Below are positions 1-64,000 of a stretch of 64,000 nucleotides of DNA, in pieces (position 1 is the first letter of the stretch; each line of letters opens with the position of its first letter). The DNA lies in assembly GCA_921293015.1 (NCBI GenBank), contig OV121087.1, forward strand, positions 11,110,501 to 11,174,500. The letters run 5' to 3'. Position numbers and translations under genes: made by a program. The notes under the pieces are model-generated. The model was not told the DNA's origin. It did not search any database and saw only the letters and a list, made by a program, of their open reading frames with translations. Origin of the DNA: Phorcus lineatus. Taxonomy: Eukaryota > Mollusca > Gastropoda > Trochida > Trochidae.

Positions 1-2407
1 GCGCATAGTATGTTGCTTACAATTTAACCAGGCTAGATGTCGTCAAAAAGTCAAATAGCAAGCTAATGAGTTGTTTTTCGTAAAGCAATCTATTCATATC
101 ACAACGTAATGCTTTAGTGGACGGGATAAATCCAAATTGCTATATTTGGAAACAAATACATTGAGTAAACGTTTTTTCTTTCAATTTCGAATAATTGTTA
201 AATAATCAAAAGAATCGTGAAATAAATAACCATATACATGTTGATATGCAAATAGCCATAACAAACAAAATGACTTATACAAAGTTTCTTGTTATATATA
301 TATAAAAGAATATATTGACCAATGAGATTGACTCTTGTTTCGTCAGATATTGCGTGAGTTTTAACCGTTATATATAACTAAAAGGAAAAATGCAAATTAC
401 TCCAATTTGTTCTTTGAAGATGGAAAGATTATGAAAACTTCAACTTCATTTATAATATTTGTAATTTCATATATGACCGTCGAGAAACGCGCTTTGTGGC
501 TATATTTTTTATAATAAGATAAGATATGATTGAATGCTTTAACGTGCTTCTTCTATCCGGTTAACCCTTGTGCTAAGTTGTCGGAGGTTCAACTCCAACA
601 AGGCCCAAAGTGTTCGTCTCACTGGAGATGAGCTCATAATTAATCGTTTAGCAATTGATATACCAGTTAACCGAAGTGGATGCAATATCACAATAAACGC
701 ATATCATCCAACAAGACTGCTGTCACGTTTGGATTACACTTGAGTGTCTTGGATATTGACGTGAATGACGAGCTGCAGCCTTCATAAGTGAAAGCAGCTA
801 CTTGTTTTCGGCGGTTTCTGAACCTTCTCATGCTGCCAATTCCCTAGGTTTAAGTGGTATATCTCTGATTTAGATTTCACAACAATTAAAAATAAGAATA
901 CCGGCAAGTGTAGACAAACTCAGGGACTTCATCATTCCTAATTACCGTCTTCGCAAGTTCAGAGAAGCGGTAGAAATAAAACGGTGTAATAACCATCGAT
1001 TAATCGTGATCAAAGTTACTTCATCCCGTCTGCCTTGTTTCCTGTCAAAATAGCGAACGATATATTTTGCCATTTTTATGTACGTCATATTTTGTGTGTT
1101 TTTATTGTGAAAATGCAGTAAATAATATTCAAATCAAATTAATGATCATTTTGGCAAAATAAATGCCTAACGCAACAACCTGTTATTGTTTTTATTTAGG
1201 CCATTCCATTATAGTAGAGGGCTCAGGTGTGTGCAGCCAACCGTAAATGTTGTTTCAACCGTTCTGCGTTTCGCAGTTCTGCATTTTGGGTCGATACCGT
1301 CAGGCCTATGAACTTCTCCTCAATTAATTAACTGTAAAAACACACCCTACTTTGGCCATCAATGGCCTTAATTACCTGTACATCCATACCGCTTTGTACA
1401 TCACTGGCTTCTTAACCTTCTTCTTTGTTGTAATTGCAACTCCTTGTTAATTTGTTTTCTCTGCTAATTGTTAACATGTTCTTATATGCTCACCACGATG
1501 TTACCGTTGCTTGAGAACAACACAAGAATCTGTGTCGAAACGTCTCATATAATGAATAAAGACGTTGTTATCTATATATTCATTGTCATCATTATTTCAT
1601 CATTCCTTTCTAACGAGCTGTATATATTTTTTTAAGTCCAGTTGCCTAGCGGTACAGTTATTTTCAAAACACTTTTGTTCATTTGTATATTTGTAAAAAT
1701 TGGACTCGGCGCTCTTAAATGCTTTTTTGGATTACATGCTATTCACATGTATATTTCTTTTTCAAAATATGTTTACCTTCATATGGGCTTCTTGGTGTTA
1801 TCCTTTAATTCATGGACCACGACATTGTTTTGAAAACATTTCAAAAGTTTAAAAAATTCGTATGTTAATGAGATATTGACGGAAAGGTATATTATTATTA
1901 TTGATGTCGACAGCAGTTGAAATTGCGATCACTAAACCAACATCCCGTGTCGGCGTTAATTCGCGATTTAATTGTCCTTTTTTTTACAGGAAACGACGAT
2001 TTAATGTATGAGCTTTGAACACTCAAATTGTATTTTCAAACGATGAATCCAAGAACTGACATTGTTATTGAAAAATTATTCTTAATTTGTTTAAATGGTG
2101 TTGGTAAACCTTTTGTAACATAAAGTGTTACGCTTTATGATGTGTATTTTGAAAAGTAGGATACTACATATCAAAGACAGTCGAGTTTATTTAGATTTCT
2201 AGGAATCGAGAATTTACACAAAGAAAGATTTCTATAGACAGAGGGTTCATAACTTATTTTATTTGGTAGATTCGGGTTTATCAAGGACACATAAGTCTCT
2301 TCAACTGCGCATGCAAACCTCAAAGAATTAAAACAAATGTGAAGATTAAATTGTGTAAAATTTCATCGTGACGTTTCCGTAATTAAAAATAAAAACAATG
2401 TGTATTA
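1..2407. other. Noncoding AT-rich stretch
   Basis: No gene that I can support. Short reading frames here are AT-rich and show no codon structure, signal peptide or splice context. Around 1520-1570 there is a CGAAACGTC...AATAAA...GACGTTG stretch of the kind often seen at 3' ends of dispersed retroelements, but nothing else identifies an element. Confidence 0.5.
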
Positions 2408-2507
2408 ATTATATGGCGCTTTTTCGAAACATACCATTGCCCTGAGAAAGTGTGTTTTCAAAGCAACTTAGCGCTAAGCGCGACCTTGAAGGTCCGAACA
2501 TCCCTAT
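2408..2507 (-). repeat. SINE 3'-half fragment
   Basis: This stretch matches the 3' half of the SINE at 19962-20268: the ATATGGCGCTTTT start, the block around 'aagtgtgttttcaaagcaac', and the GCGCTAAGCGCGACC box occur in the same order with similar spacing. No tRNA-like head follows, so the copy is truncated. The orientation is inferred from the better copy. Confidence 0.6.
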
Positions 2508-3934
2508 TTTCAGTTTAACGTTTTTGGTCAATTGTTCATCTAGAAATCTTTGTTTTTATAGATTTCTTCAAATTCGTCTGCCGTTCTTAGAAATTGTTTT
2601 AGATAGTATAATAAAATTTGGTGTGTGGCTTCAATGTATCAATCCCTTGATAGAGTCTAAACATGGGAAGCCCTCGAGTATAAGTTTTTTGAGGAATATT
2701 TTCTCTATGACCTTGTTTTCATACTCTATTTGACAATTATTGCCGGAAGAATATAGTAATTGTACTCATGCGAACAAAAGAGAAAATACTTAGAGCTTAC
2801 ATAGCATTTAAAATAGTGGTATTAATTTATAAAACTGACAGATTTAAAGCTGGACTTTCAATTGGATATGAATTTATAAACATGTACCCAAATGCACTAC
2901 AATTTCACAATTTTATTTCCTTTACAAAAGACGTCCCTTTTCGTTATCGAAACAGCTCATTTTTGACGATAGGCCTATAATCAATGAGTCCTGGAATTTT
3001 ACCAAAAATGTCTAGATAAAAAAATAAATCAAATTATATTTGCTTATTTCTCAGGTAAAGCTTAATAAGTAAAATATCATAACACATGCAGATGTTGATT
3101 TGATGTTGATTCGACAAATGCACAATGACGACGTAACTCACTTTGTGCATGATAAATGCGTAAACAAAATGTGACATGTACTTACCACCCATACTGATCT
3201 ATGTAAATATGGTTATACAACTATAAGACATTTAAACACACTGAGGTGTGTAATGTCTCCAATATTATAATGATTGCACCTTTGTATGTGTCATGAATTT
3301 AGTAGTCATTTGAAATATTTGATAAGGGTTTTAATGTGTATGCATGCGCATTTATAAGGAAAACGAGGAGTTGATAATATATAGTAAAATGAATATTCAA
3401 CTCAATAATCAAAGAAACTGTGTGAAAATTAAGCATATATTGAATTATTTCAAGTGAAGAGTACAATCACCTACATAATGCAACGTTACATCTAAATTTA
3501 TATGATTGATATATTGTTATATCAGTTTAGAGAGTGCTTATTCTCTAATGATCTTAATAATAATCTATAAAATCAGAATAAACTTGACAAGAAGTTGGAT
3601 TGATAACCTATAAGTCGTCCATAATCTTCGATCTAAACGGAGAATGCTGTCTGCACATCCGTAAATTAATAGTCAATTCAAAGTGGGAATTAGCCTACAC
3701 TGGGCTACAAAGAAGACATATTGAAAAATGTGACAAAGAAAGAGGTATCACTACGATGATTTATTAACAATAATACGTTCCACAAACCACAATTATTCCA
3801 TATTGAATCTATACAACCTATATCCATCTACATAATGATACATCAAGGTAAAGAATAATGAATATAGAATTACAAGAACTAGGTTTCATAAAGTTATATT
3901 GCACAAAATGTCAAATATAATCGTTTGACTATTT
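2508..3934. other. Noncoding AT-rich stretch
   Basis: I see no gene, RNA or clear repeat here. The few open frames of 60-90 codons have neither homology that I recognise nor splice signals. Confidence 0.4.
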
Positions 3935-5555
3935 TCATTTCCCCTTTTTGATCTGAAGTCTTTTCATTGCAAATTCTGTTAACTTTTTGCGCAATATTTT
4001 CCCATTTGCATTCTTGAAAATGGAATCGCATAGCACAAAATATTTTGGGGTAATATCGTATTCACATTCCTCCAAAGAGGAACATCTATCCTTTATAAAT
4101 GCCTTGACCTCTTGTATTGGATTATCAAATCCTGGTTTAGCCTTAATTATGGCGCATATCTCATGGTGGACAATAGGATCAGGAATACCAACCATCGCCG
4201 ACTCATCGACAGCGGGACATTCGGCCAGTATTCTTTCAAAAGGTTGTGGGTAAAAAACCATTTCGCAATGCAAGATGACATCAGAACCACGCCCAGTGAC
4301 GTACAGCTTCCCTCTGTCATCTTTGTAGCCGACGTCATCAGTTTCAAACCAGCCATCATCTGTGAACTTTTCCCGTGTAAGGATTCCCTCAGCGTTCAGA
4401 TATCCGTCATTCACTGTTCGGCGTTTGATGAGGACAGTGCCAGGTTTCCCATTTGGTACCTCTCTTCTTTCATCATCTAAAATCTTTAACTGTACATCTG
4501 GGAATTCAGTTCCAACACAGAAGTCCTTGAAATCGTCTGGATTGTCCACATGGTGATATGCTAGTGGACCAGCTTCAGTTGTGCCGTAAATGACGACTAC
4601 CATTTTAGCAATAACCAAAGCCTCTTTGATGATGGTTTTACTAAAAAGGTTGACCACCCAGAATGAGATTTTCGAAAATAGGTTTCCATGACATCTGATC
4701 CTTGCTCTTCAAATAAAGTGTATGAACTTGCTAATTTGAGAGGAATCCGACATACTTCGTTTCAGTTTTCAAGATGTTTTCTGGAAGGGGAAGCCTTTCC
4801 TCCCTATGGTTTCGCATGATCCTGGTCATGCCTGTTGCAAGATAGCAAGAAATATAGCCTGTGATCCAGTTCATCGACGCGTCGTTATAGTACTAAATGT
4901 CAGTGACGTCACCCAATGCCTGACAAACAAACATGCCGCTGTTTATAAAAAACTCGTGAGATTGTGGTACTAGTTTTATAAGGCTCGTCGTTCCCGAGGT
5001 TGTTGATAACACAGCTACTTCCGATGGCTCTGTTTGTTCCATAAACACATTTTCTTCGCTTAAAACAATTTCTTTCAAACTTGGAACCGAAATGACGTGT
5101 TTTAGGCTAGGAAAACCTGGTAAGGTGACATCAAAACCGTATGGACGAGTTTTGCAGGAGCTGAAATTTCTTGGTGAGAAGGAGCCGTAGTCGATTGCGA
5201 GTATTTTGGCATTGGATCCAGCTAGATGGTTTGCAAGTGCGTCTACCTGCTTGACGAAAGGGTGTGCTTCAACAGATACACAGCCAGCCATCTGAACTCC
5301 AAGCTCGCAGAACAGACGATCCGGGCAATTCAGACTTTTACACATAGAAATCGCAATAACATCTCCCTTCATAGCCCCGACGCCTTTAAGGAAGGAAGCC
5401 ATCTTTCCGCCATATGTATAAACCTCTCGTCTTGAAAGTGTTTCAGTTTCCTTCTCTCCAACAAAGATGAAAGCTGGTGTCTCAGGATTCGTTTTAGCCC
5501 AATGCTCTATATGAACGGGTATGGTTTTTGTTAACTGATTTTCGTCAGTCATTTC
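3935..5555 (-). pseudogene. Acyl-CoA synthetase (ACSF2/4CL-like) pseudogene
   Basis: ANL-superfamily acyl-CoA synthetase, which in an intact form would activate a carboxylic acid with ATP and join it to CoA. The apparent start is ATG at 5552-5550 (MTDENQLTK), three bases after a TTGCAG splice-acceptor-like site. The adenylation motifs appear in order on one strand: TTSGTTS (ATP loop, final Gly-Lys region altered), LILGGQP, YGTTEAGP, GWFETDDVGYKDDRGKLYVTGR (broken here: GWFETDD, then YVTGRGSDVI) and the C-terminal NANGKILRKKL with the catalytic Lys. It is not translatable: in-frame TAG codons at 4895-4893 and 4733-4731, then a one-base shift within a T run at 4647-4643. Only about 135 codons separate the TSGTT and YGTTE motifs, fewer than usual for the family, so there is also an internal deletion. 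The uninterrupted exon could mean a retrocopy. The C-terminal 240 codons remain open, suggesting recent decay. Confidence 0.85.
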
Positions 5556-5771
5556 CTGCAATAAGAAACCCTAAGAAGATCAGGATATCTCATGTTATCA
5601 TATATAACATATCACATCAGCTGGCCTGATCTTAATTGAATAAATAGAAGCGGAAAGTCATAGAAAACCTACTTGACATGACTCGTATGAATCAGTATTG
5701 ATTTTACGAGATCACGATTCTGCACAATCATGTGTTTGAATATTTCAAAGCCAGTTTCATATATATGAATA

Positions 5772-5875
5772 AAATTGATCGCATAGCACAACATATTTTG
5801 AGTTAATGTCGTATTTACATTGCCCCAACGAGGAAAATCTACCCTTTAGAAATGCCTTGACATCTTGTATTGGAC
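5772..5875 (-). pseudogene. Orphan fragment of a second acyl-CoA synthetase copy
   Basis: About 35 codons on the minus strand read IQDVKAFLKGRFSSL... and ending ...KYVVLCDQ, clearly paralogous to IQEVKAFIKDRCSSL...KYFVLCDS in the pseudogene just downstream (4016-4127). No flanking part of the gene is present, so this is an isolated relic of another copy, lying 5' of the pseudogene in the same orientation. It points to a former tandem array of acyl-CoA synthetases. Confidence 0.7.
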
Positions 5876-8509
5876 CATAACCGACTAAACGTCATTTCCC
5901 TGATGAAACCTTATGATCGAAAGTATTTGTGAATAAATCATCTTGATTTTCTTCAACAAATGTTTTTTTTCTTTATAAAACCTGAGAGGTGTACGTTCAA
6001 CATCTCATTACTTAACCCGATTAACTTTACAACTAGTCGTAGAAAAAACTATCAAATGCAAGTAACAAACTAAAATTGTTGGCGGCCATTATAGTGTGGA
6101 GTCCTTTTAACTTTACCAAACGTGTTACGTTCATTTGAGAATTGCTTCTTTTGCTTTTATTTTTATTTTTCTTAAAACACAACTGCCCCTCATTTCATTC
6201 CACAGCTAGAAATTTGCATCTTTTTAACTTTAAAAAGACCAACAAAGAGATGGAAAATTAGAAATCATAGTTCTTTTTACTAAAACTTTACTTACGCGTA
6301 GATCTCCGAGAGTTATGTAGCTTTGAAGGAAATATGAAAATGATCAAGATAATGAGTATTTCTAATTACCATTATTTACAATTCAGCTTCGTGAATAGTG
6401 AAGCATGACAAGTTAAACAATCTTTATTAGTCTAATTAATGAATGCATTTGCATTCGTTTTGTTAAGTTATTTATCTGTTAAATGGTAGAGTAACTGTAC
6501 AAGTTTGTTGATAACGGCTGATATAGATACACACCATCTGCACCCAGGCATTAAAGTGATAAATATTAACAGAAAATATGCTTGTGTATACACACTTACA
6601 ACAGCCTAATTGAGTCTATAAACATCTGATGGTCAAATTTGCACGTGGTACAAAGATTCTATTTATTTGATTCCGATCAGGATCAATAGTTTATAAATGT
6701 CAGTTGCCGATCAAGATTTTGCACTATTTTGAAGATGTAGAGAAAGGTGCATGTATAATAAGTAATTCTCGAGGATGAACTCCTAACCGGCAATTTGAAT
6801 ATTCCTTGATCCGCTTCTATTTCCTGTAAGTGGATCCGGATATTTAATTGATGTTCACTTTCAAAAATTGATATGAATAAATGAATAAATACAAAACAAT
6901 TTTATTAAACAAGTTTATGTCATATATTTATAATGCACTCAGGTCTCTCAGTAGCGTCTGCTTGAGGTATAGCTTATGATGCTTAGAATCTTATACTGTA
7001 AACTGTAATTGGTTATCATGACCTGAAGTTAAACACATCATCATATCGTCCTAACTCAATGTCATTCATTTAAAGTCATTGTCGAATCTTGGCAACATGA
7101 ATCTTGAAGGTTTTAACCATGTCAAAAGCAGTGAATGTCTTCATGAAATGGTTCAAAGTGTTGGGAAAATATGAAAAATGTCCTTTTGCGATGTCAAGTA
7201 AGTTCTCAGAACGTTGCCTTCTTAGGTGTTATTAATGTCGTAGAACCATCATTTGAAAATGTGTGAAAGGTTAAAATAAGGCAGGCCAGTGTAGGCCAGT
7301 GTACTGAGCATGAAAGGATTTGAAAGCCTCTTCTCCGATGCAGCCAATGGTAAATTGCATATTACTTCGGATCACGCATACGTCTGATGGAGTACCATTT
7401 GACCTTTGCCAAATGACGTGCAACGAAAGTCAATCGGGGGTTTTGGATGAAATTCAATATTGAAGGATACGAAGCATGGATGTGATTGAATATTTGCCTG
7501 GCGTACTTAAATATTTGCCTTGATAAGATGAGATGACTTCAAAATAGATTTGTGGCACAGGCTGTCAAATATATAGCAAGTAGATCAATTTCATGTCTTT
7601 CTTTTATACTCTCTTTTGATATACATATATGTTTAAATGTGTCTTAATGTAATAAAATACCAAAATATAAGTGTTGCTTAAATGCAATTTATGCCAAACT
7701 GATTAACACAAGAGCTACATGTGCTGCACACAATGACACATTTATTGCTGTACAGCCAGACATGACATCCCTGAAATGAAACTACTTGACATTCGTTGCA
7801 TGTGAATAAATGAGGAACTACCTAAGTGTCAACAACGTCGTTAAGACGTGCGTAATTTGATTTATGCAAAAGGGGATAATATTATTATCTATCATATGTC
7901 ATTGTGAGTGCCTATTTATGGTACCAGAATAAATGGACACCTGCAGTTGAATGTAAATCAATGCGCGAAATTTGATTAAAACAAGTTAACAAAGTCTTTC
8001 AGGGGCTTTACATGTAGCATATTTCAGAAAGCAATATTTACATTAATCAAAACTTCTTTAACATGAGAAAAACATTTTGGTGATTTTCCATGGAGCTGCT
8101 TCTTGAAAGTTTTTCAAATTCTAGCAATCTAAATGCATATATAATGCATTCTGTGTTGCGTTCATGTGTCGTAAATTGGCGAAAAAACCCTAATTTTCTG
8201 TTAAAGAATTACAAGTGTCGATTGAATTTAGCAAAGTATAAGGTTATTACTTTAATTTTTCTGTATTGGCATTACAGGTACGAGATTCGTTGTATTGACA
8301 CGAGACAAGATTTTAGATTCTGCGTGTTCACAAATCAAGCTATGTAGATTAAAGAGCATCATCTTATTACATGTACGTAACATGGATTATCAAGAAAAAA
8401 ACCCAAAGTTGTCTAGTAGTTCAAGTTGAATGTAATTGAACTAAATGTAGAAAATATAATTTGTTATTCATTTGAAATATATTTTTCACATGTCCAGGAA
8501 GACGCAACT
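5876..8509. other. Noncoding stretch
   Basis: AT-rich sequence with no supported gene. I found no recognisable transposon ends or RNA genes. Confidence 0.4.
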
Positions 8510-8787
8510 AGAGATGTGGCGATATATCGTAACATCGAGAATTGTGATACTTACTCTGACGATATACATGTCGTAATGCCGTCTTTGTATCGTGATACGT
8601 ATTATTGACTTTAATTCTTTTATTTTTCCTAAAAAGCAAGCTGCTTGTCAAAAGATTATCTTCTTGTTATTCAAAAATGCCCGAAAATGGTGTATCTTGA
8701 TTGTACCGTAGCGAATCGTATCGTAATAATATATCGTGATGGATATCTTATCTTTAAATATCTGTATCGTCACATAGCACTGATGAT
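8510..8787. mobile_element. hAT-like nonautonomous element relic
   Basis: The stretch is full of TATCGT/ATCGTGAT motifs and is bounded by TAGAGATGTGGCGATAT on the left and TATCGTCACATAGCACTG on the right, which are imperfect inverted repeats of each other. GATGTGGCGATATATCG-type termini are characteristic of a widespread nonautonomous hAT family. No convincing 8-bp target duplication is visible, so the boundaries are approximate and the copy is old. It carries no coding capacity. Confidence 0.5.
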
Positions 8788-9351
8788 GATATGTGTCTCT
8801 GGTAAAGAGCTAGTGTTCATCCATCACTGCATTAACATGACGCACTACAAGTTTTAGAATAAAATGAACGGAAACAGACAATTGTAGTTTTATGAATATT
8901 TTAAAAAGAAGATTTTAAGAGTTGTATAGAAGGAATGCAGAAAGCACGAGGGGGTATGTTATAAAAGAGGGGCGATATTTTGAAAACATTTCGACGAGCA
9001 TAGCGAACATTCAGAACTTGTTGTTTTGATTATATTAATAACCATATAGAACTACATCTCTTAATAGATACACTTTAAAAGATACTGACAACCCGGGTAC
9101 ATGCATCAGTTAAAAACTAGTTTCATTTTCAGAAACCTAATCGCACTTCGATGTCGCAGTAATCTCCATCGATGGTGACGTTCATGTGTCTTCTACACTA
9201 AAATTGGGATTTTCGAAATACAACCAGTCACAGTTGAAGACAGTCCTTACTAAAGCTCTTGCATCGTCATCAGTTCAGTCTAAATGTATAGAGAATACTA
9301 AACGATGTTCCGTTTAATAAATTTGTTAAGAAACGAGGGATATATAGGTTT

Positions 9352-9556
9352 GGTATTTATTACTCGTTTAATCATATCAATGAAAAAGCATAAAAGTCAC
9401 GAAGATTACCACTGCTGTCACGCCACAAACATTGTGACGTCATGATTAAGAGTCATGTCATGTGAGGTCAGTCAGCACGTGATGTTATGATACACTATGT
9501 AATATCATTGTAGCTTTATTAAACGGCATTATCTTCAACTGGCGAGTAATAAAGGA
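9352..9556. repeat. Possible MITE with TTTATTACTCG ends
   Basis: TTTATTACTCG near 9355 is repeated inverted as CGAGTAATAAA near 9545, about 200 bp apart. The right end, including the TGACGTCA and 'GGCGAGTAATAAA' blocks, resembles 14850-14965, so this is a dispersed repeat. No target duplication was identified. Confidence 0.4.
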
Positions 9557-10247
9557 TTTGTACATGTATACTAAGAACAATATACATTATCATGAATGTC
9601 AACACCGTTAACCTAGTATTTTTCCTTCTGTTGTTTACTAATATCTAACTTATTGGAAAACTGTCATATAAAAGATAATATCTAAACATAAGCTTTTCTG
9701 TGTGTTTCATTAATGTATAAATGTCCTTACAAACAATAACCTTGTGTTACGCCAATAACAGCTGCAAATTTTGAAAATCTCGCAACCATCTTTAATCTTA
9801 TTTTGGAATTCTTGCTTTGACGTTATTGTAGCAGGTGCAAGAGGATTCATCGGTCACAGCTCGGTCACAGCCGCTAAATGTTACATACGACTCATCAAAT
9901 TTCTGTCCTCTTTAGCTAAAGGCGTATTTACACAACTTCTCACAGCGGTAATAAACCTCCAGCCTTACAAATCTGCCAACTTACATAAATTCAAAATTTA
10001 ATTCATATTTAATCCGAAAAGGACATCTATGGTGAATTTAAACAGACGTGTACAGCATTGTAACCTCTACCATGGATTCTGCTCCCGTGCGTGCAATGTT
10101 ATGTGCTATGTGTGTATGTTTTCTACGACCTCATGTGTAAGCCATGTTAAATTTATGGGCATGTGACATTTTGAGTACCGTGGCGTCGACACTCTGTAAG
10201 TAGTATTTTCAAGCTTTTAAGACTGAAACATAAGGTTTGCAAGCGCC
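9557..10247. other. Noncoding upstream region
   Basis: Upstream of the 10.2-kb gene. No TATA box is evident within 100 bp of its start codon. No other feature is supported. Confidence 0.35.
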
Positions 10248-12016
10248 ATGAAGGTAAGACACAGTTATTATCACTGGTTTGTTCACCTGATAAAGAGAAA
10301 AATATTTGCAAAGTTAAAAAGAAAGATTGGATGTTTATTGCTAGTGATGATAAATACAGTATTCGATAAGCATCGTGTAGCTGACTTTAAGTTTTAAATT
10401 TCTTATAGACATACGAGCGTACTGGAACAATAGCTATTGACAACAAACGAACATTCAATGTTTATTTTTGAGGCGTTTAATCATGAAAAATTTATACGCA
10501 ATAAAAAATAATATACAAATCCATTTATATGTATTTAAATGTCTGATGAAATATATATGTTGCATCCGAAAGTTTTGTTTATTTTTGTACGTATTGTTGT
10601 TCTTAGTATCTATATCTAGTATAAGAATTAAAGGCAAAGCAATGACTTTATGTTCAACATATTTATTACTTTAAAATATCTCTAATTTGATAGTTTTAGG
10701 ATTGGTGTAAATATATGAAAACCTGTTCTTGACATTGAACTCTCTTAAGAAAAAACACACACGTTACGATAATTAGATCATTATTCTTTGGGTCGTTTAA
10801 CTGGGCTTTTGTATAGCCTATCTACTTTTAGTTTTCTTTAAGTCATATTTAAAATGATGGAATTCTTTAATTCTTTTTGTAGAAAATACTGCAATATGTA
10901 TTACATGAGGGTATTGGACACTAGTATCATTGAAATATCACTGATAGCGTTAAATACAGATTTGTATTTTATATCATGGTTCGTACGTTAGGTCAAATGT
11001 TTTCTTTTGGGACTAATGATAAATAGTTGATAAATCAATCTACATGTTTTATTGAAAATATCTGCCAAATGTTTACCGATTGAAGCTTTAAGATAACAAA
11101 TCTTTCTTTAAACAACTCTAGTATCTCCTTTCAGATCGCCGTTTTCCTCTCGCTTCTGGTCAGCTTGACCGCAGCTGGACATCCATATTCTGGACACTTT
11201 AAGTCCGGGACACCTCATCTGCTGTTCGGATCAAAAACCGGAGTGTTTCCTTTGAAGGAGTTGAACAGTGACATTATTGGGCCCCTGGTGCTTGGCAACA
11301 AACTTGCAGCAATCATTGTTGGTAGAAACACCATTGCAGACATTCCCAAGGGTTTCTCTGGAAAAGGTCGAATAGAGCTAAGATCGGCAAACTCTCCTAA
11401 CCAAAACTTTGGATACTCCATGCAGGGTGGTCTTGTAGCTCAACAACAACTTCCAGAACCTAAACAGATCAAACCGAATCCTGTGGACTACTTGACGGCG
11501 AGAAGCACGGGCGGTTTGCCAATTCAAGGACCATTGCCCATCCAGCAAAACATCAATCAACCAGATCGTTTCAACCCATGGGCAGGACAGCTCAGATCCG
11601 AACCTCTTCTCAGTATAAGACAGAACGCTTTACCATCTTCTTTGAGACCCAGCCAAAGTATGTTCGGAACCGGACCATTCAGAACACTTACAATAAGACC
11701 TACAATAAACAGCATTAGCAACACGCCAAGCGCCATTGCAGACCGCTTAATTCAAAGATTACCTACCCTTTTCTCAAGTCGTCTTCAACTTCTTCAAAGG
11801 CCATCAATGAACATAAAGCCTAAGTTTGCTGCTACTGATTTGAGGCAAAGACTAAACTTCGGGCCTTTATCATTCCTACGATCTCAGCTTTTGAAGCTCG
11901 GCAATATTGGTATGGGGCCGGTCTTTAATCGTTTTGCCAAACAACAGAAAGTTGCGATTCCAGCATTTCTAACCGATCGAGTGTATAGACCTTTGCCAAG
12001 ACCTTTTCCTTGGTAA
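10248..12016 (+). CDS. Basic Gln/Pro/Arg-rich secreted protein (two exons)
   Basis: Exon 1 is ATG AAG (10248-10253) followed by donor GTAAGA; the intron is 10254-11134, ending in CTCCTTTCAG; exon 2 is 11135-12016. The spliced product is 295 residues. It begins MKIAVFLSLLVSLTAA, a clean signal peptide cleaved near Ala16-Gly17. The mature chain has a short structured-looking start (residues about 20-75, including VFPLKELNSDIIGPLVLG and IIVGRNTIADIPKGF), then a Gln/Pro/Asn-rich centre and an Arg/Leu-rich basic tail ending RPLPRPFPW. It has no Cys in the mature part and no transmembrane segment. I do not recognise a family. The Met-Lys mini-exon plus phase-0 intron is the same arrangement as in the other secreted genes here, which suggests co-membership of a secretory (mantle-type) gene set. 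Start choice rests on the signal peptide and splice sites; the second exon has no upstream ATG of its own. Confidence 0.8.
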
Positions 12017-13144
12017 CCTAGTAACAGCATCGGGAAATGTTTATCATGTCATGTAAACAAGAAGAGTTTAAACAGTCTCAAATGACAATTTATTTTACAT
12101 AACCGTTTCCATTACTCATTTTATAGGTTCGGGCGTTGATCGTCCTCCGTGAATTAAAATTGTCTAAATTCGTCGTACACTTGTTTTGTTTTAGTTTAAA
12201 TGGGACGCCGTGGTATGATGTATGAAATAAGATTTGTCAAAAGTTGAACTGCGTTATCTTCAGGAGTACCTATGAATTCATATCTTCAAAATAGATATAT
12301 ACCTTCATAATCTTTCATCGTATGGCGACACCGGCAAATTAGACTTGCCCCTTGGTCACTGTCGGGATTCATTAAAAAAGGATTTAATATCGACTTTGCC
12401 TCACTTTAAGTTTTTGAAAACAAACAGCTGAAATACGGCTAATGTCAAGTTATGTCCGAACTTTCGTTTCGAATTTTCTCACAATCTTACAAAATGTGAC
12501 ACATATATTATCGAGAAATACTCATTCAATAACATACATATTATTCTCTAGAAGTGGATATTTTACTTATATAATTCAAAATAAATTCCGTATGCCGGCA
12601 TGGTGACTTTCAGCAAAGTGATTCCGACAACTGAAACAGAAAATTCGATTGAAAAGGTCCCAATTTACGTATTTTTCTGTTCTTTGATATCATTAGCCTT
12701 GCCAATGTGGCTGTTATATTGTAATAACCTGCAAAACACACATTATTGTACAAAATGTAGAAATTAACTTATCCACCACGTCTTCAGTGGAAGCCAGTCA
12801 CGTTCCAATAATTTTCAAAGCGGTCACCGATTAATTCGGCGGTAACCTGAAAAAGGGATATATAAGGGCAAACAATAACCTAATCAAAGTGTATTTCGTA
12901 TCGTTTTATGCTTATTTCATTCCGAGAGATAATATACGCGGAGATAATGATCCGTCATTCTTACAAATTATTTTCTCACTCCCTTTAAAACAGACGGCGT
13001 TACAATAAGCCCGGACATTTTCCTAACGTTATTATTTATTAATATTGTCAGATGGTCAGTAGTTACGATCAAGAAGAAAAGTTTCTTCAATTATGTTTCA
13101 TAACAGCAATATTCAATACAGTATCCCTAGATGGAATATAATTC
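12017..13144. other. 3' flank and noncoding stretch
   Basis: An ATTAAA near 12154 could be the polyadenylation signal of the preceding gene. Otherwise I see nothing. Confidence 0.3.
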
Positions 13145-13192
13145 TTGGATCATCCTTTTACTTCCTTAAAAGTTGAACTCAGCTGTATCGCA

Positions 13193-13429
13193 ATGAGGAG
13201 TAGTAAATTGCCATCAGCGGAGCTCGTTCTGTTTATATCGCTGTGCCTATTTACTGTTCATTTAAGTCAACTGTTCGTTGGTAATAATGATATTCATGAT
13301 GATGCATTTCTACTGCACCTTCGTTCAAGCTTAAAGCTGTTCAACAGCGCTGCAACAAATCGAGGCAAGATGAACCTCGTAAAAACTTTTAAGACTGCCC
13401 AAATGGACATTTTTGCTAATATGATATAA
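13193..13429 (+). CDS. Candidate small secreted peptide (unproven)
   Basis: An ATG-initiated frame of 78 residues starts MRSSKLPSAELVLFISL and has a 17-residue hydrophobic stretch that could be a signal peptide or anchor, followed by a polar tail ending FANMI. No TATA box, splice site or homology supports expression. The stop codon lies three bases before a TTAA MITE, so the 3' end may have been altered by that insertion. It may be a chance frame. Confidence 0.2.
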   Translation: MRSSKLPSAELVLFISLCLFTVHLSQLFVGNNDIHDDAFLLHLRSSLKLFNSAATNRGKMNLVKTFKTAQMDIFANMI

Positions 13430-13432
13430 AAG

Positions 13433-13893
13433 TTAAAGAGCCACTCCGTGATTTTCATAACATATCATTTACCTTTGATACGAACCTAAATGTCATATGT
13501 GGTGATATAAAATCAAAACATCTTAACTTTTCCTGTATGACACATACTGGTTTTTCATAAAAATCTAAAAACAGCCTTATAAATGTACAGAGGTGTAGAA
13601 ATCACGTCCTATATGCATGGATACTACTTATATAACCTAAGAAACACTATCAACTCTTAACTTTCCTCCTGGCTGTTTTAGATAAGTCTCCAAAATTACG
13701 TTTGACTATTTGACGCGCGACACTGTCCAGTTTTCGATCATAATTGCGACGTTCTACCTTTATATTGCCACTGTAAAAACAGATTAGCTTTAAAATGTTT
13801 CTTTTTGGTAACAGTCGATACTTCGCGATCAAATGACACCATTGATTAAGTTTGGCATATATGACTCCAACAACTCACAGAGTGGCTCTTTAA
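13433..13893. mobile_element. TTAA-flanked MITE (piggyBac-like)
   Basis: The left end TTAAAGAGCCACTCCGTG (13433-13450) is repeated inverted at 13876-13893 with one mismatch. TTAA at both outer edges fits the piggyBac-superfamily target duplication. The 461-bp element has no coding capacity. The related copy at 25048-25419 shares the terminal sequence and part of the interior (a GAATGGTGTCA-like block). Confidence 0.75.
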
Positions 13894-15013
13894 TACCTAT
13901 GTATTCGTAGAGGAAGGTATCAAGCATCAAGCGAAAACATCTGGTGGCCAGTTTGTGTGAACACCTTATTTACCCACTTTAATTAATTCGCGCAGCTTAA
14001 TCTAGCATGTTAAAATTCATTTGAGAACTTTTGAGAAAAAACGATTGTCTTGCCATTGCGTTTGATCACTTTGTGTACCTAACACGCTTGCTACTGCCCC
14101 TTCACATCATCCCACTGTGGAACAACTACGTTCCATTCGCAAGACTGGGATACTACACAAGTGAGGGAAGCATTTTACTCAAATATTTCACTTTTACAAC
14201 TTTTTCATCACTTTGGTGAACACAAAATTTCAAATTTATATCAGCTTTTAACCAATATATATAATGATATTTTGAAGATGTTTTTAATACTTTCGTATTT
14301 TGGTTTTTGCATCGCCGCCATTGGCTGAAATATTGACCAAGCGGCGTTAACAATAACTCACTCACTCTATTCGCAAGAAATAACTATCAATCACTACCAA
14401 TCACAGTCTAATGCAAGCCTTGCTGTCAAAAGTCGTTATTTCATAGGATTTAACAATATGTATCTATCTTTCGGAAATTTCTGAGCCGACTTTCAAGTTT
14501 ATGCGCACTTTGTTGAACAGCTGCCTTGAACAATGAACCGAATTGCAGTTTCAGTGATTGAGACTGGCTCAGTTATGTCTTGTAGTAAAGGTTGTTGTCT
14601 ACGAAGTGGATACTACACGACGTCGACCTTCCATTTAATGCTATTTTAATTAAACAAGTTATGATTAAGTATAACACGAGTGAAAGCGAGTTTGATACCA
14701 AATCATTAACGAGTTTGATAAAAATAGTATCAAATTGAAGGAAGCTTAGTATTCTGTTTAGAACTTGACCTCTGTAATCAAGCATGATTGCCGATGGTGT
14801 ACTGAACGAAACATTTCCGCGACTTGGCCGCCATTGTGACGGCAACATTGTGACGTCACAACAACACAATATTATGACGTCAACCGACAGCGGTATTACA
14901 CTAGTTTAATATCGCCGTGTAAATATTACACTTTAGTATCCTACACGGGCGAGTAATAAAACGGAATACTTCACCTTTAAATATTTGTGCATTTATGTTA
15001 CGATATGAAGTAA
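13894..15013. other. Noncoding, with a dispersed repeat near 14850-14965
   Basis: No gene is supported. The 14830-14965 part contains TGTGACGTCA, GACGTCAACCGACAGCGG and GGGCGAGTAATAAAA blocks shared with 9440-9556, so it is probably another dispersed nonautonomous element. Confidence 0.4.
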
Positions 15014-15022
15014 GCGTATTTC
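15014..15022 (+). repeat. Target site duplication, left copy
   Basis: GCGTATTTC directly abuts the GGCAGTGTGAAG terminus of the foldback element. The identical nine bases follow its other end at 23018-23026. Confidence 0.85.
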
Positions 15023-17500
15023 GGCAGTGTGAAGTTGGTTACTTATTCCTTATTCCTTATTCGATATTCAACTTTTCCATTTTATTATTCGAAACAGTCT
15101 TCTGGGGGCACCAAGGAATGTTTGTACCACTCTGTATTTATACTCAAATGAAAGATAATTCAATTACCTATCCAATAACGTATACTACGTTTTAATAAAT
15201 AGAGGCATTCGTACCGTAAAGTCACAATAGACGTTACTGTGTGCAAATGACGATAAACCACTTCAAAGAGTATCATGGAATATTTGTACCACCTTGTACT
15301 TATACTCAAATGAAAGATAATTTAGTTACCTATACAATGAAGTATGAAATGTTATAATACATAGAGGCGGTCGTACCGTAATATCACAAAAAACGTTACT
15401 ATTTACTCAAAATGATAAACAACAACTTTTTATATTATCAAGGAATATTTGTACCACCTTGTACCAATACTCAAATGAAAGATAATTAAAAAACCTTTCA
15501 AATGAGGTATAAAACGTTATATTACATAGAGGCGGTCATACCGCAAAGTTACAATAAGCGTTACTATTTACCAAAAATGATAAACAACAACTTCTCAGAG
15601 TTTCAAGGAATATTTGTACCATCTTGTACCTATACTCAAATGAAAGATAATTTAGTTACTTATCAAATGAAATATATAACGTTAAAATACATAGAGGCGG
15701 TCGTACCGTAAGATCACAAAAAGGGTAACTGTGCACCAACTATTTTAGTTGTTTTATTCTTGTTCGCACACCAACATTTTAGAGTATCAAGGAATATTTG
15801 TACCACCTTGTACCTATACTCAAATCAAAGATAATTTAATTACCTATTTAATGAGGTATAATACGTTATAATACATAAAGGCGGTCGTACCGTAAAGTCA
15901 CAATAAGCGTTACTATTTACTCAAAATGATAAACAACAACTTCTTAGATTATCAAGGAATATTTGTACCACCTTGTACCAATACTCAAATGAAAGATAAT
16001 TAAAATACCTTTCAAATGAGGTATAAAACGTTATATTACATAGAGGCGGTCATACCGCAAAGTCACAATAAGCGTTACTATTTACCAAAAATGATAAACA
16101 ACAACTTCTCAGAGTTTCAAGGAATATTTGTACCACCTTGTACCTATACTCAAATGAAAAATAATTTAGTTACTTATCAAATGAAATATATTACGTTATA
16201 ATACATAGAGGCGGTCGTACCGTAATATCACAAAAAGCGTAACTGTGTACCAACTATTTTAGTTGTGTTATTCTTATTTGAACAACAACATTTTAGAGTT
16301 TCAAGGAATATTTGTACCACCTTGTACCTATACTCAAATGAAAGATTATTTAATTACCTATCTAATGAGCTATAATACGTTATAATACATAGTGGCAGTG
16401 ATACCGCAAAGTCACAAAAAGCGTAACTGTGTACCAACTATTTTAGTTGTGTTATTCTTGTTCGAGCACTAACATTTTAGAGTATCAAGGAATATTTGTA
16501 CCACCTTGTACCAATACTCAAATGAAATATAATTAAAAAACCTTTCAAATGAGGTATAAAACGTTATATTACATAGAGGCGGTCATACCGCAAAGTCACA
16601 ATAAGCGTTACTATTTACCAAAAATGATAAACAACAACTTCTCATAGTTTCAAGGAATATTTGTACCACCTTGTACCTATACTAAAATGAAATATAATTT
16701 ATTAACGTATCAAATGAAATATATAACGTTATAATACATAGAGGCAGTCGTACCGTGATATCACAAAAAGCGTAACTGTGTACCAACTATTTTAGTTGTG
16801 TTATTCTTGATCGAACACCAACATTTCAGAGTATCAAGGAATATTTGTACCACCTTGTATCTATACTGAAATGAAAGATAATTTATTAATGTATCCAATG
16901 AGGTATAAAACGTTATAATACATAGAGGCGGTCGTACCGTAATATCGCAAAAAGCGTAACCATCTACCGACTACTTTAGTTATGTTATTCTTGTTCGAAT
17001 ACCAACTCCTTTGAGTATCAAGGAATATTTGTACCACCTTGTACCTGTACGTAAATGAAAGCTAATTCAATTACCTATCCAATGAGGTATAAAACGTTAT
17101 ATTACATTGAGACGATCGTACCGTAAAGTCACAATAAGTGTTACTATTTACCTAAATTATAAACAACAACTTCTGAGAGTATCAAGGAATATTTGTACCA
17201 CATTGTACTTATACGGAAATGAAAGATGATTTAGTTACCTATCCAATGAAGTATAAAGCGTTATAATACATAGAGGCGGTCGTACCGTAATGTCACAATA
17301 AGCGTTACTTTTTACCCAAAATGATAAACAACAACTTCTTAGAATTTCAAGGAATATTTGTACCACATTGTACTTATACTCAAATGAAAGATAATTTACT
17401 TACCTATCCAATGAGGTATAATACTTTATAATACATAGAGGAAGCCGTACCGTAACGTCAAAATAAGCGTTACTATTTACCCAAAAGGATAAACAATTTG
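15023..17500 (+). repeat. Left foldback arm: tandem repeats of 163-186 bp
   Basis: About 14 units recur with landmarks CAAGGAATATTTGTACCACC, ACTCAAATGAAAGATAATTT, and GAGGCGGTCGTACCG. Units come in two lengths, differing mainly in a segment that reads either ACCAACTATTTTAGTTG (itself a small palindrome) or AAATGATAAACAACAAC. Small repeated open frames in the array are by-products of the repeat and not genes. Confidence 0.9.
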
Positions 17501-18129
17501 CCAATATCGAGACATGTGATCCTGTTATGGGTCGTCGGGGAAGGTTGAGACAGTGATAACGGGGTAGATTGGGCACTGTTAAATTTTGACAGCGTCCCGA
17601 TGGCCTTATTCTGATGAATGTATATGAAGCACACACTCTTTGTGTTGTGTATATAAAATGATTAAAATCCTAAATCGTAATAAATAATATGATAAATAAT
17701 ATTAAGTAATACTATCTTCATGAGTGTATTTCAAGGGTAACATGCAAACGGGGGCTCCTGCTTGTTCTAGAGGAACTCCACACACTACTGGATTGATGAC
17801 CACAACAATTTTCAATAAGTGACTTGACCACTTTGTTGACCGCAGAAAGTGTAGTGTTGACAATAAGGTGCTAATTCTGTTCGACGACAACCAGGAGCCA
17901 TGTATCCTATTGCAGCCAAAAACTACAGCATCCTTGCAACATGCGTACAGTCCCTTCATTAAATTCTACAATCAGAACAAAAATGCTTAGCAATTAGCCC
18001 ACAATGACAATATCTTATGTCAAAGAATTACTGGGAACATCATATCCCAGGGTATTTACAATGACATATACATCCACTTGATTGAAATTTGTTCGGTGAA
18101 GACGAACTTCTGCTTACTTTTGTCACAGA

Positions 18130-18790
18130 TAAACCTGAAACAACTGCAACTTCGACTTCGAAACCATTCTGTCCCACACATGGGACAACCAGAAACCAAA
18201 GAATCACACATAAGATCACCAGATACAAGCACCAAATATGTACACATGGGTCATCAGAAGCACCCAGGATGGACACATGGGACCGACAGATACAAGCAAC
18301 TAAGTTGCTCACACGGGCAACCAGAAGCGCCAAAGATGCACAAATAGTACCACCAGTAACATACACCGAATATGTACACATTAAAACATCAAGCACACAA
18401 CATGGACGCATGGGACAACCAAATAAAGCACCCAAGATACATACACGGCTCCATCAGAAGCACCCAAGATGGACACATAGCACCACCAGTTTCAAGGATC
18501 TAAGATGCACACATCGGCCACATGTATTACCAAAGATGCACATATACGACCGCGAGTTACAAACACCCAATATTAACACATTGAATCATCAAAGCACCAA
18601 AGATGGATATATGGGACAACCAAATACAATCACCCAAGATACACACATGTCACCATCAGAAGCACCCAAGAAGCACACATGGCACCACAAGTTACAATCA
18701 TCTAATCACCTGTAGCACCCCGAAGCGCCCAAGATGTACACATAGGACATCTAGCTAAAAGCACCCAATGAGCACACATCGGACCATGAA
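18130..18790 (+). repeat. Degenerate short tandem repeat inside the foldback element
   Basis: Phrases such as CACCCAAGATGGACACATGG, ACCACCAGTTACAAGCACCC and AGAAGCACCCAAGAT recur at irregular intervals of about 35-75 bp. The two-strand open frames over this stretch follow from the repeat. Confidence 0.7.
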
Positions 18791-19961
18791 AAGTCATGTA
18801 TCTTTAATCATTATTTTCGACAGGTATGGGCATTGTCCCAATGGGCCCCGGTTCATGTCCCAATGTGGGGTGGGGCAGTTTTGGACAGCATTTTTTCTTT
18901 TTTGATTTCTTATTTATACAAAAAATTTGTTACATTTGGAGTGATATAGTCGATGAATTGAGTTAGTTTTTTTAAATTTCTGTCAAATGTACATCTAAGT
19001 TAGATTCTAAATGATCTCATTAGGTACAGTTCTACATACAAGATCATAGCTAGCGCTGATGGACATTTTGATGGCGAAAAGTTTCCAAACCGTTGCTTGT
19101 TACATTTATCTGCAGATGACATGTTACATACTACCGCATGTACCACATCATTTATATTTTCATAAACGTCACTCTATGTTCTTAGTTCCATATGAATCAA
19201 GAGAAGTATTTTACTTTTCGACAAAGACCTGTTTTTCGGTTACTTCTTCAATTGAACTTTGCCAACTACTGCAAAGTGTCAATGTGTCAATGTGAACATC
19301 TTCTCTGTAAGGATTAGGTGATGTACACAATGTTAGGATGATGGGTAAAGGGTCGGATTAACAAAGACGTCCTACAATGATGTCATCATTTGAACAAAGG
19401 CAATATTCTAGCATACCAGAGTCATTGGGAGAAAAACAAGTCAAAACACCTCAGAAACAGATTTACTTCGTCCATTCATCATGTCAATATCGACAAATCA
19501 GAATTCGTCTTTACGAATTGATGATGTTGTCAACATTGTTCCTCGGATGTAACAAATGTCAGCATAATAGTTCATATAATTTAACATTGAGATACACACC
19601 TTTAAAAAAAGTATTGCAACATCTGCTTTTTCAATGACGGACATGGTACACAATCTTGACATTCGATTAACAAGGATCTATTTCTTATTAACGTTTTTTT
19701 TTCAGGTTTAACAATATTTGCAGATATAAGAACCTTTAACATCTTAAGTTATTGCCATATCGATTTATATTTAAAAACGTAATCCTTGTAAAACATCCAA
19801 ATTTCAGATTCGAAAGGTTTTGCTGTGACGGCAATAGTTGATAAGAAGAGATGGGTGTCAACATTAACTGACATCGACTGATTACTGAAAATAAAGAAAC
19901 ATGAAAGAAGGCCTTTGTTTAGTGCAACCCTAGTGAAAACAAATAGCAATGTAATGTGAAT

Positions 19962-20268
19962 ATTTATATGGCGCCTTTTCCACGTTCAAGGACATGCTCA
20001 AAGCGCTACCTACATTATTACCCCGAGGGAAGTGTACTTTCAAAGCAGCTTCTTTGCGCTAAGCGCGACCGTATATGTCAGTATACCCCTATATTCAGGT
20101 ACCCATTTAAACAGCTGGGTGGACTGAGTGCAATGTGGATGAAGAGCCTTGCCTAAGGACACAACAAAGTTTTGAACCAAGGTCACAAATTGTTGGTGTC
20201 TCCACCGGGATTCGAACCCGAGTCGTCGTCGTGAGAGGCCAGCACGCTAATGTCACCGATGTCACCGG
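19962..20268 (-). repeat. tRNA-derived SINE, nested in the foldback element
   Basis: On the minus strand the element starts with a tRNA-like head containing TAGCGTGCTGGCCTC (A-box-like) and GGGTTCGAATCCC (B box), runs through a body with CTTAGGCAAGGCTC, and ends GCGCTTTGAGCATGTCC...GGCGCCATATAAATA. Internal pol III boxes and a LINE-like tail are standard SINE features. The tail matches the LINE 3' end at 53665-53705, a likely mobilising partner. Confidence 0.75.
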
Positions 20269-21239
20269 GAAACGTCTCCTTTACTGAACAGGGCGCTGAG
20301 GTTCTATTTTGGTCTTATAATGCAATTGTCAGAAGAATTTTGAAATTTGGAAGTCCCTAAGGTTCTCAGAATGCGTATATTACATAGACAGAATTAAAGA
20401 AGTGGTTGATGTTGCAAGACCATTTTCCAGGTGTATATGTTGGTTGAATGATGAAATCGTTTAGGTTTCCTGTCTGTACATCAAAGTCCGTCATCAAAAT
20501 AAATCGAATATATGTTGACGGTCTATTTCTGATTCTTTAAGAACATTCCTCAAAATAGTCAATCCTTTTAAAGGTCTAGGATAACGTTTGATTGATGAGT
20601 TAATCGGATAAATATATGCGCAATGAAATAAAGATATGATAAGATGTTCCTTTCAAAGATTTGAGGAATTTTGAGGCTACATAGTTTCGTTTCTTTAATG
20701 TTAAAACGAGACCAATGTCATTAAAAACAGTTAAACTATCGATTGTTTGTTATTCATTGAAGGTGTTATCAATATTGCTTGGTTGCCACAGAAGTTGTTA
20801 TCTGAACACAATACCTTATATGGTGGTACTTTTATTGTTTTGTATCCTCAGAAGTCGTCGTTTCAGTCAAGTCAACACTAAAGTAAGCCCTGTTCTATGA
20901 ACTTTACGGTATGGCTGTCTCAATGTATTACATCACTTAATAGAAATTGTAACCAAGACATCGTTACTTGAAAATTCAAAAAAATAAATCTGTCTATTAT
21001 TGTATACAAGTAAATATACAATAAGTGAGCACAAAATATATAGGGAATAAACTTATCTCTGATTTGAGAATACTTACAATGTGGTTCAAATATACCTTAG
21101 TACCTAGAAAGTAGTCCAGAAACGTTGCATGAAATGAGTAAAGAAGTTGTCAATCATAACATTGTCTTGTATCACCACACCAATTTCTGAATACATTTTA
21201 AGTACTTCCGCTTGGATACTGACTAACAGTTTAACATTT

Positions 21240-23017
21240 TGAGAACACAGTAACGTTTTTTGTGCTTTTACCGTACGACCGCCTGTATGTATAATAACGT
21301 ATTATACCCCATTTGATAGGTAATAAAATTGATATTGAATTGAATTAAGTTTAAGTACAAGGTGGTACAAATATTGTTTGATACTCTAAGAAGTTGTTAT
21401 TCGAACAAGAATTACACAACCAAAATATGGGCTACCTATTAACCATTCTTTTTTTACTTTACGGTACGACCGCCTTTATGTATTATAACGTTTCATACCT
21501 CATTGGATATAACCTATATATCCAACCTATATTGGATATATTCCTTGATACTCAAAGGAGTTGTTGTTCGAACAAGAATAATACAACTAAAACAGTTGGT
21601 ACATAGTTACGCTTTTGTGATATTACGACATGACCGCCTCTATGTATTATAACGTATTATAGCTCATTAGATAAGTAACTAAATTATCTTTCATTTGAGT
21701 ATAAATGCAAGGTGGTACAAATATTCCTTGAAACTCTAAGAAGTTGTTGTTTATCTTTTTTGGTAAATAGTAACGCTTATTGTGACGATCGTCTAAATGT
21801 GTTATAACGTATTATACCTCATTGCATAGCTTATTTAATTATCCCAAATTTGAGTATTGGTACAAGGTGGTACAAATACTCCTTGATACTCTAAGAAGTT
21901 GATGTTCAAATAAGAATAACACAACTGAAATAGTTGGTACACAGGTCCGCTTTTTGTGATATTACGGTACGATCGCCTCTATGTATTCAAACGTATTATA
22001 CCTTATTGGATGGTAATCAAATTATCTTTCATTTACGTATAGGTACAAGGCGGTACAAATATTCCTTGATACTCAAAGAAGTTGGTATTCGAACAAGAAT
22101 AACATAACTAAAGCAGTCGGTAGATGGTTACGCTTTTTGCGATATTACGGTACGACCGCCTCTATGTATTATAACGTTTTATACCTAATTGGATACGCTA
22201 ATAAATTATCTTTCATTTGAGTATATATACAAGGTGGTACAAATATTTCTTGACACTCTAAAATGTTAGTGTTCGAACAAGAATAAAACAACTAAAATAG
22301 TTGGTACACAGTTACGCTTTTTGTGATATTACGGTACGACTGCCTCTATGTATTATAACGTTTTATACCTCATTGGATACGTTAATAAATTATATTTCAT
22401 TTTAGTATATATACAAGGTGGTACAAATATTCCTTGAAACTCTGAGAAGTTGTTGTTTATCATTTTTGGTAAATAGTAACGCTTATTGTGACTTTGCGGT
22501 ATGACCGCCTCTATGTAATATAACGTTTTATACCTCATTTGAAAGGTTTTTTAATTATCTTTCATTTGAGTATTAGTACAAGGTGGTACAAATATTCCTT
22601 GATACTCTAAAAAGTTGTTGTTTATCATTTTGAGTAAATAGTAACGTTTTTTGTGATATTACGGTACGACCGCCTCTATGTATTATAACATTTCATACTT
22701 CATTGTATAGGTAACTAAATTATCTTTCATTTGAGTATAAGTACAAGGTGGTACAAATATTCCATGATACTCTTTGAAGTGGTTTATCGTCATTTGCACA
22801 CGGTAACGTCTTTTGTGACTTTACGGTACGAATGCCTCTATTTATTAAAACGTAGTATACGTTATTGGATAGGTAATTGAATTATCTTTCATTTGAGTAT
22901 AAATACAGAGTGGTACAAACATTCCTTGGTACCCCCAGAAGACTGTTTCGAATAAGTAAATGGAAAAGTTGAATATCGAATAAGGAATAAGGAATAAGTA
23001 ACCAACTTCACACTGCC
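21240..23017 (-). repeat. Right foldback arm: tandem repeats, inverted
   Basis: About 10 units, reverse complement of the left-arm units (GGTGGTACAAATATTCCTTG and TACGGTACGACCGCC landmarks on the plus strand). It is about 0.7 kb shorter than the left arm, as expected for unequal exchange between units. Confidence 0.9.
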
Positions 23018-23026
23018 GCGTATTTC
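23018..23026 (+). repeat. Target site duplication, right copy
   Basis: GCGTATTTC, identical to 15014-15022 and directly abutting the element end CACTGCC. Confidence 0.85.
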
Positions 23027-23132
23027 TTCTATACAGGGTCTACTTAGCATGTCAGGGTGAGTATTTTAACGTAGAATTAACTGAAATAAACATTAATTAT
23101 GAGTCAGATTTTAATAGTTTCTATAAAGATTA

Positions 23133-23138
23133 TTTATT
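23133..23138 (-). terminator. Polyadenylation signal for the minus-strand Gly/His gene
   Basis: AATAAA on the minus strand, about 140 bases past the stop codon; the nearest canonical signal downstream. Confidence 0.4.
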
Positions 23139-23275
23139 TTGGTTTATCAATTGCACTGTCAACAATGAACACTGATAAATGTTTTAAAGATCTCATAATG
23201 CAATGAAAATACGCTTAAGTATAACAGTTTCATATCTTCACTTATTAATCAACTTTTCGTTTTGTCATTTTGTTT

Positions 23276-24382
23276 TTAATGAACAGCGACAATACCAACA
23301 CCGTTTCCGTGATAACCGTTTCCGTGTCCGTAGCCACCATATCCGTAACCAACTTGTCCAAGGCCGCTATGTGCAAAACCATGTCCGTAGGCGCCGAAAC
23401 CATGTCCATTGTAGAGACCACGTCCGTAGCCAAGACCGTGTCCGAGATCATGTCGATATCCTAAACCGTGAGCAACTCCAAGACCGAGACCATGTCCGTA
23501 TCCGGTGCCACGACCGACTCCAAGACCGAGACCATGTCCGTATCCACTGCCATGGGCAACTCCAAGTCCGAGACCATGTCCGTATCCGGTGCCATGAGCG
23601 ACTCCAAGGCCAAGACCGTGTCCGTATCCGTTGCCATGAGCGACTCCAAGACCGAGACCATGTCCGTATCCGTTGCCATGAGCAACTCCAAGGCCGAGAC
23701 CATGTCCGTATCCGTTGCCATGAGCAACTCCGAGACCGAGACCATGTCCGTATGCGTTGCCATGAGCGACTCCAAGACCGAGACCACGTCCGTATCCGTT
23801 GCCATGAGCGACTCCAAGGCCAAGACCATGTCCGTATCCGTTGCCATGAGCGACTCCAAGGCCAATACCATGTCCGTATCCGTTGCCATGAGCGACTCCA
23901 AGACCGAGACCATGTCCGTATCCGTGGGAAACACCGAAACCGACACCATGTGCAACGCCGTGTCCATGACCAAGACCTCCGTAGCCATAGCCGTTACCGT
24001 GTCCTACTCCGTTGTATCCGTAACCATTTCCATAGTAACCACTGCCGAGAGCAGAGGCACAGAAAGCCAGGAGAACGGAGATAGTGACCTGCAATGATAT
24101 TATGAGAAGTATAAACCTTACAATTTGAGGGGTTTCAAGATCTTTTACATGATGATTTATGAAAGAAACTAAATTTTAGTGAGCATTAATATTTGTACAA
24201 TATTTTACAACGATCTTTTCATAATATCAAGCATTTTGATTTTTAAGAAGAACAGAATCAACCACGATAAGAGTCATCTTCGACAATACAAACAAATAAA
24301 AGATAGAAGTAAATAAAGAAGATAAAGGGATTGGATGGTAAATTTTAAAAATTCTGAATTAGTCGCGTTCTCCTACCTTCAT
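23276..24382 (-). CDS. Gly/His-rich 14-residue-repeat secreted protein (minus copy)
   Basis: Exon 1 is ATG AAG (24382-24377) with donor GTAGGA; the intron is 24376-24089 and ends ATTGCAG; exon 2 is 24088-23276. The product is 272 residues. It begins MKVTISVLLAFCASALGSG, a signal peptide, then GYYGNGYGYNGVGHGNGY. About 11 tandem copies of YGHGLGLGVAHGNG follow (42 bp per unit), then a looser Gly/His/Tyr tail ending GNGVGIVAVH. Gly alternates with His, Leu, Tyr or Val throughout; there is no Cys after the signal peptide. The fold is probably disordered or beta-turn-rich. Regularly spaced His suggests metal binding or pH-dependent assembly, as in the GHG-rich squid beak proteins; that is analogy, not homology. 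A TATA box lies about 60 bp upstream. It is divergent from, and paralogous to, the gene at 26290-28212. Fully open antisense frames here are a by-product of the 42-bp period. Confidence 0.88.
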
Positions 24383-24437
24383 CGTGAGTCTTGTTTGAAT
24401 GAGTGAACTGGACTACCGAGGTAGTACTGGTGTGATT

Positions 24438-24443
24438 CTTATA
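24438..24443 (-). promoter_or_regulatory. TATA box of the minus-strand Gly/His gene
   Basis: Minus strand reads GGTATAAGAATC, with TATAAG 56 bases upstream of the ATG, a position that would give a leader of about 30 bases. Confidence 0.65.
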
Positions 24444-25047
24444 CCAAAATCCTAAAAGACTAAGTCTCTTCAAATAGCAAATAAAATAAGGCTAAGTTTA
24501 ATTACATTCAACGGTCTGATTGATCGTCCATAGTCATTCAGCAGGAGCTTCCATAAATGAACCTCGTTTTATTGACCTGTTGAATATTTATGGGTTTACT
24601 ATGAACATCTACTCTCGTTTAAACGATTACATCACATTAAAACCCTATCATAAATGGTTACTCCCCCATTATTGACTTCATTTACTATTTGAAGCCTTAT
24701 CCAACGGTGATGGTACCCTAATGTTTAGTAACACGAACTTTGCAATCAGCGAGCTAAACGAGCATAAATCATCATCTTCACCTTTAATCATATGTTAATT
24801 AAAATACTTTGAACTTATTGAATGTTGCCATTGAATACTATTTTTAAATCAATACTTTCGAGGAAAATTCCTATTGATGTTTTTAACCCGAATCTAAATT
24901 AAAGTTTAAATTATTTTTTAGGGTCAAGACTGATCATTGTTTATGTTGTTAAGATGCCTTTCAAAATGCCTGATCTGTTATGTAGCCAGCGGTTTTATCA
25001 CAAAGAGAATAAGCATTATTTAAGACTTATTTGTATTTTAGTATTTC

Positions 25048-25419
25048 TTAAAACGACACTCCGTAAGTTGTCAAATATAGCATACCTTTGGAATGGTGTC
25101 ACAGATTGTTACTGAAAAATTTAATTTCAATCTAAATCGATTCACTTTTATGATAATATAAAGGTAAAAGGAATTGCTTCAAACCTGACAATGACCCGGG
25201 TCATGTAGTTAAACGCAACTTCGAAAACTATAGAACTTGTGTTTCTAGTGATTCAAGCGTGTGGAAATATTTAATGTAAAACATTTTGATAGATTTTCAT
25301 TGAACATTAATATTGTTCATGCATTTGGCATTGAGTTAATGTTAATTAATTAAAATCGGTGTTTTGACAGGCATGAAAGCCAAAAAAAATACCATTAAAA
25401 TTAGGAAGTGTCTCTTTAA
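25048..25419. mobile_element. TTAA-flanked MITE between the divergent Gly/His genes
   Basis: It begins TTAAAACGACACTCCGTAAG and ends with the inverse of TTAAAGAGACACTTCC, with TTAA at both edges. It is related to the MITE at 13433-13893 by its termini and by a GAATGGTGTCA block near the left end. It sits in the 1.8-kb space between the two divergent promoters. Confidence 0.65.
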
Positions 25420-26215
25420 GTGCAAGAACAAAACACAATGATTTCCTTGAACAGAAATATAGCATTACAAATTCAAGATTTTTTCTTTATTGCATATCCA
25501 AATCATAATCTCAATTTTGAATATATAGTATTTTGTCAAACCCTTCATAGGTTAATAATACTTTTACCCGTCGTATTCCTTTCGGTGAAAAACCAATACC
25601 ACATTAAAGATATGGTATGATCTGATTTCATTACCATCACATCAATAAATGTAAAATTAAATGTGAAAAATTGTTTCCTTCTTATTCGACATCTTTTGTT
25701 TGCCAATGTAATACATAGAGTAATCAATGAATATAAAGAATTTTATATCCTTTAATCATTTCTATTCATACGAGGTCTATTTAATTATCACGTCTTATTT
25801 GAATTCCATGTAAAAAATAGACTTAAATAACTGAACAAATTCTGAACAAAAAGGGACACACATGTATATATCTAGAGTAATTATATATTCTTCCATTGAC
25901 ACACCCACATGGATTATGGTCTTGAAAATTCTACTTTTAATTTTTTATCATTAAATCTACAAATTTGGCTGTGATATGCCCAATAGTCTAATTTGGATAT
26001 TATCAAGCCTGTTTGAGTCGAAGTCAAATGAATTTTGAACGAAATTTATGTAAGGTTTTGGCTGTCGTCTATTGATATGCATTAATTGGGAAAGTGGACG
26101 AGGTTTATGATATGCTGACAAAGGGATATTGGTCAGTCGACCTGAGGCAATAAAACTCATGGCGAAAACTTTAAACATTTAAAGATTTAATGAGAATATA
26201 GCCTGAGATCTAGGG
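25420..26215. other. Upstream region of the plus-strand Gly/His gene
   Basis: Noncoding AT-rich sequence. I see no further element or gene. Confidence 0.3.
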
Positions 26216-26223
26216 TATATAAG
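26216..26223 (+). promoter_or_regulatory. TATA box of the plus-strand Gly/His gene
   Basis: GGGTATATAAGAGG, with TATATAAG 67 bases before the ATG. Confidence 0.75.
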
Positions 26224-26289
26224 AGGCATTATGGGGAAGAATCCATACAGTTGTCACAGACTTGTCCTCGAATCACCAACCACACAAGA

Positions 26290-28212
26290 ATGAAGGTACG
26301 TGTAAGATTATCAACAGAGACTATTTATTCCTTTGATGCAAGTAGTTAAGAATATAGCTTAAAGGCACTATCGTGCACCAATATTTCGTATTTCACAACT
26401 AATGCACAAATAATGCATGTATCTCACTATATTAAAAACGACCAACAGTTAGATATCCTACCATTTAAGTTATTCGCCAAATAAATACGTATCCAGGTGA
26501 TAAAATCAGTCTTCAAAGACCAGAAGTATATAATGCAACGTTGCAATACATCTGCATGAACTACGATTTCGAAAATATTTGAATTTTGTTAATACCCGGA
26601 AAAACAAAAAAGGCAGACCGCTATGGTAAATTAATATCAACGCTGATACTGTGTTTATGAGATAAGTAGAAATCCAAATTGCTTTCATAGATAAGATAAT
26701 AGTAAATTCAATAGCCGCAAACATTACCAGTGCAACCGTTTGCCACAGTCTATATTTTTCTCCTTTTTGTGCACAGCCGACCTAACAGTTTTGTTATCTG
26801 TAAGCCGACTTCGGCCTTCTAATTTTTTTCATAATTGATTATACATTTTTATTGCTTATAAGTGAGCTACATGTAAAGTGAGTGCATACGTCACAATATT
26901 TCTTAAAATGGCCAATTCGAAAGGGAAAATGTGTGCATTAGTGCCTTTACATTTAATTAACCTTAAAGAAAAGGTTGTTGAAACCTTACAAGAAACCCGG
27001 GTAGATAGAATGATACAAATTTAGATTTTGAAACGACAGTCATCAACCATGTGTTCCGTGTTAGGATTAAACTTATGTGTAAGACCGAGCTATTACTCTA
27101 TATCTATGACATATACCAATATTTCGATTTGTCCGTGCATTTAAAAAATAGGTTTTGCATCCAGCCATTGATATCACAATGATTCGACATCATCAAATAC
27201 ATAAATCTTGATTTAACGACGTGAAAAACCTAACGACTTGAACGTCATGAACGTGATAGTGCCTTAATTGCACTACTTGATTATTGGGTTGCGACTTTTA
27301 ACTATAAATGATAAATCAGGATATCTTTAACATCTTCTAAACTCTTGCTGATAGGTATCATAGAAGACATTTAGATGACATCCTCGATGGTTAAAAAATG
27401 CACTAAAAAGAATTAATGTTTTTCCTCTTCAGGTCAATATCGCTCTCGTCCTTGCTTTTTGTGCAACTGCTCTCGGCAGTGGTTACTATGGCAACGGATT
27501 CAACGGAGTAGGACACGGCAATGGTTATGCCACTGGATACGGATATGGACACGGTCTCGGTCTCGGAGTCGCTCATGGCACCGGATACGGACATGGTCTC
27601 GGCCTTGGAGTCGCTCATGGCGCCGGATACGGACACGGTCTCAGTCTTGGAGTAGCTCATGGAACTGGTTACGGACACGGTCTTGGGCTTGGAGTTGCTC
27701 ATGGCAACGGATACGGACACGGTCTTGGCTTTGGAGTTGCTCATGGCACCGGATACGGACACGGTCTCGGTCTTGGAGTAGCTCATGGCACTAGTTACGG
27801 ACACGGTCTTGGACTTGGAGTTGCTCATGGCAACGGATACGGACACGGTCTTGGCCTTGGAGTTACTCATGGGAGCGCATACGGACATGGTCTCGGTCTT
27901 GGGGTCGCTCATGGCACCGGATACGGACACGGTCTTGGCCTAGGAGTTGCTCATGGCCATGGCGCCGGACACGGTCTTGGTCTTGGAGTTGCTCATGGCA
28001 ATGGATACGGACATGGTCTCGGTCTTGGAGTCGCACATGGCACCGGTTACGGACACGGTCTTGGTCTTGGAGCTGCTCATGGCACCGGATACGGATATGG
28101 TCTCGGTCTTGGAGTTGCCCATGGCAGTGGATACGGAGTTGCTGGACGTGTTGGTTTCGGACATGGTAATGGTTACTACGGAAACGGCGTTGGACTCCTT
28201 GCTGTTCATTAA
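26290..28212 (+). CDS. Gly/His-rich 14-residue-repeat secreted protein (plus copy)
   Basis: Exon 1 is ATG AAG (26290-26295) with donor GTACGT; the intron is 26296-27432, ending TTCCTCTTCAG; exon 2 is 27433-28212. The product is 261 residues, starting MKVNIALVLAFCATALGSG (signal peptide), then GYYGNGFNGVGHGNGY, about 14 copies of YGHGLGLGVAHGTG, and a tail ending GNGVGLLAVH. The true frame of exon 2 contains no Met at all, so the gene is invisible to ATG-based ORF finding; antisense and off-frame readings dominate there instead. Signal peptide, N-terminal GYYGNG and C-terminal AVH match the minus copy, so they are paralogs from an inverted duplication, with copy number of the repeat differing. 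The function is probably an extracellular structural protein of a hardened or mineralised layer; this is inferred from composition. Confidence 0.9.
26359..27267. mobile_element. Probable TTAA-flanked insertion in the Gly/His gene intron
   Basis: The left end TTAAAGGCACTATCGTG and the right end ACGTGATAGTGCCTTAA are inverted repeats with one indel and lie 0.9 kb apart, each with TTAA outermost. A second inverted copy of the end (TTAGTGCCTTTA near 26938) suggests nested or rearranged copies. It fills most of the 1.1-kb intron and carries no gene that I can support. Confidence 0.5.
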
Positions 28213-31200
28213 AAATGAGAATATATATTTAGATATTTTTTCCCTATTTTGTATTTTCTTGTTCATTAAAGTATGACTCCAATACCAAGTTTTATTATTT
28301 TTAAGAACTTCTTTACATTCATTATTCCATTAGTATATTGACAAAACCTATTGTCCACGTGCACAGAGCCTTCATAAAGCGCCTATTGATCAAACATAAC
28401 CATTCTAAAGCTTACAAATATTGATAATTAAGTTTATGAATACATGTACTCATAATCAATATTTTGCAAATGACAAACTACTCATTAAAAGTTTTAATCA
28501 CTTCAATGTGATTAGTTTTACATCATAACTTCTCCATCCAACGGGGATAATACAATAGAAACATACAGTATTTGAAAAATAATGTGTTCAGGTTTACTAG
28601 TAAAGTATTCTCCGTTTTTTTCAATTCCTGTCAGTTAAACAATTGCCGATAACATCAAATCTATAGGAATTCAAATACCCGTTAAAAAAATTCAAAATGT
28701 AATCTTTTGAAAATCTTGTAAATGCTACTTAACATGTCAATTGAATGGAATTGCAAAGACAATGCGGAGCAGAAACAAGTTGTTGTGGTTTGGATTATGT
28801 TGATATGAAGATAGTATAATATTCGTAATACTTTCAATCAATTTCAATCAAAAAGCAATTAATCCAGAGCCAAATGAAAGAGTTCGATTCTATGATTGCA
28901 AAATACAAAACATGAAAGGTAAATCTTGTTCAATCATTAAAATATGTTTTATTGTAATTACAACACAGGTCAAATTGTAAAGAATATAGTAATCTAGAAC
29001 AGTATCCTATTACACGCTGTCATAATTTAATACTGGTAATTTGTATCCCCGTGCTATGAATACACGATTTAAAAGTTAAGAACCGTATAGTGGGAAACAT
29101 GTCACCATGTCAGCGTCAAGTTCCGTTGGATAGATTTTAAAGAGTTGCGAGCTTCTTTCAGAAAACAGAACAGGGTAAATTAAAGTCAAGTCAATTGTCT
29201 TGCATCCTCCTTCACCTAAGGAATATTTTTTGACTACATTAATTAGTTTCGATTAAATTACTCTTGTGACGTCATCCTGCTGTTCCCACTCGATTTATCC
29301 TTCATTAAGAAGCGTTGCACATGACATTAAGTTTTTCTTTGAAATTTAATAATTTCAAAGTTTATAAATAATTTTGCTGACTGTGCAATAAATTGAGTGG
29401 AGACTAACTAGGGCAATATCCTCATATATCTACATTCCTTCAAAATTTAACGGCCTCTGACCCCCTCCGGTATTGGAGAGGTACTCTCACATATCTCTTC
29501 ACAACATTTGTAGTCTAACTGACGTCTTAAGGAGACATTCTGTGGGTTGTCCAAACTTACATACATACCAAACTTTTACGAATGCTTTCGTTTGTTCTAG
29601 AAGTTCTGACTATCTCTGATAATTTCCGTGCTGATCGGTTCATGAAGTATAAATTCGCGGTGTTCTGATCCATAACCGGTCAATGAGTTTCATGTAATTT
29701 TGTAAAATTATCTAAAGCCACAATTTGGGTTTATGTGTTGTGAATGACTGATTACGTAGTATTCATCTTATTTGTACGTATGATTTGAGTTTAGGCACTT
29801 ACAAAAAGGTGTTGTTCGTCTTTTATGGATTTTTTAATGATTAAAAAAGATTGATCATAAATTGTGTTTTGGCATGATTTAAAGCCATAAAAAGTTCACG
29901 GAATTGTCTTTTTAACGAGCCACGACCAGTTCAGAATCTGTCTGGCTAATGTTCGAAAATTAGGTCTCAGGTTGGGTGATGTACTCCTCGATACAAACAG
30001 CTTGCGTAGAAAAACTCGAATCATTAGTGTTTTTTATCAGAAGTTTATGCCAATGCTTGGTTTTAGAGCGTAAAGAGCTCGAATTACGAAAATAAAAAGT
30101 CTCAAATCCTTGCATCCTTGACCTTGTTATCCGAATGCAGTGTAATACTATTTCGTTTCCTCACATATATTTCACTTCAAAGTACATTTTAAATAGTACA
30201 ACCTTTGAAGCACAAAAGACATAAACGTCTCCTGGATTAAATGAAGTTTACTTTGTATCTCTATTTCTCTTCAAAGTAAAATTGAATTTTTTAAATTTCG
30301 GCTTTATAGTGCTACTAGAACTTAAAATCATTAACTCTGTTAAATTTGAGGAAAGTTAAAAAAAGGCCTTCTTAAAAAAATTAAAGTCAGGGTAATGTAA
30401 ATCGGGGTCGTGGATTCTGGTTGTAATGGCATTTCTAAAATATCTTTCAACATCTGGATAATTTAACAGCTCTGAATTAACAAGTTCAAGTTATTCTTAT
30501 AGCACAACGAGTGCGAGGGATTTGAAAATAACATTTACGTAAATGTCATGTATTTAGTATACTCTATAAGACAACTGTAAACGTAGTCGTGTCACAGTTA
30601 AACTACCCATTACTGTATTTTCAAGACATTTTGTCTGATGATAGTTGCCTTACATCAAAGCCGTACATGATCATATTTTACTGGAGCTTCGAAAGGTCGG
30701 TAAATCATGATTTACATGTAGTGGTGGCCCAGTTACTACACTGTTGTTTCGCATTACATCTGATCTAATACCTTTTTCCTAATATATGTATATTATATTC
30801 TAATTGTCTTCAATGAATTTTATTTTTGCAGATACCCGACTTCTAACGGGTACGATAACCGAATCACCGTTTACAGATCTTTCCTAAAGGTATAATGTAA
30901 TAGTAGTCTTTGTTTTAATCATAGCCTTATATCAATGAATTGAAATACACGTTATTGACATTTATGGAGTGAAAATGCCTTCGGCCGCGTTCTTTTTCTC
31001 TCATAACTCAGGGCAAAACTGTTCTTTATTACAAAACAAAATTTCTCAATTCAAAAAGTTACGTTTGAATTATTGAGCTCGTCATTGTCTGGATTACGAC
31101 CAGAATCCCGATTCTATTCATACCATTAACCATCGGCAATGGAAGGATCAATATTCAGAACTCCTCGATTCGTAAGTTCGGAATTTCTCTTTAAGATATT

Positions 31201-31754
31201 CTCATCCTTATTGAAAAGCAAATTAACCTTTTCTCGTCTAAGAAACGAGAAATCTTTCAAATCATCATCCTGTGTATTATTTTCTCTCAAAGATGATTTT
31301 TTCACCTAAAGTTCGCATTTACTAAATGTGATTCGAGATGTATTCATTTCTGCTTCTATGCAAAATTTTATGTGTCACATCATCGAAAGCCTTTAAATCA
31401 TATGCGTTCATACATTATTCTAATATAGCAAGCTTGACTTCTTATTGCTTGAATTTTACTATAGTCCACCTAGCTGCAGGTGGTGGCAGGATATTGTTGC
31501 AGGACCAAATGTAAATGCAGCTTCAATCAACAACAACGAAGAAATACGATTACTTTCTTTACTCAAAAGGCTATGTTGGAAGAAAACTGGACGGTTAATA
31601 CTAATGTTCCAAGTGTGAGTATATGGCACGAAATAAGCCATCTTAAGGACATCTTATGCCCCGAAAACTAAAGATTCGAAGCCCTGACAAGCAAACGTCT
31701 CCTGTACCCGATGGACTGCACAATCTGATTGTGATATTCATTTGTACTTGGGAC
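28213..31754. other. Intergenic region between the Gly/His and Ser/Asn/Gly genes
   Basis: ATTAAA near 28266 may be the polyadenylation signal of the upstream gene. The rest, 3.5 kb, has no gene I can support. A 58-base stretch at 30833-30891 is bounded by TTTTGCAG and AAAG/GTATAA, resembling an exon, but has no partner exon. Confidence 0.4.
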
Positions 31755-34700
31755 TTAGTAGCCATTTGACTGTCTGTTTGACTTGATGGAGTTGCTTGAG
31801 TACCCGGTGCTTAAAGACCCACCGGTTTGGGACCCGTTGCTGTAACTGCTGCCAGACCCTTTTCGGTTCTGGGAGTTGAAAGAACTGCTCGGATTCCGGA
31901 AGCTACCAATGTTGTATCCACTTCTTGAACCCGAGGATTGTGACAGTGCGCCAGTGAATTTATTGCCGCCTGCGAAGCCGCCGTTGTTTGAATTGAAAGT
32001 TGATCCATGAAGATCATTTCCACTGCTACTTCCATATCCATTGCTTTCGCCTTTGCCAGAAAGTGTACCCCCAAATTGCCTGTTGTTACCGTATCCGCCG
32101 CCGCTGCTAAGGCCATTACTACTTCCGCTATACCCTCCATTTCCGCCTTTACCGGAACTAGCAAATCCTTGGTTACTGTTTCCATAGCCGCCGCCGGAAT
32201 TAGAAATATGGATATCTCTGTTAGCATTACCGCTGTATCCCCCAGTTCCACCTATGTTTGAACCAGATCTTAAAAATGCTTGATTACTGTTTCCAGAGCC
32301 AGAATTCGAAGCATGAAGATCTCCGATATTGTTACCATTTCCGCTGTATCCTCTACTTACGCCTTTGCCGGAATTAGTTCCTACGAATCCTTGGTTACTG
32401 TTTCCATATCCAGAATTTGAAGCATGAAGATCTCCGTTATTGTTATCATTTCCGCTATATCCTCCACTTACGCCTTTGCCGGAACCAGCTCCTACGAATC
32501 CTTGGTTGACGTTTCCATAGCCAGAATTTGAAGCATGGATATTTCCGATATTGTTACCATTTCCGCTATATCCTTCACTTACGCCTTTGCCGGAACCAGC
32601 TCCTACGAATCCTTGGTTGATGTTTCCATAGCCAGAATTTGAAGCATGGATATTTCCGATATTGTTACTATTTCCGCTATATCCTCTACTTACGCCTTTG
32701 CCGGAACCAGCTCCTACGAATCCCTGGTTACTATTTCCATAGCCGCCGTCGGAGTTAGAAGCATGGATATCTCCGATATTGTTACTATTTCCGCTGTATC
32801 CTCCACTAACGCTTTTGCCGGAACCAGCTCCTACGAATCCTTGGTTACTGTTTCCATAGCCGCCGCCGGAATTAGAAGCATGGATATCTCCGATATTGTT
32901 ACTATTTCCGCTATATCCTCCACTTACGCCGCTGCCGGAGCTAGCTCCTACGAATGCCTGATTACTGTTGCCATAGCCGCCGCCGGAAGTAGATGCATGG
33001 ATATCTCTGATATTGTTAGTATTTCCGCTATATCCTCCCCTTCCGCCATTATTAGAATTTGAAAATTGTTGGTTATTGTTTCCAAAGCCGGCAGAATTAG
33101 AAGCATGGATATCTCCGATATTGTTAGCATTACCGCTATATCCTCCCCTTCCGCCTTTGCCGGAACTTGCTCCTACAAATCCTTGGTTACTGTTTCCATA
33201 GCCTCCTGAGTTATCAGCATGAATCGAACCTGCAAAAGCATTGTTCCCGATCCTATTGTTAACGGCCCTACCGAAACCGCCTTTGCCGGCGTTGATGGTT
33301 CCAAGAACTTGATTACCATTTAGGGCACCTGGTAGTGGGCGCCTTGGCACGTTTCCTCCATTTCCCAGCTTTGTGACAATGGTGTCAGAACCAAATTGGT
33401 CAAGGTTGTTCAAAGTTTGATCGAGATTTTCGAAGATGTCTAGGTTAAAAAGTCCATCGTTTGCACCATCTTTCTGATTAGAGTTGTAAACTTGACCGGA
33501 AGTGACCACAAGGGATATACCAAGAAGAAGAAAGACCTGTAATAAATTTGAAACATTTGTAACATACGATAGAACCGCATATTATGACATAAACAGCGTT
33601 AAGTGATAATAACCAGGAATGTTAGTTTTCCGTGCAAACATGTTTTTTGTGTGCATAACTTGAAAACAAAGTAAAAATACCCGAGGCATTTATCGATTTT
33701 GTGAATAGCTGTTAGCATATTTGTCAGACTAAGTGAGCTGGATTGTATTAACAACCCGAAATCTTCAGTAGCGTCGAATGTAAAATCTCCTGAGGAAAAT
33801 AGTGCTATTTGATATGGTATTCAGCATTCTGATTGAATAAATATCTACTTTATGCTTTTACGAAAAAACAACTTGTTGAGGTCTACACGTTGCTGGTGTT
33901 ATGATGAGGCATTGAGTAACATTAGTTGTAAAATAACCTGAACTCTCCGTGTTTTAGATGTCATTAATAGTTAACGAAACATTTATAATATCATACTTGT
34001 ATCTATCACATATATTATCATGAGTTGATAAACTTATTGCAATATAAAGTTATAGTTGTAATCTGATGTGTGTTGAAAACGTAGTATTTGGCATTTGTGT
34101 TACATTCAATATTCGATTGATAGATATTTACATATATATTTTGAAGACACTTACTATATGCCAATACAGTCTTATCTACGTAAAGCAAGATTATTTGTAA
34201 GTGTAAAATCTCCATTTTTACAAAATGTTCCCCAATACAAATTAATATGCATGTATGCAATATTATCTTCAGATGGTAAATAATCTCATTATTCAACCCA
34301 GTCAACCATAGTCGTAGGGGACACTAGCAAGTATAAAACAAAATCAATGGCTGCTATTTCTATGTGAACATCTTTTAATTATTTGAGGTAGAAAACGGAA
34401 TACCGGGCCATAGCTTAAATGAACCTGGTACGTTCATTTGGAACAACTAATTGTGATCGAAAACATTATATTGCAATTAGTAACATTTATTTTCTTCTCA
34501 TTTGTCTAAAAAAAACGAGTTACTGCGCCTTTAAACTGATATGAAAACTCATAATTTTCAAATGCTCCTTTTCGAATCCATAGCTGAAATTACGTGGTAG
34601 ACGAATCCATTTAAAGCCAGCGTATTTTTAGTAAATATAATGAGCTATTATAATCTTCTTTTTTTAAAAACAATACAATAATATTTAGGGAGAGTACAAA

Positions 34701-36438
34701 ATTTCGTAAAACTGCACGAATCCATTGCCTTAACTGAAATGATTAAAAGGTGTTCACACTACAAAGGCTTCATACAGTTTTCTTTCACATGTTATACTCT
34801 TTTCTTGGTCTACGGATACAGAGCTTGATTAATAAGATGTTTTTCCCTCGAAAGAAATATATTTGCATAAATTGAAATCAAATTTGGGAAAATATAAACG
34901 AATACAAATTTCAGAAATCTACTACAATGTTTTAGATAAAAGAATGTCCACCACTTCGCTGTTATTCATAAAAGGATTCTTGAAAATACGCAGTCACTTA
35001 CGAAACAGTATTATGATATTAATGGACATTTCATAAAAAATTCTATTTAATGTTCAATGATTGCATTAATAATAAACATATGTTATATAAAAAAAACATA
35101 AAAATTATCAAAACCTTGATTGAGATTAGTTCACCACTTAACATTCTTGCAGTGGGGATGCGAGAACTGTAAACATAGTATATTTGTCATATTTTCTGGA
35201 TATCACAGATACTATAACACGTTATGATTTAAACTCAACTCATTTTCAAAATGTAGCTTTAGGCGTTATCTTGATAGACTTACCCAGTATACATGCACAA
35301 CACTGACTAATCCTATACACTATATACACAAATACTATGTTTGTACAGCCCTTTGAGTAATGTCGTTTGTCTACGCACATGCATATTCTCAACCCTTTAC
35401 TGTTTACTGTTATTGAGACACAGAGAATAGTGTTGAAGTCAAATTTGTCAAACTATTTAAAGGTAGTTATTTTATTGAGAAGTAGTGGTGGTTTATGAAG
35501 ATCAACATCCCGATGCTTATTAGTTAAGTATAGCGACAATAAACAGGTTTCAATTGTAATTTGTAATCGACAACCGGAGAATGGCGCACGCAAATTAATC
35601 AAACGTAATTTTAGAAACTTATTTACAGCATACACAAATATCAATATGGGTTGATAGTGTTTTGTAGGTCATTTGACTAATCTACATGGAAACTGGACAG
35701 AGATTTTTTACTTTTAAACATGTATGTGTCCGAAACAATATCTTCATTGAAAACAGTAAAATATAGTGATATTGGCATTTCAGAGATAAGATGCAAGTTT
35801 AGGGAGACAATTTGAACTCTACTAAGGGTGTATGATCTTTTGTATATTATTCAAGCATAAGAAAAATCATAAAAACATACTCTGTGTCACTTAAAAATTT
35901 ACATTGTCCTTTATGCGGTCGAGTCAATCAGATTAGAGATACTTATCAATTCGCGTATCTAGTATTCAAGAAAAATATTGTCTAAATGGATGTCTTATTT
36001 CCTATCAGGGACGACGGTTATGGAAAATGAAATACACTGTAATGTTCGCCAGTTTAATATAAGGACGAAACAGACAATTTTGATCATGATATATAATGAA
36101 AAAGAAACCATTATTTCAAAGTAAAAACGTGTTGGTGTATTCGGTTACACGCTGATATCTTAAGAAGGACTTCAATTTCTAAAAGAAAAATCATATGCAT
36201 GTATTTGAGGGAATCTCATTGAACGCGTTATCCTTCTTATATATACTGTGCCATCATTAGACGAAAATTGACTCAGCAAAATTTTTGAAACAAAATTCAT
36301 TTTACAGCTTAATTGTACTCCTATAACAGTTTCAGATAGGACGCAATAAAACGACGCTTCTCTTTAAGCATCTATAAACGAACCAACAATTAGAATATAA
36401 GCTATAAACTCCCAGCGGTAAGATTTACATACCTTCAT
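31755..36438 (-). CDS. Ser/Asn/Gly/Gln-rich 39-residue-repeat secreted protein
   Basis: Exon 1 is ATG AAG (36438-36433) with donor GTATGT; the intron is 36432-33537 (2.9 kb), ending TTATTACAG; exon 2 is 33536-31755. The product is 595 residues. MKVFLLLGISLVVTSG is the signal peptide, cleaved before Gln17. Residues about 17-105 form a nonrepetitive, partly acidic domain (FNLDIFENLDQTLNNLDQF, then RRPLPG and Gly/Asn-rich linker). About ten repeats of 36-39 residues follow; key pieces are IHASNSGGGYGNSNQGFVG, then SGKGVSGGYSGNSNNIGD. The last 120 residues are Ser/Gly-rich with Arg/Lys. There is no Cys and no membrane segment. The Gly-Tyr-Gly-Asn and Ser-Gly runs suggest an extensible, disordered extracellular matrix protein. 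I know no exact family. It shares the Met-Lys mini-exon design of the other secreted genes. Confidence 0.87.
32250..33230 (-). repeat. Coding tandem repeat of about 108-117 bp
   Basis: Ten or so units encode IHASNS...GYGNSNQGFVG...GYSGNSNNIGD. Central units (32340-32900) are the most alike; edge units are diverged, as expected for expansion by unequal crossing-over from the middle. Units differ by presence or absence of a GG pair, giving 36- and 38/39-residue types. Confidence 0.85.
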
Positions 36439-36505
36439 CGTTCCGGGGCGAGAATCACACGGGCCGATGGATCTGAATTTAAGATTTTAGATTTCTTTTC
36501 CTTCG

Positions 36506-36513
36506 CTTTTTAT
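36506..36513 (-). promoter_or_regulatory. TATA-like box of the Ser/Asn/Gly-rich gene
   Basis: Minus strand reads CCAATAAAAAGCG, with ATAAAAAG about 70 bases before the ATG, similar in spacing to the TATA boxes of the other genes in this window. Confidence 0.5.
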
Positions 36514-38997
36514 TGGAGAATAGTTGACATTAAAATGCAAGCTTCGTAATAATTCCAAGTTTTTAGGTCGGGATTATTAATGACTTTACCCAACTGAGGC
36601 GATAAAATATATTTGATTGCGAATTTACATCCGTAGGGCGGGGAGGTCCATCTTTAATAATCTTGCACAGATATAATAGATATTCATGGCGTCGAGAAAT
36701 GATCGCCAATAAACAATTTCATGGCGGTTTGTCACGATGAGGCGACTGTTGAACCCTAGGTCAATAGGTTTGGGGTTTATAGCCCACAGTTTCATATAAG
36801 ATGTGCACGAAATGGATATAACACTTGATTAACGGTACTAGGACTATTGTCTTATGATTTATATTTAGATCCAGGTTGATATTTCGACTAGTAAAATGTA
36901 TCATAAATTGCACTTGCTTTTCTTAAGATCAATCTGTTTCTGGAATGGAATAAAATTGTACTGTTAATTGTTTATCGAAACCGGTTATTCAAGATTCATT
37001 ACAACAAAAAAACTTGATGTAATGATGAATTTCATTTGCTTAATTAAGATTATTGATTTTTTTAATGTTGATATTTATTATGAGGATTATATATTTCAAA
37101 CGCTTAAAAACGTATCTCACTTTCACCACAAAAAGCTTTAACAATATAAAAAATAAATTATGAATCATGATTTCTTGTTTCGTCATGTTTCAAAGGTCAC
37201 AATCACGTAAATGTTATAGTAATTCAACTTTAAGTACTTATGATGAACTTTTTAAAGTACATGTGTAGACAAAATTTTCCGGCCATGAGGCCAAGAAGTT
37301 GTTATCCAGAATATATAAACCTTCTCTTTTTCATGTACAACATTTTCTTAAATGCCCTTCTTTTAAGACTTGATACAATTTGATAGACTTGTCACTTTTA
37401 GAAATAACTTTCAAGAATCACTGTGGCAAAATTGATTTACTTTCAAATTAAACAAGAAGAAATTGTTACTGAATAACATAATATTGGTGATGACACATTT
37501 TGTTAACACCTATTAACAAGAACAATGTACTGTATGTAGTGCAATAAGCAGGTATACTTCCATACGTTTCTTATTTTTTTGTCAACAAATTCATTTCTAC
37601 CTTACTATGTTTATAACCAGTCTGTTCATAACCGACTCTGTTCCGAGGAATAAAAGTTTTAAAATATTGACTGTATTCGAACTAGATCTGTCTTGGGTAT
37701 CTTCTTCACTTAATCTGACCTCAGCCACACGTAGCGCATGTTCTGATACCAGTTTATCGCAGACAATACCTAGTCATTACCGAACCAATCACCTCATCGC
37801 GTTTGACGTACGTTTCACTATAGTTACTTGTACCGTATGCTTTTGCTGGAGGCATGGTAATTATGGTTAACACCGCTTGATGAAACTAATTAGTGTTATC
37901 TGTATCGAACTCGCTATCGTTTCTTAGATACTAAACTACACGCTCGCTTAATAAAAATCGTTATGAAACGGGGCATCGTTTAGTATACTCTTTATACCTG
38001 ATCAGGACCTTATTTGGTCTTACTTTGAAGGGAAAGTTTTATGAATTAAGCAATGCATTCTTTTGAAACGTCTTCGTTTTCTTTGATCATTTCTCTTTAA
38101 TATTTTTTGCCATTTGTTTTGAATGAATATCATAGATTAATGAGTTGACGGAATCAGAAAACCGTAAAATGGACATAATCCGTCCATAATAAAACAGCTT
38201 ATCATTGTTTATGAAAAAACATTAACATCATAAATGTGAAATGCACTGGAATTTCATCTATGTAAACTATGACTTTAAAATAAATTCTACTGTGTTTTTT
38301 TCAAGAAATATTTCCCTTCTCTAATAATTTTATATCCTATTTGAAACCCTGAATCAAGATGGGATTATTGTAACCAATAAACCATAATCTTGCCAAATCT
38401 ACCTTGGTTATTCTTTTGTTTAGTGAAGGAAGCCTTGAGAAGTTGTACACATTTAAATGTTAGATCGTTACTGCTGGATTACGATGAGATAAACCTGTGT
38501 TATCTCTCTTACAAAACAGTGTACTTAGATAACGATTTTGAACTACACAACACAGACTCTTGTGGTAGTCGTTGCGTGCGCATGCGCAGAATACCTGCAG
38601 TGTGTTTTCCAGACCAGGTTACAAACCTTTTTTGGGTTAAGATTATCATGGATTTATCTTTATATGGGTATCAAGGATTATTACGAAAGGTTGATCATAA
38701 TCTCGAAGTTTGTCAATTTAAAAAATACACTGTACTTGAAATATTACATTGCGTGTGTTTGTTATAAGGAATAAAAGTCTAATAGTTAAAACATTTGATT
38801 TCATCTAACCATTATTACCTTTTCTAATTAAGGTAGAGCTGACCATACAAAATTATTTCATTTCACATCCAGTAACATGCAGATCGTGTACATAAAATTG
38901 TTTGATAAGATATCAATAGACTTTTCAGGGTTTTGGGCGCTATGCTAAAGCTGAAGTATGACGATACAGAGCGATCCAAAGTAAAACTTATTCTGTA
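36514..38997. other. Intergenic region
   Basis: Noncoding. A 125-codon open frame at 38390-38767 has no recognisable features and overlaps another frame equally good; I do not call it. Confidence 0.35.
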
Positions 38998-39054
38998 CGT
39001 CTGCCGTGCTGAAATACTTGACACGACCAAAACATTGGTACAAACTTCAAATAC

Positions 39055-39150
39055 AAACTTTATATCCCCAAACAGCAAAATTTATGTTTCTAACAGCACC
39101 TTTATATATCCGAAACAGCACATTTGTATATCCGCGACAGCACTTTTCAA
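39055..39150 (+). repeat. Short tandem repeat (about 24 bp), copy A
   Basis: Repeated TATATCCCCAAACAGCACATTT-like units, diverged. The longer equivalent in copy B is at 47915-48050. Confidence 0.6.
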
Positions 39151-39436
39151 GCCTTGCATGCAGATTGATGATTATTCGTCGCTCATATACATAAGGAGAA
39201 ATCTAGAGCCTTTCTTTATTTGAAAATTTGAAAGAAGCATTTAAATAAATCAAATGAGGTGTCATTACAGTAATTGATTTAGAATTTGAATCATAAGCAG
39301 GTAACACTTTCACATTTTTACAGGTTTACATTGTAAGTTTTACCTTACCAAGTAAACAGTTTATTTTCATTGATGACTGCATCCAAAACATTTCTCCAAC
39401 TACTTGAGTATGACAATGCAAATATAATTTAATTTG

Positions 39437-39580
39437 GATTTAGGCTTCGGGTCCAAAGGTCCAGGGTTCGAATCCAGCCAGGGGTTTGGCAACTTTGCAG
39501 TAGAGAACTGTTCCACCTGCAGCAAGGTTTGGGTGTTAAGAGCAGTACAAGCCATAGTTTTGCTAGTTCATCTCACAATA
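39437..39580 (+). repeat. tRNA-like SINE remnant, copy A
   Basis: GGGTCCAAAGGTCCAGGGTTCGAATCC contains a perfect B box (GGTTCGAATCC) but only a weak A box, and is followed by a body with ACCTGCAGCAAGGTTTGG. The same sequence occurs at 48320-48470 in copy B. It does not fold as a full tRNA. Confidence 0.4.
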
Positions 39581-40299
39581 ATCAACATCATTCCTTCATA
39601 TACCATGTGATTGTTTGTTCACTTGTTCGACATTTGGCACGTTGGAACGTATAGAGGGACTCTGATTTTCAAAATTACGATTTCCATAATTTTAATGTTC
39701 CACGTGAGAACAACTTAAGACAAGAACATTATGCAAGTATTATTAACAGATTTTTAAGAGTAATTTTTTTAAAATTTTGACCTCTGGTCAATGAATTAAC
39801 AAAATTATAAAGGTTTATCGTGGGGTTTTAACATCAGAGTATGTTATGGCAAATTGAAACATCATTTCTAAAAATATCTGTATTGTTTGTCTGTATAATA
39901 TCTTCGCCTCAAAAGCATATCTAATTACAAAGATAATGCACGTATTTCATATTTGATTCTTTCAATAGCGTTGGATACTCTGAGTCTAAAAGATGTGTAT
40001 CCATCTGCAATATACCATAGCGCAGCATTTATATCTGCATGTATTGCTTGTCGCTTAAATTTTTGGATAAGCGTGTTTTATTATACATGAACCATAAACT
40101 CATTTATAAAGTCTTAACGCATTTCTCATAGGACAACTTCATCTTCAACATATCTATTCAGATTGACGTGCAACTTGTTGCTGACATTGTTAAAAATGTA
40201 CAAGATAATTACGAGTTTGTTAAATAAAGAGGATTCATGAAGTGTTTTCCTATGAATGCATTGTATAACATACATGATGTATTTATATATATACATATT

Positions 40300-40420
40300 T
40301 AAATATATATTCTTTAAAAATAACAAACTAAAGATTGGTCTTCATATAAGTTCATTACAAACCGGTTTCACAACATAGTGATCATCAGGGTAACTTATAC
40401 ATTGTGTTGCTATTGGTATA
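40300..40420 (-). mobile_element. Short interspersed element next to a TA tract (copy A only)
   Basis: Its reverse complement matches 52067-52190 closely, including ACACAATGTATAAGTTACCC, then CTGATGATCACTATGTTG and GTGAAACCGG, ending TTTGTTATTTTTAAAGAATA. The equivalent point in copy B (49160-49220) has only a TA tract, so it moved independently of the segmental duplication. A possible ribozyme-like core is discussed in the findings. Confidence 0.6.
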
Positions 40421-41339
40421 GCGTTAACAATATATATTCCCGGAAATACGACATAATTTCTGTTTTGACAATTTCCATTGCAAACAAGAAAATGTTTATA
40501 TCCTTCGAAATTTACATGAAATAATCTGTAATAAATATTTATGGTGTTTTGGCAAGTATCCAAGCCAAACAAAATGTTATAAATCGTTCTCTATGTTATT
40601 TTGACTAATATGACATACCCGATGATTTTCTACCACTCCCCCCAAGTGATACGGTGATAAGAAACCGCTACAAATGAGAGACACCCTGGGCTGACCGTAA
40701 CATTAACTGAACAATAAAAGACAATATAGCGTCCAGTGTCCCCGCTGTTAAGTTATGTTTAATTAAAGAAAGGTACACTGCGTGACAGTTTACCTTAATA
40801 AATATGTAGTTTTCATTTGTTGAGTGCGTGTAATACTTGTGCGATCAGTTTGATTATGTGAACAAAGTATTGTTTTAATATAACACTTAAGATAGTAGGC
40901 TTTTAACTGATAAGTAGCATTAGCTATAACAGCACTAGTCAAAAGGCCAGGTTTGATTATTTATAATTTAAGAATTTTCTGCACCCGATGTGTGGAATAG
41001 ATATTAAGATATATGTCATTTGGTTGTGGTGTTGTACAAGTTGTAAGTGAAACAGTGAGCCCGGCATGATTTGCGATATTGGCGTTCCTTTGCTTGCCCT
41101 TTTTGATTCATTTAGTTAAGAATGTATAAAATCTTATTTGAATACATATTCGGCTCAAAGTGATCATGTAAAATGTATGATATTCTTGAATTTTAAACTA
41201 ATAAATTATATCCGATTGAACATCGTGGTTTTTAATGAAAGGTATATCACTTCTTTAATGCTGATTTTGTTATAGATCTCTATTGAGAAGGCAAGTGTAA
41301 TGAACTTAACCCAAAATTGTGTTCAACTATAAGTTAGTT

Positions 41340-41364
41340 AATATATATATATATATATATATAT
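41340..41364. repeat. TA microsatellite
   Basis: Uninterrupted TA repeat in the copy-A-specific segment. Confidence 0.9.
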
Positions 41365-43884
41365 GTCGTCCGACATAGGGACACCTAACACATCTTCTTT
41401 ATATAGGTAAAGGCAGCATGTATTTTGAAAGAATATTTACAATAAAGCAATTTCAAACAGTTGTAACTTTAAGTTCAGAGAGGTATGAAATAGTTGCATA
41501 AAAGGCGTAAAAATCAACATAAGCTTATCAATAGTATTGTAGTGAACCACAGCTTAGAGGGTCTATGTTTTTAGAATAAAAAAATAAGATCGTATCTTCA
41601 TCTATAATTAAGAATATTAAGAAAAATATGATATCTAAGAACTAATAGTATTTATACAAGGCTGGTTATGATGCAGAATTTGTTCATCGGGTAACTATCT
41701 AATGACGAAAATAGATAAACGTTGTTAAATTTAATGAATAAGGTGGTATAAAGTCCAGTTTATTCATCACCAATGTAAAAGTATAAAAATGTAACTGAAT
41801 ATGTTGTATTTTTCTCGTTTTTTCCTTTCAGTAATCTCAAATATATCCTATGATATACTATATATATATGCTATATGATATCATATTTCTAGTAAGTGAG
41901 GTAACATACCTTGATTTTTTTTAATAGATGATAGCAATAGTCAAATGTATAGATTATCACTTTCTGTAGGAACAAAACCTTATCCCGTAAACATACATAA
42001 ACATAACTAATCCGTTTATTAAAAATATAAAGCTGATAGAAGATCCCATAAAATATCAATACAGTTTGTGTTAGAATCATCCGACATGCACTTTTGTATG
42101 AAAGACATAATGCAACAAACCATTTCAGTAAGATGTGAAGATTATTTCCCTTCGACTTTAAACATTAAAAGAGCCGTTTTCCGTTTTTCATTGAAAGCAA
42201 GATAATATTATAATTTTGGCATTTTAAAGATAACAATGCAATTTGAAGGAAGCGATTTTAATCTAACTCATGTCATAAGGTATTTTGGGTCTCACTAGAA
42301 ATTACTAAAAATAATAAAACATACTCAGTGTCTCTTCAACATGACGAAATATTGATAACTCATATGAAATATTTTTTATTGTACATGTGGACATGTAAAA
42401 TAATCATTTGCTTGTTGTTTTAGAAAAAATACATTGAAGCACTTACAGTGTATGTTCCTTGTTCCAGAAAAAATATTTTTGTCAACTTTTATCTCTTGTC
42501 AAAAGTAAAGAAAAGGTTCAAAAGCAGACGATAAATATATTAAAATGTAATTTGTAACATTTCTCCGATAACAGTTTGTACACTTACTATATGCCATAAC
42601 CAATGATAAGGTATCTTAAAGGTGCTAATTATATAATATATATAATACTAATATATCATATAATATTATAATACACGCTCAATGCAAAGACATATGCAAT
42701 TCACAGTTAAAACAACCTTCAAGCAAGAAACGATAATCGCTTCTGCGAAGAAAACAACCCAAAACTAGAAGAAACTATGTGAGTTAATGCAAGGTTGCAT
42801 TAACTTTGCAGTTACTCTTACATCGACAACATTTGAAGTCCAAATACTGGTGTTTTCATTTTATGGTATCATTAAAGTTAAAGCAAAAGAATGCACTAAA
42901 TTTTTCAAAATTTCAGGAATTAAAAGCTATCTTTTTATCCATGACGGACTTTGAGGCTTTTTCTTGTGATAAAGGCCGTCACAATTTAAAAATTCAATAA
43001 GAGTATTTCGTTACAAATAATTGAATTATTTTCGTATTATAAAACACCCATAATAGTATAATTTGACAACTATAGTAGTATAGAGAAGTGTTTATTCACC
43101 TCTTTAAATATATAATTCAGGGGAAAAATCAAATTTTGAATAATAAAGATTATTTTGGAAAATTTGTTTTACAAGGCCATCTCAACTCGAGTAAAGTAAA
43201 AATAGATGCAAAACCTGTATAAAATCATCTCTTCCAACTTCTTAGTATCATAAACAGATTTCCTATATCGTCCTTTTGACTTTTTAGAAATAGCTCCGAG
43301 ATGTGAATTTCGCCAGCCAGGAGAACTATTTTCGGTAGAACTTTATGCACTAAGTTAGATAATTTATTTGCTTGATAAATTGTCTTCAAATTACCATCTC
43401 AGTTAAGAGGGACTCCCAGAACTTGCATTCACGTTCAAATGCCATATTAATTATGCCAATAATGCTTCTTTATAGCCATTATCAAGGCGACTTGGACTTG
43501 GTTCTTACCTAGCATGAAACCATGTTGAAATATGAATAAGCGTCTGAATCAGAGTTATTTTTTAATTTTTTTAATACTTTTTGGATGTCATATTAATGAG
43601 ATGTTAAGGAGATATATATTTTACCAAAAATATTAAATTGCGTTTTACAGTTTGAATCTTAAATTTTAAGGCATTAGTTTTTAAATATTTCTTGTGATCA
43701 GCATGAATTGTATTTAAGATAAAATGATAAATTCGTTACGTTGATAACATTATTTACATACATAATGCGACATAGCCTTCCTTTATGTGTTTACTAAGAG
43801 TTTTAATTTTTTTCCACAACTAAAAAAACGCCCATTGCATCGAGTTGTGAGGCATCTGGTTGTTTTATTGTTGGAGAGAAGTTG

Positions 43885-43892
43885 TATATAAG
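43885..43892 (+). promoter_or_regulatory. TATA box of gene A
   Basis: GTTGTATATAAGGAGCGAGG; TATATAAG lies 64 bases before the ATG. The stretch to the ATG, including CAGGATTCCTG and AAGTCACATC, is nearly identical in genes A, B, C, E and the decayed D. Confidence 0.85.
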
Positions 43893-43948
43893 GAGCGAGG
43901 TTTGTCAGTGTCTTCACAGGATTCCTGAAGTCTACAACAAGTCACATC

Positions 43949-44781
43949 ATGAAGGTGAGTGTCAACTAGGTTGAAAACTATGATAAGAACATCCGTAGAA
44001 TGATATTTGATCAAAATGAAGTCTATCAATAGTTCTTACTTATTTTGAAGGTGCCTTTTACTGAGATATTCACATTTAGAAAATTGGATTTCTAGAAGAA
44101 AATTTTACAAATAATTTTGAGTAAATTTAACTCTATGGGCAGTTCGTCATGTAAAGAATACGAAGCTTTATCAAAGACAGTTACATGATTATTATGAAAC
44201 ATGTTTATGATTGTTAATTGCAATAGGTTATTATTAACACAAGAACGTCATCCTTTCTTTACAATTGAGAAGTTCCCCTAAAAAAATTGCTTTTACATAC
44301 ATATATCGTTCCTCAATATCCTGCTCAGACTTACACAGTTTCTATGGAAACCTGTTTCCTCTGTGTTTTTTATCTGGTTTCAGAGAAACAGAATCACCCT
44401 ATAATATTAAATAGATATGCATTGTCTTAAAAGTTAAAATTTACCAAGGTTAATTACATTTTTCCTCTTTTCTCGCAGGCCGTATTTGCTCTCCTCGCAG
44501 TTTTCTGCGCATCTGCTTATGCCAGTTACTATGGTGGCAACTATGGTGGACACTCCCACGGAGGAGTATATGCTGCTGCCGGAAGTGGCCGTGGAGGTTT
44601 TGGTGGCGGTCTTGGAAATGGTTATGGAGGTGGCTATGGCGGTTATGGTGGAGGCTATGGAGGTGGACTCGGCCGTGGTGGATACAGAGGAGGACTTGGT
44701 GGAGGTCTTGGTGGACGCGGACTCGGGGGACGTGGCGGATATGGCGGATATGGTGGATATGGCGGATACGGTGGACATTAA
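43949..44781 (+). CDS. Gly/Tyr-rich secreted protein, gene A
   Basis: Exon 1 is ATG AAG (43949-43954) with donor GTGAGT; the intron is 43955-44478 ending TCTCGCAG; exon 2 is 44479-44781. The product is 102 residues: signal peptide MKAVFALLAVFCASAYA, then SYYGGNYGG, a short His/Val/Ala part (residues about 28-42), and Gly/Tyr/Leu/Arg low complexity with GGYGGYGGGYGGG and a GGYGGYGGYGGYGGH end. More than half of the mature chain is Gly. The composition and size match shematrin-type Gly-rich shell matrix proteins, although I cannot claim orthology. Relative to gene B it lacks a GGYGNYGGY segment. Probably secreted from an epithelium into a fibrous or mineralised layer. Confidence 0.9.
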
Positions 44782-44812
44782 ACATCATCCTGTGGATGTG
44801 GTATTAATATGA

Positions 44813-44818
44813 AATAAA
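44813..44818 (+). terminator. Polyadenylation signal of gene A
   Basis: GAAATAAAGATATC, 32 bases after the stop codon; conserved at the same place in B, C and E. Confidence 0.75.
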
Positions 44819-45960
44819 GATATCAAGTAATATTTGATTTTTCATTAGTTCTCTATGGTATTCTTGAATGGAAGCAAATGATTTGTTAACCGTCAGTAGT
44901 CAAACAAATACTGTCAACATTTTTTGCAAACGATTATGCTACGATTACTAAGCCAGGATAAGTATACAATATCATACAACCCAAGTAAGTGTAATAACGT
45001 CAAGATGTAGATTTTGTCAATACTTTTTTTACCTAATTGACGATTTGACATTATTTACATATCATAATTTCATGTTCATCAAAATGTCTAATACCAATGA
45101 AGAAGCCTTTCAAACACCACAATTTGCTTCACACATCTTCGGTCATTAGGTTGCCTAAGATTAGTTTCAATGTTTTAACAATCGGAATGGTGGCTGTCAT
45201 GACTCATTCTTAAACGTATGACAAAAACGCATTACACTCAACATAAAATGGTCAGTCTGCAACAACCCCATTGCACCTTAACACACAGAGATCTGCGGCG
45301 TTTACTTCTCTTACTCTCTAATAAGGGTGATTTAACAAGTTGGTCACAAAATAAATAATCAGGAAGAATGTTTTTTTCGTTAGTTGATCAAGTGACTCCA
45401 TAAAACAAAAAGGGATGCGTATCTATGATAATGTTTGCTTACGACAAATTGTTTTTAAGTTGACTTTGTGAGCAGAAATTATTACCAATAAAATTGTTAC
45501 TACCTAAATACTTATGTATTTTCTGTGTGGAAAGAAATTATCGTTATCTATTCAACAAATCTATCACAGTACTTACGTAATACTTGTTAGTGATAATGAA
45601 AATGTTAAAAAAACATTCTTGACTCAAAATTGCCTTTTAGACCTGATGCTAAAGGCTTATTTTGTTGCCTTTCAAATATACACTATTACTGACTGTGCCT
45701 TCAATATGCAATCTGATAACTAGAATGAGCATAACAAGGTGAAGCAATCTCGTCATTACTGCTAACGGTCCTGTCAGAGAAGGAAATGATAACAAAAATT
45801 AAAAAACAAAACTATGTACTTCCAAGGAAGTCAAAAAGTCCAACGAAAAGCCATCATATCTGTCATTTAGTTCAGCGAGAGGCCATCTATTAAAGGGTAT
45901 TAGAGGTTGCTTGAGGTGAAGTATGTTCCACGCATTTAACTGATAGTGGTGTTATTTGCT

Positions 45961-46794
45961 TGTCACGGTGTAACGATATCTAAACTCAGGTGAGACCCGT
46001 TTATCCGACATAAAGATAAGAAAAGAAAATAATCAAGCCAATATTAAACTAGAGAGAGGCAAATCAGTGAGTCAAGTGATTTATTTGCAGTCTAAACAAG
46101 ACGATCACCGGGTACAGCAACAAGCTACCCGTAATCCACTCAACAGGAGTTAACAACTAATTAAGGAAGTCAACAACCCATGAATAAACAAATAGACAAA
46201 CTGTAGGGAATCACTCTAGCATACTCCCAGACGTTGTAATAACAAGATAAGCTAATGGCCGTCTTAACGAGATAGCATCAATAAGACAAATCAACACTTG
46301 GCGTAAATATACAAGGGTAGTTACGGGACACGGGTGGACTAAAAATAGGGATGAATGAACAACAAGCACACAGTACTTAGATGATCTCTAATCACTACTT
46401 GAGTGATAAAATGAATAAGAACACTAGATTAGGTATAGTAGAACTTATATAGTAGAAAATAATGGGAGGGAAGGTAAGGTTAAAACTGTAAGTTCTTAAA
46501 GGAAGTGATCACATACTCCAGAAAGGTACAAAGAAAAATAAAGGAATATCAACCTCACCAATTTACTTCCAGCGTCCCAGGTCCACCCGTGACCTCTCCC
46601 CGCAAGGATCAAGTCAAGATTCATGGTACCAGAGCTTAGCCCACTATTTATTGGCTCCGTGCGGACGACAATGAAGACCAGGCCGATCTCCAACAGGAGA
46701 ATGGTAGCTTATCTAAGGATATCGCAAAGCTGTGTTTCTTTGCGAAACTGAATTATCCCTGGCTCCATAAACATTTAAGGTATGGAGCCCTACA
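45961..46794 (-). mobile_element. Probable solo LTR fossil
   Basis: An 0.83-kb noncoding block, distinct from its surroundings, with TGT...ACA-type ends, a TATA-like AATAAATAGTGG on the minus strand and AATAAA further on. It lies between the two segmental duplication copies. No internal coding region is present. The target duplication is not clear, so the family (perhaps Ty3/Gypsy-like) and exact ends are uncertain. It looks like an old relic. Confidence 0.3.
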
Positions 46795-47802
46795 ATGGCT
46801 TATTGTAAAGGGCGCAAACTCCTCTACAAGAAGATATAAATATTTAGGGTTTAGGGTTATATAAATATATGTAACATGAGCATTGGCATATTAATGCTAC
46901 ATGTAAAAAGGCTGATAAATGGAGCATGAAAATGACATTTGAACATATAAAAATAGCCACAGTCGGCGAATAAAGACATGAATGATAAAAATAGATACAT
47001 GAATGTAAAATACATAATATATATATCGATATATACAATAATTGATGATATTTTATGAAAGTACATTAGAGGAGAGGCGAGAAATAGGTCGCACGCTCGA
47101 ACTGCGTGACATGCTCACAAGTCAATTCCAACTAACTTTTGTCATGTCTAACATTCAATAATGTCATTTCTGTTTTTAATTTGATACTTTGAGATACCGC
47201 AGGTTTTTAGGTAAACATGCAACTTTGTAAAGTCCTTTAAACTAAAAATTTAATATTCAAATAGTCATTATGTAATGAAACCTTCAATCACATAAGGAGT
47301 TATGACGAATTTGTTGAGTTTTCCCAGGCTGAAAAATACGTAATTGTAGTATTGAATAAATCTATGCTTTGATTAAATTTAAGTACTAGTGATATCGCGA
47401 AAACGAAAATAAATGTTTCAAATTACAAGACGAAGATTTCAAATCAAAAGAAGCAGTTTTATAACGAACGTACCATGATTGGCTTACGAATCCATTTCAC
47501 TATCTCAAATGTTTAAAAGATGTTCAAACCAAAATGGCCGCAAGCGATGATGAAGACAAGGGATAATCGAGTTGAGTAATGAGATATTTTGACACATAAG
47601 ATAAAAAAAACGGCATAAACTACTGTTTAATAATGAAAAATAAAAAAACGTGTAAACGTGATACTCCCCCCTTCAAAAGGGTATCCATTTTAAAATTTTT
47701 ATGAGGCTTAAGTTGTTGCGAATCTGTACAAGATCAATTACTGAATAGAATAAGCATCAATTCACAAGTACAATAGTAATTAATGAAACAAATATCTGAT
47801 AA
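46795..47802. other. Noncoding spacer between duplication copies
   Basis: AT-rich, no supported gene. Two TTTAGGG words at 46843-46856 are too few to be meaningful. Confidence 0.35.
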
Positions 47803-47914
47803 GTCTGCCGTGCTGAATTACCAAAATACTGGTACAAATTTCAAATAATTCTGAATCAATAATCTAATATACGTTTTCTATCTCGACACATAAACCATTG
47901 TTTGTATACCCATC

Positions 47915-48050
47915 AACACATTTTATATCTCCAACAGCACTTTTTTATATCCCCATTGCACATTTTTATATTCCCAAAAGCACATTATTATATCCCCAAA
48001 AAGCACATTTTTATATCTCCAACAGGACATTTGTTTATCCCCAACAGCAT
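47915..48050 (+). repeat. Short tandem repeat (about 24 bp), copy B
   Basis: Five to six units of the type TTTTATATCTCCAACAGCAC, diverged. Confidence 0.7.
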
Positions 48051-48319
48051 ACAGAGTGATGATCATTCATCGCACATACACATATGGCGAAATCTTGAGC
48101 TTTTCTTTATTTGAAAATTTGAAAGAAGATTATTCAAATAAGGTGTCATTGCAGTTACTGATTTAGAATTTGAATCATAAGCAGGTAACGCTTTCATATT
48201 TTTACACATATACAATGTACATTGTAGGATTTATCTTACAAAGTGAACCGATTTTTATTGATGACTGTATCCAAAACATTTCTCCTTGATTATGACAATG
48301 CAAATATGACAACTTAATT

Positions 48320-48470
48320 TGAATTTCGTTAGACTTCGGGTCCAAAGGTCCGCGGTTCGAATCCAGGGGTTTGGCAACTTTTCAGTAGAGAACTGTTCCA
48401 CCTGCAGCAAGGTTTGGGTGTTAAGAGCAGTACAAGCCATAGTTTTGCTACTTCATCTCACAATAATTAA
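48320..48470 (+). repeat. tRNA-like SINE remnant, copy B
   Basis: TTCGGGTCCAAAGGTCC then GCGGTTCGAATCC (B box), with the same body as copy A. It was carried along by the duplication. Confidence 0.4.
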
Positions 48471-49164
48471 CATCATTCGTTCATATACCAAGTGATCGTT
48501 TGTTCATTTGTTCGACATTTGGCAGGTTGGAACATAAAATATAGAGGGACTCTGATTTCCAAAATTACGATTTTCAGAATTTTAAAATGAAATGTTCCAC
48601 TTGAGAACAACTTAAAGCAAGAACATTATACTAGTCTTAATTACAGATTTTTAAGAGTAATTTTGTGAATTTTAACATCTGGTCAATTCATTGAGTTCAC
48701 AAAACTATAACGGTTTATTGTTCCGTTTAACATCAATGTATGTTGAAACGTCATTTCTAAAAAATATCTGTATTGTTTGTCTGTATAATATCTTCGCAAT
48801 GTAGCCTATGTGACTCAAAAGTATCTCTAACTACAAGGATAATGCACGCATTACATATGTGATTCTTACGATAGCGTTGGATACTCTGAATGTAAAAATT
48901 ATTACCATAGCCCAGCTTAACGAACAGCATGTATTGCTTGTCGCTTAAATTTTTGGGTAAGCGTGTTTTACTATACATGAACCATAAACTCATTAATAAA
49001 GTCCTAACGCATTTCTCATTTCTTCATCCCCAACATATCTATTTAGATTGACGTGCTAAGTGTTGCTGACAGTGTTAGAAATGTATAAGATAATTACGAG
49101 TTTGATAAATAAAAAGGATTCATCCCGTTTTTCTATGAATGCGTTGCATAACTTTTATGCCGTT

Positions 49165-49166
<2 letters not shown>

Positions 49167-49203
<37 letters not shown>

Positions 49204-49216
49204 TATATATATATAT
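49167..49216. repeat. TA microsatellite
   Basis: About 50 bases of TA with one interruption; at the equivalent point copy A carries the short element 40300-40420. Confidence 0.9.
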
Positions 49217-51535
49217 TCCCGACGTAATTTCTGTTTGGACTGTTGCATTTCCATTGCAAGCCTGAAAATGTTTAAATCCATGTTTAAAGTTGCGTGAAAT
49301 AATTTGTAATAAATATTTATGGTGTTTTGGTACGAATTTAAGCCTAACAAATTTTTTAAATCGTACACTATGTTATTTGGAATAATATGACATATCTCAA
49401 ATGAGAGACACCCTAGGCTGACCTTAACATTAACTGAACTATAAAACACAATATAGCGTCCAGTGTTCCCGCCGTTAAGTTATCTATAATTGAAGAACGG
49501 TACATTGCGTGACAGTTTACCATAATAAATATGTGCTGAATGTGTGAAATACTTGTGCGATCAGTTTGTTATGTGAACAAAGTATTCTTTTCAATCCAAC
49601 ACTTAAAATAGTATGCTTTTACCTGATAAGCAGCATTAACTATAACGGAACCAGGTAAGTTCAGATTCTCTGCACCCGATGTGTGGAATAGATTGATATA
49701 TGTCATTTGGTGGTGGTGTTGTACAAGTTTTAACTGAAACAGTGATTATTAGATTATCACCTTATTAACGAATAATACCGTATCCCGTTTACAATCATAA
49801 ACATTGGACTAATCCGTTTGTGAAAAATATAAAGCTGAGAAAAGATCCCATAAAATATCAATACAGTTTGTGTTACAATCATCCAACATGTTCTGCTGTA
49901 TAAAAGGCACAATGCATCAAATCATTTCAGTAAGATGTGAGGGATGTTTTCTTTTAACTTTAAACATTTAAAGGGCCATTTTATCATTAAAAACAAAAAA
50001 TATCATAATTATGGCATTTTAAAGATAACGATGCAAGTTGAGGGAAGCGTATTTAATTTAACTCATGTCATAAGGTATACTGCCTCTTACTAAAGCAACA
50101 TGAAAAATAATGAAACATACTCTGTGTCTCCTACATCACGAAATCTTGATAATTCATATGAAATATTTCATATTGGACGTGTACATGTTACCTTTTAGAT
50201 TATTGCAAACTGCAAACGTAGACATTTGATTTGATCATTTACTCCTGTACCTTGATCCAGAAAGAAAAAAAAATTCGTCAACTTATTTCTCATGTCATTC
50301 ATCATTATTTAATGGAGCTCGACGAAAGTGTATAATAAGATAAAGCTCACGGTCTTCATTCTAAGTAAGGACAGGTTAAAAAGCTGACGATAAACATACC
50401 AAAGGCCATTCAGATACAAATTTAAAGAAACAGTGTGTTTTTATTTCATGATATCAATTTAAAGTTAAAGTAAAAGGATGCACTAACTTTTCGTTTCCAA
50501 AATCTCAGGATTCAAAAGTAATCTTTATATGCATGACCGACGCTTTTTTTGTGATGAAGGCAGTCGCAATTTAAATAATCAATTTGAGAAGTTCGTGACA
50601 AATAATCAAATTATTTTTGTATCGTAAAACACTTGCTAAGGTACAATTTCAATTGGAAAAATATAGTAGTATACGAGAAGTGTTTATTCACCTATTTTAA
50701 ATATCTAATTTGTTGGAAAATCAAATTTTGAATAATAAAGATTATTTTGGAAAATTTGTTTTACAAGGCCATCTCATAGTCATGTAAAATAGATACAAAA
50801 CCTATATAAAATCATCTCTTCAAACTTCTTTGTATCGAAAACAGTTTTCCTTCATTGTCGTTTTGACTTCTTAGAAATAGCTCAGATATGTGAATTTCGC
50901 AGCCGGGGGAATTATTTTCGGTAGAACTTAATGCACTAAGTTTCATGATCCAAGCATTATTGATAATGACCCTAATTTCATCGTTATCTATATCTGTTTA
51001 TCTATATCTGTGTATCTGTTTTACTATGGTTGTTATATTTCTACAAAAGTGTCATAAATAAGTTAGATAATTCATTTACTTGAAATCTGTTAAAATGTTT
51101 TCAAATTACCATTTCATATCAAGAGGGACTCCCTGAACTTGCATTCACGTTAAAATGCCACATTAATTATGCCAATAATGCTTCTTTATAGCCGTTATTA
51201 AGGTCATGCAATGCGATTTTCAAGATTTGGTTCTTACCTAGCATGAAACCATGGTGAAGTATGAATAAGCGTCTGTATCAGAGTTTTACAGTTTGAATCT
51301 TAAATTTTAAGGCATTAATTTTTAAATCTTTCTTGTGATCAGCATGAATTGCATTTAAGATAAAATAATAAATTCGTCACGTTCATAAAAATATTTACAT
51401 AAATAATGCGACACAGCCATCCTTTATGTGTTTACTAAGAGTTTTAATTTTTTTCCACAATTAAAAAAACACCCATTGCATCGAGTTGTGAGGCATCTGG
51501 TTGTTTTATTGTTGGAGAGGAGTTGTATATAAGGA

Positions 51536-51543
51536 CCGAGGTT
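51536..51543 (+). promoter_or_regulatory. TATA box of gene B
   Basis: GTTGTATATAAGGACCGAGG; TATATAAG lies 55 bases before the ATG. Confidence 0.85.
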
Positions 51544-51590
51544 TGCCAGTGTCTTCACAGGATTCCTGCACACCTACACCAAGTCACATC

Positions 51591-52172
51591 ATGAAGGTGA
51601 GTGAATGAAGTCTATCAATAGTACTTTTACTTATTATGGAGATGCCTTTTACTGAGATATTAACATTCAGAAAATTGGATCTCTAGAAGTAAATATTACA
51701 AAAAAATTTACTCAACGGGCAATTCGTAGTGTAAAAATATGACGTTTTATTGAAGACAGTTATATGATTATCATGAAACTTGTTTATAATTGTTAAATGT
51801 ATTAGGTATTATGTATGATATCAGAGAGTTGGTTTTTATTAACACAAGAACGTCATCCTTGTTTAGGACATACGTCCTTTGACCCATCAATTATTTTACA
51901 TTTATTCAAAAGAGTTAATTCAAGTATAAGGACCTTTCCGACAAAGGTTTTAGATTGCTGCTTTCCTATAAAGCTTGGGCTTATAATCCCTATCTAGCAT
52001 AAACCTGACTTGTTTCGCTACATCAAGGTGTGATAACATATAATTTTTGGAATCCTTTTTATTTTATACCATTAGCAACACAATGTATAAGTTACCCTGA
52101 TGATCACCATGTTGTGAAACCGGTTGGTAATGAACTTATATGAAGACCAATCTTCAGTTTGTTATTTTTAAA

Positions 52173-52206
<34 letters not shown>

Positions 52207-52706
52207 TTCCTCAATGTCCTTCTCAGACTAACACAGTTTCTATGGAAACTTGTTTCTTCTGTGTTTGCATCTGGTTTCAGAGCAACAGAATCACCCTATA
52301 ATATTAAATAGATATGCATTGTCTTCAAAAGTTAAAATTCACCAAGGTTAATTTCATTCTCCCTCTTTTATTGCAGGCCGTATTTGCTCTCCTCGCAGTT
52401 TTCTGCGCATCTGCTTATGCCAGTTACTATGGCGGCAACTATGGTGGACACTCCGGCGGAGGAGTATATGCTGCTGCCGGAAATGCCCGTGGAGGTTTTG
52501 GTGGCGGTCTTGGAAATGGTTACGGAGGTGGCTATGGCGGTTATGGTGGAGGCTATGGAGGTGGACTCGGCCGTGGTGGATACGGAGGATACGGAAACTA
52601 TGGCGGATACGGAGGAGGACTTGGTGGAGGTCTTGGTGGACGCGGACTCGGTGGACGTGGCGGATATGGCGGATATGGCGGATACGGCGGATACGGTGGA
52701 CATTAA
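51591..52706 (+). CDS. Gly/Tyr-rich secreted protein, gene B
   Basis: Exon 1 is ATG AAG (51591-51596) with donor GTGAGT; the intron is 51597-52376, ending TTATTGCAG; exon 2 is 52377-52706. The product is 111 residues: MKAVFALLAVFCASAYA signal peptide, SYYGGNYGGHSGGG, then Gly/Tyr/Leu/Arg repeats ending GGYGGYGGYGGYGGH. It is nearly identical to gene A except for about ten substituted or inserted residues, mainly an extra GGYGNYGGY. An open frame begins upstream of the acceptor at 52314, but splicing from Met-Lys restores the full signal peptide seen in every paralog, so that upstream ATG is not the start. The intron has gained an interspersed element (52067-52190) and a TA tract. Confidence 0.9.
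52067..52190 (+). mobile_element. Short interspersed element in the gene B intron
   Basis: Inverted counterpart of 40300-40420, again ending at a TA tract. It is absent from the gene A intron, so it inserted after the A/B duplication or was lost from A. Confidence 0.6.
52175..52204. repeat. TA microsatellite
   Basis: Uninterrupted TA repeat at the 3' edge of the intronic element. Confidence 0.85.
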
Positions 52707-52737
52707 ACATCATCCTGTGAATGTGATATTGATATGA

Positions 52738-52743
52738 AATAAA
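52738..52743 (+). terminator. Polyadenylation signal of gene B
   Basis: ATGAAATAAAGATATC, 32 bases after the stop codon. Confidence 0.75.
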
Positions 52744-53642
52744 GATATCAAGTAATATTTCATTTGTTCTTGGTTCTCTATGGTATTTTGAATGGAAACA
52801 AATTGATTTGATAACCTTCAGGAGTCAACCAAAATCAGTTACTATTCTTTTGCAATCTTATTCTACGGTTACTAAGCCAGGATAAGCATACGAAATCTCA
52901 AATCCAAGTAAGTGTAACAACGTCAAGATCATATATTTTGTTGATACTTTCATTTTTACCTGATTGACGACTTGACATAATATACATATCATAATTTTAT
53001 GTTCATTAAAATGTCTAATACCAATGAAGAAGCCTTTAAATCACCACGATTTACATCTGCGATCATTTGGTTGCCTAAGATTTGTTACAATGTTTTAACA
53101 ATCGGACTTGTGGCTGTCATGACCCATTCTTAAACGTATGACAAAAACACATTTCAATAAACATGAAATGGTCAGTCTGCAACGACCCCATTGAACTTTA
53201 ACACACAAAGATCTGCGGCGTTTACTTTTTATTACTTTCTAGCTTTTCTATTTAACATGTTTATCACAAAATAAGAAATCTGGAAGAAGTTTTTTCATTA
53301 GTTGATAAAATGTCTCCATAAATCAAAAAGGGTTACATATCTATGATTATGTTTGCGTTGACTATTTGAGCAGAAATTATTACAAATAAAGATTGTTACT
53401 ACCTAAATACTTATGTATTTTCTGTGTGGAAAGGAATAATCGTTATCTATTATACATGTACTAATACCTAATACTTTTTAGTGATAATGAAAATGTTAAC
53501 AAAATGTTGTTGACAGTAAACTGCCTTTAAAACCACACGCTAAAGACTTAGTATGTTGTCTTTCAAATATATACTACTACTTACTATGCCTTCAATATGT
53601 AATCAGATAACTAGAATGGGCATAGGTACATCAATCTTGCCA

Positions 53643-54070
53643 TTATAATAATAATAATAGTCTATTTGTAAGGCGCTTTTCCATGCGCAGTACATGCTCA
53701 AAGCGCACACAGGAACAAGAGAATAGGGATTTGAACTTATTTTGATAATGCAAGTCTGTAGAAATATGTCTTAGGTACATGCAGAAAGAGGAATAGTCGT
53801 TACAGAGTCGTATTTCTTCAAGAAGACTATTCCAGGCTGTTGCAGCAGAATGTTCGAATGATCTTTGGCCAAATTGTTTGGTGCGGACACGAGGGACAAC
53901 AAGTAGTCTCTTGTTCTCAGATCTGAGGGATTTAGTTGGCTGGTAGACAAGTAGGAGGCTGCTATGATATGCAGGAGCCATTCCTGAAAGACACTTAAAT
54001 GAGAGGCAACATAGTTTATAAGTAATTCTGTATTCAATTGGGAGCCAGTGAAGTGATTGCAAAACTGGAG
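53643..54070 (-). mobile_element. 5'-truncated LINE (L2/CR1-like ORF2 C-terminus)
   Basis: The minus strand encodes the C-terminal part of a non-LTR reverse transcriptase: LHWLPIEYRITYKLCCLSF, LLVVPRVRTKQFGQRSF and TAWNSLLEEIR are the hallmark blocks after the RT domain in L2/CR1-like LINEs. It reads open to a 3' tail GCGCTTTGAGCATGTACTGC...GGAAAAGCGCC and a (TTA)n end at 53643-53658, typical of this group. Everything 5' of the last 140 codons is missing, as expected for target-primed truncation. Flanking sequence is continuous with copy A (45755-45765), so the insertion is precise and younger than, or lost from, the other copy. Confidence 0.8.
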
Positions 54071-54186
54071 ATATTACTGCTAATGGTCATGTGAGAGTAG
54101 GAATTGATAGAACAAATAAAATCAGAACTATGTAAGTCCAAAGAAGTCAAAAAGTCCAACGAAAGGCCATCAAATCTGTCATTCAT

Positions 54187-55560
54187 TTTAACCACCATGA
54201 CTCTAAAGGAAGGATTAAGGGCTGTTATTAACATATAACAACATGTTATTATCAGTTTCTAGGCATACTGAGAATAACAGATTATTTAAACATGGATACA
54301 TCGCTGGAAGGGCTGCCCTTGTTAGGGACCTATCACGCCGAGCTACTACAAAATTATCCAATGTCATTATCAATGACAATTGGTGCAATGAACCAATCCG
54401 AGTTACTGTGAATCAGATGTTGATACGTAGGCGGGATACATGCCAAAAATATCTGCTAATAAACAAAGCCTTATAGAAGCCGAAGTAAATCACCTGTGCA
54501 ACGTATTCATCCAGTACACCTAGAACAACAGTCACATCAGCACATGTATAGAGAATCTCACCAAAGTGTCTCCTGATATCAAATATATCACCACGAGTTT
54601 CTAAACGTTACAAATATCCAAGGCTTGCCAAAACTATTTTCCCATATCAGCGATGATATTAAAATCTATTATCAAAGCAATGTCTACTTAGGATCACATA
54701 TTTCATGATAAAGACAATTAGAATTAGAAAAGAATGTTGATTTAAAGTTTAATGAACAAAATATTCCAAAGCTTGGTTCACATAAGTTTGTATGAAGCTT
54801 TGACGTCACTTACTTTCCACTGCACACTCACAAAGCTTCAAATCTTGAGTTAACTAACGGTTTTGTTTACTTTCTGTTTAATTAAATCAAAGAGTGTTGA
54901 TATTTGATATCAGAAGGCATGAGGGTGAGATTCTATTTATCATCCAAAATCATTTTTCATTTCGATTCCGTGAAAAATGTATATTTCTGCACAACTCTGA
55001 GAGTCTCTGAGTGCGGTGATCCATTTAAGAAACTTAGGACAACAGCCAATAAGACATCGCAAGGTCACCAACATAGATTGCCATTCACAGATTACAAAAG
55101 GCATTTGGTTCAATGTTAAAAATGCACTGAAAAAAATAAACAAAAATATTATTTTTCATCGAATATTTCGAGTTTAATGAAATTTAATTAAAGCAAATTA
55201 TATCTATATATTAACAATATTATTATGATCAAAATAAATTCTGCTAAGCCTAAATTTAGTCAACCAATACTCCATATCAAATTAGTTAGGCTAGGCAACA
55301 AATGTCAATATGCAACATTTTACTTGAACTAGGTTTTACGGTATTGTTGAAATGTTGATAGAGAGATCATGAGAGATATATCTTAAGATTGATAATTCAA
55401 TAATACGTTAGTAAACAAATTTTGTTACCATAGTTAATTTGTCTTTTTTAATAAAACGGTGTCGTGTTATAAAATACTGACATCAATATTTTGTCAATAT
55501 TTTGTCTTGCTTGCACAATTTATTTGTTTAATAAAGAACAAGGACAATTACCGTAAGTCC
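54187..55560. other. Spacer between B and C
   Basis: No supported gene. A 77-codon open frame at 54243-54476 has somewhat coding-like composition (HTENNRLFKHGYIAGRAAL) but no homology I recognise; it may be transposon debris. Confidence 0.3.
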
Positions 55561-56484
55561 AACTTACTTACCAAATTTGTTTTGCTTATGTGTTCCAATT
55601 TTAGATGTTTCTGAAGATATCTAATCCAAATAAACTTCTTTCAATAACGTTTTAGGATAGTCCTCTTGATGCCCGTTATGAAAATGATGCGTCATCATAT
55701 TCATACATACATATGTACCGTCTAAAATTTTAAAATCACACCTTACTCCATTGAAATTTTGTACTTAGCAAAATATTTTCGTCATAAGTTGGAATTCCCG
55801 TTTTTGTAGAAATCTGTTCTACTTGGACCAACATTAAAACTCATTGTTTCAATTACTGATGCCCATCATATTGGTGCTATCATTATCCTATACCAGAATT
55901 AAACGCAATGCATATCAGCAACAGTATTTTACTTCCCTTCTATACAATTACAAAGGGGCACAAATAAGCTGGAACATCATTGGCGTTCAACTTTCTTTGA
56001 CAAAAAAAAAGAATAAAAATGCCACATTCATACCACTATATTTATTGCCGGTTGTAAGTGCAATAAATGCAGCTCTCGCAATGAGCTAACCTCAGATGAT
56101 GAAATTGAGCAGAAGCATGAATACGTATCTGAATTAAGGGTTGAGCAATTTTTTTCTTTTTTTGAAAGCTGACTTTTTATCATCATAATTTTAATGAGAT
56201 CTTCAAAAGAAGTTTTAAATGACGCTCCAGATGTTCTGTGATCATACATTTAAGCTTTAAATGATTATAAAGGGTTCTTTTTATGAGATGACCATATATT
56301 GCATCATAGGAAAGAAGAATTAAAATTTCGCTATTTTTTATATTTGCATAATGATGAAGTGCACTTTTGTTTGAACGTTACTTTTATACCGTTTTCAAAA
56401 CTTATTCCTCTAACATTTAAAAAAATCGTTTTTATGATGTCGACTTATGAGAAAAATATTTTATTTATTGTTTGACAGAAGTTG

Positions 56485-56492
56485 TATATAAG
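56485..56492 (+). promoter_or_regulatory. TATA box of gene C
   Basis: GTTGTATATAAGGATCGAGG; TATATAAG lies 65 bases before the ATG. Confidence 0.85.
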
Positions 56493-56549
56493 GATCGAGG
56501 TTAATCAGTGTCTGCACAGGATTCCTGCAGACCAACACCAAGTCACATC

Positions 56550-57657
56550 ATGAAGGTGAGTGTCATCTAGAACGAAATATTTGAACTCTAATTTAAACAT
56601 TAAAGAGCTTGCGTTGGAAAACATTTGTAGAATGATAATTGAGCAAAACAAAATCATTGGTCTTTCTTTGTTAGGAAAAAAGATTTCTTTCAATGGACAA
56701 ATACATCAAGAAAGTTTTTATATGCATATGGTTTGATTTATTGATGTTCTCTTCTGTACATCACAGTACGGTTTGTACACAAAACGTTTAACAGGTACGG
56801 TACATATGCTATTGGAAATATAAATCATCATAAATTAATGATTACACAAGTATTTTAAAAGAACAAAGATCTTTTAAGAAAACTTTAATATGCTATATTC
56901 TTTAGCTTTACATGATTATAATTCTTATCTTGCTGTTCTCATGGATAGTTGGCAATGAATAACGTGATTTAATTCTTGGACATTTAAAGCTACTTGTTAA
57001 TTCCCTCAAAGTGGCGTTGAGACACATACTTGACAATGACCTGGTTAAGCAAGTAATACATTGAAGAAATGTAAAAGTAAAGTTCGTGCATAAGTATTTT
57101 AGACTTAACATGAGGTGTTATTCAAAAGTAAACTGACCCACCATGGTTTGAAAGGCAATTAAGTAATATTGATTAGAACGAGCTACGTGATGTAGTTAGT
57201 TTTAATCTGTTTGGTGCAAACTCTGACTTTTAAAACTTGAAAAGCTCAGTTGGCGATACATGTATATGAATTGACATTTGAATCACTTGAAAGTTTACTT
57301 TAAGATGTAAATGACATCATAATTTTCTTGTTTCAGACCGTTTTCGCTCTCCTCGCAGTTTTCTGCGCATCTGCTTATGCCAGTTACTATGGCGGCAACT
57401 ACGGTGGCAACCCGGCCGGAAGCGTGTATGCTTCAGCCGGAAGTAGCTACAACAACGGTGTAGGATATGGTGCCGGTCTTGGAAACGGCGTTGGTTACGG
57501 AGGTCTTGGTTACAGCGGCTATGGCGGATATGGTGCAGGCTTTGGCGCTGGACACGGCCGTGGCGGATACGGAGGATATGGCAACTATGGTGGATACGGA
57601 GCTGGACTTGGTGGAGGTCTTGTCGGACGTGGATATGGTGGATACGGTGGACACTAA
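56550..57657 (+). CDS. Gly/Tyr-rich secreted protein, gene C
   Basis: Exon 1 is ATG AAG (56550-56555) with donor GTGAGT; the intron is 56556-57336, ending TTGTTTCAG; exon 2 is 57337-57657. The product is 108 residues. The signal peptide is MKTVFALLAVFCASAYA. The mature chain starts SYYGGNYGGNPAGSVYASAG, continues SSYNNGVGYGAGLGNGVGYG, and finishes in Gly/Tyr repeats with GGYGGYGNYGGYGAG and GGYGGH. It differs from A/B by the NPAGSVYASAGSSYNN block and by Ala in place of some Gly. Same inferred role as A and B. The conserved stop-to-AATAAA spacing and intact frame mark it as functional. Confidence 0.9.
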
Positions 57658-57688
57658 TCATCATCCTGTGAATGTGATATTGATATGT

Positions 57689-57694
57689 AATAAA
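57689..57694 (+). terminator. Polyadenylation signal of gene C
   Basis: ATGTAATAAAGATATT, 32 bases after the stop codon. Confidence 0.75.
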
Positions 57695-57710
57695 GATATT
57701 ACGTAACATT

Positions 57711-58880
57711 TATTTGTCCTTGTCCTATTCTGAAAACGAACCACATGATTTAAAAAGCCTTTGGTCCAGACTTTCCTGTGATCAGGAATCGACAGCCTGA
57801 TAGATTGTGTTGACAGTGGCTGAAGTGACTTGCCCAGGGAGACGACACAGTGCAAGACTGTTTTAAAGATGTTTTGATTATTACCTAGGCCATTACAATT
57901 TTTAAAGGTACCAGCAGCAAGGTATAGCAGCATAAACAAAATATCTATCAGAAAAACAATAACTTCTATAAGGTGAGAAAATAAAAGATATCACAAATAC
58001 TTCTTATGTATCAAATAATTGTACTCACTGAAACTCTACACAGATTAAAATACTTTTTATCCGAAAATTAATTTCCTTTCCTTCACATCTTAGGTCATAT
58101 ATAAAAATAAATTAAACAAAATTGTTTTCTTTTATCAGATATGCACACACTGATAACATAAGAGGCAATTATAGAAAGTGAAAAAGGTTTGTTCATGAGA
58201 CTACATAGCTAAGAGACCATGGTTGCTAAATACAGCATTATTACCTTTGTAATTGTTCAGACAGTACAAACATTGATGGAATGACATTATATTATTTGAT
58301 GAAAGTATAAGGGAAAGAGGGACGTTCGAATATCGTTAAAAATATCAAAATGAATTGCAATATTCTGACTTACTTTCATGTCATACATTACAATCTTTCT
58401 TTTTTTCTGTCAAAAACTGACATCACTTGTATTCCATACATGACAACAATTAGGCTGTGTAACGAAAGACATAAACGTTGACGATTTTCAAAAGATGTAA
58501 TCCAAAAATCGAAATGCGTTTCAAAACGTTCTTTGTGAATTTAAAGGGTTATATATACCCCTCTCTTATGTGAATACAATTAGTTGGATTTTTGAGAAAA
58601 AAGAAACACATCATCGCTTAACGACCTAATTTTCATGAATAATGTGAAATTAATAAGGCTTCAATCACGTTTTGGTCACCACTAGGAGATGGAACTTAAG
58701 AAATTCGTTTCAAAACCATCTTATGAAAGAAAAACTGCATTTTCATAGTGGCGAGGTGTATCATATGACAGACGTCTTCCCTTTTTAAAAGCATAATTTG
58801 CGTAAATGATGTGAGATAATCTGTTTAATTTCCCTGTAGATTAGTATATGTCGTTAAAACATTAAATCGTCTTGCGAGGC
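57711..58880. other. Spacer between C and D
   Basis: No supported gene or element; AT-rich. Confidence 0.35.
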
Positions 58881-58971
58881 AACTGTTTGCTAATTGATAG
58901 AAGTTGTATGTATGGGCAGATGTTTGTCAATGTCTTTGCAGGATTCCTGCAGACCTACAGCAAGTCACATC

Positions 58972-59934
58972 ATGAAGGTGAGTTTCAACCACTACTTTCC
59001 CCCTTTCTCCAAAACATCAATTACACTAATGCATATTGATAACAATACTTTAGCTATTTGGGCTTAGCGCTGCTAACTATTCCCCCAAATGTAAGAACAG
59101 CATCTCAGGTAAAAATCAGGGAATTCTCAGAGGAAAATGTTAGGCACAACATTATGAAAGATTACGTAATCATCTAGGATTTTCGGAAAATGATTTTCAT
59201 TCAAATAGCGTTTTAATAATTGTCATTCAAATAGCATTTTAATACTTGCATTTGCAAAATCCTGGCCTTTTTGCGGCTCAAAGGAATATTGTATTTTAGA
59301 ATGTGAAAAACGTGTGGGATTTTTTACCTCTGTCTCAATTTTCTATATCCTTTTGGACGCAAAAAGCGCCCTTTCCCTATAAGCGCCCCCTTAGTACATT
59401 TGTAACTCAAAATAAAATAAGAGCCTCCTAATAACTTTAACTATGTGACGGAAGTCGCAATTAAAACATCATTAGTCATGGAGCAACAAGTTTAGTCTTC
59501 TATGTATCTAAATTTACATGCAAAAAAACGTCCTCGTGTGTTTTCATCCAATAGATTACAAATAACAGAACACTTGTAAACTCCAACATTTAATCTAATT
59601 AACATGCTTGATTCTTTTCTGCTCATGCTAGTTTCCGCCATGGCGGACGTGGCGGCAACAGAGGCCGTAACTCAACCAGATGTTTTTATGCTGCCACCAT
59701 CAACTACAAAGAGGATATGGTTACGGTCTATGAAACAGTCTCGGCTATGGCAGATAAGGCAAAAATACAATGAATGCAATGGAGCCGTTCTTGGTCAGGG
59801 CGGATAGGTAGGACAATGCAATTATGTCGGATACGGAGGAGAGTTCGCCAGAGGTCTTGGTGGACGTAGTGTTTGCGGACGAGGTCTTCGTTGACGGAGA
59901 TATGGTGGACAAGGTGGTTGCGGTGGACAATTAA
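58972..59934 (+). pseudogene. Gly/Tyr-rich secreted protein, decayed member D
   Basis: The leader, ATG AAG and donor GTGAGT (58972-58983) are well preserved, as is CAGGATTCCTGCAGACC upstream, but the TATA box has changed to TGTATGTATGGG. Exon 2 is recognisable from about 59612: TTTTCTGCTCATGCTAG corresponds to TTTTCTGCGCATCTGCTTATGCCAG of the paralogs, with deletions in the signal peptide region. Later pieces encode scattered paralog fragments (GGYGGEFARGLGGR-like, ending GGQ then a stop). No single frame spans it: frameshifts and stop codons such as TGA at 59782-59784 interrupt it. AATAAA follows at 59964-59969. A decayed host paralog, older than E's lesion. Confidence 0.8.
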
Positions 59935-59963
59935 GCACATTCTGAACCTCAAACTTATCATGA

Positions 59964-59969
59964 AATAAA
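59964..59969 (+). terminator. Relic polyadenylation signal of D
   Basis: GAAATAAAATAAC, 30 bases past the residual stop codon. Confidence 0.5.
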
Positions 59970-59984
59970 ATAACATCATGAGCA

Positions 59985-60395
59985 TCATGACAGTGTTATC
60001 ATTTACTTACATGCATGCGAGAAATAATGATAGTTTCCTCTTTAGCTGCGGATAAAAGGAATAAGTAATGAAAAAGATAAAACATTTTTGATAAACGAAT
60101 ACTAAACTAGGAACATTTAATGAAAAAAGATTTTAAAAAAAAAGCTACAGTACTATTATACCCACCATTTAGATAGAGAGTTAGTCTATAGAGTGCCCAC
60201 TATTATCGACCGGAACTGATAAAGTGGAAAAGAACAGTTTTGCTTTGTGGAAAAACTACCCATTAGTTTTGTTTTAGATTGACACCTATGTTGCAAATTA
60301 TCTGAAAAAATCAGGTAGGTAATGCTTGATAGGGGAACAGGATATGATTAAACCCCTGGAATTAACTCACCCTTTTCTAGTTTATCATCGGCGTC

Positions 60396-60459
<64 letters not shown>

Positions 60460-61179
60460 AAACTGAAAACAGGAATTCTATTCACTAGCAAAAATGCTCT
60501 CGCTGATATCTTATTTGCAAATTTGCTATCTTTGTTCTTCTGATTGCATTGGCTATATTAATTCATTGCCAAATAAAATACAACCTAGCTCAACCTTCCT
60601 TCAGTGAAATACAGTTATTCTTTTGCTTGAATTTCTTTATCAATACAAACTGAACTCCAAAAGACATGTTACACCTCTTCAAATTGGAATATGATAAAAG
60701 GTTATGCGCTCAGCGAAACTTGGTTTGTCGCGTTATAACATTCCATAATTTTAGTTTTTTGTGCTAGAATAATAGTCTTGAAAATTTATTGATAGTTATG
60801 TCCTCCCCATATTCTTTATTGGTAGGGCCATTTGTCTTTTTTCGATCATAGAAAATGGAAGTGAAACTTTTAAAAAAGTAATAAAATTAGCCAAAATGTT
60901 ATTGTCTACTTTGAAAATGCATGCACGTTTGTTTGAAATGAAATTAGTTATTTTTTGGATAAGTTTTATTTTTTAAACAATGTAACAGAGTAAGTAAAGT
61001 ATTTTATTTTAGCACAAGAGACTAAACTTATGGGATGTAAAAACACAACAAACCATGCACTAATTTTTTGCTTAAGAAACAAGCACCGCAAATGCTGCAT
61101 GCCCAACTTACCTTAAACCGATTTCGTTTTGCTTAGGAAATTCAATTATTAATGTTCCTGCTGATCATCAATCTGATTT
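59985..61179. other. Spacer between D and E
   Basis: No supported gene. It contains the CAT microsatellite listed separately. Confidence 0.35.
60396..60459 (+). repeat. CAT/ATC trinucleotide microsatellite
   Basis: About 20 units with one CAC interruption. Confidence 0.95.
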
Positions 61180-61967
61180 GGCTAACTTAACTTGACGTTT
61201 TTAGAAGAGTTCTCTTGAGGCCGGTTGTAAAACGATGTAATCTATTTCGTAAATACTATCATAGATTTTAAAATCATATCTTCGTCTTCAGTGGTGATTT
61301 ACTGTGACGCAGGATAACCTGGTAAAAGTTCGTTCGCCAAAGATTGCAGTCCCCCATTTAGTAGAAACCTATTCTAGATGTACCAAGATTAAAATGTCAG
61401 TATTTTCATTACTGATAAATCGAGCATATATAATGCATAGCGACAACCGCTTTCCTTCTCTATAAGTACATGCATACGTTCAAAATTACTCCCTCTGCAT
61501 AAAAATGCCACATAAATGATGACTTTAAGGACTCTTTATTACCGTTATTAGGTGCATTAAATGCAGCCCTCGCAATAAGTTCTAACCTCAGATGACGAAA
61601 TCTTGCAGAACAAACATAGAACAAACATCTAAGTCAAGAGGTCAGAATTTATTTAATTTTTTTTATCAATACTATTTCAATAGATCATGAAAAGAAGAAT
61701 CAAATAACACTCCAAATTTTCTTGTCATCATATATTTAAGGCATCAGTGATTTTTAAATGATTTTTCTTATGTGCTAACCATGCATTGCATAAAAGGAAT
61801 GAATTTTTTTGCTTTTTCTTTATATTTGCATTAATGATGAAACGTACCTTTGTACGTATATTATTTTTATGCCGCTGCCAAAACTTTATCCTCTACAATT
61901 TAAAAAATTCATTTAATGATGTCGACTTATGAGGCAAATGTATGTTTTTATTGTTTGATAGAAATTG

Positions 61968-61975
61968 TATAAAAG
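61968..61975 (+). promoter_or_regulatory. TATA box of gene E
   Basis: AATTGTATAAAAGGACAGAGG; TATAAAAG lies 65 bases before the ATG. It differs from TATATAAG in A-C. Confidence 0.8.
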
Positions 61976-62032
61976 GACAGAGGTTTATCAATGTCTTCAC
62001 AGGATTCCTGCAGAACTACACCAAGTCACATC

Positions 62033-62973
62033 ATGAAGGTGAGTGTCAACTTAAAGAAAACTTTGACCTACGCTAACTTTGAGCTAACATTTGTGGAATG
62101 ATAATTTAGCAAACAAGATTTATTGGTCTAACAAACTTAAATATTTCAATAGAATAGCATGCTTTTTAAATGAAATTGATTTGATTCATTCCAGTTCTCT
62201 TTATCAAATAATCATGTCACTTTAGTACATTTGATTAACAAACCTTTGTTGTTATCTACATAAACAGTGCATATGTTATCAACAACATAAATCACCAAAG
62301 GTTATTATAATTAATATTACATATAGATTTTATAAACATTCGGATGATGTACAAAAACCTTTTATATGCTATATTCTTTAACTTTCATGGATTAAAATTC
62401 CTATCTTGCTTTGAGCAACTTGATGAGTCTCTGCAAGTAACGTTTAGAATATATTCCAATGGCATGGTCAAACAAGTTCCAAATTTTTTAGAAGGAAGAT
62501 GAGTTGGTTATGCAATACAGACTGATTACAATAGTTTGAAAAGCGATTGAGTAATATTGATTAGACGAGTTAATGTAGTTAGTCTTCATCTTTTTGTACG
62601 CAAGCTCTGATTTTTAAAACTACAAAAGCTCAGTTGGCTATACATTCCTTTGAACTGACACTTTCAGGTATATGACCTTAATAAATCGTGAAAATTGTAG
62701 CCTTCACAAACTGACATCATCCTTTTCTTGTCGCAGGCCGTTTTCGTTCTCCTCGCAGTTTTCTGCGCATCTGCTTATGCCAGTTACTATGGCGGCAACT
62801 ACGGTGGCAACCCAGCCGGAAGCGTTTATGCTTCAGCCGGAAGTAGCTACAACAACGGTGTAGGATATGGTGCCGGTCTTGGAAACGGCGTTGGTTACGG
62901 AGGAAACGGTCTTGGTTACAGCGGCTATGGCGGCTATGGTGCAGGCTATGGCGCTGGACTTGGCCGTGGTTGA
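62033..62973 (+). CDS. Gly/Tyr-rich secreted protein, gene E, shortened by an internal stop
   Basis: Exon 1 is ATG AAG (62033-62038) with donor GTGAGT; the intron is 62039-62736, ending TGTCGCAG; exon 2 starts at 62737. The frame encodes MKAVFVLLAVFCASAYA, then SYYGGNYGGNPAGSVYASAG like gene C, and meets TGA at 62971-62973, giving 80 residues ending GLGRG. The same frame stays open afterwards (YGGYGNYGGYGAG... to SGH) until TAG at 63061-63063, which would make 110 residues. The paralogs have GGA (Gly) at this codon, so a single G-to-T change explains the stop. Signal peptide, splice sites, TATA box and AATAAA are intact, so transcription is likely. It is either a recent pseudogene, a nonsense allele, or a shortened but still useful Gly-rich protein. 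Confidence 0.75.
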
Positions 62974-63094
62974 TACGGAGGATACGGAAACTATGGTGGA
63001 TACGGAGCTGGACTTGGTGGAGGTCTTGGAGGACGTGGATATGGCAGATACAGTGGACACTAGTCATCATCCTGTGAATGTGATATTGATATGT

Positions 63095-63100
63095 AATAAA
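63095..63100 (+). terminator. Polyadenylation signal of gene E
   Basis: ATGTAATAAAGATATT, 31 bases after the original TAG stop. Confidence 0.75.
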
Positions 63101-63110
63101 GATATTAAGT

Positions 63111-64000
63111 AACCTGAACTGTCGTAGTCGTTTTGTGAGATATTCTTCAAAATCGTCTTATACCAAGAGGCATTTTCTATGTACATTCCAACGATAGCAG
63201 CACATTATTATAAAAGAGAGTTTTGAAACAAACTTTCCATTAAAGAATGTTGTTTTAATTTTTAAGCAATATTAATCAATTCTAGACTTTTTATGATCAT
63301 GATAACCTAAAATATATGAATACTTGTTTTTGTATATGTGATAATCAATGCACTTTCTTATTCGTTAATGTTATGCCCAACAACAGATTTCCAATACCAA
63401 CCATTTCCTTAGTCAGTTATGCTATTATAAGGTCCAAGCGAAAAAATTTGAAAGATATTAGATATGACTGATAAATGACATCTTCATATCCCCGATACAC
63501 GATAAGCAGTCTCTCTGTTCTCCTTGAAATCTTTAATGAAAGTACCATTTGGGTGTAGTGAGTGTTTTTATGGAACGTTTCTGCATATACACATTTTATG
63601 AGATTATATACATGTAAAATATAACCATATAACAACCTAATAGCCATAACCACAAAACATGGTAGCATATTATTGTCCAATAAACGGGTCTCATAATGAT
63701 AACTTGTTTACTCTTCGTATTCTTCAGGGTATCATGTAGTAAAAGACACAAATTAATTATTAGAATAAGAAAAAGAATAACGTCTATAAGTCATGTAATA
63801 GCTTCATGAATGTGTATAAATATGAGCCTTTAATACAGTCTAGATCCTCATCCAGCAAGTCTAGCTTTTACTGAAAAGAATATAATAGATGGAGGAGCAT
63901 GAAATCATTAAACTATTTCATAGACTATATTTTAGTCTATGCATGTAAGTAAAAAACATATATATTTTGTATTTTACATCATTGTTATTAACAAAAGTTG
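63111..64000. other. Noncoding right end
   Basis: No supported gene or element. Confidence 0.35.

Follow-up and report, generated by a model that had tools for sequence, protein, structure and literature searches.

Interruption of the signal peptide by an intron is already known from structural genes of insects. In the accessible parts of the published accounts, insect cuticle protein genes carry a signal-peptide intron that is often their sole intron and mostly in phase 0, and gene conversion homogenises the main exon within cuticle arrays (PMC1626468, PMC2259329, PMC2793513). The Drosophila Sgs glue genes, as far as the consulted portion of their description goes, resemble the array reported here in having two coding exons with an intron inside the signal peptide, a repeat-rich second exon in several members, and a record of local duplications, inversions and conversions; they differ in their phase-1 intron at amino acid 10 and in being insect genes, and the comparison is one of gene structure alone (PMC10835880). 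Similarly, moth silk genes of the pseudofibroin/cadhezin type, from the part of the source available, have a short first exon and a long repetitive second exon, a likeness in gene layout alone to the array and again in an insect (PMC11906653). No molluscan two-codon first exon was found in the literature searched, which included part of the account of the pearl-oyster nacrein promoter (PMC3439604) and had thin coverage of subscription journals. Lineage-specific repetitive matrix proteins often lack recognisable relatives, and their origin is therefore hard to trace. The molluscan locus described here gives a way to ask whether they originate through descent, with their repeats turning over, or through the capture of exons.

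The window, the whole stretch of 64,000 nt that was analysed, lies in a mollusc genome of 957.8 Mb. The molluscan haemocyanin domain has 16 matches in this genome, in two groups of 8, and matches in 0 of 14 control genomes. From its sequence, the window is probably a section of an extensive array whose two-exon genes encode repetitive secreted proteins, and the greater part of this array would be explained by whole-gene duplication together with repeat turnover in exon 2. The features in the window are as follows (a slash marks the exon–intron boundary).

10248–10253, + strand: QPR exon 1, two codons (Met-Lys), at an ATGAAG/GTR site
11135–12016, + strand: QPR exon 2, 295-aa protein
24377–24382, − strand: GH1 exon 1, two codons (Met-Lys), weak donor GTAGGA, TATAAG at −61
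23276–24088, − strand: GH1 exon 2, 272 aa, 42-bp repeats
26216–26223, + strand: GH2 TATATAAG box, at −74
26290–26295, + strand: GH2 exon 1, two codons (Met-Lys), head-to-head with GH1
27433–28212, + strand: GH2 exon 2, 261 aa, 42-bp repeats
36433–36438, − strand: SNG exon 1, two codons (Met-Lys), at an ATGAAG/GTR site
31755–33536, − strand: SNG exon 2, 595 aa, repeats of about 111 bp
43885–43892, + strand: GY1 TATATAAG box, at −64
43949–43954, + strand: GY1 exon 1, two codons (Met-Lys), at an ATGAAG/GTR site
44479–44781, + strand: GY1 exon 2, 102 aa
51591–51596, + strand: GY2 exon 1, two codons (Met-Lys), TATA at 51526
52377–52706, + strand: GY2 exon 2, 111 aa
56550–56555, + strand: GY3 exon 1, two codons (Met-Lys), TATA at 56485
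57337–57657, + strand: GY3 exon 2, 108 aa
58972–58977, + strand: exon 1 of the decayed copy GY4d, leader and donor retained, TATA box degraded
about 59774–59934, + strand: GY4d exon-2 remnant, frameshifted, signal-peptide exon lost
62033–62038, + strand: GY5 exon 1, two codons (Met-Lys), TATA at 61968
62737–62973, + strand: GY5 exon 2, 80 aa, in-frame stop at 62971–62973

ATGAAG followed by GTA or GTG begins at 10248, 26290, 43949, 51591, 56550, 58972 and 62033 on the + strand and at 24382 and 36438 on the − strand, and all nine sites of the initial annotation are thus present. Both strands of the window together hold 11 ATGAAGGTR sequences, against a mean of 1.48 and a largest count of 7 in 100 shuffles; for the additional two, at 1782 (−) and 12308 (−), no signal-peptide exon was found within 4.5 kb, apart from 500 bases beside the window. 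Chance origin of the window matches was rejected on this excess and on the mini-exon scan described below. Eight of the nine sites are followed by a (C/T)AG acceptor that brings back phase 0 together with the hydrophobic segment of a signal peptide. The introns of these eight window genes measure 288 to 2896 nt, and the two-codon exons are predicted to be spliced to these acceptors. The initial count of eight genes and one decayed copy stands as far as eight in-frame phase-0 acceptors are concerned and has to be qualified at 62033, where GY5 carries a premature stop: its product has 80 aa compared with 102–111 aa in its siblings, homologous sequence extends to 63063, and the end first given for the finding, 63063, lies past the stop. 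Such genes are easily overlooked, since the coding part of exon 1 amounts to six bases; as had been stated, ATG-based gene finding misses them, and a scan of the analysed part of the locus for single-exon, Met-initiated open reading frames with a signal peptide returned four candidates, none from this set.

The five GY copies are conserved from the TATA region through the donor (GTGAGT), and good alignment of their intron bodies is limited to the closer pairs GY1/GY2 and GY3/GY5. Because conservation ends right after the donor, exon 1 is supported independently of transcripts. The GY4d remnant is nearest to the array gene GY6 (76% over 154 nt; four GY exons compared). The second exons of GH1 and GH2 are 82% identical over their first 75 nt, with the match starting 3 nt before the exon, and comparison of their promoters, leaders and introns revealed no shared sequence. 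The head-to-head GH1/GH2 pair has been duplicated whole, in inverted orientation, as c200/c202; the promoters align at 74–78%, and GH1/c202 and GH2/c200 each retained their own promoter through the duplication. The GH2 leader resembles the GY leaders weakly (p 0.006, against p 0.013 for the unrelated site 1782 when tested likewise), and the GH1 leader is no closer to them than random flanks are (p 0.22). Matches of GH1 (E 0.19) and GH2 (E 0.0016) to a keratin-associated model fell below the cut-off and were judged compositional. The Gly/His class is related to the Gly/Tyr class, and the window therefore holds at most three independent classes of mature protein rather than the four unrelated ones proposed initially.

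Exon 2 of QPR and that of SNG each have one match only in the genome, and the leaders of both are no closer to GY leaders than random ATG flanks are (p 0.41 and 0.63, respectively). The best TATA-like box of QPR does not exceed random flanks, and its protein has no Pfam match; its commonest residues are Leu, Pro, Ser, Gly and Arg, a composition that does not fit the original label "Gln/Pro/Arg-rich". SNG has the weakest-linked exon 1 in the window because of its 2896-nt intron. In a blast of downstream flanks, GH2 and SNG gave a single 26-nt match (E 0.008).

The array runs well beyond the window: 28 genes, those of the window included, were modelled in it between 11062514 and 11291271 of C12 (about 229 kb; sequence coverage is discontinuous after 11272501), and two more elsewhere. 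All 28 models and both genes elsewhere have a phase-0 split after codon 2. Most array models were found by way of this split, and only a feature-blind scan and a mini-exon scan are independent of it. The former gave 34 rows, comprising 25 modelled genes with a two-codon exon, one secretory-looking array exon without it (11207595, −) and eight rows that were non-secretory by eye. The latter allowed any ATG exon of 1–8 codons with a good donor up to 4 kb upstream and covered 24 of the 28 genes (all except GY2, GY5, GY6 and GY7); in 16 of them the two-codon exon was the sole candidate, in a further 4 it was the best one, and the donors of the remaining 4 were under the cut-off. Two-codon candidates with no assigned gene numbered 6, GY4d included, in 562,442 bases, or about 0.043 per 4 kb. 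The first 264 kb analysed hold 29 ATGAAGGTR sites, of which 20 serve as exon 1 in gene models, one belongs to the decayed copy and 8 have no assignment. In c193 and c256 a second ATGAAGGTR could also join exon 2, and the site behind the TATA box was chosen. QPR, SNG and c068 lack a strict TATA box in the usual position. The 28 genes comprise 24 Met-Lys, 3 Met-Gln and 1 Met-Pro starts, the last four lying beyond the window with ATGCAG or ATGCCG at that place. Met-Lys is therefore not the constant it was taken to be; the conserved feature is the two-codon first exon. No Pfam domain, including the R&R chitin-binding domain, exceeded the cut-off in six of the eight window proteins and four further array proteins, and short peptide words from array proteins had no match in the literature searched.

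Core genes of the array are alike both in the leader and at the start of exon 2, with a core–core mean z of 2.0 for each. Of the 13 core representatives, 11 reached p ≤ 0.0013 in a leave-one-out signal-peptide profile, the exceptions being c224 (p 0.30) and C12y (p 0.07), and none of 3000 shuffles reached the score of GH1, GH2 or GY2. No core homology was detected by this profile in QPR, SNG, c068 or c219 (p 0.06–0.47); the values for QPR and SNG were p 0.074 and 0.063, with a mean DNA z against the core of about 0. Leader and exon-2 similarity correlate over all 30 genes (r 0.79) and over the core representatives plus five outliers (r 0.35); among the 13 core representatives alone no significant correlation was found (r 0.13, p 0.17), and we therefore make no claim of co-inheritance of leader and exon 2 at depth.

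Genome-wide, a strict TATA box combined with ATGAAGGTRAG matched 18 times (reversed control, 6), 11 of these in the array; a signal-peptide exon 2 followed all 11 and, convincingly, 2 of the other 7. A broad TATA-plus-two-codon pattern gave 36 rows outside the array and 47 reversed-control matches genome-wide. With these figures, and 7 strict matches outside against 6 in the reversed control, the idea that secreted genes of this genome are generally built in this way is unsupported for TATA-type starts. A codon-3 split with TATA matched 40 times (reversed control, 4), 33 of which were one dispersed repeat by eye, and neither a codon-3 nor a codon-4 split combined with the TATA pattern had a match in the array. 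Bare ATGAAGGTRAGT is in excess genome-wide (479 versus 279 reversed), a count that also includes ordinary internal exon ends.

One of the two readings offered initially, a single ancestor whose repeat exon turned over among its descendants, is supported for most of the array by the core z of 2.0 and the head-to-head pair duplicated whole. Whole units would have been copied in tandem and by inversion. Exon 2 would then have diverged through expansion and loss of repeats and probably through homogenisation at the exon level, with the start exon and signal peptide retained. The second reading, in which one promoter/Met-Lys module was joined to unrelated exons, was not borne out: QPR and SNG have no detectable promoter in common with the others, and neither places the same promoter and leader before an unrelated second exon. 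Such recombination keeps some plausibility because GH1 and GH2 have exon 2 but no promoter in common, and because four or five of the 28 array genes carry an unrelated exon 2 at the same phase-0 position. Repeated capture in intron 1 of unrelated secreted repeat exons by a promoter/start-exon module is nevertheless quite unlikely. A captured module should carry the core leader, which QPR, SNG, c068 and c219 lack (mean z −0.14 to 0.35); the GH promoters stayed with their genes when the pair was duplicated; and GH1/GH2 can be explained equally well by exon-2 conversion, or by constraint on codons while non-coding sequence decays fast. That the mini-exons are chance matches, with the true starts in other, unseen upstream exons, is very improbable. 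In its favour, the gene models are predictions from genomic sequence, a strict TATA box is missing from the usual position in three genes, and the introns of SNG and c068 approach 3 kb, a length that gives each a likelihood of about 3% for a chance match; against this stand the excess of matches in the window, the end of GY conservation at the donor, and the lack of any competing candidate in two-thirds of the genes scanned (16/24).

To judge by sequence, QPR, SNG, c068, c219 and perhaps c062 share architecture alone, and they may reflect descent, capture or convergence. Convergence is a tentative possibility for these outliers: a codon-2 intron would arise easily, because the Lys codon AAG encodes a residue common at position 2 of signal peptides and also forms the exonic half of a strong donor (AAG/GTRAG), and compact structural genes would tend to retain an intron there. 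Consistent with this, 27 of the 28 array genes have AAG or CAG as their second codon (partly a result of the search mode), no AAA mini-exon occurs among the 24 genes scanned with any codon allowed, the AAA pattern is not enriched genome-wide (4 matches; reversed control, 10), and insect cuticle genes, in the accessible part of one account, show one phase-0 intron position in proteins unrelated by descent (PMC1626468). However, TATA-plus-two-codon starts are not enriched outside the array, and four or five cases within one 229-kb locus require an extra reason for clustering. It is also conceivable, though unlikely, that the locus acts as a chromosomal nursery, in which the TATA promoter and two-codon start exon form a fixed docking end and second exons, bearing signal peptide and repeats, are exchanged, converted or newly recruited at the phase-0 intron. 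QPR, SNG, c068 and c219 would then be recruits with promoters that diverged afterwards, and GH1/GH2 would reflect an exchange of recent date; if so, new matrix proteins would arise with a ready-made start.

Under duplication with repeat turnover, the array products are likely to be abundant extracellular structural proteins of shell, periostracum, operculum or another secreted matrix; we infer their expression, secretion, tissue and function from the predicted genes, and the separation of promoter and start from a repeat exon that is unstable may be of benefit. The mature parts vary while the start exon and intron position persist, together with promoter and signal peptide in the core family, and these features offer a means of identifying more members in molluscs at large. 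Shematrins carry a basic Lys/Arg-Tyr C-terminal motif. This motif is absent from GY1, GY2 and GY3, which end in GGYGGH; the Gly-rich repeats of shematrins are matched in the window GY proteins, with 42–59% Gly after residue 18, a likeness of description and not of sequence. Bivalve shematrins and shematrin-like genes share with the array a molluscan origin, Gly/Tyr-rich repeats, tandem arrangement and fast repeat turnover, and the parts of their accounts consulted make no mention of a two-codon first exon (PMC4759782, PMC4897951, PMC9210306). Insect cuticle genes, from the portions of the sources available, resemble the array in their short coding first exon, phase-0 signal-peptide intron and arrangement in arrays. 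The CPR cuticle proteins have the R&R chitin-binding domain, in contrast to the array proteins scanned, and the cuticle split typically falls after codon 4 (position 5; the first coding exon in Anopheles has a mode of 12 nt), whereas in the array it falls after codon 2.

All nine proposed ATGAAG|GT sites were confirmed, each reading ATGAAG followed by GTA or GTG, and ATGAAGGTR occurred 11 times on the two strands of the window against a shuffle mean of 1.48 (100 shuffles, none reaching 11). When the sequence was followed from these sites to a phase-0 (C/T)AG acceptor and a hydrophobic stretch, eight gene models resulted. The initial annotation's count of eight genes and one decayed copy (GY4d) holds, but one of the eight, GY5, is cut short by a stop.

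Predicted genes, named by composition, and other features of the window
QPR: two-exon model, 295 aa
GH1 (Gly/His): two-exon model, 272 aa
GH2 (Gly/His): two-exon model, 261 aa
SNG (Ser/Asn/Gly): two-exon model, 595 aa
GY1 (Gly/Tyr): two-exon model, 102 aa
GY2 (Gly/Tyr): two-exon model, 111 aa
GY3 (Gly/Tyr): two-exon model, 108 aa
GY5 (Gly/Tyr): 80 aa, ending at an in-frame stop absent from its siblings
GY4d: ninth site; leader (upstream flank of exon 1) and exon 1 kept, exon 2 in frameshifted pieces, ~59774–59934
3935–5570, minus strand: AMP-binding acyl-CoA-synthetase-like gene, two exon-like ORFs (PF00501, PF13193)
53643–54086, minus strand: 147-aa frame, no Pfam match

Repeat units measure 42 bp in GH, 9–27 bp in GY and ~111 bp in SNG. 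From signal peptide and composition alone, we infer that the products are secreted structural proteins. The acyl-CoA-synthetase-like gene is an ordinary enzyme gene close to the window edge, and the 147-aa frame resembles the final part of a LINE-type reverse transcriptase.

Reading of C12:11000001–11110000, the window (G000:C12:11110501–11174500), 11174501–11272500 and three pieces of 3 kb each, extending to 11291271, gave 28 array genes (C12:11062514–11291271), each with a two-codon exon 1 joined by a phase-0 intron to an exon 2 that encodes a signal peptide. At codon 2, 24 of them have Lys, three Gln and one Pro, so that the constant of the array is the two-codon exon and not, as had been claimed, Met-Lys. 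The four genes with Gln or Pro are close paralogues of one another, and A3, the sole member profiled, fits the signal peptide of the core, the related genes that include the GH and GY classes. Two very similar gene pairs (C12:11177066 and 11181631; 11274115 and 11289761) are apparently recent duplications within the array. Two further genes of the same build lie outside it, at C7:7.51 Mb (L009, G000:C7:7509853) and C12:16.98 Mb (L022, G000:C12:16976617); both dispersed genes share the TATA/two-codon start. In the C7 gene the signal peptide is of the core-family type, and thus an array member seems to have moved out. In the 957.8-Mb genome, the molluscan haemocyanin beta-sandwich domain had 16 matches, in two groups of eight, and none in 14 control genomes, which marks the genome as molluscan; a pair of haemocyanin genes with eight units each would suggest a gastropod.

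The first 264 kb contain 29 ATGAAGGTR sites, of which 20 serve as exon 1 in gene models, one is GY4d and eight have no model. Two checks were independent of the two-codon feature. A scan for exon 2 by acceptor, signal peptide and open frame returned 34 rows: 25 modelled genes with a two-codon exon, eight judged by eye to be no secretory gene, and one secretory-looking exon lacking a two-codon exon; three modelled genes fell under the thresholds.

G000:C12:11207595, minus strand: L040, 422 aa, Gly/Asn/Ser-rich, secretory-looking, good acceptor, inside the array

Neither a two-codon first exon nor any other mini-exon candidate was found for L040 in the 6 kb searched. When 24 of the 28 array genes were given to an open search for any exon of 1–8 codons within 4 kb, 16 genes had no candidate but the two-codon exon, and in four more it ranked first; the donors of the other four were below the cut-off. 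Six two-codon candidates, including GY4d, belonged to no modelled gene in 562,442 bases.

The claim of four unrelated mature classes stood in part. QPR and SNG are apart, with no DNA-level similarity between their exon-2 starts and those of GH or GY, but GH and GY are related: their exon-2 starts are similar at the DNA level (p 0.001–0.0095, six pairs tested), and the two classes are linked via intermediates once array genes are included. Protein-level similarity of exon-2 starts (QPR/SNG, p 0.002; SNG/GY, p 0.027–0.034) was rejected as kinship and put down to common hydrophobic composition, because a position-specific test gives no support. That test, a leave-one-out profile of signal-peptide residues in 13 core representatives and five outlier or doubtful genes, gave p ≤ 0.0013 in 11 of the 13 (exceptions: c224, p 0.30, and C12y, p 0.07). 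Values were 0.0013 for c062, 0.063 for SNG, 0.074 for QPR, 0.11 for c219 and 0.47 for c068, and on this result c062 is counted as doubtful and the other four as outliers, which share the two-codon split only.

For most genes the profile supports descent from one ancestor with a changing exon 2. The alternative raised with it, a promoter/Met-Lys module recombined with different exons, was not demonstrated: blastn found no promoter or intron similarity between window classes. Similarity of the 75-nt leaders did follow that of exon 2 across all 30 genes (r 0.79; 0/2000 permutations) and when the 13 core representatives were taken together with five outliers (r 0.35; 0/5000), with no significant correlation among core representatives alone (r 0.13, p 0.17); the correlation is therefore driven by close paralogues and the core/outlier contrast. 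With these corrections the initial observation is sound, and the outliers QPR and SNG form an interesting loose end.

Conservation among the five GY copies extends from the TATA region as far as the donor (through GTGAGT); good alignment of the intron bodies is confined to GY1/GY2 and GY3/GY5, with short pieces elsewhere, and between GY1 and GY3 similarity returns 3 nt upstream of exon 2. At the sequence level this pattern is evidence for the predicted exon 1. Four of these five copies have their top-scoring TATA-like box at −64 or −65, and GH2 has its own at −74, with scores matched by at most 2% of random flanks; scores in GH1, SNG, QPR and GY4d were matched by at least 30%. Genome-wide, TATAWAAG-N(30-60)-ATGAAGGTRAG had 18 hits against six in the reversed control. 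Eleven were in the array, all with a signal-peptide exon; the seven outside comprised two with a convincing signal-peptide exon, four with short hydrophobic frames only and one with none (1.5 kb flank). Variants had no array hits: scrambled ATG (5 hits, control 7), codon-2 AAA (4, control 10), codon-3 split (40, control 4) and codon-4 split (5, control 4). One dispersed repeat accounts for 33 of the 40 codon-3 hits; in these 33 places, on many contigs, a TATA box precedes ATGAAAAAGGTGAG or a close variant, a three-codon start ahead of a donor-like site. With a broader pattern (TATAWA, codon 2 AAG or CAG) there were 49 rows, compared with 47 hits for the reversed control; 13 of the 49, representing 12 genes, fell in the array.

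GH1 and GH2 are arranged head to head, and ~65 kb off there is another pair, c200 and c202, in reversed order. Both promoter regions align between the pairs (78% over 439 nt and 74% over 311 nt), which, with the opposite order, shows that the whole pair was copied by inversion. GH1 and GH2 are 82% identical over the first 75 nt of exon 2, with 0.69 of signal-peptide third positions identical, and their leaders show no excess likeness (0.63; shuffles 0.59 ± 0.06); for GH2 and c200 the values are 0.75 at third positions and 0.72 in leaders. The comparison covers 16 codons and is no more than suggestive: exon 2 may have been homogenised, or exchanged across intron 1. Adjoining GH1 are 165/184-bp tandem repeat arrays in opposite orientations (15022–17496 and 21613–23018), ~4–6 kb apart, with arms of up to 899 nt that are 95% complementary. 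In each unit, promoter, start codon and intron most likely form a small fixed block, and the long repeat exon would be free to lengthen, shorten or be converted with the start left untouched.

The literature searched showed no codon-2 split, no hold of such a split over a large molluscan array and no sharing of it by unrelated mature chains. Main-exon concerted evolution is known in Drosophila cuticle genes (PMC2793513). Drosophila signal-peptide genes have a peak of phase-0 introns at position 5, with cuticle proteins as the main annotated class, that survives homology reduction, and 5' exon shuffling between genes was proposed as possible for start-codon introns (Nielsen and Wernersson, PMC1626468). 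The signal peptide is interrupted in 86% of intron-bearing Anopheles CPR genes, whose first coding exons span 3–36 nt (mode 12; PMC2259329), and Drosophila Sgs genes carry a phase 1 intron at residue 10 (PMC10835880). Among molluscs, shell-matrix genes including shematrins form tandem arrays in pearl oyster (PMC4759782), zebra mussel has shematrin-like proteins with Gly/Tyr repeats (PMC9210306), and a review describes how low-complexity domains are shuffled and turn over (PMC4897951). Given these insect cuticle, Sgs and molluscan array precedents, the structural gene with a split signal peptide is of a kind already known.
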